Source of the DNA: Trichomonas vaginalis G3
Lineage: Eukaryota; Parabasalia; Trichomonadida; Trichomonadidae
Length of the DNA: 64,000 nt
Assembly: GCF_026262505.1 (NCBI RefSeq)
Contig: NC_067204.1
Span: 4,001,797 to 4,065,796 of the forward strand
Reading direction: 5' to 3'
Shown: one piece after another, positions 1-64,000 of the stretch
Position numbering within the stretch: the first letter of the stretch is position 1
Layout: the number at the start of each line of letters is the position of its first letter
Notes under the pieces: model-generated
Databases searched by the model: none
What the model was told of the DNA's origin: nothing
The model's input: the letters and a program-made list of their open reading frames with translations, nothing else
Program-made: the position numbers and the translations under genes

Positions 1-212
1 TTTGTTGGATTTATACAGACAGTATTGTTCTTCTTGTCTTGAAATAGAAACTCATCTGTCATTGGGTTTAATGTCAGTTTTAAGTTTCCTTCTTTCAATG
101 ACTCAGATATCTTAGAATAGTTTGAAAAGTTTGTTGTGTTCTTATTTAGAGCTTGTATAATGAGTTGTCGGTTGTGTTGTATTTCTCTCATAGACGCTGT
201 TTCATTTGACAT
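1..212 (-). CDS. N-terminal part of an unidentified Maverick protein (runs off the left edge)
   Basis: An open frame starts with ATG at 212-210 and runs leftward without a stop to the window edge (70 codons seen). The visible part is polar and probably helical, beginning MSNETASMREIQ, and I do not recognise a family. The start is supported by the T-rich/ATAAAA promoter-like stretch directly upstream, the same kind found before other Maverick genes here. It is divergent from the gene at 231 with only 18 bp between the two ATGs. The layout matches the divergent pair 28242-28655/28675-29385 in the complete Maverick, so a virion role is possible but is inference only. Confidence 0.5.
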   Translation of the reverse strand, partial: MSNETASMREIQHNRQLIIQALNKNTTNFSNYSKISESLKEGNLKLTLNPMTDEFLFQDKKNNTVCINPT

Positions 213-230
213 TTTTATTCTAGATAAAAT
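213..230. promoter_or_regulatory. 18-bp bidirectional promoter between divergent Maverick genes
   Basis: The whole gap between two divergent ATGs is TTTTTATTCTAGATAAAA-like. Read in either direction it gives a T-rich block followed by an ATAAAAT block beside the start codon. Almost the same 19-bp gap occurs at 28656-28674 in the other Maverick. Confidence 0.5.
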
Positions 231-1078
231 ATGCTTTCAATAGAAAAAGAAAATTCAAGAGTTGCTACAACTAAACCATTAGATGAACTTTTTACTAATG
301 TCGGTCAAAAGTTTGAGACAGAGACCGTAAAGCATGAAGGCTATCGTTTTGACTACCCGTTAAGATGGTTAAGAGACCCATCCGTCACAAAAGCTATTGG
401 CTTTCGTAGAATGAAGTTCATTTCAGAAGCCATACATGGTTTCCCATTTACGGTCGTTTTGAAGTTCGATACTATAACAAAGAAAAACGTATGTATGAGA
501 AATTTGAACAGGGAAAACTTTTACAAGTGAATTTGCTTGTAAACTTAGAAACAACTCTTCAAGCTTTTCAAGAAAAAATAAACGACATCTATATCGAATA
601 TGCAAACCAGTATAACATTGACGAGGGAGAGTACCATCTCGATATTATATATGACAGGAAAAATGCAACTGTTAAAATCAATAGAATAGAAGACCTTGGA
701 GAAAACGTTTATATTTCTACAAAATATAACAACTTGGCATGGTATAGATTTATGAGGATGTTAAATCAGCCTGCAGAATATCCAGTACACCCGGACTTTT
801 ATGAAGTCGAAAACCCTAATGGAACATATGAAAATGTTTTCGACCCAGATGCTATTATCGTTCATGCTTCATTTTCTGGTGCACAAAACTCTTTCTTATG
901 CTTGGCAAATGACTTTTACGAAAAACCTACAAAGTTATACGAACCACCAAGTGGAAGTATTTCAGACTTTCAAGTATGGTTTACAACAGATGGAAGAAAG
1001 AGAATAGTTCCATTATACCATGCGTTTTACTTAGAACTTAGTTTCATATACAACTACTATCGAACGGTAAAAATATAA
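231..1078 (+). pseudogene. Maverick virion-protein candidate, one frameshift
   Basis: Two overlapping frames (231-530 and 491-1078) make one coding unit of about 280 codons if a single-base shift near 440-490 is allowed; upstream codons of the second frame read sensibly through that point. The C-terminal region has a pattern also seen in the minus-strand protein at 28242-28655: a VHASF/LHSNL segment followed by DFQVWFTTDGRKRI, matching EFWFKYPDGKKI there. I infer that these are the same gene family in two different Mavericks, and a small capsid or capsid-associated protein is the likeliest role by position. No catalytic motif is visible. The frameshift may be a real lesion or a sequencing indel. 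Confidence 0.5.
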
Positions 1079-1082
1079 TTTT

Positions 1083-1325
1083 TTAATACGGTTGAGGTGT
1101 TGGATTTGGTTGCCAACTAGACTGTGGTGCAGGTTCAGGCTGTTGTATAACAGGAGCTTGTTCTTCTGGTTCAGGGTCTTTAGGTATAATACCAACAAAC
1201 TGACCTACTCTTTTACCAATATTTTTGACTCCGTTCCAAATTCCTCTTCCTACGGTTTTTATTCCATTCCATATACCTCTTCCAACTCTTCTGAAGAAGT
1301 TTCCAATACTACTGAAGAAACCCAT
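1083..1325 (-). CDS. small amphipathic Maverick protein, pVI-like in style
   Basis: An 80-residue protein. The N-terminal half repeats a short amphipathic, basic-aromatic motif (GFFSSIGNFFRR, GRGIWNGIKTVGRG, GIWNGVKNIGKR), which would form a membrane-active helix. The C-terminal half is Pro/Gln-rich and acidic (PKDPEPEEQAP). The start is preceded by ATTTTTACACGTAGTAAATG, the usual Maverick start context in this window. It ends 4 bp beyond the convergent stop of the upstream + gene. Similar short proteins beginning MAAG-F/I-FKKLWD occur at 23470 and 23940 in the complete Maverick. By analogy with small membrane-lytic or DNA-binding capsid proteins of adenovirus-like viruses, an internal virion protein is plausible. 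This is analogy from composition, not detected homology. Confidence 0.6.
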   Translation of the reverse strand: MGFFSSIGNFFRRVGRGIWNGIKTVGRGIWNGVKNIGKRVGQFVGIIPKDPEPEEQAPVIQQPEPAPQSSWQPNPTPQPY

Positions 1326-1342
1326 TTACTACGTGTAAAAAT

Positions 1343-1705
1343 CTAATGTCCGCCTAGTCTCTTACGTTTCCTTCTGAGTTCCATAGCATTTTTTAACTGG
1401 AGCTCATACATTCTGTTTCTCCTCTGGTAGAAAACATATTCTGGGTCAACTCCTGTGTTCGCGTCATCTGCATAAAGTTGTTTATATCCCACTTCAGGGT
1501 TTGTATAAAACTCTTTCCATCTCATATTTGCATACCATGGTGGCAAACCTAACGCAGCGTCATTTGACATGGCAGTTTGCATTTGTACATCTGTTGGCAC
1601 TTGACCATAGTTTGCCATTGCAGTTTGTATTCTAACTTCATTTGGAATATTCTCTGGGTTTGGTTGTCCAGGTTGCTGTGCATTTGCTAAGTTCTGTGCG
1701 TCCAT
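1343..1705 (-). CDS. unidentified Maverick protein, 120 aa
   Basis: A 120-residue protein with a Gln/Asn/Pro-rich N-terminus, a duplicated segment (VRIQTAMANYGQVP and VQMQTAMSND), a central aromatic stretch (PPWYANMRWKEFY), and a very basic C-terminus (ELRRKRKRLGGH). The internal repeat argues that it is a real protein. The start lies directly after ATTTTTATCTAATATTAAATG, the local Maverick start context. The basic tail could bind DNA or serve as a nuclear signal, but no family is recognised. It is codirectional with the amphipathic protein gene and the methyltransferase gene, forming a closely packed minus-strand cluster. Confidence 0.6.
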   Translation of the reverse strand: MDAQNLANAQQPGQPNPENIPNEVRIQTAMANYGQVPTDVQMQTAMSNDAALGLPPWYANMRWKEFYTNPEVGYKQLYADDANTGVDPEYVFYQRRNRMYELQLKNAMELRRKRKRLGGH

Positions 1706-1728
1706 TTAATATTAGATAAAAATATCTC

Positions 1729-1860
1729 TTACGAGTACATATGCTGAACATTTGCAGGCATTGGTTCATCTTCATATTCTCTGTACTTTTCTGCCACGTC
1801 AAATAAATAAATGACACAATGGAAAAAACCTAAAACAAGTAGTCCTATTTCAAACCACAT
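1729..1860 (-). CDS. 43-residue single-pass membrane protein
   Basis: A short frame starts at ATG 1860-1858 and ends with TAA at 1731-1729. Residues 3-21 are hydrophobic (FEIGLLVLGFFHCVIYLF), followed by a charged tail with EKYREYEDEP. The gene starts inside the last 16 bp of the methyltransferase gene, in another frame. No family can be assigned. Overlap with its neighbour and the clear membrane segment support it, but a 43-codon frame can arise by chance. Confidence 0.4.
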   Translation of the reverse strand: MWFEIGLLVLGFFHCVIYLFDVAEKYREYEDEPMPANVQHMYS

Positions 1861-2663
1861 TTACTTACTAGTAAAATTTCTTTGTTATGACACTTTCTCC
1901 GGTTTATAGGACCTCTCTCATATTCTATCTTGTCATATCTAAACTCATAGTCATGTATGTCCTCTAACCATCTCATAACGGTTTCCAAACCACTTTTATC
2001 GGATGTAAAGTAAAAGCATGGATGGTTATGTAAAACGTCTAAAGTTTCTAAAGAGTCTCTCAAAGTCCAGTCTACTTGGTATTGAAAATCCCATGTGTTA
2101 TAGAACGGCGGGTCCACTATAAAGAAAACATTTTCCTTGTCTTTATATTTTTCATACAACTCTGTCCAACGACATCTCACAAACTCTATACCCTCAATAT
2201 ATTTTTCTATGCCCTCTTTGAAAACATTTGTATAGTTAAGATATAAAACATTTGACATAAGTGTTTCAATGTCATGAACTCTTATAGAACCACTATATAA
2301 TAGTCTAGCAGATATACTATCCCAGTCTATATATTCTGCTTTTTTCAAAACCTCTCTCACAATATTTTTCTTATCTAATGGTATACGTTCCATCTTACCT
2401 ATAGGTATCTTTTCTTTTAACGCTTTCAATATATTGTTTGTGTCTGGTATATGTTTGAGACGGTCCATATAGTTGTCGAAGTCATTGCATATAATCTTTG
2501 AGTCTGGGAATATTGTATGGCACAAATGGGATATATAGAAACTTCCACCGAACAAATCTACAAATGTTAGACCATTCGGTAGTTTCTTAAGTTCTCTCAA
2601 TAGAATATCTTTACATCTACTCTTATTTCCAAAGAAGGGTAACGGTGGTTTTGTAAAATTCAT
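1845..2663 (-). CDS. D12-class DNA N6-adenine methyltransferase
   Basis: A 272-residue protein with the layout of Dam/D12-class adenine methyltransferases. PPLPFFGNKSR near residue 6 corresponds to the N-terminal P-F-x-G-x-K motif, FVDLFGGSFYIS near residue 34 is the AdoMet-binding FxGG motif, and VDPPFYNT near residue 185 is the catalytic motif IV, DPPF rather than the commoner DPPY. It would transfer a methyl group from S-adenosylmethionine to adenine N6. The start is preceded by CATTTTTATTATTATATATAAATG, the local Maverick start context. N6-methyladenine is known in Trichomonas vaginalis DNA, so an element-borne enzyme could mark or protect element DNA; that role is inference. The length is normal for the family and no lesion is seen. 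Confidence 0.85.
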   Translation of the reverse strand: MNFTKPPLPFFGNKSRCKDILLRELKKLPNGLTFVDLFGGSFYISHLCHTIFPDSKIICNDFDNYMDRLKHIPDTNNILKALKEKIPIGKMERIPLDKKNIVREVLKKAEYIDWDSISARLLYSGSIRVHDIETLMSNVLYLNYTNVFKEGIEKYIEGIEFVRCRWTELYEKYKDKENVFFIVDPPFYNTWDFQYQVDWTLRDSLETLDVLHNHPCFYFTSDKSGLETVMRWLEDIHDYEFRYDKIEYERGPINRRKCHNKEILLVSKCGLK

Positions 2664-2980
2664 TTATATATAATAATAAAAATGTTTTTTCCTGAAAAGT
2701 GACAGAAAAGGCTTCTCAAAGTATACTTCCTTGGAACGCCTGTAACTTTTCCTGTAGCGACGATAGACCCTTACTTGTCCGGACAAAGTTATACTAAACA
2801 TCTTCAGGGCTAGAGGGCACGAAGTGCCTGGAGGCCCCACTACCCTTTTTTTTTTTTTTTTTTTTTTGATCTCTTTCAAACAAACACATAGAAATTTTGA
2901 TTAAGTATTTCAAGTTTTTATATAAGATAAATATTGAACAGATAAAATATAAAACAATTTTTAATAATAAATATAGATAT
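2664..2980. other. Non-coding gap with a GC hairpin and a T22 run
   Basis: No gene is supported here. It holds the 5' leader of the methyltransferase gene, a 12-bp palindrome TTGTCCGGACAA near 2777, a 13-bp hairpin GGCAC-GAA-GTGCC at 2816-2828 of the same build as the Maverick mini-hairpins, and a run of 22 T at 2846-2867. I could not find a Maverick end (AG...CT plus a 6-bp duplication), so the border between this Maverick and the hAT element is not resolved. Confidence 0.5.
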
Positions 2981-4972
2981 TTATTTTGTAGCCATTAAAA
3001 TTTCTCGCCTATCTAATAAAATTTTGTGAGAACGTAATCTTTTCAAATTTAGTATCAATCTTTGGTCTTTTATTGTTCTCTCACATGTTGCTTCTGAAGG
3101 TGAAGCGGAGATAACACGAAGGGCGATATCTGCAAAGATTGATACATTGCCATCTCTATGAGAGATTTCTTCCCAACCGTATTCTTGACGTTCTTGAATC
3201 ATATCATCAGAGAAGATATCATTATCACTATTAATATACGTGTTAAATAGTGTAATAATATCTGTTATTGTTTGACCCGGAATACGAAATTGTTCCAAAA
3301 TACTTTTGAGATACTGCCTAGCTGCAACAAAATGGTTAACCGGCTGATTTGAACTAGATGTTACATCTGCGAGATCAAGCATAGGAGGGTCAATTGTAGC
3401 AGTTACCTGACGAATTGATCCCTCCTCAACCATATCAAGAGAAACTTCAGTCGAACCTTCTTCAAAGATAGAGTCCATATAGATAGATTGAATGTCTTCT
3501 ACTGGATTAACGAAAGTTACGTTTGTAATATCAAATGAATTAATTGCCGGAGATTCGTTGATCTGCGCTCCGTGGACGAATTTTTGGTTGAAATAATACC
3601 TACCTTTCGGTGTAAAAGCGAAGGCTAAGCACCAAAGACCTCCAAAGTCCGATCCAAGGGTATAGTTCAACAACGATCTTGAAAGGATTCCAGCAAAAGG
3701 ATTGTTGTTGCTGCTGGAAAGGTATTGGAGTGCTTCAATACCCTTGCAAAGCCATACGTAGCAATCAGATATCTTGGTTTTATCTGATTCGAACGTGGAA
3801 ATAAGCTTCTTGAGAATTGCCAAGCAGTCTCTTAAGAACTTGATGTTTTCAATATCAATACGCGTATATCTTGAAATTTTGTCTTGATACTTGATAATAA
3901 ACATACAAATATTATAATCATAGATCCACCTGGTGGATACATGCTTTGGACAGAGAGCTCCGATGTCTTCAACATGGATTCTACAAAGAGCTGATATTTC
4001 GTGGATATGTTTCACAATTGCTCCTAATGCTACGTCTTTTGTTGTCATATATTGATAACAATTATGAATCCTGTGGCATAAACACGGGATAAACAAGATT
4101 TTGAATAACCTTGGGTCATTTGAGTTGTAGAACGATTGATTCCATCCTTTCTGAAAACATTTCAATTGCGCTTTATTGCCATCGCAAACTACACTGCTGA
4201 TCTTAACATCTCTAATGAAGATTCTGTTAAATCCTTGAGTAAGCGAGTGGATATAATCTTCAGATGTTCCACCATTCATTTGGATTGACTCAACAGGATA
4301 GGGCCGCTTGCTTTGCAGAGGATTTGTGAGGGAGAAGTCCAGATTGTGAAACTGCTGAGTCTTCCCCTCATCAATGGCAACACAGGTACAGGCAAGCTTA
4401 GCAAACTCATCAACTTTTGCAACATGGATTGAATTTGCAATTTGTATCATTGTTTGCCTTAGTTTGTCAGTTGAAATAGGCTGGTATATTTGAGAAGCTA
4501 GTTTATCAACATTGATGTTAACATTGTGTAACTGTGGGAACTTCAATATCATCGAGTCTGCAGTATACATTATAATGGTTTTAACTAGCTTTGTAAACTC
4601 TGGGCTTGAGAAGGTATTCAGAGCCAAGTTAAATCTTCCAGTAAATGTAGCAAGCTGTTCATAGATATCCCCTAACGATATAGGTGTAAGCCCTGTTGCT
4701 GGGACGTTTTGATAGTATTGATCGATTGTTTGTTGTGATGCTACTTCTCCTGGTGTGCATATGTGCCGTTTGTTTTGGATCCATTTTTTGAAATGATCCT
4801 CACGCATTTCTTCCATTGCACAGTGGCATATAGTTCCGTCAGGACGCTTTACTAGTTCATTGCATTTAACATAATATTTTCCGTACTTGTCGCCTGGTTT
4901 TTTATATCTAAGATACTGATGCTTAGTACCGACCTCAATGTCTTTATAGTACGTCGGTACTGCATCAATCAT
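2981..4972 (-). CDS. hAT-superfamily transposase
   Basis: A 663-residue intact protein. The N-terminus carries a BED-like Cys/His region (CNELVKRPDGTICHC ... KRHIC). The middle has the hAT catalytic landmarks: VAIDEGKT (first Asp), VVCDGNKAQLKC (second Asp region) and PCLCHRIHNCYQY, the C-x2-H signature. The C-terminus has the dimerisation motif SASPSEATCERTIKDQRLIL. It would cut and paste a hAT element with an 8-bp target duplication. The ATG is preceded within about 15 bp by TTCATT and TTTCAACAATG, resembling the host initiator seen before the rubrerythrin genes. Sequence upstream of the gene (to about 5548) is shared with the non-autonomous element at 45951-47423, which supports transposon membership. 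I did not find the other end of the element. Confidence 0.85.
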   Translation of the reverse strand: MIDAVPTYYKDIEVGTKHQYLRYKKPGDKYGKYYVKCNELVKRPDGTICHCAMEEMREDHFKKWIQNKRHICTPGEVASQQTIDQYYQNVPATGLTPISLGDIYEQLATFTGRFNLALNTFSSPEFTKLVKTIIMYTADSMILKFPQLHNVNINVDKLASQIYQPISTDKLRQTMIQIANSIHVAKVDEFAKLACTCVAIDEGKTQQFHNLDFSLTNPLQSKRPYPVESIQMNGGTSEDYIHSLTQGFNRIFIRDVKISSVVCDGNKAQLKCFQKGWNQSFYNSNDPRLFKILFIPCLCHRIHNCYQYMTTKDVALGAIVKHIHEISALCRIHVEDIGALCPKHVSTRWIYDYNICMFIIKYQDKISRYTRIDIENIKFLRDCLAILKKLISTFESDKTKISDCYVWLCKGIEALQYLSSSNNNPFAGILSRSLLNYTLGSDFGGLWCLAFAFTPKGRYYFNQKFVHGAQINESPAINSFDITNVTFVNPVEDIQSIYMDSIFEEGSTEVSLDMVEEGSIRQVTATIDPPMLDLADVTSSSNQPVNHFVAARQYLKSILEQFRIPGQTITDIITLFNTYINSDNDIFSDDMIQERQEYGWEEISHRDGNVSIFADIALRVISASPSEATCERTIKDQRLILNLKRLRSHKILLDRREILMATK

Positions 4973-5552
4973 TGTTGAAATAATGAAGTGATTACTTAAG
5001 CATTTTTATTCTCAATTTGTTTTGAATAAATTCAATTTTTTAATGCATAATTTTTAAAAATTCTCTAATATACCTTAGATATAGATACATTTATTATCAA
5101 TTCAAAAATTTCAATATAGTTTTGGGATGGGTAGCCCATCCCATATATTCAAATTTTCAATGATTTTGGGTTGGGATTCCCAGACCAGAATAATTTCTAA
5201 TTATAATTCGTAAAAATATATGTATATCTCATTATTACATCATTTAATATATTTTTAGTTAAATAGTCACTATTTTCACAATTTTTATTATTAATTACTG
5301 AACTAAACAGGTTTCAAATAGAAAGAGTATAAAAGATAAGTGTTTTTCTACATGTGTTTCGATAAGAATTATAATAATTGATGGTTTTTACAGCCAAATT
5401 TATTTTATTATTTAAATTTCAATGAAAAAATATAAGAATTTTTTAATAAAAAATTTTTATTAAGAATTTTTTTTTGTAAAATTGACACTGGGATGACGAT
5501 AGGGCTGGGATCTTATCCACCCCGTTCATTTGGGAAAATTGCAGATCTGTTG
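4973..5552. mobile_element. 5' end region of the hAT element
   Basis: This stretch aligns by eye, with drift, to 46865-47423: GGGATGGGTAGCCCATCCC/GGGATGGGTATCCCAGCCCC, GGGTTGGGATTCCCAGACC/GGGTTGGGATGCCCAGACC, and GACACTGGGATGACGATAGG followed by GGGCTGGGA. Both end with GGGAAAA...GATCT. I infer that 5532-5548 is near the outer end of the hAT element. A matching end is repeated at 13481-13500. Confidence 0.55.
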
Positions 5553-6485
5553 TGCATGAAAATTCGTTCACTTCACTTCTGACAAAAAGTGACGAGTTTA
5601 CATGACAAAAATAGTTTACATGGCAAAATATATAGGGTATTTTTTTTAAAAGTAGTTATCTTTATATATAAAAATAAAACTTTTGATATATTTGAGTAAA
5701 TGATTTATTAATTTATTTATTTTTTTTAAATCAAATCATATAAATATACCCTACTTTCCCAACATTTAGAATAAGGTTATTGCCCTAAAATTCAGTTATA
5801 GACACTTAGGAGAGCATTTAAACCATGATATTTTGGCATATGATAGAGAAACATCTTATAAACATTTTCAGTATGTTTTCCTATAAAATAACGATCTCAC
5901 ATGAAATTACTAAAATATCAAATTTTGATTTTCACTTTAAAGTTGGGAGAATACTCTACAGTGACAGGGTATACAATTTTAACCTTTGTTTTGATTATAA
6001 ATAAAGTATTGATAGAGATATGAGTTGTACAGAATTATACACGTGTGTTTAATCAAATGTAAGTTGTGCAACAATAATGATTAGCTAGATAGTATATTAA
6101 GGAACTGTGATTTATGATCTAATTCAATAAGATGTAAATGATATTCAAATATATTAAATAAATGCGAATGTTCAAGATGTGAAATCGGTTAGTTAATTGT
6201 TGTATATAGATATTTTACTGTGATTAATGAATTTTTTAACAATTTAAAATTATCAAATTTCAAAATATGCGCAATGAGATAATTTGAGAGTATTTTGAGA
6301 ACTGAAGACTTATGATTTAGTGTTTTTGAATAAGCACATCAATATAAAGATAGAAAATAAATTGAGATATAATTTTTTTGAAGGTATTATAAGGGTGGAG
6401 GTAGTAGGATAAATTTTTAATGTTCTATACTTTCATGGCAAATAATTAAATAGAAGTAAAACTTTGTTTTAAGAATTGAAAATTT
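5553..6485. other. A+T-rich gap, no gene seen
   Basis: No frame with coding character is seen. Contains the left copy (5745-5768) of an outward-facing inverted repeat whose partner is at 11832-11855. Confidence 0.5.
5745..5768 (+). repeat. Left copy of a 24-bp inverted repeat
   Basis: TATACCCTACTTTCCC then AACATTTA matches the reverse complement of 11832-11855 at 23 of 24 positions. The ends face outward as in a transposon TIR and enclose 6.1 kb of hairpin arrays. Confidence 0.5.
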
Positions 6486-6504
6486 TAAATAAAAAAGGAA
6501 TGTT

Positions 6505-7157
6505 AGTAATGCTAATTTATTTGATTCCGGGGAGACACCCCGGTTATCAAATATATTTATTAAAATGGAAAATCTCTCACTTTTCGAAAAAATCGAAACT
6601 GCAAGGATCTCCGATTCTCGATATGATAATTTATTTGATTCCGGGAGACACCCCGGTTATCAAATATATTTATTAGAACGGAAAATCTCTCACTTTTCGA
6701 AAAAATCGAAACTGCAAGGATCTCCGATTCTCGATATGATAATTTATTTGATTCCGGGAGACACCCCGGTTATCAAATATATTTATTAGAACGGAAAATC
6801 TCTCACTTTTCGAAAAAATCGAAACTGCAAGGATCTCCGATTCTCGATATGATAATTTATTTGATTCCGGGAGACACCCCGGTTATCAAATATATTTATT
6901 AGAACGGAAAATCTCTCACTTTTCGAAAAAATCGAAACTGCAAGGATCTCCGATTCTCGATATGATAATTTATTTGATTCCGGGAGACACCCCGGTTATC
7001 AAATATATTTATTAGAACGGAAAATCTCTCACTTTTCGAAAAAATCGAAACTGCAAGGATCTCCGATTCTCGATATGATAATTTATTTGATTCCGGGAGA
7101 CACCCCGGTTATCAAATATATTTATTAGAACGGAAAATCTCTCACTTTTCGAAATTT
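6505..7157 (+). repeat. 113-bp tandem repeat, about 5.7 copies
   Basis: The palindromic core CCGGGAGACACCCCGG recurs at 6527 (with one extra G), 6641, 6754, 6867, 6980 and 7093, a period of 113 bp. Copies 2-6 are nearly identical, while the first has a few differences. Long frames across it are by-products of the repeat. The array ends in CACTTTTCGAAA, beyond which unique sequence begins. Confidence 0.9.
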
Positions 7158-7477
7158 TTTTTAACAAAAATATGGCATTCTTAAATTATAGTTACATGTT
7201 ATTTCACAATCATTATCATTAAAAAATTCAATTATTCAAGTTGTTTTGTCCCGACGGTTTTTACGGTTATAAAAATGGTTGCGAACTCAATCCATCAGCA
7301 AAATGTCGGTTGGGGTGCCCTTCTTGGCCTCCTGAGTACTCACCAAGATACCCCCAGCTCCCGCAAAACACCTCCCTTAGGTGAGCATTAACTGATGACA
7401 TGAGTTAACAATTCTACAAAATCATCAAGCATGAAGGTTTATGATTTATAAATCAAAATCTCAGTAACTGCTTGACT
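7158..7477. other. Gap with no recognised gene
   Basis: Contains a more G+C-rich stretch (about 7250-7400) that reads neither as protein nor as an RNA family I can name. Confidence 0.4.
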
Positions 7478-7750
7478 TTGCAAGTTGCTGTCTTTACCGG
7501 TTACTCTGCTGCAATCTCTTTTCTGATTGCAGGCAGAGTTCTGCATCCTGAGGACATTGCCTTGCAGATATGCTTGTAATCACTACGTGAGCAACTTGGT
7601 GTTGCAAGTTGCTGTCTTTACCGGTTACTCTGCTGCAATCTCTTTTCTGATTGCAGGCAAAGTTCTGCATCCTGAGGACATTGCCTTGCAGATATGCTTG
7701 TAATCACTACGTGAGCAACTTGGTGTTGCAAGTTGCTGTCTTTACCGGTT
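7478..7750 (+). repeat. 124-bp tandem repeat, 2.2 copies
   Basis: CAAGTTGCTGTCTTTACCGG starts at 7481, 7605 and 7729, a 124-bp period. Each unit contains short inverted repeats such as CTGCAATC...GATTGCAG. The second unit differs from the first by one base (AGGCAGAG/AGGCAAAG). Confidence 0.85.
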
Positions 7751-7847
7751 AGCTTTTTTTGAAGTTTCTTCGCATCTTATATAAGCTCTAGATCAATATT
7801 TATCATCAGAATTTGCATCTCATAAAGCACGATATTAATCAAATAGG

Positions 7848-7898
7848 CAAATTTCATTCGGAGTCTCTCATTAAATGAGAAACTCCGAATGAGATTTG
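7848..7898. repeat. 51-bp hairpin
   Basis: CATTCGGAG and CTCTCATT pair with AATGAGA and CTCCGAATG. The same stem design (TCTCATTnnATGAGA inside a longer stem) recurs at 46230-46520. Confidence 0.8.
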
Positions 7899-8537
7899 CT
7901 CTAAGGTAATGTACTTGTTATGCTTGGCCTAGAAGCAAGGAGGAAACATGTATATGGTTTGTTTATACTGAAGTTATCTGGAATTCTCTCAATTGAGGAT
8001 TCAAATCCAGATAACAGCAGTATAAGTTAATATTGTTGTGCACCTCAGGTTGTTTATAGGCCCGAGAACGAGAAAAGAATTTATGGTGTGAATTGGCTCG
8101 ATATATACCTACGCTCTGTAAAAAATACGTTATATTTTCTTTCATATGAGAAAAATGTTTTTCTTTTTTATAATACTATGTGCTTTGTTACTTCATAAAT
8201 TGTCTATTTTTCTTATTAAAACCTATTTTTTCCGTGTGATTCGGAATCTACGCATTCAAAAAATGCGTTTTCCGCTCTCAGAACGCGAAAATATGAACTA
8301 CATGACGAGATAAATCGATTTATTATGTTCCTAAATATTCTCATTTTTCAATCTTGCTCAATACTCAAAAATAAGCAGACTCTCAAATAGAGAACATAAA
8401 ATAACTCATATTTATCATATTAAAATTTTGAAAAAGTCTCCCGAAAAAATCATATTTCGAAAATTTCGAAAAAAATAAGTACATTTTTCGCCAAAGAAAA
8501 AAGAAAAATGTTTTTTTTTGAATTTTTGATGATAATA
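7899..8537. other. Gap with a degenerate copy of the 9100-9297 segment
   Basis: The stretch about 8220-8320 is a diverged copy of 9195-9290 (CCTATTTTTTCCGTG..., CGAAAATATGAAC...). No gene is supported. Confidence 0.45.
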
Positions 8538-9296
8538 TGCACTCCTGACGGTCGCAGTGTCTCATTCTGGGAGACATTGCCTGTGCATGTCTCCCAGAAT
8601 GGCATACTGTTCCGCATTCAAGTTATGAATGCGGAACTTTGACCGACAAGAGTGCATTGTGCACTCTTGTTGGTCTGCATGTGTCATTCCGGGAGACATT
8701 GCCTGTGCATGTCTCCCAGAATGGCATACTGTTCCGCATTCATAACTTGAATGCGGAACTTTGACCGACAAGAGTGCATTGTGCACTCTTGTTGGTCTGC
8801 ATGTGTCATTCCGGGAGACATTGCCTGTGCATGTCTCCCAGAACGAGACAATTTATTGCAATCAGAATACGATTGCAAAACTTTGACCGACAAGAGTGCA
8901 TTGTGCACTCTTGTTTGTCATCCACTATGATACTTAGAGAAAATACTTTACTTACATTATTTAAAATATTAATTTCCCTATTTAATATTTATTTATTATT
9001 TTTTGTGCTTTATATTCCCTATGGCATGTACTGAACTATTTTATAGACTCTACCGAGCTATCTCCACATATAAACATTTGACAATAACACATATATACTC
9101 TCTTCATATTCTAGTCTCATGACATATTATTGCAAAAGCTATATTTATACAGCATACCTCATAAAGTCTCATTATATCCCTATCTAAGCGTTCAAAACCT
9201 ATTTTCCCCACGTAATCTGATTCTTCAGGCTCCGCTGATTCGATTTCTGCTGTCAGATCGTGAAAATATGAATCACATAACAAGATAAACACAAAT
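8538..9296 (+). repeat. Left arm of a large inverted duplication carrying a triple-hairpin array
   Basis: 8540-8925 is an array of about 123-bp units. Each unit is three back-to-back hairpins: GGGAGACATtGcctgtgcATGTCTCCC, GTTCCGCATTC...GAATGCGGAAC, and GACCGACAAGAGTG...CACTCTTGTTGGTC. One unit carries a different middle hairpin (ATTGCAATCAG... form). The array plus unique flank 8926-9296 is repeated in reverse complement at 9577-10447. Confidence 0.85.
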
Positions 9297-9576
9297 CCAA
9301 AATAATAATGTTTTCTTCAAATTGACTCTTCCACGATATTCATATATTTGTTATTAATTCCGTTTTCCCTTACAAATGTATTTAATTTTCTGAATAATAC
9401 GTATTATAAAATGAATATCTCAAAAACTAAATTAAAAAATTAATACTGGGTAATAACTAGATATATTGTGACTTTTTGAATTCACACACTTTTGGAAAAA
9501 ATTGAATTTTTCTAAAATGATGTTGTTTGAACATGAACTTAAAGAGTTTTTTTACGAAAATATCAAGTTGGGTAAC

Positions 9577-10447
9577 TTGTGTTTATCTTGTTATGTGATT
9601 CATATTTTCACGATCTGACAGCAGAAATCGAATCAGCGGAGCCTGAAGAATCAGATTACGTGGGGAAAATAGGTTTTGAACGCTTAGATAGGGATATAAT
9701 GAGACTTTATGAGGTATGCTGTATAAATATAGCTTTTGCAATAATATGTCATGAGACTAGAATATGAAGAGAGTATATATGTGTTATTGTCAAATGTTTA
9801 TATGTGGAGATAGCTCGGTAGAGTCTATAAAATAGTTCAGTACATGCCATAGGGAATATAAAGCACAAAAAATAATAAATAAATATTAAATAGGGAAATT
9901 AATATTTTAAATAATGTAAGTAAAGTATTTTCTCTAAGTATCATAGTGGATGACAAACAAGAGTGCACAATGCACTCTTGTCGGTCAAAGTTTTGCAATC
10001 GTATTCTGATTGCAATAAATTGTTCATTCTGGGAGACATGCACAGGCAATGTCTCCCGGAATGACACATGCAGACCAACAAGAGTGCACAATGCACTCTT
10101 GTCGGTCAAAGTTCCGCATTCAAGTTATGAATGCGGAACAGTATGCCATTCTGGGAGACATGCACAGGCAATGTCTCCCGGAATGACACATGCAGACCAA
10201 CAAGAGTGCACAATGCACTCTTGTCGGTCAAAGTTGCGCATTCTGATTGCAATAAAGTTCATTCTGGGAGACATGCACAGGCAATGTCTCCCGGAATGAC
10301 ACATGCAGACCAACAAGAGTGCACAATGCACTCTTGTCGGTCAAAGTTCCGCATTCAAGTTATGAATGCGGAACAGTATGCCATTCTGGGAGACATGCAC
10401 AGGCAATGTCTCCCGGAATGACACATGCAGACCAACAAGAGTGAACA
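9577..10447 (-). repeat. Right arm of the large inverted duplication
   Basis: Reverse complement of 8538-9296 at very high identity, with about one extra array unit. The central spacer 9297-9576 is unique. The 62-codon frame present in both arms (9104-9292 and 9579-9767) is a duplicated shadow without recognised features. Confidence 0.85.
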
Positions 10448-11981
10448 ATCCGCTTTCTCCTTTGAAATCCAACATTCTAATCACATCTACATTAATAAAT
10501 TGTTATAAAATACTAATCAAAGATCCAATACAATTCTACTATCTTATTCACACATTACCAATGTTAACACCTCTTATAACTTAAATTATTTCATAAAATT
10601 TGTTTTTATATCTTATTATTTTCTCATAATGCTTCTAATACATCTCTAATTTCTTACATTCAAACACCAATATCGTCATACTATCATAAGCACTTAATTT
10701 TTTCAAAATTTTAGACTTAAATTTGAGCTACATTTTCATCATCATTTTTAGCCTTAAGCTTCTATAAGGTTATAATACATTATCGTAATATTCTAATATT
10801 TATGATTCTTACTACTCAATTCAATATAATCATATAAGTCACTCATAATCAGGAGCATAATTTAAAAATCTATAGCTCATATTTTGACAATTATATATAT
10901 AGATGATGCATATTGCAATTCCGGTTTCAACACGATCAAATGTCAAACCATGATAAAATATATATCAATTTACAAAATATCGATTAACATTAGAATCCAT
11001 ATCTAATTCCATCAATGCACAAGTTGTAAATGCTTAATTCATCTTTGAGAAACGTGAATAGCACAATTTTATAAGATTATTTGTTGAATATTTAAAATAT
11101 AAGCCAAATCGAATCTGCTGTATATTACTTTAGTTTATAATTGAATGTTAAATGTGCTCAGATAAATATTTGAGTCAGATATCGCATTTTCTAATTTCAA
11201 AATTTATCTCATGAAGTTAGAATTTATTTGATCATACAACATCATATTAGTCAAACTAGAGTTCAATCGCGATTCCAAAATGGAACAATTGCTTGTTTTA
11301 TCAAAATGTTAAAATATTAATCTAAAAAACTTAATATCTAACCAAAACATTCTAGAAATATCATATACAGGTATATGCAATCTAAATGCACACGAAATAC
11401 TGAAAATTAAAAAGAATATTTATGAGATTATTAAATCTTATGCATTTCAATGAAGAGTCGATAATTATCATCTCTATAGGTTATATATCAACATATGAGT
11501 TTTTGGATTGACCACTACTATACTAATGTGATCAAATTAATCTGATTTCTTGACTTTTCATTTGAAGCATTCGCAGTAGTAGGAGTACCTTCATATATTA
11601 ACATATTAAAAAATTGCGCCCAGATTCGCAGTTTAATCATGATTTTAAGATTGCATTAGATTTCGAAATGCAGAAAAAAATCACTTTAGATTCCCTTCAA
11701 ACTCTAAGCATAAGCATGTCTCTATATGAGGAAACTATTTGAGCTATTCATTTGGCGGCCCAAAAACTCATGTTGCCTGAGCGCAGAAAATACCAATTTT
11801 TGGACCCTGGGTAGGGGGTCATGCATGTTTTCTAAATGTTGGAAAAGTAGGGTATATATATATATATATATAATAGTGAAATAGAACAAGAGATAATTAT
11901 TGATGATTAAATTGTAGACGAGGATAAAAGTTTAGATAAATTAATAAAATTAGTGTGGAATCAGACAAATTTCGGGTTGTT
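10448..11981. other. A+T-rich gap, no gene seen
   Basis: No coding frame is supported. A (TA)n tract lies at about 11855-11872, directly after the right copy of the 24-bp inverted repeat. Confidence 0.5.
11832..11855 (-). repeat. Right copy of a 24-bp inverted repeat
   Basis: TAAATGTTGGAAAAGTAGGG then TATA is the partner of 5745-5768 in reverse complement. Confidence 0.5.
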
Positions 11982-13312
11982 TGGGAAGGAATTGTTGGCT
12001 ATGATGTACTGATTCATGATCAGTACATCATAGCCAACAATTCCTTGTACAAAGTTCAAAAACTTGGGTGCAATCAGAACTGATTGCACCCAAGTTTTTG
12101 AACTTTCTCGAGGGAATGAAAGGGTAAGAGGTATACATTATGAATATATACCTCTTACCCTTCCATTCCTCTCTGACAGCGGGAAACTTTGTCTGAATGT
12201 TAAACTATTCAGACAAAGTTTCCCGCTGTTTGGGAAGGAATTGTTGGCTATGATGTACTGATTCATGATCAGTACATCATAGCCAACAATTCCTTGTACA
12301 AAGTTCAAAAACTTGGGTGCAATCAGAACTGATTGCACCCAAGTTTTTGAACTTTCTCGAGGGAATGAAAGGGTAAGAGGTATACATTATGAATATATAC
12401 CTCTTACCCTTCCATTCCCTCTCTGACAGCGGGAAACTTTGTCTGAATGTTAAACTATTCAGACAAAGTTTCCCGCTGTTTGGGAAGGAATTGTTGGCTA
12501 TGATGTACTGATTCATGATCAGTACATCATAGCCAACAATTCCTTGTACAAAGTTCAAAAACTTGGGTGCAATCAGAACTGATTGCACCCAAGTTTTTGA
12601 ACTTTCTCGAGGGAATGAAAGGGTAAGAGGTATACATTATGAATATATACCTCTTACCCTTCCATTCCCTCTCTGACAGCGGGAAACTTTGTCTGAATGT
12701 TAAACTATTCAGACAAAGTTTCCCGCTGTTTGGGAAGGAATTGTTGGCTATGATGTACTGATTCATGATCAGTACATCATAGCCAACAATTCCTTGTACA
12801 AAGTTCAAAAACTTGGGTGCAATCAGTTCTGATTGCACCCAAGTTTTTGAACTTTCTCGAGGGAATGAAAGGGTAAGAGGTATACATTATGAATATATAC
12901 CTCTTACCCTTCCATTCCCTCTCTGACAGCGGGAAACTTTGTCTGAATGTTAAACTATTCAGACAAAGTTTCCCGCTGTTTGGGAAGGAATTGTTGGCTA
13001 TGATGTACTGATTCATGATCAGTACATCATAGCCAACAATTCCTTATACAAAGTTCAAAAACTTGGGTGCAATCAGTTCTGATTGCACCCAAGTTTTTGA
13101 ACTTTCTCGAGGGAATGAAAGGGTAAGAGGTATACATTATGAATATATACCTCTTACCCTTCCATTCCCTCTCTGACAGCGGGAAACTTTGTCTGAATGT
13201 TAAACTATTCAGACAAAGTTTCCCGCTGTTTGGGAAGGAATTGTTGGCTATGATGTACTGATTCATGATCAGTACATCATAGCCAACAATTCCTTATACA
13301 AAGTTCAAAAAC
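11982..13312 (+). repeat. 250-bp satellite made of four back-to-back hairpins
   Basis: TGGGAAGGAATTGTTGG starts at 11982, 12231, 12481, 12731, 12981 and 13231. Each unit contains four hairpins of about 60 bp with almost no spacer: H1 (GGAATTGTTGGCTATGATG arms), H2 (AGTTCAAAAACTTGGGTGC arms), H3 (AGGGAATGAAAGGGTAAGAG arms) and H4 (CAGCGGGAAACTTTGTCTG arms). Copies are almost identical. The H2 loop is AA in units 1-3 and TT in units 4-5. A related array in reverse orientation lies at 16936-17396. Confidence 0.92.
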
Positions 13313-14044
13313 TGATTTTCATTTGGCAGATCCACTTCTTGTCTTTCCATTTTTTTTGAATCAATTTATACAAATAAACTTATAAAACACAAAATTATTA
13401 TTTTATAATATAATTCTTAGATAATACATCCGATATGTAAAGTGTCAAAAATGAATTGAACCGAATTTTCATGCATTACAGGGAAAATTGCAGATCTATA
13501 TTTCAGAACAGCCTTAACGGCTAAGATTTAGGAACAATGTTAAGTATCAAAAAGAAAGGAGGTCTGATATAGACAACATATATCGTTGAAGGTTGAAAAA
13601 TCTCTAATATTTGAGCCCAAAATTTCAAATTTTAATTTTTTGAAAAAAGAGGCCACCCGTATGTACGTTTATTTGAGAGGAGGAGGATTATATTTTTGAA
13701 AGGGTGAAACATTATGAATATGTTAATTATATAATAATATGTATTATTATTGTTCCATATTAAGTTCTGTCAAAATGTAAGCTATTCAATTCTATCGTCG
13801 GGGAAAGTATCACAAATCTATCGATTTTTTTGTAAAAGTATACAAAAACATATGGTATTCAATTAGTTTATAATAATATAAATATTAAGATTATCCAAAA
13901 TAAGAAAAACTAGGTTTTGAGAACACTTTTGAGATGATAATCAAAATATTTTGATTGAAAAATAATATATTATTTATCAGATAAAAAATGGATTTTTTCA
14001 AATTTAAAAATTCTGAAAAATAAACAGTTTTGTAAAGTAAAAAA
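13313..14044. other. Gap with a hAT-end fragment
   Basis: 13481-13500 reads GGGAAAATTGCAGATCTATA, matching the hAT end at 5532-5548 and the end of the element at 47404-47423. No gene is seen in the rest. Confidence 0.5.
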
Positions 14045-14120
14045 ATGAACGAAAACTTGAGACCTCGTATTCCAAATGAATGGGTAAGATATATGTATGA
14101 AAAACTTGAAAGTGGTGAGT

Positions 14121-15606
14121 AAGGATGTCAATTTGGAAGAAAAGTGAGAAAATTCCTAAAATGCTAAAAATGAATTTTCCAAACGTATTTTTTTATCTCA
14201 TTTTTTTGATTTTGAAAAAAATTTGGAGAGAAGAACTCTTCGTTTTTGAATTTTATCACGATGGTTTTAAAGTATATTAGACACATGTATTGGTATTACT
14301 ATTTTTGTATATTTTGAGAGAAAATCCCTAAAAAGTGAGAAAATCTAAGACGGTTTGAGAAAATATATAAACTATTGAAAATTTGAATTAAACTTCTAAT
14401 TTGGAAAAAAGAAATTTGGAAAGAAGAAAATTCAAAAATCGAGATTTAGACTCAGCATCAAATGGAGAACAAAATGTTTCTTCATATGAAGGAAAAAAAT
14501 TTTCTTGTGAAGAAATAGAGTTTTTAAAATTTTATTGTATGTAATGAAATAAACAAATATTAAAATTATTTTTTGATAACAAGAAAATTCCCAATAGAAA
14601 ATATTTGAGAGAAAGAAAAAAAGAAAATTGAAAAATATTACTCTCCTTTATATTTCATGAGATTTTAAATTTATTCTCATAAAATTGACAATTTTATACG
14701 TTTAGATGAAAATAAGTGATTTTGGTTGAAATAGAAATTATTATTTGCTTACAGCTATCAAATAGATTTTTGCTATTTTGATTAAAATTTGTTAATCAAA
14801 TTAATAAATTTTTTCTAAATATCTTAAATATCTGGATCACTCACATATACAATGAATTGAACGATAAAAATAATACAAACTCAACTAAGTTTCCTGTCTT
14901 TCAACTAAAAAAAATTATGCAAATTAAATTAAATTGTTTATTCAAATATAAAACAAGATGAAGTAATTACAGTTATCATAAACTTTATGAATAACTCTGT
15001 AATTGGTTCAGATTTTCGTAAAAATATTTTTATTAATATCGATAAGAATACGTTTACCTACTATCACAACATATCGATAAACAAGAGTAGAGTGATTTTT
15101 ATCATCGAAACTTTTTAAAAGCTGTAAGCTGGAAGGAAAAATCTTGTTTTTTCTGAGTTAGTTGTAGAACTATTGATGCACGAGTTATCATTGTGATGTA
15201 GAAGGATGTCAATGTACTGACTGAAGGATATGAAGTGAATTGAATTTCATTGCATTTCAATTTGATCAAAATTTGTTGAAATGATATGAATGTGTCAACA
15301 TCTGTATCACTCTCTTTCACTCCTTCCCTATTCTTTCGAGAACGAAGCTAGCTCAGCTTTCGCTGAGCGAATTGACACTTTTGATGTCCTAAACGTACAT
15401 GCTCTCAAATTTATCGAAAAAAATTATACCACCTAAACTAGTATATTCTTATTTTAAATATGATATTATCCTTAGAATCCACACTAGAATATATTTAAAT
15501 CAACTTTTAAAAAAGTTCGAATCCTGCGCGTCTCACTTTTTAAATTTTCGAAAAGGAAAATTATATTCTCCTAAAATGAAAACAATTTTCCGAATTGACA
15601 TCCTTA
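14121..15606. mobile_element. 1.49-kb non-coding element inserted in the IS3-like gene
   Basis: TGGTGAGT at 14113-14120 is repeated at 15607-15614 as an 8-bp target duplication. The ends are inverted: AAGGATGTCAATTTGG on the left and CCGAATTGACATCCTTA on the right. The inside is A+T-rich with no credible transposase. It is therefore a non-autonomous element of a family with 8-bp duplications, perhaps hAT-like. Confidence 0.75.
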
Positions 15607-16374
15607 TGGTGAGTTAACATACGCAACAGTTTTGAAAAAAGTTCCATATTCTTATCAAAATGTTACAATTTTCAAACAAATTTCAAGAAATACTCTCAAA
15701 AAAGCATTCAAAGAAATCGGTGGTACACCAAAAATTAAAAGTGGCCCTCCACAAGAGGAATTAACTCCAGAATTAATTTTGAAGGTTCAGAATTCTTATG
15801 AAAATTACAAATGTGGGTTTCAAAAATTGTATTGGACTCTCAATATGAATCCAAAACAATTTCAAATCAGTTACAATGCAGTTATTAAGGCAGCAAAATT
15901 TCTGGGAATTTACAAAGAAAAAGATAAAAGTAATCCAAAAGCATATTATGTGGATTATGAAGCAATTCTTCCAAATACAATCTGGCATGTGGATATTCAT
16001 TTTTTGAAAGAACCAGAAACTTTACCGGTTTATGGAATAATTGATGACAAAAGTCGTTATTTGTTAGCATTGAAATTGAAACAATAAGAATTACCGAAAA
16101 AGTGACAAAACATCAAAAACAGGGAGGGGGTCTCAATTTTTATTACTTATATTATTTTACAATATTTATATAAATACTCTTTATAATATATTTTACTATA
16201 AAATTATACCTCAAATTCAAATATTTAAAATATTATTTACATAATTATCTCAAAATTATATTTTATATATTATTTTTCATATGTATAAATCATATAATCT
16301 ATATCTATGCAAATCTCATCTAAAATTTTTTGAAACAAACCGCTACCATTTTATAATGGTCCATCTTAAATTCA

Positions 16375-17396
16375 TCATAAATTCTGGTACATGTTAGTAC
16401 CAGAGTCTTCAAATCTCAAACACTCTGGTACCAACATGTACCAGACGCGAGTTTCCAATGCCCTCGTACGATTTTCTATTAAGATCTTCTTGAATGAGAA
16501 GGTCTTCATAGAAACTCGTACGAGGGCTTCTCTTTTAAATACTCTGGTACCTGCTGGTATCGGAGTCGACTTTACAGCCCTTTCCCCAATTTTGAAGCTG
16601 GGGAAAGTTTTCAAGCAATGAAAGGGAAGCTCTCGCTATGAGGTGAAAATCTAGAATTTTTACCTCATAGCGAGTAATCCTTTGTTAATTGCTTGAAAAC
16701 TTTCTTCAAATTATCAAAATTTCGAGGAAAGTTTCCTTGCTTCAAAGTAGAGATGGAGCCCTTTGAGCCACTGCATATAGGTCAGTGACTCAAAATACTC
16801 CATCTCTACTAGAAATCGCCAAAATTTGGGTCGCAATCTTTGAAATGCGACGCAAGTTTTGGCAATTTCGCGAGGGACTTGCTCTCATTTGGTGCATAGA
16901 TTCACACTCTATGCATCAGATGGAACAATTCTTTCGCTGACAGCGGGAAACTTTGTCTGAATAGTTTAACATTCAGACAAAGTTTTCCGCTGTCAGAGAG
17001 GGAATGGAAGGGTAAGAGGTATATATTCATAATGTATACCTCTTACTCTTCCATTCCCTCAAGAAAGTTCAAAAACTTGGGTGCAATCAGAACTGATTGC
17101 ACCCAAGTTTTTGAACTTTATATAAGGAATTGTTGGCTATGATGTACTGATCATGAATCAGTACATCATAGCCAACAATTCCTTCGCAAACAGTGGGAAA
17201 CTTTGTCTGAATAGTTTAACATTCAGACAAAATTTCCCGCTGTCAGGGAGGGAATTAGAGGGTGGGAGATATATAGATAGACTATAAATCTCTCACCCTT
17301 TAATTCCCTCAAGAAAGTTCAAAAACTTGGGTGCAATCAGAACTGATTGCACCCAAGTTTTTGAATTTTGTATAAGGAATTGTTGGCTATGATGTG
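16375..17396 (-). repeat. Hairpin array inside the 1.96-kb element
   Basis: Back-to-back hairpins fill the stretch. The first ones (CTGGTACATGTTAGTACCAG, ACTCGTACGAGGGC, CTCGCTATGAGG, TAGAGATGGAG arms) are diverged. From about 16936 the order H4-H3-H2-H1 repeats twice with the same arms as the 12.0-13.3 kb array but in reverse orientation. Confidence 0.85.
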
Positions 17397-17937
17397 GATA
17401 GCCGCTGCCAGACCAAATGAATTAACCGTTGTGAATAACGTTTCTGAATCTTTATTTAAAAAGATAAAATATCACGATTTTGGCTGCGTTAAAAATCAAA
17501 GAATTGATGTTTTTGTCAAAAATCTTTTAGAAGAAGTTGCACCCGATTACTTTTATCGTATTAAAAACGATTTACTTCAAACAGGTTTTATTCCTTCAAT
17601 TAGAATTCGCGAGCCTCGATTGACAGATTATAAAACAAAATTGAAAAGAGAAGTTCAATCACGTTTATACCAAGTATTAAATTTTGTTCAGAATCAAGAA
17701 GCCAATTTGAATCCATTAAGATTTTTATTGGAAAATGCTGAAGAAAAACATTCTCAAATAAATGAGAAGATACAAAATTCAATTACATATTTAAGATCGT
17801 TTGAAATTCCAAATGAATTGTTAGATACGTATATGTTAGAAATTAATGAATTTTGTTATAATTCTCCAGATTATATTTTAGAACATTTCGAAGAATTTTT
17901 AGAGGATTTCAAAGAAAAGAATAATTTAATAGACTAA
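17368..17937 (+). CDS. Transposase-like C-terminal fragment fused to the hairpin array
   Basis: A 189-codon frame. The first 8 or so codons lie in the last hairpin of the array, and the unique part starts near 17393. The protein contains RPNELTVVNNVSESLFKKIK, an N-x3-E pattern like the region after the last catalytic residue in Mutator-type transposases, then a helical Leu/Glu-rich tail. I infer a 3' remnant of a transposase whose 5' part was replaced by the hairpin array, but the family is not certain. It could instead be an element accessory gene. It ends just before the right TIR at about 18008-18032. Confidence 0.4.
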   Translation: MYKELLAMMWIAAARPNELTVVNNVSESLFKKIKYHDFGCVKNQRIDVFVKNLLEEVAPDYFYRIKNDLLQTGFIPSIRIREPRLTDYKTKLKREVQSRLYQVLNFVQNQEANLNPLRFLLENAEEKHSQINEKIQNSITYLRSFEIPNELLDTYMLEINEFCYNSPDYILEHFEEFLEDFKEKNNLID

Positions 17938-18558
17938 AAAATTTATTATTTTTATTTATTGTGAATTTTAAATTGTCACTTTTTAAGTGTTACTCCCTAT
18001 TGAAAGTGTCACTTTTTCGGAAATTCTTATATACTCCATTTTTTGAAAGAACCAGAAACTTTACCGGTTTATGGAATAATTGATGACAAAAGTCGTTATT
18101 TGTTAGCATTGAAATTGCTTCGTAACAAAAGTTCAACAGAAACTTCAAAAGTGGCAATTGCAACAGTTCAAAAATATGGAGCACCTTTCTGTTTCTGGTC
18201 AGATAACGGTAAAGAAAATGAGGGAGAGTTCACAAAATTTTTGAGTACTTATGACATTCAAATCAGAAAATCAGCTCCATACATGCCACGTCAAAATGGC
18301 AAAATTGAACGCCTCTGGCCATCACTGGACAAAAATGCTCCAAAGTCTTCAGAATTTGAGAGCATCAATCAGGAATTGGAAGAATTCAGGCAAAAATACA
18401 ATGACATGCCACATGGCGCTCATCCAAAAATTGGAGTTCGACCATACACTCCAAGAGAGGTTTACAACAAATTTAAGAAATGGACCAAGGATGATAAACC
18501 GCTCTGGAAAAAATGTGTTAATAAGCAGTGGGAAGTTGAAGAGATTCCAAACTATTGA

Positions 18559-18915
18559 AATATTCTATATTTTTTTCAAAAATTCTCATTCAAATTTGAA
18601 TTTGGTTTTCAAAATTATGAATAAACATTATTTTTATTAAACTTGATTTTTAGCTCTGAAGAATCAAAAGAATTTAGCGAGAAAGAATATGCAGCTCACA
18701 TAGGGGTAGATAAAGATATATCTCGAAAAAAATTGAATTTATTGTAAAGAATGAAGAAGTTCATTTTAAGATTGAGTTGATTTTCAACCAAAACGAGAGA
18801 GCATGCAGGCAAATGAAATTCGAAAAGTGAAAGGAATGACATATGCAAAAGAAAAGATTCAAATAACGCAAGCGAAATATAGATCAGTTAAAATCAGAAT
18901 AAAATTTCGATCTTT
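18559..18915. other. Gap after the IS3-like gene
   Basis: About 18650-18900 has some coding-like composition, with several short interrupted frames, and may be a gene remnant. No product can be named. Confidence 0.35.
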
Positions 18916-19333
18916 TCTACAGGGAACTAAAGGCTATGAGACACTGATATAAGGTCAGTGCCTCATAGCCTTTAGTTCCCTACTAAAAGTGAGAAAACTT
19001 GTTCGCAATGCGAAATGATTGCGAACAAGTTTTCTCACTTCAGCGAGGGAATTGTTCCTTATGATGCATACATTATAAATATATACATCATAAGGAACAA
19101 TTCCCTCTAGATAGCTGGGAAACTTTCTCTAAATAACTTATCGTTTGGAGAAAGTTTCCCAGCTATCTACTGGGAACTAAAGGCTATGAGGCACTAATAT
19201 ATAATCAGTGCCTCATAGCCTTTAGTTTGTTATTAAAAACGAGAAAACTTGTTCGAAATGATAAACAATTTCGAACAAGTTTTCTCGTTTTAAGGAGGGA
19301 ATTGTTCCTTATGATGCATACATTATAAATATA
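18916..19333 (+). repeat. Four-hairpin array, left part
   Basis: Hairpins follow each other: Ha (GGGAACTAAAGGCTATGAG arms), Hb (GAGAAAACTTGTTCGCAATG arms), Hc (GAGGGAATTGTTCCTTATG arms) and Hd (TAGCTGGGAAACTTTCTC arms), then a second Ha-Hb-Hc. The array is interrupted in the Hc loop by the mariner and continues at 20636. Confidence 0.9.
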
Positions 19334-20633
19334 GGGTGTCCAAAGGTGCGTTTAGCACAGCGCTCTATATGAGACTATTAAAGGAGATATATGCTGATTA
19401 TAAATATATAATAAAAAATATGAATATATGTATATGATGAGTATGTTGTATTTTGGCGCCATGCCGGGATATAAAATGAATTTTGAGACAAGAGGCGGTT
19501 TCGCGGGAAATTTTGGCGGGATTTTTTTCATTTTTTTAATGAATCATAAAGAAAACATCCTCGCTCTTGCAAAAAAATGCAAAGACTGTAAAAAAATCTA
19601 CGAGACATTGGTAAAATGCTTCGGTATGGATGCTCCTAGCTATTCCACTGTAACGTATCATGTTAGGATGTATCACTTCATGAACAAAAAGGCGCCCATC
19701 ATAAAAATTGACAAAAAATCGCCGGATCAAAGAAAAATCAAAGCAATTCTTCAAGCGCTAGATGAAGACCCAAGAGCATCACTCAGAAGGATAGAGGAGA
19801 TGACAAAGATACCACGTACAACAGTCAGTTATTATCTGCACAATTATTTGAACTACAAACTAGCGTATACACGTTGGGTTCCGCACAACCTTAATTCAGT
19901 TCAAAAAAAATCTAGAGTCCAATCTTCGAAAGAGCTCCTCTCTATATTGGGTGCGTATCAATCCAAGAAGTTTCGCTTTTTAGTAACAGGGGACGAGTCT
20001 TGGTTTCAATATGCAACAGAAGCCAAAATCATGTGGATCCCGAAGGATGAAAATCCGCAAACATTCCCGAAGAAAAAAATTGACACACCAATGATGATGT
20101 TGTCGGTTTTTTGGGGCGTGAATGGCATCATCGCAATTGATATTCTTCAAAAACCTAATACGATGAATGCTCAGTATCTAATTGACAATGTTCTTACTCA
20201 AATTATCAATTCTGATGAGTTTGAGAAATCCAAACAACAAAAACAAAAGTTTGCAATTCATTTTGATAATTCAAGAGTTCACAAAAGTCATAAGGTAATG
20301 AATTACTTGGTGGAAAACAATGTCAAAGTTGTTCCAAACCCAATTTATTCACCTGATATTGCACCCTCTGACTTTTATTTATTCGGCACGCTAAAAAAGA
20401 GAGCTGAAGGACGCGAATTCGCGAGTCCAGATGATCTTGAAAATTTTGTAAGAGAGCAATTTGAGCAATTTTCTCATGATGATTTAAAGCGTGTCTTTCA
20501 AGCCTGGATCGATCGCTGCGAACGCGTGATTGAATCCAATGGTGATTATATTTAAATAAACTTTATATATATGTAACTTGTTTATTTCTATTCGCAGTAT
20601 TCAGGTTTGTGCTAAACACACCTTTGGACACCC
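19334..20633 (+). mobile_element. Intact mariner element, 1300 bp
   Basis: The element is flanked by TA (19332-19333 and 20634-20635). The 26-bp TIRs start GGGTGTCCAAAGGTG and differ at one position (TIRs 19334-19359 and 20608-20633). It holds one complete transposase gene. It sits in the loop of a hairpin at a TATA in the satellite array. Confidence 0.95.
19539..20555 (+). CDS. mariner transposase
   Basis: 338 residues from ATG 19539. An upstream in-frame ATG at 19428 would add 37 residues of low-complexity sequence, but I prefer 19539 because TTCATTT, a host-like initiator, lies 12 bp before it. The N-terminal half has helix-turn-helix character (LRRIEEMTKIPRTTVSYYL). The catalytic triad is D,D34D: VTGDESWFQY, IHFDNSRVHKSH and SPDIAPSDFYLF, with exactly 34 residues between the second and third Asp. 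WVPHNL is the conserved mariner linker motif. It would excise and reinsert the element at TA. No stop or frameshift is seen, so the gene may be active. Mariners of this type are known from Trichomonas. Confidence 0.93.
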   Translation: MNHKENILALAKKCKDCKKIYETLVKCFGMDAPSYSTVTYHVRMYHFMNKKAPIIKIDKKSPDQRKIKAILQALDEDPRASLRRIEEMTKIPRTTVSYYLHNYLNYKLAYTRWVPHNLNSVQKKSRVQSSKELLSILGAYQSKKFRFLVTGDESWFQYATEAKIMWIPKDENPQTFPKKKIDTPMMMLSVFWGVNGIIAIDILQKPNTMNAQYLIDNVLTQIINSDEFEKSKQQKQKFAIHFDNSRVHKSHKVMNYLVENNVKVVPNPIYSPDIAPSDFYLFGTLKKRAEGREFASPDDLENFVREQFEQFSHDDLKRVFQAWIDRCERVIESNGDYI

Positions 20634-20635
20634 TA

Positions 20636-20935
20636 TATATACATCATAAGGAACAATTCCCTCTAGATAGCTGGGAAACTTTCTCTAAATAACTTATCAT
20701 TTGGAGAAAGTTTCCCAGCTATCTACTGGGAACTAAAGGCTATGAGGCACTAATATATAATCAGTGCCTCATAGCCTTTAGTTTGTTATTAAAAACGAGA
20801 AAACTTGTTCGAAATGATAAACAATTTCGAACAAGTTTTCTCGTTTTAAGGAGGGAATTGTTCCTTATGATGCATACATTATAAATATATACATCATAAG
20901 GAACAATTTCCTCTAGATAGCTAGGAAACCCTAAA
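20636..20935 (+). repeat. Four-hairpin array, right part
   Basis: Continuation of the array at 18916-19333: the rest of Hc, then Hd, Ha, Hb, Hc and a truncated Hd (CTCTAGATAGCTAGGAAACC). Confidence 0.9.
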
Positions 20936-22618
20936 TTAACTATTAATCTTTGAGATATTTTTTTATTGAGGTTAATACGTTTTTCTAAATAATTAAAATG
21001 TAAAATTTTGATTGTGAACTCATCTCTAATATTTTGGCTCCTTAATATATTTGAATCATGATCTTTGAGAAGAGTTCTCAAAAGTATTCACAAAAGCTAT
21101 TTTTCCTTGAAATTTAAAAATCCTGTTTATCATATATTACCGAATTCAATTCCCTACATATTTCAAAATATTCTATGAACATTTCAATTTTTGAAAAAAA
21201 CATATTTTTTCCAAATATATTTATTATCATATTTCTAATAATATTTCCTAAAGCGTCACTTTTTACTTCCTCGACGATTATTTCCCTCTCAAAAAATTCA
21301 ATAGCTTACATTTTGACAGAACTTAATATGTAACAATTAAGGGTTGACCGACGTCCATTCAATTTTTGAGAGGGCATTCAAAATTTATTGATATTAAGTA
21401 TCAAATATCTCGTTATCTATAATTTTTTAAAACATGGTTGTTTCAGATAATGTTTTACCTTAATGAGATGTATGCAACGAGAATGAATTTTCGGTCACAA
21501 TATTGTTCTATAAAAATTTCAAAATTTTTCGATTTTTCTTTCGATTGGAAAAATTTTTTATGGATAAATTTTTTACAGAAATACTATGGAATTTTTAGAT
21601 AAAAACAGTGACATATCATGCATTATTGTACCCTTGATATAATGCAACAGATAAATCAGAAAAATAATGAGGTCGAAAAAACTCAAAAACGTTGACCGAC
21701 CTCTTTTTATCAAAACACCGCTACACATCATAGATCATTTTGCAACAGCGCTCCTCCGCGGATTCGACATATTTAATAAATTAGCAAAAAAAGTATAAAT
21801 CGTACTATTCGAATAGCACAATAGAAAGAATGAATATTAACAATTGTGTTTTTGATGATTAAAGGTTTGAAAAAGATAGTTTGAAAATAAATTTTTTTGT
21901 TTTGATTTTTTTCTATAAAAATTTTCTTTATTTTTAAAAAACTCCTCCATTTTGGAATGTTGCTAGAATTACAAACGGCAAAAGGAATTAATTATTGCTG
22001 AATATATATTTATTCCGTTCCAAATTGAAGTGTTTTGCAAAATGAGAATAATATCCCAAAGTTTTTTTGTATTAATCTTATAATCAAAATATTGATTCCT
22101 AACACCATATATCCATGTGTAACAGATTTTATAGAATAGTAATTCAAGCTGAATTATTCAGATATTGAAATCTGATCAATATCTAATAATACAGATGGTA
22201 TATTCAAATAGTTGTTTAAAAATGAATAGCTTCTTTGTATAAAAATGAATATTTTGTCACAAACTTTATATCATTCCCATTATATTTATTTCAGTAAAAT
22301 TTATTGGCACTATATACAATTTTGGAAAATTGAATATCATTTTATTACATATGTACTAATTTAATAAATGATCAAATTGCCAAAATCTTGAAATCGATTT
22401 CTAAAGTTGCTCAAAAATCGGAATACGTACAATTAATAATATCTTCATATGATGTTATTTGATTTGGTATACGAATTTTTGTCGCCGACATACCTTCCTG
22501 AAAAGATACGAACGATTTCGTTAATTTTTAAAAATTTGACATTGTTTATCTTAGCAAATGAATGTTAATTCTATTTTTGTAGAAATTATCATCAAAAAAC
22601 TGTTTTGTAAAATTCGAT
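20936..22618. other. A+T-rich gap, no gene seen
   Basis: Contains TAAGGGTTGACCGAC near 21341, matching the reverse complement of 43746-43762, and GTTGACCGACCTC near 21692. These look like ends of a dispersed element. No gene is supported. Confidence 0.45.
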
Positions 22619-22624
22619 TTCAAT
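22619..22624. repeat. Left target-site duplication of the Maverick (TTCAAT)
   Basis: TTCAAT directly precedes the left TIR and is repeated at 42870-42875. Confidence 0.9.
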
Positions 22625-22841
22625 AGTAGTATATGTTGACGGGTTGTGTGACTTTTTTTGTAAACGTAAGAATTCATACAATATTGAACGATTTTGTATC
22701 ATTTTTTTTAACATATGAAGTAAAAAATGTATGATTCTTACGGCTTTGATTCTTACGTTTTTGAATAAATCAAGATTTAAAAAATTTTCAAAATGTAAGA
22801 CATTTACACTCAGCCCATACATAATGAAATAAAAAATAAAA
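22625..22841 (+). repeat. Left TIR of the Maverick
   Basis: Pairs with 42652-42869 with about one substitution and one indel. Contains one CGTAAGAAT and two inverted copies (ATTCTTACG), possible integrase sites. Confidence 0.95.
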
Positions 22842-22882
22842 AAATAAAAAAATAAACGAGAAAAATTATGTCTCACATTTTT

Positions 22883-22990
22883 GAAGAACTGAAGGTGCTA
22901 CCATGTTACCATGTGCTACCAGGTTAATTAACTTCTTTTAAAAATGATGACAACATGACATTTTGACAACAGGTACGAAAGGAGGTATAA
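22883..22990 (+). repeat. Single copy of the ~120-bp Maverick internal repeat
   Basis: TTGAAGAACTGAAGGTGCTA, then CCATGTTACCATG and GACAACATGACATTTTGACA, diverged from the arrays at 31610-32056 and 35405-35895. Lies just inside the left TIR. Confidence 0.85.
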
Positions 22991-23042
22991 ATATAATGGA
23001 GTCATAATCAAAGACCTCATAAACGAGAAAAAGAAATTGAAA

Positions 23043-23403
23043 TTAATGATTATTTGAATTTATGAAATCAATTATTTGATTCATTCTTTCTTCAATCTCT
23101 TCTATTCTTTTTGTTAAATCATCAATTTTCATTAATGAGGTGATTCTTGATTGAGGAATAGATTTCAAACTAACCACCCCCTTTATTTTTGAAATTTTGA
23201 ATCCATCAACTTTAAACATTTTATTCAATTTACACGTTGTCAATTCTTCAAATAATTTTTTATTATTAGCATAATAGTCATTAAATTCTTCAACAGATGA
23301 AAAAATTTTTTTTCAGTAATTGGTTTAACAACGTTTATTTTTTGTTTGAAATTTTTTCATTTATTTCTCCTTCTGTTTCATTTATTTTTAAAATCGGTTT
23401 CAT
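23043..23403 (-). pseudogene. Coiled-coil Maverick protein, frameshifted
   Basis: An intact C-terminal frame (23243-23043) ends in a heptad-rich segment (DDLTKRIEEIEERMNQIIDF). A start codon at 23403-23401 with the usual Maverick context opens a Lys/Glu-rich N-terminus that connects to it if two single-base shifts near A-runs (about 23340 and 23310) are allowed. The total is about 120 codons. The function is unknown; a coiled coil suggests oligomerisation. Position next to the left TIR and a direction opposite to its neighbour are noted. Confidence 0.45.
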
Positions 23404-23469
23404 TTATCATTAAATAAAAATTAGAATATAAGTGATGAAATATATTTTTTAATTAATATTAAATCAGAA

Positions 23470-23755
23470 ATGGCGGCAGGATTCTTTAAAAAATTATGGG
23501 ATGGAATTAAGAAAGCTGCGGTTGGGTTTATAAAAATATTATTAAACCCGTTGCAAACTTTTTGGCACCAGTAGCGAAAACGGCAGGAACTATCATAGGT
23601 GGAGTATTAGGTACAAAGCAGGTAATCCGGCGATGGGAGCACAAGCAGGTAACGCAATTGGTGGAATTGCTGAAGGAATACTTAATAAAATAGGGGTAAA
23701 TAGTGGAAAAATAAATAAATATTATTTTTATCTTAGTATCGGTTGTAGTCTTTGA
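23470..23755 (+). pseudogene. Small amphipathic MAAG-FFKKLWD protein, frameshifted
   Basis: The frame opens MAAGFFKKLWDGIKKAAVGF and then shifts frame near 23535 and again near 23612. Allowing these shifts, the remainder is Gly/Ala-rich and hydrophobic (AGTIIGGVLGT, AIGGIAEGILNKIG), typical of a membrane-inserting protein. The start matches the minus-strand gene at 23940 (MAAGIFKKLWDK) and is similar in style to 1083-1325. I infer a small virion protein that disrupts membranes or binds the capsid interior. No database family can be claimed. Confidence 0.5.
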
Positions 23756-23769
23756 TAAACTTTTTTCTT

Positions 23770-23940
23770 TTATTTAATAATTTCTCTTATTGGGGCAGCT
23801 TTTGGCGTTATTGATTCAGCAACGTCACTAATTGCTTCTTTATTCTTAAATATCCAATTTGCTCCCTTCATTGTTTCCCAAACTTTATGCGCTCCTCTTT
23901 TTACTTTATCCCACAGTTTCTTAAATATACCTGCAGCCAT
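23770..23940 (-). CDS. Small amphipathic MAAG-IFKKLWD protein
   Basis: A 56-residue protein from ATG 23940-23938 to TAA 23772-23770. The N-terminus (MAAGIFKKLWDKVKRGAHKV) is an amphipathic basic helix nearly identical in plan to the plus-strand gene at 23470, so the two are inverted, convergent paralogues. The C-terminus is polar (EAISDVAESITPKAAP). A role as a minor capsid or membrane-active protein is inferred from composition and from location beside the capsid gene. Confidence 0.55.
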   Translation of the reverse strand: MAAGIFKKLWDKVKRGAHKVWETMKGANWIFKNKEAISDVAESITPKAAPIREIIK

Positions 23941-24009
23941 AGTTGATTATTTCATTAAAATTAAAAATTCATTTTCATCTTTTAATTTTGATTTTTTATT
24001 TATTAATAA

Positions 24010-25610
24010 ATGACGACTAACTATTTGGTGCCAAACACTAAACCGATTAATGGAAATGTGTTTCATTCATTCGAAAAGATAAATGAAATATTCGCAAAGA
24101 ATGACGGTAGAAGATATTATAGAGAACTTGAAAGTTCATGCTATGACTCTGATGCTCCATATTTTGATGATAAACAAACTCATTTAAGAATTACAAATCC
24201 GGCTCATGATGTGAACCAATTAGGTGACACATATATTAAACGCAAAGTTAAAGCAACTCTAGTTTCAAATAAAGCTTTCACATGTGATGCCGCTTTTAAA
24301 TGCATGCGTTTATTCGTTGGTTACAAATCATCAAATCAAAGCTTTAAACAATTAGAAGTAGAAACCGAAAGAGGTGATGCCGGTTATCTTCAGATGGATT
24401 GCGCCCGTGAATCTTTCGCATTTGCAACATATAAACCAAAATCAGAAAGGAAAGTTAAAAAGTTTGTTCATTCGTTATATAATAATGTTCAAAAATATGA
24501 TAACTCAGTATGTGGTAAATATATTGACCCTTCAGAAGTTTTCAAGAAAGCAAATGAAGAAGTTGATGTCACTTTTGATATGATTATTCCGGTAAATGAT
24601 TTGTTAGCATTTCAGGCGTTCGATGATTATCCTAAATCATTTGGTGATATCATTCTTAAATATTATGTTTTCAGGGATACTTTAGTATTTTGTCAGGTTG
24701 ACCCGTTAAGAGTTGCTGATTTACAAAATTACGTTTATGAAAAGATAACTGATGAAAATTATGAAAAGATTATGAATCATGTTTATAAATATGATCGCAA
24801 ATTCCAACAAATCGGACTTCCTGCCAAATTAATTACAAGCTTAGCCGCTACATCTGCTGACGCAACAGTTGATGACGTTATTATTTCATGCACAAAGATG
24901 GAAGTTTTAGAGGATAAATGCATTACACCAGGATACGGTTTAATTGAAGAATCAGTTAAAGCAATACCACGTTTATTCAGTAAGGAAGATCCATTCATGA
25001 TTCCAGCTCAACATATTGACGTTCGTTCACTAAATGGAGGTTGCATCACTCCTGAAGGTATCAGCTCAGATTTCTCATACGCTCTTCATAATGTTACAGA
25101 TGTTGTGTTAACATTTCCGAAGAATGCAATGCAAAGAACGGTTTTAGAAAATCCAATGCTTCGAGGTCTTCAGGTCACTATAGATTCCAGAAACTTCCCC
25201 GATCAAGCGATGACCACAGTGGGTGACATATTCTTTACACGTATGCTTCAAGCTTCTGATTTAGATGGAGTGAATGAATGCACGAAGAATACGAGGACTC
25301 ATTAACTAGACCACTGAATGATGATAATGGCACGCCATTAGCTAGAACATGGAAAGACCAAACTTCATTCTTATGCACTATTCCAGTTCAACGTGATGGA
25401 GCGGGTATATTCTTTGATGGATTAGAAACTTTCAACTCACAAGTTACAGTACAAGTGAAAGCTTATCCAATCATTCAGGGTGAAAATGACACTTACTGTT
25501 CAAAGGTGACAAATCCTCCTCAGGTTTGGTTTACTAGGACTACATATTGGACATGGACACCGGACGAAGGTTTGAAATATCATCCAACAGGTACACCCAC
25601 CACAGTATAG
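24010..25610 (+). pseudogene. Likely Maverick major capsid protein, one frameshift
   Basis: Frame 24010-25305 (431 codons) passes into frame 25278-25610 (110 codons) by a single shift near 25285, giving about 530 residues, a normal size for a double-jelly-roll capsid protein. The sequence is beta-rich with many short hydrophobic strands, has no catalytic motif, and ends ...TRTTYWTWTPDEGLKYHPTG. It directly precedes the packaging ATPase gene, the usual Polinton neighbourhood of the capsid gene. The assignment therefore rests on size, composition and position. The start has the Maverick context TTTTTTATTTATTAATAAATG. Confidence 0.5.
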
Positions 25611-25674
25611 AAGTTCATATGATGAAATATTGATGAATAGAAATGTTTAAAATTATAAATTTATTTTTGATTAA

Positions 25675-26501
25675 ATGGATTTAAATTCATCCACCCCTTA
25701 TGAAGAATTAGCAGGAGTATATAATACATACGTAGATGATATGATTAATGAAGCATTGAGTGATAATAGAAATGCTCTATCTAAGGAAAAATTAATGAAA
25801 ATTCCATATTCTGAATGTTACTTAAATTCAATCACTGCAGCAATTGGTAAACAAAATAAAGGTAAAACATTAACGATATTAAAACAAATTATCATTATTG
25901 CTAACACTTCCCCCATTCACATGTGTTAATTTATATCAACCGTTCGGTTCACCTTCAGATGATACATTTGAATCTTTAAAGCATTTAATCAAAATTCCAA
26001 TTATTTATTTATCACAAGAAGAAGCAGAAGATTATTTAAAAAACTTTTTAATGTATAAAGAATTATATAATACAATCAAGAAGCAAGGATTAGAGGATAA
26101 AATTATTGATAAACAACGGGATGAATTATTTGAAACACTTTCCATTTCAAATTTTGATAGAGAATTTTTACATTCACTCATTTTTCTAGATGATGCAGTG
26201 AAATCAAAACTAATAACAAATGAGAAATCATATTTTAATCAGTTATTAACTCAATGTCGACACATTCAGTGTTCATTCTTCATGGCTGTTCAATACTTCA
26301 AAGCATTAAGCACAAACATTAAATCAAATCTATCAACACTTTTCATTTTCAGTGGGTTTTAGTCGTCAACAGTTGAACGTTATGCTTTATCAAGTGAATT
26401 TACCAATGAGCATTAATGAACTTTACACACAATATCAGCAATTAGGTGAACATGGAAAAATAATAGTTGATTTAAATAAAGGAGGTGTTAAATTTGATTA
26501 A
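25675..26501 (+). pseudogene. FtsK/A32-type genome-packaging ATPase, two frameshifts
   Basis: Three frames make one protein of about 275 residues. 25675-25929 has the P-loop AIGKQNKGKTLTILKQI (GxxxxGKT). 25898-26362 has the Walker B strand LIFLDDAV and, downstream, QCRHIQCSFFMAVQYF, the motif-III region of viral packaging ATPases. A last frame (about 26352-26501) carries the C-terminus ending before TAA 26499-26501. In viruses and Polintons this enzyme pumps DNA into the capsid. Shifts occur at a C-run (about 25908) and a T-run (about 26357). The length fits the A32 family. Confidence 0.8.
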
Positions 26502-26541
26502 CTTTTTATAATTAATTTTTATTTTTTATTTATAATTAAAC

Positions 26542-27438
26542 ATGACAGAAATAGCAAATCTTCTACAGGTTCCATTAAAACAAGGGACAAACAAAAAGGG
26601 TCATATAATAGAACTATGAAAGTTCCAGATGGAATGAAAGAATTAGTTCATATTGTTGCCGGTCTTCAAAAAGATGTTAAACAAATGAGAAACGTTTTAA
26701 CATTACCAGAAGCTCAAGCATATGCCAAACGTCATGGACCAAATTGGGAAGCACAGAAGCAGACATTACGGGTCCAAATGGAAAACCTGATGGTATAAAT
26801 GAAGTTTTGTTACTGATGGTCAAGGTAATATTAAAGTCATAAATGGGTATAAATTAACTATAACTGATTATCCTAAACGTAAAGCATATAATGAACGTTA
26901 TCCTATGAATTTGATGAAAATGGAAAAGCTGTTAAACAATACATTGGAAGAAGGTGAAAATGGTCCAATTAATTCATACCGTTATAATCCATATTCTTAT
27001 TTCAATGAAGAATTAAATGCTATTGAAGAGGGACCGGATGGATTACCACGATATTCTAACCAGTTTGATGGTCAATATGCAAATATTAGACCTGAAATTC
27101 CAGCTAAGAAATTCTTTAAAGTTGCTTTATTCGATCCAGTGTTCAATGAACAGAAAGAAGCAATGAAAGCAGAATTTAAACCAATTCAAGTGGCAAGAAT
27201 TTCTTCATCTTCACTTTCAGAAGCGTTCAAGGAATTGATAAAGAAACCACTTTATTCTCAACAAGGTTATAACTTTGATTTAATTAAAGAAAGTGATAGA
27301 CGTAAATTAGAAAAATCAGATGGTTTTAAGAATGCATGTAATGAAATGATTAAAGATATTGTAAATGATAAAATAAGACTGGAAGAAACTCAAAGCAATA
27401 TCAATAACATAATTGGTGCAGTTACAAAGAAAGTATAA
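26542..27438 (+). pseudogene. Conserved-type Maverick virion protein candidate, several frameshifts
   Basis: A start at 26542 with Maverick context, then the frames 26616-26798 and 26905-27438 plus connecting pieces, read as one protein of about 300 residues if three or more single-base shifts are allowed. The middle (around 26790-26890) has a GPNGKPDG...NGYKLTITDYP pattern rich in turns. The last 170 residues are hydrophilic and helical. I have an impression of similar proteins in other trichomonad Mavericks, but no function is known to me. It lies between the ATPase and minor capsid genes. Confidence 0.45.
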
Positions 27439-27522
27439 GCAAACAATGATGAACCTTGGGATATTACCGTAACAACTAAATAAAACTTTAAATATATTTT
27501 TCTTTTTTTTATTCAATTATAA

Positions 27523-27802
27523 ATGAGAAGACGTTTCACAAGTCAAAAGAACACAAACGCAAAAGCAGAGATTACGGTTGGTTATAACGTAAATGATGAT
27601 AAATCACGAATTATTCAAAATGTTAAAGTTAATGTTAGCCCGAATTAACAAGGTCAGCAACTCAACCAAATTTATTAACTCGTGACTTACCGAAGAATGG
27701 GAGGAGAATGAAAACCATGAGAATGGAGACTCAATCATTTTATCTGAACCTGGTAAAGAACCCGTTGAAATTCCCACTTATCCAACATACCCAGCAACTT
27801 GA
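27523..27802 (+). pseudogene. Small basic Maverick protein, frameshifted
   Basis: ATG 27523 follows TTTTTTTTATTCAATTATAA. The frame (MRRRFTSQKNTNAKAEITVG...) stops after 40 codons, and another frame continues with an acidic/Pro-rich end (SEPGKEPVEIPTYPTYPAT) to TGA 27800-27802. The family is unknown. Confidence 0.35.
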
Positions 27803-27836
27803 TAACCCATATAAAATAGACATTAATTCTGAATTA

Positions 27837-28178
27837 ATGAAAATTTACCGTGATATAATAATTAATAATTATGATTCAATAATAAATTTAATTGATCAAT
27901 CCGGTTTAATTATTTTACCTTATGAATCATTAATTCACATTATCGCCATTCTTTGTGATGTTCAAGATTCAGACGTTAAGATTCAATTTTTCATAGATGA
28001 TGAGGTTTCATGCTGCGGAACAGTTGCAAAAATAAATCCTATAAAGGATATTAGCACAATTAAGATATCAAAGAACGGAACAACAACTGAACTTCATTTA
28101 ACATATAATGATATTTATAATAAAATAGTTGATGAATATAAAATATCACTTGAAAAATTCTTTGTTAAGGCTATTTAA
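27837..28178 (+). CDS. Unidentified Maverick protein
   Basis: 113 residues from ATG 27837. The frame is open back to 27708 and could start there, but that part overlaps the C-terminal frame of the preceding gene and reads less like protein. The sequence (MKIYRDIIINNYDSIINLID...) is rich in Ile/Asp/Lys with alternating strand-like segments and no motif I recognise. It lies in the capsid-side cluster and probably encodes a structural or accessory protein. Confidence 0.4.
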   Translation: MKIYRDIIINNYDSIINLIDQSGLIILPYESLIHIIAILCDVQDSDVKIQFFIDDEVSCCGTVAKINPIKDISTIKISKNGTTTELHLTYNDIYNKIVDEYKISLEKFFVKAI

Positions 28179-28241
28179 TATTCAAGCATTAACATTATCG
28201 AATAATAATCCTTTGAATCATAATCGATAATAATTGACCTT

Positions 28242-28655
28242 TCACCAGTTTCTATCGTTTGTTTTATTTTCTTTTTGTTCCCCACTATCTGGATCGGTCA
28301 TTGTAATTGTTTTTGTTATAGTATCAGCTTTATCTTTAACTTCAATCTTTTTTCCATCGGGATATTTAAACCAAAATTCCAAAAATTCGATATTGTCAAT
28401 CTGTTCATATTTTAATCTATCAATTACATTTTTAATACCATCTGAAAATCTTATGAAATGGTCATTATATGGGTTTGATTGAACTAAATTTGAATGAAGT
28501 GAAATATAACCCGTTGATGAATATGACATTGACTCATATTTTCTGAAAACACTAAAATTTATAACATGAATGAATTTCTTATTCGTTGAATTTATGAATT
28601 CTTGAGGTAATCTTATTCTAGTTTTATTTATCACTGGAAAATAACGCTTTACCAT
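28242..28655 (-). CDS. Maverick virion-protein candidate (relative of 231-1078)
   Basis: 137 residues from ATG 28655-28653; the open frame extends a little further upstream only by using TTG, and the promoter gap fixes the ATG. It shares with the 231-1078 gene the pattern YISLHSNLV...FLEFWFKYPDGKKIEV, probably beta strands. The C-terminus is Lys/Asp/Glu/Thr-rich. It is divergent from 28675-29385 with a 19-bp gap. A small capsid component is inferred from this repeated context in two Mavericks. It is much shorter than the other copy, so it may be truncated. Confidence 0.45.
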   Translation of the reverse strand: MVKRYFPVINKTRIRLPQEFINSTNKKFIHVINFSVFRKYESMSYSSTGYISLHSNLVQSNPYNDHFIRFSDGIKNVIDRLKYEQIDNIEFLEFWFKYPDGKKIEVKDKADTITKTITMTDPDSGEQKENKTNDRNW

Positions 28656-28674
28656 ATTTTTATTCGTAATAAAA
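28656..28674. promoter_or_regulatory. 19-bp bidirectional promoter between divergent Maverick genes
   Basis: ATTTTTATTCGTAATAAAA is the entire space between two divergent ATGs and closely resembles the 18-bp gap at 213-230. Confidence 0.55.
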
Positions 28675-29385
28675 ATGTCAATTATCAATATTATTTCGAA
28701 TAATAACTGTGAATTAAATTTAACAGTTAGCGGAATTTATAATGTTACTCTCGTTTCTGTGAGTGGTAAATTTAATCCCATTCTTTTAGACCCTTCAGAT
28801 TATATATCATTTATTAAAGATGACCATGAAAAAACGTATGATATGTATATAAATAATGTGATAGCGAAATGGGATATTAACATGATTTTAAGTTATTTAA
28901 ATGAATCATTTATCGTATGGTATGAAGAAAATTTTAAATCAAAACCTGATAAACTTTTTGAACTTGATGAAATAAATAACCTTATTAAATTCCCGCTGAA
29001 AATTAAATTTTGTACTCCTCATCTTCGTTCATTGTTGGGGATATTAAATTTTGAAAAAGATGTTGGGGATGTTTTGTATTCTGACACTGGTTCCAATTTC
29101 ATTTTAATCAAATGTGATAAAGTTAATACCCCAATGAGATTTTCACATCAAACATTAGACCCTAACTCTTACCCATCAATACAAAACATTTTATCCATCA
29201 ACTTAAACACATTTTCTTTATCATATCCGTTTCAATTATCTGGGAATTCATTTATTCTTCATTCAAAAGATTTATCAAATATTAAATTTAGAATAACTGA
29301 CCTATTTGATTGTGATTTAGAATTCATGAATGAAATATTATGGCAATTTCAAATAGAAAAAATAGCTGATGAGATAACAGATTAA
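28675..29385 (+). CDS. Minor capsid (penton-like) protein candidate, 236 aa
   Basis: An intact 236-residue beta-rich protein (MSIINIISNNNCELNLTVSG...), with a central segment TPMRFSHQTLDPNSYPSIQN and no enzyme motif. Its size and place between the capsid/ATPase genes and the fibre gene fit the single-jelly-roll minor capsid protein of Polintons. A structure prediction would be decisive. It starts directly after the 19-bp promoter. Confidence 0.4.
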   Translation: MSIINIISNNNCELNLTVSGIYNVTLVSVSGKFNPILLDPSDYISFIKDDHEKTYDMYINNVIAKWDINMILSYLNESFIVWYEENFKSKPDKLFELDEINNLIKFPLKIKFCTPHLRSLLGILNFEKDVGDVLYSDTGSNFILIKCDKVNTPMRFSHQTLDPNSYPSIQNILSINLNTFSLSYPFQLSGNSFILHSKDLSNIKFRITDLFDCDLEFMNEILWQFQIEKIADEITD

Positions 29386-29409
29386 ATATTTATTTTTAAA
29401 TCATAATAA

Positions 29410-31467
29410 ATGATTAAACAACAGCAACCACAGCAACTTAAGGCACAAAGCACCCAGGTCCCTCAGACCATTACATACGCCATATATGCATATAATTCAA
29501 AGACGGCAGAACAAACGCAAAGGTTGAAATATGGAGATTTGGAGATAGTATTGAAAAATGACCATTTCGAATTCGTTTGCAAGGGTGGTGCAGTGATATC
29601 AAATATAAAAGAAATTTTATTTATGAATTCAAAAATTAAAGGTATAACAGATGATATAACATCAATTCCACCAGAAGAACAGAGATATTACGCATTAAAT
29701 GCATTTCCTAAAGTTTTGAAGATTGGAAGATTTAATTTAAATGAGGAATTCATAGAAGGTTTCCTAAACGACATAATGAAGAAGGCAGATAAGGAATATG
29801 TTGCTGCTGTGTTAGAGAAGAAAGCAGATAAGGAATATGTTAACGAAAAAGATAATGAAATTAAAGAAAGGGTTGAATGGTATCATGAATGGACATCAAA
29901 GATTTTAAAAACTAAAGCCGATACAGGATGGGTTTCAGGATGTTTAGACCTTAAAGCGGATAAAACTTATGTTAACGATGAGTTAGAGAAGAAGGCAGAT
30001 AAGGAATATGTTGCTGCTGTGTTAGAGAAGAAAGCAGATAAGGAATATGTTAACGAAAAAGATAATGAAATTAAAGAAAGGGTTGAATGGTATCATGAAT
30101 GGACATCAAAGATTTTAAAAACTAAAGCCGATACAGGATGGGTTTCAGGATGTTTAGACCTTAAAGCGGATAAAACTTATGTTAACGATGAGTTAGAGAA
30201 GAAGGCAGATAAGGAATATGTTGCTGCTGTGTTAGAGAAGAAAGCAGATAAGGAATATGTTAACGAAAAAGATAATGAAATTAAAGAAAGGGTTGAATGG
30301 TATCATGAATGGACATCAAAGATTTTAAAAACTAAAGCCGATACAGGATGGGTTTCAGGATGTTTAGACCTTAAAGCGGATAAAACTTATGTTAACGATG
30401 AGTTAGAGAAGAAGGCAGATAAGGAATATGTTAACGAAATATACCAAAGTTTGATAGGAACAACGAAAAATATTGAAACTATTGTTGGTGACTTTTCTAT
30501 CTATGAAGAAAACAAATATTTTAGATGGGAGTTTGTACACTCCTTAAAAAATGGTATACGGTATAAACTCATTCCGAAAAATAACAATGAAATGTATGTA
30601 GGCTATATAAAGAATAATGGTACACAAGTTAAAGTTCCATTAGACAACAACTGTTACTTAAACTTATATGGAGACGAACAAAAGAAATATTTAAGAGTTT
30701 ATGAAATGGCAGATATGACATTGCCTGACCCAGCTCCAGCACCATATTATTATGACTATGGAGATGATGTCAGAACACCACATGTAGATGAACAAAAGCT
30801 AACATTATATTTAGATTATTATAGATATAAAAGATATAATGCAATAGAAAAAACGAGAATAGTATATTATTATACAGATGACAGAAATAAATATTATAGT
30901 CAAGATTTTACCTACCCTGAAAACATAAGATTATATTATAAAAAATATTCTGACACAAACCAGAAGAAACCAGAAATAGTTGCACTATATTTTAAGTTCA
31001 AAAGAGACAATCCTATAATATCGCATATGTTTAATTTAATGAACCCAGTAGGTTCTATTTATACATCAATGGATGCAAGAGGTCCTCAAGTAATGTTTGG
31101 TGTTGGTGCATGGGAACAAATAGTTGACAGGTTTTTGTATTGTGCAAACTCTTCAAAGGAAACAGGAGGTTCGAAGAAAATTACTGAAGCAAACCTTCCA
31201 CCGCACACTCATACGGGAACTACAAACACAACAGGTAATCATTCACATTCAATAACAAAAAGAGGTTATAGAAATCTTGCAGCAGGTTCGGATAGACAGG
31301 GAATGGATAGATATGATATTTCAAGTGACCCAGTAGATTCAAACGCAGGTATTTTCTGTGGAACCACAGGAAATCATTCACACACTTTCACAACAAATCC
31401 AACAGGCTCGGGTAAAGATTACATGCCACCATTTGTGACTGTATTCGCATGGTACCGCATTTATTGA
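29410..31467 (+). CDS. Long fibre protein with phage-like collar/HxH tip
   Basis: 685 residues, intact. Residues about 125-345 are a repeated shaft: KADKEYVAAVLEKKADKEYV plus a WYHEWTSKILKTKAD segment, in three 70-residue copies. Such KADKxYV strings are typical of trimeric phage tail-fibre coiled-coil/beta shafts. The last ~140 residues have the phage collar or gp10 C-terminal pattern NPVGSIYTSMDARGP, GVGAWEQIVDRFL and GGSKKITEANLPPHTHTG, then two GNHSH motifs (HxH metal sites in fibre tips), ending PPFVTVFAWYRIY. It is probably a receptor-binding or attachment fibre on the Maverick particle. The start has TTTATTTTTAAATCATAATAAATG context. A 28-bp double hairpin (29442-29469) encodes part of its N-terminus. 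Confidence 0.8.
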   Translation: MIKQQQPQQLKAQSTQVPQTITYAIYAYNSKTAEQTQRLKYGDLEIVLKNDHFEFVCKGGAVISNIKEILFMNSKIKGITDDITSIPPEEQRYYALNAFPKVLKIGRFNLNEEFIEGFLNDIMKKADKEYVAAVLEKKADKEYVNEKDNEIKERVEWYHEWTSKILKTKADTGWVSGCLDLKADKTYVNDELEKKADKEYVAAVLEKKADKEYVNEKDNEIKERVEWYHEWTSKILKTKADTGWVSGCLDLKADKTYVNDELEKKADKEYVAAVLEKKADKEYVNEKDNEIKERVEWYHEWTSKILKTKADTGWVSGCLDLKADKTYVNDELEKKADKEYVNEIYQSLIGTTKNIETIVGDFSIYEENKYFRWEFVHSLKNGIRYKLIPKNNNEMYVGYIKNNGTQVKVPLDNNCYLNLYGDEQKKYLRVYEMADMTLPDPAPAPYYYDYGDDVRTPHVDEQKLTLYLDYYRYKRYNAIEKTRIVYYYTDDRNKYYSQDFTYPENIRLYYKKYSDTNQKKPEIVALYFKFKRDNPIISHMFNLMNPVGSIYTSMDARGPQVMFGVGAWEQIVDRFLYCANSSKETGGSKKITEANLPPHTHTGTTNTTGNHSHSITKRGYRNLAAGSDRQGMDRYDISSDPVDSNAGIFCGTTGNHSHTFTTNPTGSGKDYMPPFVTVFAWYRIY
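29442..29469 (+). repeat. Double-hairpin mini-element in the fibre gene (degenerate)
   Basis: 13+2+13 layout: GGCACAAAGCACC, CA, GGTCCCTCAGACC. The second half is nearly the same as in the integrase gene (37543-37570) though the genes are unrelated. Confidence 0.6.
29780..30409 (+). repeat. 210-bp direct repeat, three copies, in the fibre gene
   Basis: Three 210-bp units appear identical at DNA level by eye, followed by a partial fourth. They encode the fibre shaft, and copy number may vary. Confidence 0.93.
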
Positions 31468-31477
31468 ATGTGCTTGA

Positions 31478-31514
31478 GCCTACTTTGCAGGCTTACCGCG
31501 TTCATTGAATGAAC
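31478..31514. terminator. Double hairpin directly after the fibre gene
   Basis: GCCTACTTTGCAGGC (31478-31492, one mismatch) and GTTCATTGAATGAAC (31500-31514, perfect) lie 10 bp after the stop codon. They may be a 3'-end signal or a mini-element insertion. Confidence 0.35.
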
Positions 31515-31609
31515 TAAATATATTTTATGTTTGTAATTAATTAGGTAATGAAGTAATGAATGAACTGCAGAAATAAATGTTTACGTTAATGTTTACAGGT
31601 TATTCAATA

Positions 31610-32056
31610 ATGAATTATTTTTGAAGAACTGAAGGTGCTACCATGTTACCATGTGCTACCAGGTCATTTAACTTCTTTTAAAAAATGAGACAACATGACA
31701 TTTAGACAACAACACAGGAGGAAGGCAGTTATGAATTATTTTTGAAGAACTGAAGGTGCTACCATGTTACCATGTTGACGACATGACATTTAGACAACAA
31801 CACAGGAGGAAGGCAGTTATGAATTATTTTTGAAGAACTGAAGGTGCTACCATGTTACCATGTGCTACCAGGTCATTTAACTTCTTTTAAAAAATGAGAC
31901 AACATGACATTTAGACAACAACACAGGAGGAAGGCAGTTATGAATTATTTTTGAAGAACTGAAGGTGCTACCATGTTACCATGTGCTACCAGGTCATTTA
32001 ACTTCTTTTAAAAAATGAGACAACATGACATTTAGACAACAACACAGGAGGAAGGC
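31610..32056 (+). repeat. ~120-bp repeat array, plus orientation, four copies
   Basis: GAAGAACTGAAGGTGCTACC recurs at about 31623, 31743, 31837 and 31957, each unit ending ACAACACAGGAGGAAGGCA. The second unit is a short form lacking the central ~40 bp. The array is mirrored by 35405-35895. Confidence 0.92.
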
Positions 32057-32078
32057 AAAAATAAATTCCAATCATACT

Positions 32079-34382
32079 TTATAAAGCTTCATTTACAGGT
32101 ATTTCATCGTCAGTAAATGAATCATCATTATCGTTTGGTTCAACCTGTTTATATAATCCTTTCATTTCTTTTTTCAAAACATAACACCATGTTTGTTTAC
32201 CGTCTATTCTTCTATGTTTCCTATCACATTTATCCTTAATACTCATTTGGAAATTCTTGTCTTTCATGTCTGATGGTTTGCAGAATAGAGCATTTTCACA
32301 CGTCATACCTGCACACAATTCATCATAATGTGTATTTATCCATACATCTAAAGGATTTGTTGATAATTCAATTAAATCTTGTTTGGCTTCAGTCATCGGT
32401 ATGATTCGTACATTAAATGATGAAAGGTCATATTGCATAAATACGTCAGCAAATTATCATAAAATTCCTTTGTGCATGAATCCATTAAATTCTTGAAGTA
32501 ATCAAATTGACCCTTGAATTTACCATTAACCCTTAAACTACGTATCTTCTGTCTCCAACTTCAATTTTGACAGGGTAGACGTTGTTAGTTACGAAAATGA
32601 AGTTTGCAACGTTCTGTGCTGTTCTTCTGGGTTGATTCTTTCATTAATTCTAATCTCATTATCCGTAATAATTGATTTTCAAAGCGTTGAAGTTTGCGAG
32701 TCTGTCTTCACCTACATTCTTGAGTTCATTAAGTACAAGAAACATTTTTATTTTCAACTACTGAGTTGAAATTACCCGTTAGCCACTTATTTCAGTAATG
32801 TTTTTACATGAATAACCAGCGAGAAGTTCAGAAATAATGTCTGTAAATCTGTTTTTACCTGTTCCCTGAAGTCCTTTCAAAATAATTGCTGTTTCATTCT
32901 TGATTCCAGGATGTTGAATCATTGATGCAATCCAGCCGAGAAGGTATTTATACACTTCATCGTTATTATCACAAATGGCTTCTTTAATGAAATTCATAAA
33001 CATCTCAATTTTTGAGTAATCAGGCTTTTCAAGAATGTTGTATTTATAACCCTGAAACGTTGAGAAAACATCTGGGGAATCAGATTTAAAGCAAACACCC
33101 TTAACGGTTAATGAAGACAATTGATTTTAGTAGTACATCCCATGCTGTTATTGTTTTACCTTTTCTTTAAAATAATTTAATCATTTTAAGTGACTCTTTC
33201 ATGTTTGACTGAAGAACGAATGATATTTGATTCATTTTGTCGTGTATGTTGTACTGATTGAATGATATTTGTTTCCACAATCTCGAAACGGATTACACGT
33301 GATAAATCCTCAATTACTTCAGAACTGTTTTTATACTGATGATTTTCAGCCTTGCGTCTAATATCTGTTATCAAAAACGAGTCATCAAGTTTGATATCAA
33401 ATGTTATTTTGGCTTACGTAATAAAGGCAAAACGTATTCATCATAATATTCCTTTTGATATATTTTTAGAATCTTCACTAAAAAATGGAGAAGTCATTAA
33501 ATGTGCATATCTACTACGTGCTTTTTCAAAATTACTTTTGCATTTTCTGTTAAATTGCAGAAGTTATAAACGTTATCGTATGCTTCATTAATTAAATGAT
33601 TAGGTAACGAATTAATAGCTTGAAACAGTGTGAATAATGTTATTTCTTTTTCTAAATTCATGTTTCCACCGTCATTATGTACTTCAAAATCACAGATGCC
33701 ATCAACTATGCTCTGGGCAAGTTTATCGTCAATGTTTACATCTTTGTTTTCATTCATGATAGTCTTTATTTCTTCGTTCTTCTGTTCAACTCTTACCTTA
33801 ATATTCAAATCATTTAATATATCATTCACTGTTCTGGTTAATGTTGAATCGTAACTTCCACGAATGAATGAGTATGTATTGATTGGTTCTGATGCATTCT
33901 TGCGAACTCTTGAATCAGCCATGACTATTAATGAACGCTTTGAATCATCCATTGAAGTCATTATGTCGATATCATAATCATTGCAGGAAAACATTTAATC
34001 ATTCTGTTCGAGGTTGAATAGAAGAAATTAGTGTTGCAATAAATGTGAAGACCTCCTGAAGCGGTTTTAACGATAACATCTTTATCCGAAAGTTTTGATA
34101 AAATGTCTTTTCTAACTGTTTCTTTAAGTTCATCATTGTACGATTTATTGATATCAACATCTTAATCGTTAAATTTGAAATTTTATTTACTAATAAAGCC
34201 ATACCAGTTTTCCTTCCTCTTCCTCCATCATGTTTGAGGTAGTTATGTAAATCAATCTTGTTTTCACCAATTCTTTCGTTGAGGGTTTTAGTTTCTGCCA
34301 CAACCAATTCCTCAGCTAATGAATCAATAACTTTTTCATCAGAAACGATATAGTTGCTGTTGTTGTTGTTTGTTACTGTCAT
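32079..34382 (-). pseudogene. Primase-helicase (AEP + D5/DUF5906 SF3 helicase), multiply frameshifted
   Basis: Reading leftward from ATG 34382, frames 34382-33999, 33994-33497, 33374-33186, 33120-32779 and 32438-32079 form one broken gene of about 760 codons. Near 34040-34075 another frame reads TASGGLHIYCNTNFFY, a primase-polymerase (AEP) motif. 33120-32779 contains AIILKGLQGTGKNRFTDIIS, the P-loop form GxQGTGKN typical of D5/DUF5906 helicases, preceded by YKYLLGWIASMIQHP. MFLVLNELKNVGEDRLANF near 32740 is the Walker B region. At least five single-base shifts are needed, so it is non-functional as written. It would prime and unwind element DNA. Confidence 0.8.
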
Positions 34383-34439
34383 TTATATAGGAATAAAAAA
34401 ATAAAAATAATTTTAAAACTAACTTTATTTTTGGACTGC

Positions 34440-34575
34440 ATCATATTTTCGTAAATGTTGTCTAAATGTCATGTTGTCTCATTTTTTAAAAGAAGTTAAA
34501 TGACCTGGTAGCACATGGTAACATGGTAGCACCTTCAGTTCTTCAAAAATAATTCATAACTGCCTTCCTCCTGTG
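34440..34575 (-). repeat. Single ~120-bp repeat copy, minus orientation
   Basis: Same unit as 35405-35895, located between the primase-helicase and KilA-N genes, upstream of the former. Confidence 0.9.
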
Positions 34576-34672
34576 TTGTTGACATAATGTCATGAGGTTA
34601 GAAATGAGGTTAGATCTAACCATCTACCCTAAAAATTATTTTTGGTGAATTCAATAAAAATAAATGGTTCAT

Positions 34673-35338
34673 TTACTCACAATATTTTTGTACAAAACAA
34701 CCCCAAGCTTTTAACTTCTTTTCTGCAGCTTCTAATGCTATCTTAGCGAGTTCATATTCTCTAAATTCTCTCTTTAAATTTTCTTGTTCCCATTGGTCTA
34801 GTTCGTATGGAGAATCTCTATAACCATAACATAACTCACGTTCATGTTCTAATTGTTTTTCGCACATTTTTCCAACTTCTTCTTCAAACAAAGGTTTAGC
34901 ATTCTCTACTGTATCTTCAAGTTCTTCTTCATCTAATTTCTCATGAACTTTCTTGTCTATGGAGTCCATAATATCTTTGACATAAAATGCATACTTTACA
35001 GAGCACCATTCAGCAACAAAATGAACGAGGTCAGGATGTATGTAAATACCTTTGAATTCATTTATAACACCCTTAGTAAGCTCATAAAATGCTTGTTTTG
35101 AGGTCGAGCCACTTTTGGCTCCACCGTATTCGTTCATCCAAAACTCAAGAATTCCCTGTATTTTAGCACTATTGAGAAATCTGTTTAAATGGTTTAACTT
35201 TCCTGCTTCTCTTGCCATCTTTGTTGCATTAATGTAACCATCCTTGTCTCTACGTAAGACTTCAATACTGTTATAAGTGCCTTTTGTGAATGTTTCGCCA
35301 TTAGATTTGTTAGTGAATGTTTTTGCTTCGACTGACAT
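34673..35338 (-). CDS. KilA-N domain protein
   Basis: About 221 residues from the second ATG (35338); an upstream ATG at 35356 would add six residues. The KilA-N core is clear: RRDKDGYINATKMAREAGK, LNHLNRFLNSAKIQ, then KGVINEFKGIYIHPDLVHFV and AEWCSVKYAFYVKDIMDSI. KilA-N is a DNA-binding domain of phages and large DNA viruses that also occurs in trichomonad genomes. The C-terminus is acidic and helical with an ELAKIALEAAEKKLKAWG coiled-coil stretch. It is flanked on both sides by 120-bp repeats, which could be its binding sites (inference). The gene is intact. Confidence 0.88.
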   Translation of the reverse strand: MSVEAKTFTNKSNGETFTKGTYNSIEVLRRDKDGYINATKMAREAGKLNHLNRFLNSAKIQGILEFWMNEYGGAKSGSTSKQAFYELTKGVINEFKGIYIHPDLVHFVAEWCSVKYAFYVKDIMDSIDKKVHEKLDEEELEDTVENAKPLFEEEVGKMCEKQLEHERELCYGYRDSPYELDQWEQENLKREFREYELAKIALEAAEKKLKAWGCFVQKYCE

Positions 35339-35404
35339 TTCTGTTCTTACATACAAAATAAAAAAATAAAAATAATTTTAAAACTAACTTTATTTTTGGG
35401 TCAT

Positions 35405-35895
35405 TTACACTCATTCCGATGAAGTCATGACAAATCATTTCCTGTGTTGTTGTCTAAATGTCATGTTGTCTCATTTTTTAAAAGAAGTTAAATGACCTGG
35501 TAGCACATGGTAACATGGTAGCACCTTCAGTTCTTCAAAAATAATTCATAACTGCCTTCCTCCTGTGTTGTTGTCTAAATGTCATGTCGTCAACATGGTA
35601 ACATGGTAGCACCTTCAGTTCTTCAAAAATAATTCATAACTGCCTTCCTCCTGTGTTGTTGTCTAAATGTCATGTTGTCTCATTTTTTAAAAGAAGTTAA
35701 ATGACCTGGTAGCACATGGTAACATGGTAGCACCTTCAGTTCTTCAAAAATAATTCATAACTGCCTTCCTCCTGTGTTGTTGTCTAAATGTCATGTCGTC
35801 AACATGGTAACATGGTAGCACCTTCAGTTCTTCAAAAATAATTCATAACTGCCTTCCTCCTGTGTTGTTGTCTAAATGTCATGTTGTCACAAACT
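35405..35895 (-). repeat. ~120-bp repeat array, minus orientation, four copies alternating long and short
   Basis: GGTAGCACCTTCAGTTCTTC recurs four times, with long and short units alternating. It is the inverted counterpart of 31610-32056. Confidence 0.92.
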
Positions 35896-35933
35896 TTAGA
35901 ACGGCATAATTTAAATTTTTATTTTTATCATAA

Positions 35934-36096
35934 ATGGATACCCCACGAGCTCAAAATTTACCACGAATCATAACAAGGGAGGAAACGATAAAAATGATGC
36001 GAGAACTTGCTAAAAATAACAAACCACTAAAATGAGAAAATGCGTTATGCAGTAATGATGGAAAGAGAGATGTTGTCAAAGAGGAATAAAAATTAA
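35934..36096 (+). pseudogene. Tiny Maverick protein, frameshifted
   Basis: ATG 35934 follows TTTTTATTTTTATCATAA (promoter-like). The first 33 codons (MDTPRAQNLPRIITREETIK...) end at TGA, and another frame continues in the same polar, helical style to TAA 36094-36096. The family is unknown. Confidence 0.35.
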
Positions 36097-36380
36097 ATTT
36101 TGATTGAGTTTAAAAATTCATCTTTATTAAATTCATCTCTTCCAATCAATTTATTTATTCTATTAAATTCTTTTATTTTTGCTTCACTCAGTTTAAGGAT
36201 TGAACGGTAAGTTTCTAATTTTTCGATTATTTCTTCATCGTTTTCAGTTCCATTAGTTTTATGGGCATCAACCCCACCGCATTGCGGCTTCTTTTTGTAA
36301 TAGCATATTTTTGATTTAATTCTGTTTAGTTTCTTTTTATATTCATCGTCTGGACTCTTGACTGCTTCGTTGTCACTCAT
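36093..36380 (-). CDS. Unidentified 95-residue Maverick protein
   Basis: A charged, helical protein (KKKLNRIKSKICYYKKKPQ...) with no known motif. Residues about 32-44 (KKPQCGGVDAHKT) are encoded by a double-hairpin mini-element at 36263-36288 and resemble the peptide KPQSGEVVDRDKT inserted in the second polymerase copy. It starts after TTTAATTTTTTTATTTCGTAAGAAATG. It lies just upstream of the 3' end of the small plus-strand gene, convergent with it. Confidence 0.5.
   Translation of the reverse strand: MSDNEAVKSPDDEYKKKLNRIKSKICYYKKKPQCGGVDAHKTNGTENDEEIIEKLETYRSILKLSEAKIKEFNRINKLIGRDEFNKDEFLNSIKI
36263..36288 (-). repeat. Double-hairpin mini-element in the 95-aa gene
   Basis: On the minus strand: GCCGCAATGCGGT, GG, GGTTGATGCCC, then ATAAAA. 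About 20 of 26 positions match the insertion at 62080-62106. Confidence 0.7.
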
Positions 36381-36399
36381 TTCTTACGAAATAAAAAAA

Positions 36400-37890
36400 T
36401 TAAATATTATTTAAATATAATGGAGTAATAAAATAAATCGGAATTTCTATTAATTTATTGTCAACTTCAACTAATACATTACCGTTAATATATCTAACAA
36501 ATTCAGCTATTGTGTCAAATCTTCGTCTTCTTTTTGTCATTGATTTATCAGTTTTTCCATAATCGAGATGAATCAAAACTTTATCCCCTTGTTTAAAATT
36601 CATGAGCCCCGAATTAATTTGTTCACGTTTAACATCATTTAACCTTTCCATTTGCTTTCTAATATATTCCCATTCTTTTGAAATATCATTTTTCATTTCC
36701 ACTGGTTTCATGTTTATAGTTCTATGCCATGTATTATTGTAATAATATACTAACTGTTGTATGATGGAGTCATGATTTCCATCCCAGTATATCTGACCGT
36801 TAACCCCTAACGCATCTCTAAGAGTTCTCATTACCGCATCAACTATTTTATTATGAAACGTATATGGAGAGGATGAGAAGAAAAAATTAATTTGTGGGAA
36901 ATAATGAGTCATAGCTGCCTGAAATCCTTTATCACCATCACCCCTGATATTATCTACTCTTTCATGATCTAGTAAGTATTGAATAGCTCTTCTTGTTTCC
37001 TGTTCTGTTTTCCCTTTCACTGGAATGCAATATAAATATCTAGTGTTAATGTTAATGGCAAATAAATAAGTAACGTTTCCTTTTGAATATTCCAGATGAT
37101 CGATTTCGTATGAATATGGATATGGAGCAAATGAAGGGCGACTAAATTTTTCCTTTAATGGTTGAATTTTTGGGTCAATTGGTTTATTTAATATCTTGAA
37201 ATCCTTTTTAAAATCTTTTTGTTTCTTTAATGTTTGAAATGGATATAATAAAGTGAATGATGAAGGATTAACTGAAGGAGGAGGCGGTACTGTCGTTGGA
37301 GGTTTTGGTGTTGCAAGTGGTTTAATTTTATCTGCTTTGATTTTGGATTTCATTCCTTCCTTCATTAATTCTGGATGTATTTTATTCATTTGTTTTAAAT
37401 ATGCTGTATATAAAGGTTTGATATACTTTCCCGCTTCGAGTTTATGTTGAAGGATGAATTCCAAAAGTTGATCTTCATTTAAAAGTCGGGCTGAATATGG
37501 TTTAACTAATGAATCATAAATTAAAGCTTGTGCATCATTTATGGTCTGAAGGACCTGGGTGTTTTGCGGCTCAGGATTATATAATTTATATAATTCATCA
37601 ATATCTTCTTCTGTTAATACTTTATTTTTGAAATCTTTCAACTGTTTAAGTTGTGATTTAGTTTTTCCCTTTGAATATTCATTATTTTTAATTTTGTCTT
37701 TAATTTCAGAAATTATTCTATCATGATATTTCAAAATTTCATTTTTATAATATGGATAATAATAATCCCTATCATCACTTGTTATATCTTCATTATATTT
37801 TTGGAGATATGATTTTAATTCATAATAACTAAGAAATTTTTGATTAAATACTAAATCATCAATTAAATTTTTTAAATCTACGTTATCCAT
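36400..37890 (-). CDS. Retrovirus-type (rve) Maverick integrase
   Basis: 496 residues, intact. The N-terminal ~190 residues are helical, followed by a Pro-rich linker (PKPPTTVPPPPSVNPSS). The catalytic core follows: PYSYEIDHLEYSKGN (first Asp), NIRGDGDKGFQAAM (second Asp) and, about 32 residues on, HNKIVDAVMRTLRDALG, where Asp stands in the place of the usual Glu. The C-terminus has an SH3/chromo-like region (GDKVLIHLDYG, RRRRFDTIAEFVRYINGNVLVEV). It joins Maverick ends to target DNA, producing the 6-bp duplication seen here. The start is after TTTATTTTTATATAAATG. A double hairpin (37543-37570) lies in the N-terminal part. Confidence 0.9.
   Translation of the reverse strand: MDNVDLKNLIDDLVFNQKFLSYYELKSYLQKYNEDITSDDRDYYYPYYKNEILKYHDRIISEIKDKIKNNEYSKGKTKSQLKQLKDFKNKVLTEEDIDELYKLYNPEPQNTQVLQTINDAQALIYDSLVKPYSARLLNEDQLLEFILQHKLEAGKYIKPLYTAYLKQMNKIHPELMKEGMKSKIKADKIKPLATPKPPTTVPPPPSVNPSSFTLLYPFQTLKKQKDFKKDFKILNKPIDPKIQPLKEKFSRPSFAPYPYSYEIDHLEYSKGNVTYLFAININTRYLYCIPVKGKTEQETRRAIQYLLDHERVDNIRGDGDKGFQAAMTHYFPQINFFFSSSPYTFHNKIVDAVMRTLRDALGVNGQIYWDGNHDSIIQQLVYYYNNTWHRTINMKPVEMKNDISKEWEYIRKQMERLNDVKREQINSGLMNFKQGDKVLIHLDYGKTDKSMTKRRRRFDTIAEFVRYINGNVLVEVDNKLIEIPIYFITPLYLNNI
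37543..37570 (-). repeat. Double-hairpin mini-element in the integrase gene
   Basis: 13+2+13 layout. On the minus strand GCCGCAAAACACC, CA, GGTCCTTCAGACC, followed by ATAAA. The first hairpin is degenerate. Confidence 0.65.
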
Positions 37891-39579
37891 TTATATAAAA
37901 ATAAAATAAATGTTTAAGGGTGCCCACCTCTTTGTCTCTTCTGTGGCATTTCATTAAATAAATGGCATACAACATCCATTTTCACAACATACAGCCTTAG
38001 TGTGTGCTCCTGTTAATGCAGTCTTACCGATTGTTAAGCGAGTCATTGACCCATTTTTAAGTTGTAAATTAATATTTTGACCATCAAATATCACTTTATC
38101 ATTTATTATATCCAAATAATTTTTAGGTGTTAATTGTTTATTTTGTCGTAAACTAACACCTTTCATTTTTTGTGCAATCTTTTTAAAATCACCTCCATCA
38201 ATTGAACCGTTGAATGATGTATAACACTTGGGGCATAAAGCAACCATGTTATCACCTTGTTTCTCAATTGCTAAACCCAATAACTTCTTCTCATGTGCTT
38301 TTTCTTCAGCTTTATTCTTTAATTTAGGTTTAAATTTCTCATCAAAACAAAGAAATCAAAAGGTGCGAATTTGAAAATGTTTTTATCATAAAATTGTTTA
38401 TCGGTTACAATTGCTTGAAATGCTTGAGTGTTAGGAAGATTTGGATCGCCAGCGATTGCCCAATAAGATGAATCAGTATCACCTTCAATGAAATGAAAAC
38501 GATTAACATCCATGCATTTATACATAAAATCATAAATGAAAACCAAATACCAGTATTTAGCATTATCTAAAGTGAAGAATGCCTCTTGTAAACATGTTTC
38601 ACATCTATAAAATCTATCTTTAAGCATCACTTGATATGTATCCTCTCCTATTTCTCTTATGTTTTTAAACTTATTTGACATACATGCAACGCGTGCCTTC
38701 TGTGCATTCATTATTTTAGTCTTTGCGTAATTTTGTGTATTCATTGCATCGTAACCATATGATCCATTAAGTGAAATCTTGCAAAATAAACTTTTTCCTT
38801 TATTTCCTTCTAATTCAGCCTTTTGTCTTTCGTTCATAAATTCATTCGCAAATTCATTAAAACAAGTGTTTTTAGTAAATGTTAAAATTGATTGAATATC
38901 ATCGATGATAAAATGAAATCTGTCGATTAGATACCAAAGATAATAAGAAGAAAATGGTTGATATTGGTTGTGTGTTGATGCTAACTGAGTTAATTTTCTC
39001 TGTTTCTGGTCAACTGGTAGATTGTTTGATTTCATGCAATTATACATAAAACTGCCAATTGTTTTTTCATCTGTGATAATATCTAAGTTTCTTATTATCG
39101 GTAAAAAGTTTATGTAATCATTAATGTATTTTTCATCAATGTGACCTTTTACTTCAGCCACGAATAAAGTATTTTTCTTTCTAATAATTCCCAGTGCTTT
39201 TGCTTTCTTTGTTGCTGTATCACAAATGATAACACCATTCAATCTTCCCGGCATATACATTTTATGGTCAGTATATTGAATGAAATCATGAGGATTAGAT
39301 GAAAATGATGAAGGATATAATGAATTAAAATCAACACCAACGAAATGAGTCATAATGTTGGTGGTGTCCTCATTTGATACAGTTTTAGTTTCTGGACTAT
39401 ATGAAAGTTTATTAATGTGCGTGATTCCTTTAAGATTTACTCTATGTTGAACATTTGATAGACCACCAGTAATTCCATTACGGAGAATGTGATAAGCTTC
39501 AACTGAATCTAAAGTCATTGGTAAATTATTTTTTAATGCATAATTTCTTAAATTGATTCTTAAACGTTGAACATCTTCA

Positions 39580-39730
39580 TCTTTATTTGATTTTACGACA
39601 TTGCAATAACAACACATTAACTGACAATTTTCTTTGGTATGTGGTTTTTCATTATCGATTCTATCCAATGTTGGTTTATTTGCATATGTAAACGCTTTAC
39701 CACACATTTTACATTTAGATGAAAGGATTA
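39580..39730 (-). other. HNH-endonuclease-like insert in the polymerase
   Basis: CKMCGKAFTY, PTLDRIDNEKPHTKENCQLM and CCYCNVVKSNKD give the C-x2-C, D-x-I-D, H-x3-N-C and C-x2-C-N layout of HNH nucleases. It lies between the exonuclease and motif A of DNA polymerase B, fully in frame. Confidence 0.7.
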
Positions 39731-40525
39731 AATCGTGATAGTATTGAAAATCATCCATTGAAACATTATTTTTAGTATCCCTTTCTGCTTTTTCATCTTG
39801 TTTCTTATATGATTCAATTTTATATTTCCAATACTTTTTCGTTAATTCAAAACTTGATTCTATCTCTTCCTCAGGATATTTTTCATTAGGATTAAAGTCT
39901 TTATATGCTAAAGCGTAACGAATCATTGAAGCATTCGATGATAAAGAAAGATTATGAAGCATGTCAATTTTATAAACAAATGTTTCTTCAATAATTTTAT
40001 CAATTGGGTCAATCATAATTTCAACATCTTTATTGCAATAATGAATAAAATATTCTAATCTATTCTTAAAGTTTTTAGCATCATTGAGATATATTTGATA
40101 ATCACTATCTGATATAGTTTCTTGGGTTAATGCTGAATAAAATGAATCTTGAGTGAATGGTTCCACTTTATATAATTCTTCTTCATAATTCTCCCATGTG
40201 ATAAATTGATAAGGGAAAAAGGATTTAACACGTGATTTATTGTTTCCGAAATCTTGAGTGAATTGGTCTAATGTCCCACCCGCTATATAATTTCTGATGT
40301 CAATAAATCTTAATTCATATGGAACGTTTGTTTTCTTTACAATGATTTGCTTAAATTGTGAAGATGAACCCAGCACTGATTTTATTTTCCATTTTGCAGT
40401 GTTTAAATCACGAAGAATTAAATTTAAATCAAACTTTCCCGAATTAAAACCTATGATATTCATTTTATTGAATTCCTCATCTAGAAGTTCTTTAAATGCT
40501 TCCTTCTGTTTTTCATTTAATGTAT

Positions 40526-40551
40526 GGGACAAAGTCCCCGCCGTTTGGTCC
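40526..40551 (-). repeat. Hairpin mini-element in the polymerase gene, next to the in-frame stop
   Basis: GGGACAAAGTCCC is a perfect hairpin; the adjoining CGCCGTTTGGTCC is a degenerate second half. It lies 18 bp from the TAA at 40569-40571, and the ATA flank is as in other copies. Confidence 0.55.
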
Positions 40552-41459
40552 GTTTGCGACTTCATTAATTATTCATATTGTTCAATATTTGATTTAGCAA
40601 CTAATGAACAGGTTGAAAATAAAAACTCAATCCAATCAGAAATAAAAGAATCACTCGAAGTTAAGCAAAAATTCCTCGTATATGTTTTATCATTTAATTT
40701 AACCGTTGATGATACCATGAATGGTTTTAAGTAAGCGTTCAAAGTTGCACATTCAGAAAGTTGAAGTTCTTCTTTAGTCTCTAATGTTTCGAAGTCAAAA
40801 GTAATATAATATCTTGTCGGTTGATAATATTCCTGCAAATTGTGAGCTAATAACCACTGATATATCTTCTGTTTCGTAATATGTGGTGCATATGGTTGCT
40901 GTGTCTTTTGCAATTGAACGTCTTGAATTAATCTTCCATTATTTTCTTTACATTTCTCACAATGCTTTAAAAATCTTCTTTGGTTTTTCCTTTCTGGATC
41001 ATCACGGATAGAATAAACTTCTTCTTTACAATATGGACAAACTTTATAGCCGGTGAGTGCTTCAACGTCTGTTATTCTGTCAGCGTGAAGTTTTCCACAT
41101 GGACTCTGTGTTAATAAAATATTTACTGTTTCAAATTCTGGATCTATCATTATTGATTCCACTAATGGAAAGTCTACCTTATTTATATCCACGTCTTCTG
41201 GTTGAGGATCACAATAATAGAAATCAATATTAACATTTAACATTCTCGCTAATCTCTCACTTTCTGATGAAATGTCAAACCCTTCATATGAATCTATTGC
41301 TTCATTTAAATAGCTTCTACGAGTTTTAGGATTAACACCATCAGGAATGTTATAGAAGCGTTTAAATAACCTTCTACCTTCTGCTCTAATTTGATTATCA
41401 TTCATTTTAGCGGTTCCGTTTTTGTTCATTTATGTAAGAATAAAAATAAAGTTTATTCT

Positions 41460-42596
41460 TTAAAGCCCATAAAATGAATTAAGAACACATAAATTTTTAT
41501 CATCCGCGACGTGACGAATACATTTTAATTTACTCAAGAATGTGTACCCTGATACATTAAATCTAATTCCTGTCTTATTTAATTTCACAACTTTGAAAAG
41601 GAATGTATGAATAGCTATAAAATGATGAGAAGATGTTTTATGGGTTGCTTCCATTTTTTCTGAAATAAATGAATAAATATAATGTTTATAAGTTTTCATA
41701 TCTTTTATGTTCTTAATAACGAATGGTATAGACCTTTCCACTTCATCTTCCTTCGGTGCTGTTCTTTCATATGAAACATTATTAGTATCTTCAATAATGA
41801 AACCACAATCACACAAAATTTTATAGGTTCCAATGGTTTCTTTTGATATTTTATCTAATAAATCAAAAACTTTATCAACACCCGTGCATTTATTTAAATA
41901 ATAATTTGTGTAAATATCATGATCTTCTTTCTTAATCGTATTAGTTGCATATGTTACATTTTTCAGTGCTTTTTTGAATTTTTCAGAATCAAGAGGAGGT
42001 GAAAGTAATATACATGGATAATTTCCATCGTCAATAAACTGAAGCTTATGTTTATGAATAAATTTTGTGCCTTCTTCTGAAAGTGTTTCGTCAATATCAC
42101 CATCTAATAAATTTTTAGTAGATTCCAAAAAGTAATTTTTATATCTTTCCTCATGTGATTTTTGAACTTCTGATTCTGAAGCTGGGATATTCATTAAACC
42201 CTCTACTTCATTCTCAGCATTTCTCAATTCACTAATTCTTTCATCTATTTCATTTCTTAATTGTTCCAATTTCTCAATCTCATCGTTATAATATTCATCT
42301 TGTTTAATTTTTTCTTCAAAATATTCAGGAGGTGTTTCAAGGCTCTCTGAGCCCAGGTCCTCTGGACCATAAAGAGGAATATTCTCCTGTTTTTCAACTT
42401 TTTTGGGATATAAATATCTCATTATAGCCTTTTTAGTAATTGGTCCGTTATATTTAAATTCATTCAACAATCTGGAAAACTCTTTCACATTCTGCATATA
42501 TGTTGGATAAGAACCGTCTCCAAAATTTTCTAAAATATTTTCTAATTCTGAATTAGTGAACTTTAAAGATTTCAATGAATTAGTTGTTATACTCAT
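41460..42596 (-). CDS. Maverick terminal-side conserved protein, 378 aa
   Basis: 378 residues, intact. Acidic with a coiled-coil centre (DEIEKLEQLRNEIDERISEL), a Cys pair (ILCDCGFII) and a basic-aromatic C-terminus. It is the first gene inside the right TIR, directly before DNA polymerase B. A nearly identical copy is at 60127-61263 in the second Maverick, showing constraint or recent spread. Known roles near Polinton ends include replication or terminal proteins, but nothing here proves it. Start context TTTTATTTTATAATAAATG. A double hairpin (42341-42368) encodes YGPEDLGSESLE. Confidence 0.7.
   Translation of the reverse strand: MSITTNSLKSLKFTNSELENILENFGDGSYPTYMQNVKEFSRLLNEFKYNGPITKKAIMRYLYPKKVEKQENIPLYGPEDLGSESLETPPEYFEEKIKQDEYYNDEIEKLEQLRNEIDERISELRNAENEVEGLMNIPASESEVQKSHEERYKNYFLESTKNLLDGDIDETLSEEGTKFIHKHKLQFIDDGNYPCILLSPPLDSEKFKKALKNVTYATNTIKKEDHDIYTNYYLNKCTGVDKVFDLLDKISKETIGTYKILCDCGFIIEDTNNVSYERTAPKEDEVERSIPFVIKNIKDMKTYKHYIYSFISEKMEATHKTSSHHFIAIHTFLFKVVKLNKTGIRFNVSGYTFLSKLKCIRHVADDKNLCVLNSFYGL
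42341..42368 (+). repeat. Perfect double-hairpin mini-element in the 378-aa gene
   Basis: GGCTCTCTGAGCC, CA, GGTCCTCTGGACC, followed by ATAAA: two perfect 5-bp stems with TCT loops. Antisense to the gene. Confidence 0.8.
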
Positions 42597-42651
42597 TTAT
42601 TATAAAATAAAAAATAAAATAAATTATTTTAAAGTTTATTTTTAAAAAAAA

Positions 42652-42869
42652 TTTTATTTTTTATTTCATTATGTATGGGCTGAGTGTAAATGTCTTACAA
42701 TTTTGAAAATTTTTTAAATCTTGATTTATTCAAAAACGTAAGAATCAAAACCGTAAGAATCATACATTTTTTACTTCATATGTTAAAAAAAATGATACAA
42801 AATCGTTCAATATTGTATGAATTCTTACGTTTACAAAAAAAGTCACACAACCCGTCAACATATACTACT
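42652..42869 (-). repeat. Right TIR of the Maverick
   Basis: Reverse complement of 22625-22841 with one substitution and one indel, ending at CATATACTACT. Confidence 0.95.
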
Positions 42870-42875
42870 TTCAAT
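42870..42875. repeat. Right target-site duplication (TTCAAT)
   Basis: Identical to 22619-22624. Confidence 0.9.
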
Positions 42876-43836
42876 TGGAAAAAAGTAATAAAAGAAATAT
42901 GCATCAGAAATGAACCAAGTTTAGTTGGTGTCTAAATATTTGCTAGCATTGATTTTAACAACTGAGTTATAATATCGAAGCTGATGCGCGAGAATTTCAG
43001 ATATTTAATGATTCACCATCCAGTTTCCATTCTTTGTATAAAAATAGGAGATTAAAATTTTCATTAATACTCCTAGTAATTTAAAAATAATAAAAATTCT
43101 TTTGATTTTTCAACATAATGGAAAAAAATATTAAAAATAATCGAACAAATTAGTAAACAAGACATTTATTTCACAATATTTCTCAATATTTATAACGCTT
43201 ACTGCGAGAATTCTAGTCAATGTATTTCATTCTTGGGAATAAAATAAATAAATTTGGTATTTTAATAGTTTGAAGCAACTACATTTAAAGAGGTTGCACA
43301 GGCGTTTTGCAGACAAGAAATAATAATCGCATGGGATTTGTAAATTTTAATTATATGAAATTGATTTAGACAATCGCGGTTAACAATAGAACAGTCTGCA
43401 AACAAATAGTATGGAAATCATTAACAATATGCAAAATCTAGAATGGATTGATGTTTATTGTAAATTTTATTCAATTACGGTAAATTTTGGAATTTTACGT
43501 GCTAAAATATATTGCAATCTAGGATTTGTAGTATTTGATACTAAAATAACGAATATTTTTGCTTGTTTTCTCGCATAATTTTAATATGATTGTAAAAAAT
43601 TATGAGTTACGATCCTGAAAATCAATAATTTAACACCTCTCGACGAACCCTTTTAAATGGACACAAGTCAATTTTTTTGAGTTTTCGAGGGTATTTTACC
43701 AAGGCTGAAAATGAAAAATCGGGAGGATTACGTCCTCTCAATTTAGGTCGGTCAACCCTTAATGAAATGAATTGTAGTATCAAATTATGATTTACCATTA
43801 ATCATTGAAACACGACTATCTTATTGAGATTCTTTA
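42876..43836. other. A+T-rich gap, no gene seen
   Basis: GGTCGGTCAACCCTTAAT at 43746 is shared in reverse with about 21339. No coding frame is supported. Confidence 0.45.
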
Positions 43837-44911
43837 AGGGTCCACTGTAAAAATTGAAAGTCTCTCAAAATTGAGAGGCGATTTGCAAATAATCGTTATC
43901 GTCTTTTTTCGAAAATCCACTTTTCCTAGTGTTCTGATTAATATTTTGTGAATGGAATAATGAAGTATATGTTTTTGTAAGATGGTAATATATTCTATCA
44001 CTTCAAATCGGATAAAAATTGCAAAATCGGCGAGTTTTATAAGAACATGATTTTTTCGACTTTTTTCGCTTTTGGATGCGTGTTTTGAAAAATAGATATT
44101 TTCGAATTTTGATTTTATCTTAAGTATAAGTTTTATATTAGGAATTTTTTTGACCTATTTCCAATCATTAATTCCGATGTTTTTTTAGGAATTTATTTGA
44201 GAAGAAATTAGGAATTTCGCTTTTATGCTATTACAAACTAATATTATGATGCATGTAGTTTATATTCATTGAGGCCAGTGCCGGGATATCTTGCATTAAA
44301 AAAAAATTCAAAGAATTGACAATTAGATAGCACAAATTTAATTCTCTAGACAAAGTATTATTGCTTATATATTCAAAACATTATCCTTAGTTTTGATATG
44401 TTGGCCAAAAATTTTCGTGTTATTTTTTGTGTTTAAGCATAAATTATGTATTTACTTATGAAGGATAAGCATTTTATTCATTGTCATAAATATGCACCAT
44501 AACAAATTGATAAAATTTTAAAAAATTGTGTATTTTAGCGGGTATTATTTTGGCCAATGCCCGTTGTTACAAGATTTAATATTGACCATATCAATAGCAG
44601 ACTCAATGTAAAAATTTAGATATTTTTTTTTTTCATTATTCAAACTTTGATAAAGTTTAGTATAATGAATGATTTTGTTTCGTGTATGATACAGAAATGA
44701 AAAGCTTAATTAATATCATTTTGCATTTTTTAAAGGATGTTAGAGTACATCTACATTAAAAAATCAGATTTGAACTGCGATACTGCATCAAATTGATGCA
44801 TATCTGATAAGGATCTCAAAAGAGTAAAGTTAGTTTTTTTGAGTTAAAACACCATCTCGAGCAATATTTTTGGGACGACGATAGGCCTTATTTGGCCTTA
44901 CAGTGGACCCT
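43837..44911. mobile_element. 1.08-kb non-coding element with TA duplication
   Basis: The ends AGGGTCCACTGTAA and TTACAGTGGACCCT are perfect inverted repeats of 14 bp, each flanked by TA (43835-43836 and 44912-44913). No transposase frame is seen inside. This looks like a non-autonomous Tc1/mariner-type element. Confidence 0.7.
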
Positions 44912-44913
44912 TA

Positions 44914-45942
44914 ATTCAATTCAAAATTGAAAAAATGATAATAGTTACGAAAAAAAGGAAATTTATTATCCAAAAACCAAATTAAATGCAAGTGATTTTA
45001 TTTTCATTAAATATTTTCGACGAAATTATATTTGGTAAATAATATTGTTTTTATTATCACCTCATGCAGTATTCATTATTCCCATGAATGCTTTTTCAAA
45101 TAACAACATGAAAACGTAAAAACATAAAACCCATTATTGCCAATTTTTTTTTCTCATCATTCTTCTTAGACAAAATCCTTTGACACTTACAACTGTTAGC
45201 ATGTTGTAGTTTCAAGCAGATGGTATTGTAACAGAATAAATCTCTTGAATAATAATGATATAGATTTGTTGATAAATTGCGAAACATCTTCTAATTCATT
45301 CATAAATTTGAATGTTATAAAAAATCTGAATAGAGTCAAGATTTCATTTGTCAATGAGGCTGAATAACCCAAAATGTTAAATTTGTTTATGAATGAAATT
45401 GTTGTTATTACGAATCATATTTTCAAAAAATCTGCATTAAAAAGCCGAATAGTTATTGCCAATCATAGGATGAATACAATACAATGTTTGACTTGACTTT
45501 TAATATTAAGAATGAAAATAGACAGGAATGACAGTATATTGGCAAATTCGAGTAGGGAAACCACTGAAAAAGTATTACAATCAAATAGACTTTCCATTAT
45601 AGATAAATACTAATTTATTCTGGGATATCCCTCAATATTGAAAGATCATATTGAATCTAGACAAATTACAGTTGTAATTCACTATTTTCTCATTTGCTCG
45701 CCATCGATCAGAAGGCAGATTTACATTATTTGAGTCTGAGGAATGAGAAATTACAATGCTGATAAATTCTGCTGATCAAATTGTATCAATGTTATGGAAG
45801 AATACAAACTATATTCCTTAGAAAAATTAGTATTAATTGAACAGATATTATGAAATTTGTAATTCATGAAATAAATCTATCTTAAATAACTAATTAAAAA
45901 TTCATATAATGATCATGAGCTTATAAGGTAGTCCATAGAATG
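44914..45942. other. A+T-rich gap, no gene seen
   Basis: No coding frame with support; one copy of the 31-bp minisatellite unit is at about 45918-45950. Confidence 0.45.
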
Positions 45943-45950
45943 GACATGAG

Positions 45951-47423
45951 TATAGATCCAAGGTGATGTGATTTTTGCATCCCTGGGATGGACGATACAC
46001 CCAAAGTGTCACCTTTTTGGGATAACATGAATTTTAAATATCATGAGAGTTCTGCAAACCATATGCACAATATCTATTCAGCCTGACTTCTTGTATATAT
46101 GAGTTAGACTTCTTAAATATTGTGCTTGGGGCGATATAAGCATTTCCGAGATTACCATCGTGCTCTATAGTATGCTACTTCTCCCTGGTTCTAGCTCAGT
46201 TCCAAGGATATTGGCGTTCAAGGATTTGGCAAGGTCCTTCCGAAGTCTCTCATTCGATGAGAGATTTCGGAAGAATCTTGCCTTAAAGTACTCCAACTCT
46301 TGTTCTTTTGTTCCTAAATAGTGAGAAAAGTTATTTGACTACTTAAGGTAGAGATTATCCGAGGTCCCTCATTTGATGAGAGGCCTCGGATAATCTCTGC
46401 CTTAAAATTGTACACTTGTAGTCCATGAGAGTGTAAGTATACATTGATAGGACAGCTTTCTTCTGAAGTCTTAGATTTGATGAGAACCTCAGAAGAAAAC
46501 TGTCCTATTTTATAGTAAAAGGAGTTTCAGGAGCTCCAAAGCTCCCTTTCGTAAGGATTAGGAGCTTTGTAGCTCCTGGTTCGTAGACGTGTTTCGCATC
46601 TTTCATCAGAAGAGGCCCAAATGGTAAATAGCCTCTGCTGATGAGCTTCAGGAGCTCCAAGGCTCCCCCTCGTAACGATTAGGAGCTTTGTAGCTCCTGA
46701 AGGTAAGGTAGGATTGCTCTGATCTCTAATCAGTAGATGCCATGCCTCATTATGAACTCTACTGACAAGAGATCAAGAGCTCCAAGGACTCCCTTTTTAG
46801 TTAGTGGCGTTCTCACCATTTAGTAGGATTGCTGATCCTACTAATGAAGTGATCACTTAGTATACGTTTTGAATAAATTGAATTTTTTTTTAGAATTTAG
46901 TATTTTTTATAGACATCACATGTATATTATAAATACATAAATATATTCTTTAATTCAAAAAATTCAATTCGGTTTTAGGATGGGTATCCCAGCCCCAAGT
47001 ATTCAATTTTATTCAATTTTTTAAGAATTTTGGGTTGGGATGCCCAGACCAAAACAAGCTTTATATTTTGATGTGTAGATACGTATGTGTGCATCATTGT
47101 TGTGTTATATATTATGTTTTTAAAGAAAAAAAATCTGATTCAAAAAAAATTATCACTAATTAGTTGATAATATAAAGAAAAATAGATAAATTGTATGTTT
47201 TGAGAGTATTTATCCACATTCACTCATATGAATTCATTAAATAGTGTCTTTTTACTCCCAAATTTATTTTGAATTATTGAAATCAAAGAAAAAAATCAGA
47301 AAAATTTCTCGAAATTTTTATTTTCAAAAAAAATTTGGATTTTATATTGAAAACTGACACTGGGAGGACGATAGGGCTGGGATTGGAGATACCCCGCTCA
47401 CTTGGGAAAAATACGGATCTATA
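45951..47423. mobile_element. Non-autonomous hAT-like element, 1.47 kb
   Basis: GACATGAG at 45943-45950 and 47424-47431 is an 8-bp target duplication, and the ends are TATAGATCC...GGATCTATA. Its right part (46865-47423) is homologous to the region 5' of the hAT transposase gene (5030-5548). It carries hairpins at 46220-46860 and no transposase. It is inserted in a 31-bp minisatellite. Confidence 0.75.
46220..46860. repeat. Hairpin cluster inside the hAT-like element
   Basis: Successive stems: TTCCGAAGTCTCTCATT/AATGAGAGATTTCGGAA-like, GATTATCCGAGG/CCTCGGATAATC, GGACAGCTTTCTTCTGA/TCAGAAGAAAACTGTCC, and AGGAGCT...AGCTCCT repeated. Confidence 0.75.
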
Positions 47424-47690
47424 GACATGAGATCAAACAATAATCCATAGAATGAACATGAGATCAAACAATAATCAATGTAATGAACATGACCCTATAA
47501 GATAGTCCATAGAATGTATATGAGATCAATCAATAAGCCATATAATGAACACAAGTTAATAAGATAATCCATAGAATGAACATGAGTTTATAAGATAGCT
47601 GATAGAATGAACACGAGTTTATAAGTTAGCTGATAGAATGGATATGAGATCAAAAAATAATCCATATAATAAACATGAGTTTGTTTCTGA
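47424..47690 (+). repeat. 31-bp minisatellite, about 8 degenerate copies
   Basis: Units resemble ACATGAGATCAAACAATAAT plus CCATAGAATGA with a 31-bp period. A separated unit sits at 45918-45950 on the other side of the hAT-like insertion. Confidence 0.8.
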
Positions 47691-47785
47691 TATAAACTCC
47701 TGAAGAAATGCAAAAGATTTGGAATGTGATATAAATATAAACAAACAAATAATATTTATTAATATAAACAATAGATATATATATT

Positions 47786-49045
47786 TCATTGCTGAATTTT
47801 CTTCAAAACATCAATGAAATGAATTGAAGCTTCGAGGATATTTTCATCTTCGCTATTTATTCCATCAAATATCTTGTCAGAATATTCAACAATAAGTGCT
47901 GACATTGTTTCGTTGTCTTTGAAATTTTCCATCATTTCTGTGAACGCAAAAATACATTTTGCACCTATTTCTGGATCATCCATGAACTCTCCAAATATTC
48001 TGCAAACTTTTTCTTCAAAATTATTTTGGTATGGAAATCTATTCACTAAAAATTGAGCAATTTCGTGCTTGCATCGAATATTTAGCTTATCATACATAAT
48101 GAGTATTGTTTCATAGAACTTGGAACATCCTTCTAATGGAAATTGGTCGTAAAAGTGGTTGAAGATTTCAATTCCAGATTTAATTGCTTTTGAAATATTT
48201 TCTTCGTCGAGTTCGAAGCAATTATTTATTATGGTTGATATTACAAGTGAGTATTCAGGTGGAATTTCATCAAAAAGACTTAATAATAAAAAAAATTCTT
48301 TTGCTGCTGAAGAATCAGATATTTCTGATATATTATTAATATATGCATTGATATCTTTCATTATTCGCTCTTTAATGACTAATAAATCATCATTTTCGTA
48401 TGAAGATAATAATTGTCCGAAAACAGTGAATGCGGACTTGACATTGGATGAATAATCGCTAACTATACATAGAGAAGCTAACTCTATTAGATCAAATACA
48501 TGCTCTCCTTGAACTGTTGCAAGATTAACCAACATTGAACCAAAATACAGCAATGTTGAGAGTAACTTCATGGAATTAATGATCCCATTGGATAAAAGAT
48601 ATGGTATAATTTCTTTATTGATGGTGCAAAGTGAAGATAAAACGCCCAATGTGATATCACATAAATCTTCGTTTGAAGCTTTGAGATTTTGAAGTAATAT
48701 ATCGATGACCTCGCTTTGCTGGAGAAAAGAAAGGCTTTCGTTCTTATAATTTATTGCATTGCAAAGGATTTTTAGAATTTGGATTTTATACTTATCTTTT
48801 TTTGTATTTAGGAAAAAATTCCATAGTTCTGCGAGAGAATATGTTGTACAAAAATGTTGAACATCATCTAAATCAGAATAGTCAAAAAAATTACATAAAT
48901 CATTAAGAATATCAGGTAAATTTCCTTTATTTTCTGTAATAAACTGATTCCATTCTGTAGATATATAGTTTCCTTGTATATGTACCCCTGTTTCATATCC
49001 CCAGCTGTTATCTGACCTCACAAATTTCTTCGCGCTATTTTTCAT
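47786..49045 (-). CDS. Armadillo/HEAT-like helical-repeat protein
   Basis: 419 residues, intact and mostly alpha-helical. Repeating helix pairs (IQILKILCNAINYKN, EVIDILLQNLKASNEDL, ITLGVLSSLCTINKEIIPYLLSNG) match the style of armadillo repeats from about residue 80 to the end. No importin-beta-binding N-terminus is clear. It is probably an adaptor or scaffold protein; large families of such proteins exist in trichomonads. TTCAAT overlaps the ATG (TTCAATG), so the 5' leader would be extremely short if that is the initiator. Neighbour of uS14 on the same strand. Confidence 0.65.
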   Translation of the reverse strand: MKNSAKKFVRSDNSWGYETGVHIQGNYISTEWNQFITENKGNLPDILNDLCNFFDYSDLDDVQHFCTTYSLAELWNFFLNTKKDKYKIQILKILCNAINYKNESLSFLQQSEVIDILLQNLKASNEDLCDITLGVLSSLCTINKEIIPYLLSNGIINSMKLLSTLLYFGSMLVNLATVQGEHVFDLIELASLCIVSDYSSNVKSAFTVFGQLLSSYENDDLLVIKERIMKDINAYINNISEISDSSAAKEFFLLLSLFDEIPPEYSLVISTIINNCFELDEENISKAIKSGIEIFNHFYDQFPLEGCSKFYETILIMYDKLNIRCKHEIAQFLVNRFPYQNNFEEKVCRIFGEFMDDPEIGAKCIFAFTEMMENFKDNETMSALIVEYSDKIFDGINSEDENILEASIHFIDVLKKIQQ

Positions 49046-49382
49046 TGAACAAAAAAATTTTTATTCAAGGGGGAGTAACTTAAAATTTTGGTCGTGAAAT
49101 TAAATAATTCCATTGGATAGTGTAAACACAAACAAATTATTCATGAAATAGTAAAGACTCAAAATAAAACTTCAGAAAAAATTAAATATCTTTTTGCTAT
49201 CTAAGATCGGTTAAGGTAAATGCATGAGGTAACCGAATGCATTTCAGTCAAGTATTATAACCTAGACCTGTAATCTTTTGATAGCAAAACGATTTCGTAT
49301 GAATAAAAAAAATCGATCTAATTCATCAAAAAGATGGAAAGTAAGATATATCGTGTATTTACTTTACACTTCACGAAGCATT
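49046..49382. other. Intergenic region with a stem-loop
   Basis: Holds the inverted repeat described at 49192-49289 and no supported gene. Confidence 0.45.
49192..49289. repeat. 98-bp stem-loop of unknown kind
   Basis: TTTTGCTATC (49192-49201) pairs with GATAGCAAAA (49280-49289), and AGAT/ATCT pairs further in. It could be a small RNA gene or a tiny mobile element. Confidence 0.4.
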
Positions 49383-49556
49383 TTAATCATACTTCTTGAA
49401 GCCGAGGAGTTCAGCGCGCTCGCGGAAGCACCTACGGCAGATGTTAAGACGGTACTGACGGATGACACCGCGGCGCTTGCCACAGATACGGCAGGAGCGC
49501 TCGACGGAGCCCTTTGCATTATCACGGGGGTGCTTTGGAACGAAGTCGACTGGCAT
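49383..49556 (-). CDS. RPS29: 40S ribosomal protein uS14 (S29)
   Basis: A 57-residue protein from ATG 49556-49554 to TAA 49385-49383. The zinc-ribbon CRICGKRRGVIRQYRLNICRRC (two C-x2-C knuckles) and the ending LGFKKYD are diagnostic of eukaryotic uS14. It sits in the head of the small ribosomal subunit. Length matches the family (56 residues in animals). Codons are strongly G/C-ending, unlike every other gene in the window, as expected of a very highly expressed gene. CCTTTTTAGCAATG precedes the start. CCTTT resembles a start-site motif reported in Trichomonas promoters. Confidence 0.95.
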   Translation of the reverse strand: MPVDFVPKHPRDNAKGSVERSCRICGKRRGVIRQYRLNICRRCFRERAELLGFKKYD

Positions 49557-49957
49557 TGCTAAAAAGGAAGGTCAAAGACCAAACCGTAGCATCCCCTCAA
49601 TTTCTTATTTCTTCAAACCATTTGCTATTTTCACGTTTTGGCTGGTAAAACAATCAAGCTATAAGATATATCAACAAAATATTAAGAAATGTTTCAACAA
49701 TCTCAACGATAAAAGATAATTTTTTTGATTGTTTTACCAAATCTAACAAATACTAGTCAATATCAATTATAAACAAATTTTAATGAATAAATTTAATAAT
49801 TAGGATGTAAAATTCTGATCATCAAAATAAATTTTTTATTTTCTGGAATAATGAATGAAATATTGCTGGTTTGCATTCATTTGATAGTTCCTAGTTCCAA
49901 ATAGTACTACCTAGTATTCATTTTTTATTTGGGATATCTTTTTCTTCAATATCGCGA
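49557..49957. other. Intergenic region between divergent host genes
   Basis: No gene is seen; promoters of uS14 (left) and the membrane protein (right) must lie here. Confidence 0.5.
49945..49950 (+). promoter_or_regulatory. Initiator-like TTCAAT
   Basis: Lies 8 bp before ATG 49958; similar to the TTCATT/TTCAAT motifs of neighbouring genes and near the trichomonad initiator consensus TCA-Y-W. Confidence 0.45.
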
Positions 49958-51226
49958 ATGGATAAACATAGAAGAAGTCCTGCTTTAGGCAGTTTTAGGG
50001 TGGACTCTATCGAATTATCATCAATTCTCCAGATATCCATATTGCTAATTTCAATTTTAATTTATTTTTGCTTTATTTACCCAAATAGTAATATTTCTAA
50101 ACTAACGAAATCCTTTTCAGATCAAGTTACAACTGATTCCAACGGATTTATTTATAATGCTATGCTTAATTTTCCTAATTTAAATTATCGAGTTCAAAAA
50201 ATCTTTATATCAGCAGTTTTTTATCGAAAAACTACAGAATTCTACAGCGGTTTACTAAATATATCAACCTGCGTCAATGTTCTAAAAAATAATTATACAA
50301 TAGATTCTTTACAAGAAAAAAATTTCGAAAAACTAATTTATTTCGAAAGCAGTCGAAAGAAATCAAGAACTATTGAAATAGGTAATATTACAGCACTTGG
50401 TTATGAACAATTCCGTTTCCATATCTCAATTAATAGTCGTTTTCAAGGTGCAGAGTCCATTAAGTTCATATATAGCTATACTGTTGACCATTATGTATCA
50501 GGAATCAATTACATTTTATTTGTATTCACTTCTTTAATTTTGATTTCACTCAAACAATATATTAACTCTTTCACCATTACAGCAAACCTTCGACAATCAT
50601 GTTATTGCATGATATTTGGAGTTATTGCATTGATTTCAAGTTTTCCAATTCATTATATTATAAAATCAGAAGAATTCATAAAAATATTTCTCACAATTGC
50701 ATCAACTCTTCTTATATCCTACTCTCGAGCCTTTACAACACTGAATATCATTCAATTTTTGAAAATGTCAGAACAACAATTTAAAAACATTGAATTGGCA
50801 GCTCAAATTGCTTACATAGCCAATTTTATCACACCTCTGTTTTATGTATATAATCCAGCGAACTTTTATTCATTTGCATTTTTAATAATTTCACTCGGAG
50901 TTGAATTAGTTTTATTTGCATATTGTGTATCCCAAGGATTTGTATCAAAGTCAAAGCAGTTCAACAGAATTATTATCTTTTGTTTATTGCAAACTGCAAA
51001 TTATTTTTTGGTTTTACCATTAATTATTTCAAGGACATTCACCCAAGAATTGATCAATAACAGAGTATATACATATTCATATTCAATCATAGCTTTGCTT
51101 CTTCTATTTTGTTTTCTTCCTGGCCAATTAACTTCTCACAGTTCAACAACAAATAAAATGCCTCAGATCATAGAAATTGACACCATAGAATCAACAGATG
51201 ACCTTGCCGATGTACCTTTGGACTAA
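49958..51226 (+). CDS. Polytopic membrane protein (one TM + lumenal domain + about 7 TM)
   Basis: 422 residues. A first membrane segment (ILQISILLISILIYFCFIY, residues about 25-43) is followed by a ~150-residue soluble domain with N-glycosylation-type sites (NIS, NYT, NIT), then about seven hydrophobic segments from GINYILFVFTSLILISL to YSIIALLLLFCFLPG, and an acidic tail (EIDTIESTDDLADV). This layout resembles the Wntless/TMEM181/GOST type of secretory-pathway membrane proteins. That resemblance is by topology only; a receptor is possible too. The gene is intact. Confidence 0.55.
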   Translation: MDKHRRSPALGSFRVDSIELSSILQISILLISILIYFCFIYPNSNISKLTKSFSDQVTTDSNGFIYNAMLNFPNLNYRVQKIFISAVFYRKTTEFYSGLLNISTCVNVLKNNYTIDSLQEKNFEKLIYFESSRKKSRTIEIGNITALGYEQFRFHISINSRFQGAESIKFIYSYTVDHYVSGINYILFVFTSLILISLKQYINSFTITANLRQSCYCMIFGVIALISSFPIHYIIKSEEFIKIFLTIASTLLISYSRAFTTLNIIQFLKMSEQQFKNIELAAQIAYIANFITPLFYVYNPANFYSFAFLIISLGVELVLFAYCVSQGFVSKSKQFNRIIIFCLLQTANYFLVLPLIISRTFTQELINNRVYTYSYSIIALLLLFCFLPGQLTSHSSTTNKMPQIIEIDTIESTDDLADVPLD

Positions 51227-51511
51227 TTCAAAAAGAATAATAAAAAGATTGTTTATTTTTTGTATCTTATATACTGTAAAAATGATTTCTATCATATTTG
51301 CCAACAATTTCCCTTCCTTTTTCCCAAAAATTTAAAAATTATTACATTTGAGTCATTTAGCCTAAAAATTGTAAATATTCATTCTCTACATCAATACAAG
51401 CACATTTTCAAATTAGTTTCTATTCAAACGAAAATAAATATAATACTTTCTATTTAATACATGATTAATAACATACTTTACATGATAAAAAATAACAAAA
51501 CAAATATAATT
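51227..51511. other. Intergenic, convergent 3' ends
   Basis: A+T-rich; no gene supported. Confidence 0.5.
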
Positions 51512-52729
51512 TTACCAGTGACCTTCTTCAATAGCATATTTTGCATGATCAATCGCCATGAATGCCCTTTCATGGACTAGTGGTCCTTTTTTCATACCAT
51601 GATGCTGCATTTCATCAATTCTTATACTAACTAACCACATATGTAGGACTTCAGCAACACCATACATTGGTAAATCATGCAAATCTCAAAGAACCATAAC
51701 AACGCCCATATTTCTTCTCATATACATCATATTAGTTAAACTGGAGCCTGCAGGACTTAAAAATATCTTTAAGCTTGCATATTCTTTTACGCCTTCTGTG
51801 AGATTTGTATATTCTCCAAGTTGTTTAACAGGAATAGTGGAATTATATCTTTCTTTGCATGCTTCTACAAATTTGGGGAATTCTAGAATGTGTCTTGACT
51901 TACTTTCTAATCGATTATATAAACCTAAATATTCTGATTTAATTTTATCCAATTGAAAGTCTTTTCTGAATTTTTCTGCAACATTCTGAAGTCCGCCTAT
52001 CAAAGCTCCATGAATTGATTGCTGAGAGATTACAGTATAGAAATTATTTGCGAAAATAAAGCTCTGTCCGGGACAAATTATGTTTTCCATCGGTATATCA
52101 AAATGTATCAGCATTTCATGATATACTTTTGAGCTGCTCAATAATAAAAATTTTGATCTTTTTCGAATTTCAACAGGAACATATTCAACAAGTGATAATA
52201 CATCAAGAACAAAGTGGGCAAACACGTTAGTCCAATCATTTCCTATACAGATGACTTCGTTAAATTTGTGACTAACTGGACCATTTTTTGTATTAAATCT
52301 AGGAACAGTAGAACTACCTGGAAAAATTGCATTATATCCTTTTGTCCAACCACCAGCAGGGTTTACATAAACGTTATTGAAGTGATAGAATGTGCAGTTT
52401 GTTATTTGTAATGATGTGTGGTCAAAATATACAAACATTTTAATATCATTTCCAACTAAATTTTGAATATACTTTTGATCAGATTTATGATTACCTTGAA
52501 TTATATATTTCTTATAGAATACTGCATCAGCAATGTTGAAATCTTCATTTCCTGTTATGTTTATATAGGTTTTAATTTGAATTTCCTTAAACTTATACAT
52601 AAATTTAAAATCGAAATTGAAATTTCTGAGAATTAAGGAAATTATTATAAGAAATGCAAGAACAATAGTGTAGTTTTGGAATTTTCTGGGATTTGGGCGT
52701 CTAGATTCAACCCGAGTTCCTTCAAACAT
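51512..52729 (-). pseudogene. GT61/DUF563 glycosyltransferase with an internal TGA
   Basis: 347 codons to TGA 51688-51686, then the same frame continues for 57 sensible codons (DLHDLPMYGVAEVLHMWLVS...) to TAA 51514-51512. Type II layout: a short basic cytosolic end, membrane anchor TIVLAFLIIISLILRNF (about 22-38), then a lumenal domain with GNDWTNVFAHFVLDVLSLVEYVP, the His-containing GT61 core, and FLSPAGSSLTNMMYMRR, a conserved C-terminal motif. It would transfer sugar to secretory glycans in the Golgi. The extension reads like protein, so the TGA is probably a recent stop, an allele or a base error; readthrough is less likely. Confidence 0.75.
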
Positions 52730-53127
52730 ACCTGATTGAACTTTGCAAATATAATTTTTGACATCTTTATAAATTTACTAAGAGTAAACAAGATCTTTTA
52801 ACTATAGAAAGAATAGAATTTACTTTGAGAAGACATGATTGCTCTCTCACAATGAATTCAAATACAAAGTTAATAAATAGCACCTAACATGTTCATACAA
52901 ATCATATCCAAGATACTCGAGAAAAGTCTAAAGAAGTTGAACATCCAAAGTTACCTAAACTCATTCTTCTGATTAGTTGAAGCACTATTTGAACCAAAAT
53001 CAGTGGAAATTATAATGAAATAGAATAGTTACATTAAAAAAGAGCTAAACACTGAAATGTAAGTCATCGTAGTTTTTGTCTTTTCTGACAGGTAAAGATC
53101 GACGATAAAAATAAAAAAAATCTCCAC
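52730..53127. other. Intergenic between divergent genes
   Basis: No gene seen; A+T-rich. Confidence 0.5.
52735..52740 (-). promoter_or_regulatory. Initiator-like TTCAAT
   Basis: GTTCAATCAGGTATG: the motif ends 5 bp before the GT61 start codon. Confidence 0.45.
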
Positions 53128-53862
53128 ATGTTTGTTCCTGTGGCCAGTAACCTGTGTCGCATCGTTGAATCAGATGATGAAAGTGATTCTGGTGAAGAGA
53201 CAACTGTTATTTATCAATCTTCAAGTACCTTTGCTTCACAAGTATTTACTCCAACAAATATTCGCGATAATTCTCCTAGTCAACTACATAAAATAGCTAA
53301 AGCACCTATTAGAAGGTCTCAATCAGCGTTTATTGTTCCCTTGACTGTTGTATTAGATTTAGATAACACTTTAATCTGCAGTTCAAAGGAACCCAGCTCC
53401 TCTTTTGATTTTAATATTGCTGTACCAGACGGAAATGGTGATATTGAAACGGTCTACGTTACAAAACGACCTCGTTTAGATGGTTTTCTAACTAAATTGT
53501 GCCAAATTTCTACACCATATCTCTTTTCATCAGGAGATAAGGTTTATGTTGACCAAGTCATGTCATTTATTGATCCTTTGGGTCAAATTTTTAGCAAAGT
53601 TTTTTACAGAGAATCTTGCAAATTGGCGACCCCTGGAGTGTACATCAAGGATCTGTCAGTGGTCGGCACATATTTGCCTCGTACTTGTTTGGTTGATGAC
53701 CAACCAGAATCTTTCGGAGAACAAACCGAAAATGGCGTTAAGATTACACAATTCAATGGTGATCCACATGATCGTGAGCTCGATACTTTACTTACAATCC
53801 TTGAAAAGCTCAGAACATTCGATGATGTTCGACCAATTCTTAGAAGAGTTAATCATAAGTAA
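53128..53862 (+). CDS. FCP1/SCP-like HAD phosphatase (NIF family)
   Basis: 244 residues. The N-terminal 65 are acidic and Ser-rich (VESDDESDSGEE), probably disordered. VVLDLDNTLICSS (about 72-84) is the DxDx(T/V) catalytic motif of the FCP/SCP family. PYLFSSGDKVYVDQVMSFIDP follows the usual 'sA-g-YA-VvdilDp' layout, though the normal T-A is S-S-G. LVDDQPESFGEQTENGV is the C-terminal DD-x-P motif for metal binding. These enzymes remove phosphate from Ser in the CTD of RNA polymerase II or similar targets. No membrane segment, so nuclear or cytosolic. The gene is intact. Confidence 0.85.
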   Translation: MFVPVASNLCRIVESDDESDSGEETTVIYQSSSTFASQVFTPTNIRDNSPSQLHKIAKAPIRRSQSAFIVPLTVVLDLDNTLICSSKEPSSSFDFNIAVPDGNGDIETVYVTKRPRLDGFLTKLCQISTPYLFSSGDKVYVDQVMSFIDPLGQIFSKVFYRESCKLATPGVYIKDLSVVGTYLPRTCLVDDQPESFGEQTENGVKITQFNGDPHDRELDTLLTILEKLRTFDDVRPILRRVNHK

Positions 53863-53998
53863 CTTTATATTTTGTTTTTGTTTAAATGTTTATGTTTTAA
53901 GAGCTTTTTTTCACGTTTCATTAGAAATCCCTAAAATTGAACTTGTAAATTTGTAATTGATAATAAAGAATAACATTTTGTATAACATGTACTAATAA

Positions 53999-56353
53999 AT
54001 GATTGATTTCCATTCATTTATGTTCAATGTTGAAAAACTTTTATTTGATTCTTATGCTGGAGATTCAACAGAAACGGTTAAATCTGCGGAAGAAGGCCTC
54101 AAATCACTAGGATCTTCTTCAGAAGTGTGCAAATTATTCATTGATACTGCAATTAACCAAGAAAATGATATTAATTTACGATTAGCATCTATTTTGCAAC
54201 TTCATCGATTAACAAACCAAAATTGGAATACAGATATGCCAAATGAATCCAAAATACTCCTTCTTAACTCTTTTTCAACTTTAATTTTGTCTTTTGAAGA
54301 GTACCAAAACAATATTTTTGATTTTATTAAGGACTATATCAAACTATCAATGCTAGATAATGCATTTGATTATGTATACGAATACTTTTCTGGTTTATTT
54401 GAAACAAATTTGCTTTCATATCTGTATTTTGCTAAATCAATTGCTTCCATTTACAATTATAATGGATTCCAGCCAAACCAGTCAATTAAACAAGACATTA
54501 TTACAAGAATTTTATCAATTATTGAAGAAAACACTGATTTTACTCAAATCAGGTTGTGTTTGCAAACAGTACGATATATTTTTATGAATAATGTTGCATT
54601 TGAGATTGATTTAGGACCATTAATTACAAAATTAAATGAAATTTTTAGTGATTATTCAAAAATTCCAACGAAAACGCTTTCGTCAGCAATTTCCACGTTT
54701 TGCTATTTGTTTCATGAAATCGATATCGAAGTTTCCTGCTTATTATCCAAAGAAATTTTACCAATTTTAGGAAATTCTCAAATTCCAAATAATATTCAAG
54801 CAAAACTAGGCCTCTTTATTAACAGTATAGTAATAAATCCTGCAACCTATGAATCATTAGTTGTTCCAAATTTTAATTTCATTTTTGAAAATATTATTCG
54901 AATTTATTTCATGCCAATGGATGCTGATATGCAAGATTTTGAATTAAATCCTATTTCATTCATCTCAAGCTACAAAGATATTGCTTTTGCGTATGATTCT
55001 TCAAAATCATATTTATTTATGACTTTTCAACAAGCAGGACGTGATAACAATCAATTTCCTATTATAGTATTCAATTTCATCAAAGAAATGATATCAAAAG
55101 ATATAAATGAACGAGAATTATTTGGATTAATTTATTTTTTCTCTTCGATTGCGAGATATTTAACTGATAATGAATCAGAAGTATTTGAACTCCTCAGTAT
55201 ATTGCTTGGTGTTGATAATCCGCTCATAACTGTTGGAAATTGTATTTTAATTTCGCAAATGAATTTTGATTCTTTTCCAGAAGAGATTTATGACATTTTA
55301 TTTGAATATTTATTTAATGATATTGTCTTAATAAGGTATTATGCAATTGATGCACTCTCAGAAATCATTTCTTCGAATGTTGATGAAGATTTACAAAATT
55401 CTCTTGAAGAGAAGTATTCAGAGAACGCAGAAGACATAATTAATGAACTAATGAATACAGTAGATGTGCTTAATGATCAAAGTTTAATGATTTCTTGTGA
55501 AAAAATAATTTCATTTTTCAAATCATATGTTAATTCAAATTCTAGCTCAATATGTTCAAGATTGTTCATTTTATATATGAATGCGTCAACAGACGAAGAG
55601 TCTTTCGTTGATTGCACCTCGATTTTATCAACAATAACATATTTTTTGAAAACCAATGCAGATTCTATTGTTGAAGAGCTTTCCCAATTAATATTTGAAT
55701 CTCTTGAGCATATAAATTGCAATAATATTAATTCTTTACTGATATTAATTTCAAATATTATCTATTATATGCCAAATGAAGTAAAAGTAGGCATACAATA
55801 TATAGAACAATTGATATTAGCTGTTGACACATACAAAACTTCATTTGAAGCATTATCTATACTTTTATTTAATTTAATTCTGAAAAACAAAAGTTGGGCG
55901 ATAGAAAACAAAAGTTCTCTATATGAATTAGCTCTGAAATACATTCAAAGCTATTCATCAGACTTTTTAACAGAAGATTTATCTCATTCTTTGAGAATTC
56001 TTTCCGCAATTCTCAAAATTGATGAAGAAATAGATGTTTCACAATTTAATGATATTGTTAATACGGAACAGCTTGGATTAATGATACAAGCTCGCTTGGA
56101 AGGAGCACAATCTTTTATTTCAATAATGATTGTGAAAACATCAGGAAAATTCCTTGAAAACTTTGAAATTTTGGAAATATTTGATAGTATTGTAACATAT
56201 TTTAACCAAAACTTAATCAAAGGTCTAATGAACTCTGTTACATGTTATTTTGATGCTGATCAAATGAATGAATTTCAGGAAGCTTTAGATCAAATATATG
56301 AAGATGAAACTGTTTCTGGAGTCCTTGAACAGCCAATTATTTCTTTGTTTTGA
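53999..56353 (+). CDS. Importin-beta-like karyopherin (HEAT repeats)
   Basis: 784 residues, intact. The N-terminus (VEKLLFDSYAGDSTETVKSA, then INLRLASILQLHRLTNQNW) matches the importin-beta N-terminal domain, where the second helix ends in a conserved N-x-W. The rest is a chain of HEAT-like helix pairs (IVLIRYYAIDALSEIISSN, MISCEKIISFFKSYVNS) to a short acidic end. It would bind Ran-GTP and carry cargo through nuclear pores; whether import or export is not clear. It is somewhat shorter than typical importins (850-1000). The gene lies 136 bp after the phosphatase gene on the same strand. Confidence 0.75.
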   Translation: MIDFHSFMFNVEKLLFDSYAGDSTETVKSAEEGLKSLGSSSEVCKLFIDTAINQENDINLRLASILQLHRLTNQNWNTDMPNESKILLLNSFSTLILSFEEYQNNIFDFIKDYIKLSMLDNAFDYVYEYFSGLFETNLLSYLYFAKSIASIYNYNGFQPNQSIKQDIITRILSIIEENTDFTQIRLCLQTVRYIFMNNVAFEIDLGPLITKLNEIFSDYSKIPTKTLSSAISTFCYLFHEIDIEVSCLLSKEILPILGNSQIPNNIQAKLGLFINSIVINPATYESLVVPNFNFIFENIIRIYFMPMDADMQDFELNPISFISSYKDIAFAYDSSKSYLFMTFQQAGRDNNQFPIIVFNFIKEMISKDINERELFGLIYFFSSIARYLTDNESEVFELLSILLGVDNPLITVGNCILISQMNFDSFPEEIYDILFEYLFNDIVLIRYYAIDALSEIISSNVDEDLQNSLEEKYSENAEDIINELMNTVDVLNDQSLMISCEKIISFFKSYVNSNSSSICSRLFILYMNASTDEESFVDCTSILSTITYFLKTNADSIVEELSQLIFESLEHINCNNINSLLILISNIIYYMPNEVKVGIQYIEQLILAVDTYKTSFEALSILLFNLILKNKSWAIENKSSLYELALKYIQSYSSDFLTEDLSHSLRILSAILKIDEEIDVSQFNDIVNTEQLGLMIQARLEGAQSFISIMIVKTSGKFLENFEILEIFDSIVTYFNQNLIKGLMNSVTCYFDADQMNEFQEALDQIYEDETVSGVLEQPIISLF

Positions 56354-56720
56354 ATATAAAAACTACTGTTTATTTTTGAATTTTTGCACATTTTTCAGGA
56401 AATTGAGCTCAACTCTCTGGAAACAATATACTTATATAGGATTAATGTGGCCAATTCATAGAACTATTTGGTGTTGTCCTGCAAACTCATATGTCTATTT
56501 CTCCTGTGCGTATTTTATATTATGAGTGCAACTTACGCCAACATCCAATTTTTCTCAATTATTTTAGATCAATTTGGTGTTTCGAAAGAAAATATTAAAG
56601 ACGAAATGATACTATTAGTTTATTTTACAATGAAATAATCTTCATAGGTTAGTTATTTAGTGTCATGTGGGCGTAATAGTATACTTAAAGTAGAAATATA
56701 TTCGATATAAATTGATGTAT
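56354..56720. other. Intergenic, convergent 3' ends
   Basis: No protein gene seen. The stretch about 56440-56560 is slightly less A+T-rich and could hold a small RNA, but I recognise none. Confidence 0.4.
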
Positions 56721-57305
56721 TTATTCTAAAACCTCTCTGATTTGTTGGAAGCTTTGTGGATGATGGCAAACAGGGCATTCTTTAGGAGCTTCTTTTCCTT
56801 TGAAGATATATCCACAATTTCTGCACTTCCATTCAACTTCCTTTTCGCGTTTCCAGAATGTTCCATTTTCAACTTGTTTGGCAAGTATTGCTAATCTAAC
56901 ACCATGCTGATGTTCAACTTCAGCAATAAGCTTAAATGTGTTTGCAATATCAAGAAAACCTTCCTTTTCAGCAACAGCTGCCATGTATGGATATATTTTA
57001 AGTCCTCCATTATCTTCTGCAACAGCAGCATCTTTGAGGTTCTCCAATGTTGATTTATTTTGTCTTGTTTCGATTGGAAACTGAACATTGACAATTGGAT
57101 CTGATTCCTTAAGCATCTTTAAGAAAATTTTACCATGCTCTCTTTCATTATCTGCTGTCTCTTGGAAATAATCTGCAATTTGCTCGAAACCTTCTTTTCT
57201 GGCTTTTTTAGCATATGATGAGTAACGAACATAAGTAATGTATTCTCCTGCGTATGCAGCTGCGATATTCTTCTCAGTCTGGCTTCCCTTGAATGGAATT
57301 GACAT
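56721..57305 (-). CDS. Rubrerythrin, copy 1
   Basis: 194 residues from ATG 57305-57303. The open frame continues 42 codons upstream, but the paralogue starts at the equivalent MSIPFKGSQTEKN and an initiator lies just upstream. The ferritin-like four-helix domain has di-iron ligands in AGEYITYVRY, ETADNEREHGKIF, AVAEKEGFLDIA and AEVEHQHG. The C-terminal rubredoxin domain has CRNCGYIFKG and CPVCHH. It reduces hydrogen peroxide to water in anaerobes, using electrons via the rubredoxin iron. In trichomonads it defends oxygen-sensitive metabolism. No hydrogenosomal presequence is evident at this start. It is tandem with 57918-58502. Confidence 0.93.
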   Translation of the reverse strand: MSIPFKGSQTEKNIAAAYAGEYITYVRYSSYAKKARKEGFEQIADYFQETADNEREHGKIFLKMLKESDPIVNVQFPIETRQNKSTLENLKDAAVAEDNGGLKIYPYMAAVAEKEGFLDIANTFKLIAEVEHQHGVRLAILAKQVENGTFWKREKEVEWKCRNCGYIFKGKEAPKECPVCHHPQSFQQIREVLE

Positions 57306-57917
57306 TATCTTCCACGAAAAATGAACTAAAAAAATTGAGAGCGAAATTTTCATAAATGAAAAGCATACTCTATTGTATCTAGATCTAGAATCATAAGCGA
57401 TCATGATGTTTTTGTCAATTTTTTTCCCCATTCAAATACGATCGTATTCAAGTATTCAAAATTTCTGAGTGATTATCTTTTCAATTCCTTTTGAATTTGA
57501 AGTTTTCGTTATTCAAATTATTGATTTAGATTCTTATAGTTCACCATTTTTGTCCTTATAACGCCAGTTGTTAATATTGGAAAATTCAAATTGCGAAAAT
57601 ATAAAATAAAAATCATTTTTCAAAATTGTAAATTGAAATCATCTGCAAGATTTTTAACATATTTATGGCATTATCAATTTTTTGCATTATGGGCCACACT
57701 TTTGAGCGTACCCATAATTCCTAAATCATTTAATCTATTCCATATATTGCATTTTTGTTCATACTTGCAATCCTAGCTCCAAAAAACAAAAATTCATTTT
57801 AAATATTCTTGCATACTTGCAATTTCATCAAATTCAATAAATGTTTGGGATCATTGAAGAGAGTTTTGAACTACTAAGAAAATTAAATATTTAAATTTTA
57901 AACCTAAATCAAAATAT
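57306..57917. other. Intergenic between rubrerythrin copies
   Basis: No gene is seen. It has some similarity to the region upstream of copy 2 (GTCAATTnnnnCC, TTTCTGAGTGATTATC), as expected of a tandem duplication. Confidence 0.5.
57319..57325 (-). promoter_or_regulatory. Initiator of rubrerythrin 1
   Basis: TTCATTTTTCGTG lies about 13-20 bp before the ATG and is conserved in copy 2. TCATT fits the trichomonad initiator TCA-Y-W. Confidence 0.65.
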
Positions 57918-58502
57918 TTATTCTAAAACTTCTCTGATTTGTTGGAAGCTTTGTGGATGATGGCAAACAGGGCATTCTTTAGGAGCTTCTTTTCCTTTGA
58001 AGATATATCCACAATTTCTGCACTTCCATTCAACTTCCTTTTCGCGTTTCCAGAATGTTCCATTTTCAACTTGTTTGGCAAGTGTTGCTAATCTAACACC
58101 ATGCTCATGTTCAACTTCAGCAATAAGCTTAAATGTGTTTGCAATTTCAACAAAACCTTCTTTTTCTGCAATTGCGGCCATATAAGGATATACTTTGAGG
58201 CCTGTATTTTCTTCTCCAGCAGCAGAGATCTTAAGGTTCTCTAATGTTGATTTAATTTGACATGTCTCGATTGGGAACGGAACATTAATCACAGGATCTG
58301 AATCCGTAAGCATCTTTAAAAAGATGTTGCCATGCTCTCTTTCGTTTTCTCCTGTCTCTAAGAAATAGTCTGCATTCTGTTCAAAACCTTCTTTTCTGGC
58401 TTTCTTTGCGCAAGACTGATAGCGAACATATGCAACGTATTCACCAACATATGCTGCTGCAACATTCTTCTCAGTTTGGCTTCCTTTGAATGGAATGGAC
58501 AT
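57918..58502 (-). CDS. Rubrerythrin, copy 2
   Basis: 194 residues, about 85% identical to copy 1 by eye; the C-terminal ~45 residues including the rubredoxin domain are identical. Iron ligands are kept: VGEYVAYVRY, ETGENEREHGNIF, AIAEKEGFVEIA, AEVEHEHG, CRNCGY and CPVCHH. Differences cluster in the helical domain (AKKARKEGFEQNADYF against EQIADYF). Identical C-termini with diverged middles suggest gene conversion of the 3' part. Same function as copy 1. Confidence 0.93.
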   Translation of the reverse strand: MSIPFKGSQTEKNVAAAYVGEYVAYVRYQSCAKKARKEGFEQNADYFLETGENEREHGNIFLKMLTDSDPVINVPFPIETCQIKSTLENLKISAAGEENTGLKVYPYMAAIAEKEGFVEIANTFKLIAEVEHEHGVRLATLAKQVENGTFWKREKEVEWKCRNCGYIFKGKEAPKECPVCHHPQSFQQIREVLE

Positions 58503-59902
58503 GAGCTTTCACGAAAAATGAACTAAAAATAATTCAGAGACGAATTTTTCAAACACTTGAATTCAATGAATGAGAAAATCCATAGTACTGATGAATCTAG
58601 TTGTAATATTTTAAACGATAGTGATTTTGTCAATTGCCCTAATTCAAAATGATCGAAACTATATAATTCAAAATTTCTGAGTGATTATCATTTCAAACAC
58701 CATTGAATATTATGAATATTTAGATCAAGATATCATCCAACACCTTATTCGCGAATACACTATTGTGGCTTAAAAAAAATAAAAGTGCCTCAGTAATCAA
58801 TTGAGTCAAGCCGTCATTTCTCCACAATTAAATTCCCATACTGATTAGAATTTTGTTAGAAACTGTTTTTAGATCTCTCAATTCATATCAAATTCTTACA
58901 AGCACACTCGATGAGTATTTGTGTTTCATTAATATATATATATATTAAAAATTTTTAAAAATCATTTTCAAAGTACCTGACATCCAAATCTTTATTTCTA
59001 TCCAACTTTAAAAGAGTAGAAACATTCTCTGACTGATGATAAATTGCTTTGCACAATCAAATTACATGTTTTTTAATTTTTGAAATGATAATCCATCGAT
59101 GGAGAATTTGTTTCTATTAAATCATGATTGAGATCAGAAGACTAAAAGCCAAAATAAAGATATAAACTTTCATACAATCTGCATGTGGAATGAAGGTTCT
59201 ATGAAAATCCGGAAACAAAAATTATGCCAGCATTCTCCCTGCTTGACGTGTAACGTGTGTAAACTTTTGGCTGTCAAGAAATCACATTGTCAAAAAAGTC
59301 ATCATCATTTCATATCATAGCATGATATTTCTTGTGGAAACTTAATTTTTGCAGCTTGTTGAATGTAATAACTATGTTGAAAATGTATAATGAAGATACA
59401 GTTGGGAGATGGAAGAAGTATTCAATTTTTGAATGATATTCAAATTATTATTAAAATTTTATTTGTAATGGAAATTTATTTATTCATTAGTTGGGCTGAT
59501 TATTTTTGTTTATTTCGCTTCACAAAACCGTTTTTAACGATGGAGAAAACATTTTTGCTTGGGAGGGTCTTCCATTGGTATGGAATACTAATTCATTTGC
59601 AAAATACAAACTTGAGGTCCCAGAAACAGATCGGATCTTCCCCTCTGAATGATTGGCCGCAGAAAATTCAAAACATTGTGAATATTTCCAAAATGATTTT
59701 TTTAATAGTAACACATGTTAGTCGAATTGAATGATGAAGTGTTTCTAATTGCTACTTCAGAAATAGAAAGATCTATTCCATTAGTCTGCTTTTTATTGTA
59801 TTTTTTGTACAAAAATATGTTTCATTATGAATGAAAGAGTGAAACACATAAGATTAATGAATGTCATGCTTACAATAGAACCAGCACTTAAAATAATAAG
59901 TT
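58503..59902. other. A+T-rich gap before the second Maverick
   Basis: A frame at 59390-59734 and an overlapping one contain short protein-like pieces (NDGENIFAWEGLPLVW) but no coherent gene; it may be a remnant. Nothing else is supported. Confidence 0.4.
58516..58522 (-). promoter_or_regulatory. Initiator of rubrerythrin 2
   Basis: TTCATTTTTCGTG before the ATG, as in copy 1. Confidence 0.65.
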
Positions 59903-60067
59903 AGTAGTATATGTTGACGGGTTGTGTGACTTTTTTTGTAAACGTAAGAATTCATACAATATTGAACGATTTTGTATCATTTTTTTTAACATATGAAGTA
60001 AAAAATGTATGATTCTTACGGTTTTTATTCTTACATTTTTGAATAAATCAAGATTTAAAAAATTGAC
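59903..60067 (+). repeat. TIR of the second Maverick
   Basis: Nearly identical to 22625-22790. Contains CGTAAGAAT and inverted ATTCTTACG, plus a further CTTCTTACGTAA just inside. Confidence 0.92.
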
Positions 60068-60126
60068 TTCTTACGTAAAATTAAAACTAAGTTACATTTA
60101 TTTTTTTATTTTTTATTTAATGATAA

Positions 60127-61263
60127 ATGAGTATAACAACTAATTCATTGAAATCTTTAAAGTTCACTAATTCAGAATTAGAAAATATTTTAGAAAATTT
60201 TGGAGACGGTTCTTATCCAACATATATGCAGAATGTGAAAGAGTTTTCCAGATTGTTGAATGAATTTAAATATAACGGACCAATTACTAAAAAGGCTATA
60301 ATGAGATATTTATATCCCAAAAAAGTTGAAAAACAGGAGAATATTCCTCTTTATGGTCCAGAGGACCTGGGCTCAGAGAGCCTTGAAACACCTCCTGAAT
60401 ATTTTGAAGAAAAAATTAAAGATGATGAATATTATAACGATGAGATTGAGAAATTGGAACAATTAAGAAATGAAATAGATGAAAGAATTAGTGAATTGAG
60501 AAATGCTGAGAATGAAGTAGAGGGTTTAATGAATATCCCAGCTTCAGAATCAGAAGTTCAAAAATCACATGAGGAAAGATATAAAAATTACTTTTTGGAA
60601 TCTACTAAAAATTTATTAGATGGTGATATTGACGAAACACTTTCAGAAGAAGGCATAAAATTTATTCATAAACATAAGTTACAATTTATTGACGATGGAG
60701 ATTATCCATGTATATTACTTTCACCTCCTCTTGATTCCGAAAAATTCAAAAAAGCACTGAAAAATGTAACATATGCAACAAATACGATTAAGAAAGAAGA
60801 CCATGATATTTACACAAATTATTATTTAAATAAATGTACAGGTGTTGATAAAGTTTTTGATTTGTTAGATAAAATATCAAAAGAAACAATTGGTACATAT
60901 AAAATTTTATGCGATTGTGGTTTCATTATTGAAGATACCAATAATGTTTCATATGAAAGAACAGCACCGAAGGAAGACGAAGTTGAAAGGTCTATACCAT
61001 TCGTTATTAAGAACATAAAAGATATGAAAACGTATAAGCATTATATTTATTCATTTATTTCAGAAAAAATGGAAGCAACCCATAAAACATCATCTCATCA
61101 TTTTATAGCTATTCATACATTCCTTTTCAAAGTTGTGAAATTAAATAAGACAGGAATTAGATTTAATGTATCAGAGTACGCATTCTTGAGTAAATTAAAA
61201 TGTATTCGTCACGTCGCAGATGATAAAAATTTATGTGTTCTTAATTCATTTTATGGACTTTAG
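60127..61263 (+). CDS. Maverick terminal-side conserved protein, 378 aa (copy 2)
   Basis: 378 residues, about 98% identical to the product of 42596-41460, differing at only a handful of positions (for example KQDEYY/KDDEYY, EGTKF/EGIKF, SGYTF/SEYAF). Both copies are intact, unlike the polymerase genes beside them. It shares the acidic coiled-coil centre and the ILCDCGFII Cys pair. First gene inside the TIR here too. The function is unknown; a replication or end-binding role is a guess from position. A perfect double hairpin (60355-60382) lies at the same place as in copy 1. Confidence 0.72.
   Translation: MSITTNSLKSLKFTNSELENILENFGDGSYPTYMQNVKEFSRLLNEFKYNGPITKKAIMRYLYPKKVEKQENIPLYGPEDLGSESLETPPEYFEEKIKDDEYYNDEIEKLEQLRNEIDERISELRNAENEVEGLMNIPASESEVQKSHEERYKNYFLESTKNLLDGDIDETLSEEGIKFIHKHKLQFIDDGDYPCILLSPPLDSEKFKKALKNVTYATNTIKKEDHDIYTNYYLNKCTGVDKVFDLLDKISKETIGTYKILCDCGFIIEDTNNVSYERTAPKEDEVERSIPFVIKNIKDMKTYKHYIYSFISEKMEATHKTSSHHFIAIHTFLFKVVKLNKTGIRFNVSEYAFLSKLKCIRHVADDKNLCVLNSFYGL
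60355..60382 (-). repeat. Perfect double-hairpin mini-element (copy 2 gene)
   Basis: GGTCCAGAGGACC, TG, GGCTCAGAGAGCC. Identical in layout to 42341-42368. Confidence 0.8.
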
Positions 61264-61292
61264 CCCTGGACTCTCTGAGTCTCGGACTTTAA
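61264..61292. repeat. Hairpin insertion between the 378-aa and polymerase genes
   Basis: GACTC-TCT-GAGTC (61269-61281) lies in a segment absent from the matching place of the complete Maverick. GGACTTT flanks it on both sides. Confidence 0.6.
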
Positions 61293-61342
61293 AAAAAATA
61301 AACTTTATTTTTATTTATTTTTTAATTTTTATTCTTACATAA

Positions 61343-62173
61343 ATGAACAAAAACGGAACAGCTAAAATGAATGATAATCAAATAAGAGCCGAAGGTAGAA
61401 GGTTATTTAAACGCTTCTATAACATTCCTGATGGTGTTAATCCTAAAACTCGTAGAAGTTATTTAAATGAAGCCATAGATGCATATGAAGGATTTGACAT
61501 TTCATCAGAAAGTGAGAGGTTAGCAAGAATGTTAAACGTTAATATTGATTTTTATTATTGTGACCCTCAACCAGAAGACGTAGACATTAACAAGGTAGAC
61601 TTTCCATTAGTGGAATCAATAATGATAGATCCAGAATTTGAAACAGTAAATATTTTATTAACACAGAGTCCATGTGGAAAACTTCACGCTGACAGAATTA
61701 CAGACGTTGAAGCACTCACAGGATATAAAGTTTGCCCCTTTTGCAAAGAAGAAGTATATTCTATCCGTGATGATCCAGAAAGGAAAAACCAAAGAAGATT
61801 TTTAAAACATTGTGAGAAATGTAAAGAAAATAATGGAAGATTAATTCAAGACGTTCAATTGCAAAACACACAACAACCATATGCACCACATATCACGAAA
61901 CAGAAGATATATCAATGGCTATTAGCACATAATTTGCAGGAATATTATAAACCAACAAGATATTATATTACTTTTGACTTCGAAACATTAGAGACTAAAG
62001 AAGAACTTCAACTTTCTGAATGTGCAACTTTGAACGCTTACTTAAAACCATTTATGGTATCATCAACTGTCAAAATAAAGCCGCAAAGCGGCGAGGTCGT
62101 AGACCGTGATAAAACATTTACGAGGAATTTTTGCTTAACATCAAGTGATTCGTTCATCTCTGATTGGAGTTAG
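61343..62173 (+). pseudogene. DNA polymerase B, N-terminal quarter only (copy 2)
   Basis: 276 codons, nearly identical to the N-terminal frame at 41429-40569, including the C-x2-C pairs (CPFCKEEV, CEKCKENN) and exonuclease motif YYITFDFETLETKEE. The match ends after SSDSFISDW near 62166, where a stop follows and the rest of the polymerase is missing. A 27-bp double hairpin at 62080-62106 adds nine residues (PQSGEVVDR) absent from copy 1. Truncated, so it cannot replicate DNA. Confidence 0.88.
62080..62106 (+). repeat. 27-bp double-hairpin insertion in polymerase copy 2
   Basis: GCCGCAAAGCGGC, GA, GGTCGTAGACC, G. Copy 1 reads AAATTAAATGATAAAA across the same site with no insert. Confidence 0.85.
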
Positions 62174-62349
62174 TATACAAGTCTCGTGTACAGAGGCACT
62201 GCGTTCCTCCGTACGCAATACTTGTGAATTTGACACTTTACAAAACCGTTAACGTATATTTTACAACATGAACGCAAAAACCAACTTAACCTTAAATATT
62301 TATAAAGCCGCCAACCACTTCACCTCACTACTGTAAAAAATAAACGTTC
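62174..62349. other. Junction of the two Maverick types
   Basis: Begins AGTATACAAGTCTCG with a large imperfect hairpin (ACAAGT...ACTTGT outside, GTACAGAGG...CCTCCGTAC inside). ACCACTTCACCT at about 62313 is inverted at about 62752 on the other side of the 108-residue gene. Confidence 0.5.
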
Positions 62350-62676
62350 TCACTTACAAAAGTATTGCAACTCTTCCCATTGCTGTGCTTCACACAATAG
62401 TTCATATTCTTCAGTATCGCTGCTGTCGCTCCAATCGTCAGAGTCAAAGTCACTGTCAAAATAAATGTTAGTAAGTTTTGACAAAGCTAATGAAACACGC
62501 TTACCGTTTGTATCGTATGCTTGTATAAACTTTCCATTCTTCATTCCTTCATAAACGCTCAAACTAACTTTACCCTTTCTCCCTCGTATCTGATAGAATG
62601 TATTTTCACGAGGAACGAAGAACAAATTCTTGAACTCATGACCGTTGTAGTTTGTTATCTCAATAGTTTTCGTCAT
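62350..62676 (-). CDS. Unidentified Maverick-type protein with acidic tail, 108 aa
   Basis: 108 residues starting after TTTATTTTTATATAAATG, the Maverick start context. The N-terminal ~70 residues alternate short strands (NLFFVPRENTFYQIRGRKGK, SLSVYEGMKNGKFIQAYD), an SH3- or beta-barrel-like look. The tail is acidic (FDSDFDSDDWSDSSDTEEYE). No family is known to me. It has no relative in the complete Maverick here. Confidence 0.5.
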   Translation of the reverse strand: MTKTIEITNYNGHEFKNLFFVPRENTFYQIRGRKGKVSLSVYEGMKNGKFIQAYDTNGKRVSLALSKLTNIYFDSDFDSDDWSDSSDTEEYELLCEAQQWEELQYFCK

Positions 62677-62805
62677 TTATATAAAAATAAACTTAAAAAT
62701 TAATGATATCACCACCCTCACACGAATGAAAACATAGCACAAAAATAGATTTAGGTGAAGTGGTGAGATCTCACCTGTTTTTTTCACCCTGTTGAATTCA
62801 TTGCT

Positions 62806-63009
62806 TTATTCCTCACTGTCGTCTGCTTTCTCCAACTCTTCTAACTTCTTCTTAAGTTCAGCAATGTTGTCCTCATGAAGTTTAATCTTTCTCAACTGAA
62901 CTCTACCATCCTTCATAGTATGAATGTAAAAACCTTCTGGAATAATTCCTGATTTAATGTATTCTACCAAAAACTTTTGTTTCATTGCTTCAGTGACTTT
63001 AGTCGTCAT
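62806..63009 (-). CDS. Unidentified small protein ending DDSEE, 67 aa
   Basis: Start taken at MTTKVTEAMKQ (63009); the frame extends three codons further. It is helical and charged (HEDNIAELKKKLEELEKADDSEE), with a coiled-coil end. The last six codons and stop are the same DNA as the end of the gene at 63547. Function unknown. Confidence 0.5.
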   Translation of the reverse strand: MTTKVTEAMKQKFLVEYIKSGIIPEGFYIHTMKDGRVQLRKIKLHEDNIAELKKKLEELEKADDSEE

Positions 63010-63057
63010 TTCAATCAAATAAAAATTTTAATATTAAATAAAAATAACGTTATTTTT

Positions 63058-63516
63058 TCAGTAAGGAAACGCAGGAGTTTTACGATTTATTTGTGGTGTA
63101 GGTTCTGGTTTAAATGTTGGAGTCGGTTTTGGAGTTGACTTTTGAACAGGAGTTTGTAATTCCATAGGTTCAGGAGTCATTGAAGGTGTTGTTTGTGAAG
63201 GCGTTGGTTTTGGCGATGGTGTCGGAGTTTGTTTAACTTCAGCTACTTCAGTATTATTTACAACATTTGCTTTATTTCTTTTCAACATCATTACTGCTCC
63301 TGCTGTAGCTAGCAAACCTAGTGGGAGACCATATTTTATATAAGGACTTGACCAAATGCTATTTTTGACAGGAGCTGGTGGAACACCTAACCTTGGTGAG
63401 ACTGCTCTTTGCCATTGTGCAGCTCGTAAGAAATATTCAATAGGTGCTCCATAATCGTTTGGTAAAGTTTGTTTCATAGATGGTGAAGGTTCACGAGAGC
63501 TTGATGAAGAACTCAT
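63058..63516 (-). CDS. Pro/Thr-rich single-pass membrane protein, 152 aa
   Basis: 152 residues. Ser-rich N-terminus, then YIKYGLPLGLLATAGAVMML, one membrane segment at about 60-78, then KRNK and a long Pro/Thr/Lys-rich tail (PTPSPKPTPSQTTPSMTPEP). Starts after TATTTTTAAAGCTTATAAATG. Probably a virion or membrane protein of the second Maverick type. The membrane-plus-proline layout resembles a spacer that projects from a membrane; no homologue is recognised. Confidence 0.5.
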   Translation of the reverse strand: MSSSSSSREPSPSMKQTLPNDYGAPIEYFLRAAQWQRAVSPRLGVPPAPVKNSIWSSPYIKYGLPLGLLATAGAVMMLKRNKANVVNNTEVAEVKQTPTPSPKPTPSQTTPSMTPEPMELQTPVQKSTPKPTPTFKPEPTPQINRKTPAFPY

Positions 63517-63546
63517 TTATAAGCTTTAAAAATAAACGTTCATCCT

Positions 63547-63975
63547 TTATTCCTCACTGTCGTCCGTAGCTAAGTTATAGTCATCTAATCTTATTATGGG
63601 GATGCCATTAGCACGCACCTGAATGGCAAAGCAACAATCCCTCATAAATCCAATAAGTGGCTTTGGTACGTTTTCAGTTGCTAGTTCAATAGGTCCTTTA
63701 ACAGACAATTTGTATGTTATTGAAGCAGTAGATGTTTGACCTTGCTGGAAGCAAAAGTCCACTTCTGTTGGAAAACCACATAAGAAATGTGTGTTGTCAT
63801 AGCTATCCCATTTATGTTCCACACTACCATCATCCACCAATGAGAGATATAAAAATTGCTCACATTTGCTCACATTTTGGCACTTTTTTGTACGTTTGTC
63901 AAAAAATTGTGAGGAAGATCTCACAAAAATAGTCAAAATGTGAGCAAATTTTGAGAAGTGCTCACATTTTGACAT
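63547..63975 (-). CDS. Unidentified protein ending DDSEE, N-terminus uncertain
   Basis: The frame of 142 codons has a plausible protein from about residue 47 (SLVDDGSVEHKWDSYDN...) to the end. The first ~45 codons are made of GCTCACATTTTG-type repeats and may not be coding. The body is beta-rich with Cys (FMRDCCFAIQVRANGIPIIR) and ends in TDDSEE. It might be a capsid or accessory protein of the second Maverick type. Confidence 0.4.
   Translation of the reverse strand: MSKCEHFSKFAHILTIFVRSSSQFFDKRTKKCQNVSKCEQFLYLSLVDDGSVEHKWDSYDNTHFLCGFPTEVDFCFQQGQTSTASITYKLSVKGPIELATENVPKPLIGFMRDCCFAIQVRANGIPIIRLDDYNLATDDSEE
63853..63975. repeat. GCTCACATTTTG repeats near the right edge
   Basis: Five occurrences of GCTCACATTT or its complement (63858, 63868, about 63935, 63959 and variants), some in inverted pairs around CAAATTTTGAG. 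Could be part of a terminal repeat or iterons of the next Maverick end. Confidence 0.5.
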
Positions 63976-64000
63976 ACGATTATTTTCATACGTTTTTTTG

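Follow-up and report, generated by a model that had tools for sequence, protein, structure and literature searches.

Short GC-rich hairpin elements inserted mostly in frame, and in one another's loops, in the Mavericks of Trichomonas vaginalis

RESULTS

The window, that is, the whole 64,000-nucleotide stretch of T. vaginalis G3 DNA that was analysed, holds two Mavericks (Polintons) with short GC-rich stretches in several of their genes. The features concerned were the following.

27809..27810, plus strand: empty allele; the L019 Maverick carries a 30-bp double-hairpin insertion in the same gene (27708-28178)
29442..29469, plus strand: site D, in the fibre gene, with a single good hairpin; core in common with site C
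36262..36288, minus strand: site E, 27-bp stretch in a 95-aa gene
36400..37890, minus strand: Maverick integrase, host of site C; its relatives are named integrase core domain
37543..37571, minus strand: site C, in the integrase, single good hairpin
38319..40565, minus strand: main part of DNA polymerase B (PF03175), host of site F
40525..40560, minus strand: site F, a 36-bp stretch of the polymerase gene
40677..40700, minus strand: site A, empty allele, first Maverick; insertion point between 40692 and 40693
42341..42368, plus strand: site B in the first Maverick, where a 378-aa gene on the opposite strand contains a perfect double hairpin
60355..60382, plus strand: site B in the second Maverick, orthologous to the copy at 42341
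61260..61291, plus strand: 378-aa gene, 3' end, a block of hairpins that is not one clean insertion
62080..62106, plus strand: site A, filled, 27-bp double hairpin in the N-terminal ORF of DNA polymerase B, second Maverick

The N-terminal part of the polymerase is the ORF 40569-41429, separated from the main part by an in-frame stop. At E 0.01 the integrase (36400..37890) itself matched no Pfam family.

The first-pass annotation had seen one double-hairpin design at seven places (sites A to F, B being present in both Mavericks), an observation that was confirmed in part, while the idea behind it turned out to be largely right. A GC-rich stretch was present at all seven, but perfect double hairpins were found at three only, namely 42341-42368 and its copy 60355-60382 (score 27) and 62080-62106 (score 25.5). 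The other four were half-paired: 36263 had a good first and a poor second hairpin (score 16), 40526 a single perfect hairpin and a disrupted half (score 12.5), and 29442 and 37543 (scores 10.5 and 4.5) good pairing in the second hairpin only. A pair of neighbouring GC-rich hairpins on an A+T-rich background characterises three of the seven first-noted sites and further loci, and the single design gives way to several related ones, of 26 to 27, 29 to 30, and 36 bp, plus a nested 63-bp form. Nor was the proposed AT(A/T)A tail universal, the sequence after 62080 being GTGATAA. When three sites were folded against 200 shuffles each, 62080 gave a z of -3.2 (1 of 200 shuffles as good), 42341 a z of -2.1 (8 of 200), and 40526 a z of -0.3 (65 of 200). 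Stems were nevertheless commoner than in shuffled sequence, with 7 hairpins in the window (5-bp stem with at least 4 G/C, 3-nt loop) against a mean of 0.44 and a maximum of 3 in 50 local dinucleotide shuffles. Over 304 kb, comprising the window and 24 further 10-kb pieces of the genome, 12 double hairpins scored at least 24, compared with 4 in 20 shuffles together. The core said to be common to the fibre (29442) and integrase (37543) genes was upheld, the best 28-nt match being 25/28, with 24 reached in 0 of 60 shuffles.

We then compared alleles with and without the insert, as the first-pass annotation had proposed, and the outcome was positive at two of its sites, 62080 and 40526. The element at 62080 is an exact 27-bp gap relative to the other Maverick in the window; it is laid out as 5-3-5, 2 nt, 4-3-4, plus 1, and adds the residues PQSGEVVDR. 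Both empty and 27-bp alleles were found at this site (54 and 46, respectively, among the 100 genomic matches listed first, out of 374), and 40526 likewise had empty, 27-bp, and larger alleles together with small remnants (46 empty, 34 with 27 bp, 16 with 6 bp, and 4 others among the first 100 listed of 244). Since the search patterns for both sites were blind to inserts longer than 30 bp (the 36- and 63-bp alleles) and the first 100 listed matches were counted, these shares are not genome-wide frequencies. At site F, 63-bp forms were present in 7 fetched copies. A cross-table of the two sites held no F row for 66 of the first 100 A rows listed. Insert A was absent from the T. vaginalis cluster representatives P0012-P0017 and from P0018-P0024, which are 47-65% identical, and insert F from relatives P0013, P0018, and P0021, other relatives having it; the outgroup proteins lacking both polymerase inserts indicate that both were gained. 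In both places the 27-bp kind was gained between AA and T with no visible target duplication. The remnant alleles of site F show that the element can also be lost, so some of the empty alleles may be losses. The ends of the shortened alleles (6, 9, and 36 bp) fit a deletion between short repeats that lie inside the hairpins, and the 36 bp of site F itself would represent a 27-bp double hairpin plus a 36-bp element minus 27 bp of the latter, removed between short repeats.

Natural empty and filled alleles were found at the nucleotide level at sites A and F, for the 30-bp insertion of L019, at L056, and at L020:3350. The L056 case is a non-genic 26-bp site, filled in L056 and empty in L068 (one copy each). 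The stretch of site B was missing in relatives P0004, P0005, and P0007, and in P0002 it was shorter by five residues; that of site D was also present in the L019 copy. The 61260-61291 block was missing or shortened in other copies, being absent at 41452-41471 (minus strand), and is polymorphic, possibly through tandem slippage. At 36263 (site E), an empty allele was found in 0 of the 100 matches listed (of 116), and at 37543 (site C) in 0 of 24. The site C stretch was, moreover, partly alignable in P0051, a 64%-identical relative. Because of the missing empty alleles, the poor pairing, and this partial alignment, C and E are only candidate inserts, by resemblance, and 36263 and 37543 were dropped as proven inserts.

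The same features of C and E are what one would expect if the stretches were ordinary conserved or chance coding sequence that happens to pair. Such an origin leaves unexplained the exact 27-bp presence or absence at A and F, the identical cores in unrelated genes, and the copies outside long ORFs; it is refuted at A and F as well as at 3350 and L056, and for the stretches as a whole it is very improbable. Insertion polymorphism is strong evidence for mobility, and we regard the Maverick hairpins of T. vaginalis, with high confidence, as inserted mobile elements.

All seven stretches were read through in frame, as had been claimed, but other genomic copies lay outside long ORFs or ran into a stop. 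The lengths of gene-borne inserts were nearly all multiples of three (98 of the first 100 alleles listed of 244 at site F), suggesting selection for an intact frame and translation of the inserts into short linkers. Very short introns are a known trait of T. vaginalis, and the inserts could in principle be such introns, spliced from the mRNA. However, they start with GCCGC or GTCGC and end with CC(A/G), and an intron would have no need of frame-keeping lengths; the absence of GT...AG borders and the lengths together speak against mini-introns, which we rejected as extremely improbable.

A second double hairpin, of 36 bp, was constant over 32 bases at six sites. Its core occurred exactly 215 times in the genome (reversed-pattern control, 0), and all 37 exact copies examined at the six sites, taken mostly in list order from C1-C3 minus those already recognised and so not drawn at random from the 215, lay inside the loop of the first hairpin in a 27-bp element. 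The placement of 36 bp in the 3-nt loop of the 27-bp kind yields the 63-bp, cloverleaf-like forms. The outer stems varied yet remained paired at most sites (GCCGC/GCGGC, GTCGC/GCGAC, ACCGC/GCGGT), with one pair broken in L052 (GACGC/GCGGC), and the second-hairpin stems were GGTC/GACC, GGGC/GCCC, GACC/GGTC, and GGAC/GTCC. The 3' arm was lost in L065, and both arms had deletions in L040. As regards MITEs, which have terminal inverted repeats and the target-site duplication of a known transposase, the 36-bp kind has imperfect 7-bp inverted ends (CGGACTC...CAGACCG) and a possible AA duplication; neither was seen in the 27-bp kind. Gain and loss of the 36-bp element are indistinguishable at most single sites, 3350 being the exception. 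Here the element was present in L020 and L077 (the L077 core being one base shorter), while all six other fetched copies, which were rows 2-7 among the 40 listed from 995 candidates, had an uninterrupted hairpin, one with a changed stem base. In both filled copies another element lay 4.6 kb away, as would be expected of a local donor.

Quasi-palindrome template-switch events are known to yield short perfect hairpins, and the stems do differ between sites, as they would if each hairpin arose de novo by correction on the local sequence, with no copying between places. Against this, GCCGC..GCGGC recurs, the inserts are GC-rich in A+T-rich surroundings, and the core is identical at six sites. The common core refutes de novo origin for the 36-bp kind, and we judge it improbable for the hairpins in general.

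Exact matches were absent for 22 bases of the 36-bp core in the bacterial and archaeal genomes searched and for 21 bases in the viral contigs searched. An alignment of the 378-aa family had no match in viral contigs, and the L020 packaging ATPase none in phage records. A search of L034:9000-9400 against Rfam gave a single match, below the gathering score.

DISCUSSION

The virus-like Mavericks of the human parasite T. vaginalis carry GC-rich hairpins of about 27 to 36 bp, inserted mostly in frame and also in each other's loops. The best explanation, and on balance a probable one, is a mobile mini-element that consists of a pair of small GC-rich hairpins, mostly with 3-nt loops. Template switching during Maverick replication is the means of movement that we favour; it is plausible, though we put it forward with some reserve. 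The Maverick DNA polymerase would stall at a hairpin in a single-stranded replication intermediate, and the nascent end would jump to a different hairpin that has a few bases in common (CGCAA before, AAGCG after), copy 36 bp, and then return to the original template. The 27-bp kind perhaps spread likewise through the weaker microhomology AA/T.

It should be said of this explanation that a target-specific enzyme would equally give shared flanks. The 27-bp elements are also too divergent from one another for simple recent copies.

RAYT is the enzyme that moves bacterial REP sequences, and the hairpins could likewise be non-autonomous transposons mobilised by a trans-acting, hairpin-recognising recombinase, a possibility that we consider rather unlikely, though it is the main rival. 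Its targets would be AA^T for the 27-bp kind and CGCNAAGCG for the 36-bp kind. The clean boundaries, the recurrent target bases, the absent or very short target duplication, and the constant 36-bp sequence with its imperfect terminal inverted repeats agree with such an enzyme. However, the Y1/HUH transposase family PF01797, the single family searched, had no match in the T. vaginalis genome (the control was positive in 5 of 14 genomes), and the target of the 36-bp kind consists of the element's own shared flanks, which follows from templated copying with no enzyme needed. REP sequences resemble the Maverick hairpins as 20- to 40-bp palindromes in many copies, and differ in being extragenic by name and in having a tagged end, according to PMC3733652.

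The system might be a three-layer parasitism, a reading that we offer only tentatively: hairpins of non-coding size would spread in a parasite's virus-like transposon by means of the transposon's own replication, one kind targeting the loops of the other and so building cloverleaf-like structures stepwise in essential genes, with the frame kept. A hairpin in a hairpin loop provides a concrete route from simple hairpins to branched, cloverleaf-like structures, and the polymerase gene gains stretches of nine and twelve residues with its frame intact. How mini-elements of the hairpin type move, mitochondrial GC clusters among them, is described as still poorly understood in passages of PMC4478555. 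T. vaginalis offers, within a single nuclear genome, hundreds of near-identical Mavericks that either have or lack a given insert, along with nested forms and remnants, so that origin, target choice, donor, and loss can be tested by counting.

Mobile mini-hairpins of this kind are mainly known from mitochondria, such as the double-hairpin elements (DHEs) of Allomyces, and from some bacteria, and our searches of the open literature turned up none described in Mavericks, in line with the first-pass annotation. The likeness that it drew to the fungal mitochondrial elements holds for structure, GC contrast, and occurrence in unrelated genes, and now extends to insertion polymorphism and nesting. 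Fungal DHEs and yeast GC42, the latter described in passages of PMC4478555, likewise consist of short, GC-rich, paired hairpins set in A+T-rich DNA, with presence or absence at homologous sites, remnants, and a merger of two elements into one; putative AG target duplications are given for GC42, while none was seen in the 27-bp kind. The elements of T. vaginalis differ in that they lie in nuclear virus-like transposons, many of them in genes with the frame kept, and in the nesting of a constant element within another's loop. Their Mavericks are on contigs of tens of Mb and hence are not organelle DNA. The placozoan mitochondrial repeats GGVBCC-N3-GGVBCC also have GC-rich stems and 3-nt loops and lie in genes, but are single hairpins with 6-bp stems in mitochondrial DNA, as described in part of PMC7813641. 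PARCEL repeats were ruled out, being tandem and 75 nt long; Trichomonas is absent from the main text of the PARCEL paper.

The elements work like the mitochondrial double-hairpin elements and the Rickettsia palindromic elements. The latter are bacterial and about 100 to 150 bp long, whereas the elements of T. vaginalis measure 27, 36, or 63 bp, have two hairpins, belong to a eukaryote, and lie also outside long ORFs. In-frame coding palindromes in unrelated genes, described for Rickettsia and Wolbachia in passages of PMC2996958, are likewise present in the protein genes of T. vaginalis Mavericks.

Host Mavericks and their genes

The window belongs to the Trichomonas vaginalis genome (C2:4001797-4065796), and relatives of its 378-aa protein bear the name T. 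vaginalis G3. At least two Mavericks are present in the window, and the gene names proposed in the first-pass annotation (integrase, polymerase, and fibre) proved correct according to the names of relatives and Pfam.

Features of the window:
~22.6-42.9 kb, Maverick M1
~59.9-62.2 kb, Maverick piece M2, with 91% identity to part of M1
34673-35356, KilA-N domain protein (PF04383) in M1, with relatives in the genome pieces L010 and L019

Relatives of the M1 integrase carry the integrase name, the M1 polymerase is of the B family (PF03175; relatives' names agree), and the fibre-like protein ends in Gp10_C. The M1 copy is no longer intact, since an in-frame stop now splits its polymerase. Inside the fibre gene, 29778-30432 consists of direct repeats (445 bases with 100% identity, offset by 210 bases). 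The N-terminal linker of the integrase (37390-37630; relatives P0025-P0061), with KPKE/QKQ and PPTTVP-like units, is highly variable in length inside one species.

Pairing and distribution of the hairpins

All seven GC-rich stretches, here called sites A (62080), B (42341/60355), C (37543), D (29442), E (36263), and F (40526), were confirmed in the window sequence, while the double-hairpin design ascribed to each of them held only in part. By pairing score, it was perfect at sites A and B, half good at site E, where the second hairpin is unconserved, and confined to one good hairpin each at sites C, D, and F. The core said to be common to the fibre and integrase genes is identical at 25 of 28 bases. 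Of four stretches folded, site A (z -3.2), 42341 (z -2.1), and a 63-bp form of site A from locus L034 (z -2.8) gave support for structure, and 40526 gave none (z -0.3).

GC-rich 5-bp stems with 3-nt loops were in excess over shuffled sequence (7 versus 0.44). The excess at loop size 3 was 25 versus 4.7 and that at loop size 6 was 17 versus 3, so that the tri-loop excess over other loop sizes is clear, though not exclusive. In a 304-kb sample comprising the window and 24 ten-kb genome pieces, 22 of them placed at random, we found 12 double hairpins scoring at least 24, versus 4 in 20 shuffles combined. These 12 were located in the window (3), L010 (2), L020 (4), L022, L028, and L034 (1 each), and none fell in the 16 pieces that were not matched by any Maverick protein from the window; of these pieces, L018 and L033 had one hairpin match scoring 22 apiece.

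When only proteins from the Maverick stretches of the window served as queries, matches spanned 2.7 to 6.6 kb in L019, L028, and L034, 1.0 kb in L022, 0.5 kb in L010, and 0.3 kb in L020; the matched lengths of L020 and L022 were larger when their own ORFs were included as queries. L020 has an A32-type packaging ATPase (PF04665) and tail-fibre repeats and L022 an integrase core, so that both resemble separate Maverick lineages. L010, which has an integrase core as well as an ORF for a VapE-like helicase, may represent a large element of another type.

Filled and empty alleles

Comparison of genes with and without the insert was positive at sites A and F. At site A, M1 is short by exactly the 27 bp present in M2, which lie between AA and T inside one codon, code for nine added residues, and show no target duplication in the M1-M2 alignment. 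A genome pattern tolerating 0 to 30 bp at this point gave 374 matches (reversed control, 0); among the 100 listed, 54 had no extra bases, 46 had 27, and no other length occurred. At least three filled rows share flanking bases with empty rows (C1:12067933, C1:25988273, and C2:10253491). The nine residues are missing in all 13 relatives found, namely, the T. vaginalis cluster representatives P0012-P0017 and the diverged P0018-P0024 (47-65% identical), which indicates that the insert is a gain. The 63-bp form in L034 is a third allele, in which the outer stem GCCGC/GCGGC is kept and two extra hairpins replace the AAA loop; it recurred in 17 more fetched copies, one of them shorter by two bases.

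P0013 lacks the site F insert, as do the outgroups P0018 and P0021, while the protein is longer by twelve residues in P0012, P0015, and P0016 and by nine in P0017. The DNA pattern matched 244 places in the genome; the 100 listed included 46 empty sites and inserts of 27 bp (34), 6 bp (16), 26 bp (two), 9 bp (one), and 24 bp (one). A 63-bp form was present in seven fetched copies, and the window's 36 bp can be read as this form less 27 bp between two GAC repeats. Several combinations of site A and site F alleles were seen among the listed rows, 66 of the 100 site A rows lacking a site F row: the 27-bp A allele went with an empty F in 22 of 24 such rows having an F row, and an empty A with the 27-bp F allele in 6 of 10.

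The evidence of insertion is weaker at site B, where the stretch is missing in P0004, P0005, and P0007 and five residues shorter in P0002, because the surrounding linker also differs. P0007, which is 70% identical to the window's protein when the 378-aa family is aligned, has ten extra residues, LSPQGSLNHD; these resemble the element-coded SLSPEGLSD and may come from a comparable insertion in the Maverick of another trichomonad. For sites C and E, no empty allele was found among the genomic matches listed. A 30-bp double hairpin in L019 is absent from the window gene 27708-28178 (between 27809 and 27810), although an alternative alignment places a 44-base gap there, as the neighboring linker varies too. 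Related hairpins lie within stretches of L010 and L028 without long ORFs.

Reading frame

The first element base is a third codon position at sites A, C, D, E, and F and at two sites of L020 (7924 and 3350), as derived by hand, and this shared phase results in similar peptides. Within genes, the inserts keep to multiples of three in length, apart from a few rows (2 of the 100 listed at site F); L040 and L077 are off frame by one or two bases, and all these cases may be assembly errors. The double hairpin of L056, between AA and T and absent from L068, is 26 bp long, not a multiple of three, and no long ORF spans it (351 bases available). Selection for frame thus acts, or once acted, on the host genes.

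A nested 36-bp element

A second double hairpin, of 36 bp, was found in the first-hairpin loop of the 27-bp kind; its core, GGACTCTTTGAGTCC-TGAA-GGTCTTTCAGACC, occurs 215 times in the genome (control, 0). The 37 exact copies that we studied, from 36 loci, lay at site A (18), site F (8), the L039 type (4), the L052 type (4), L020:7924 (2), and L020:3350 (1). In all 37, the core was constant and flanked by CGC(A/T)AA or a near variant on the 5' side and by AAGCG, or AAACGG at site F, on the 3' side, while the outer stems belong to the host element and vary by site. L065 no longer has its 3' arm, and in L040 both arms carry small deletions.

At L020:3350, only 2 of the 82 matching rows showed the filled form, the other 80 having the 7924 stem. 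Both were fetched; L020 holds the full element and L077 one shorter by one base, each with the 7924 element 4.6 kb away. The host hairpin loop was uninterrupted in all six other fetched copies. With 995 candidate copies in the genome and only two filled rows, our reading is that an existing hairpin gained the 36-bp element. The L039 type and site A lie 7.5 to 7.7 kb apart (C2:8492619/8500158 and C2:24059824/24067489), and 7924 and the L052 type lie 4.1 kb apart (C1:20237994/20242108 and C3:23092023/23096118); these spacings make each pair appear to share Mavericks.

The 36-bp element would move by templated copying between hairpins, which would account for its constant short flanks, its location inside hairpins, and the deletions spanning short repeats. 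A hairpin-specific enzyme may instead move the elements, but Y1, the sole enzyme family searched, was absent. The 27-bp kind differs greatly in sequence from site to site, mostly through compensatory changes, so its members are either old or were made with matched arms; a direct donor was identified for none.

Among known kinds, yeast mitochondrial GC42 is described as showing presence/absence, remnants, and cluster merger (PMC4478555), palindromic coding inserts are reported in frame in Rickettsia, Wolbachia, and Methanocaldococcus (PMC2996958), and placozoan mitochondrial genes are described as containing GGVBCC-N3 hairpins (PMC7813641). No report of such elements in Mavericks or trichomonads was found in the open-access papers searched.

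Another GC-rich hairpin family

A further GC-rich hairpin, GGGGCTAGAAGGCACGAAGTGCCTGGAAGCCCC, is likewise dispersed and nested. It adjoins a T run in most places, and the bases of its stem and loop differ among copies (GGCAC GAA GTGCC and GGGGC GCA GCCCC).

Locations of the GGGGCTAGAAGGCACGAAGTGCCTGGAAGCCCC hairpin:
window 2792-2861
L013:6965
L014:4591
L021:307
L024:8806
L028:1119 and 3345

In the window, L013, L024, and L028, it lies near copies of a 272-aa ORF (window 1845-2663), which had no Pfam match at E 0.01 and, on visual comparison, looks like an adenine methyltransferase of the Dam type. Copies of this ORF are found in L013, L024, and L028, with a partial one at L028:653-760.
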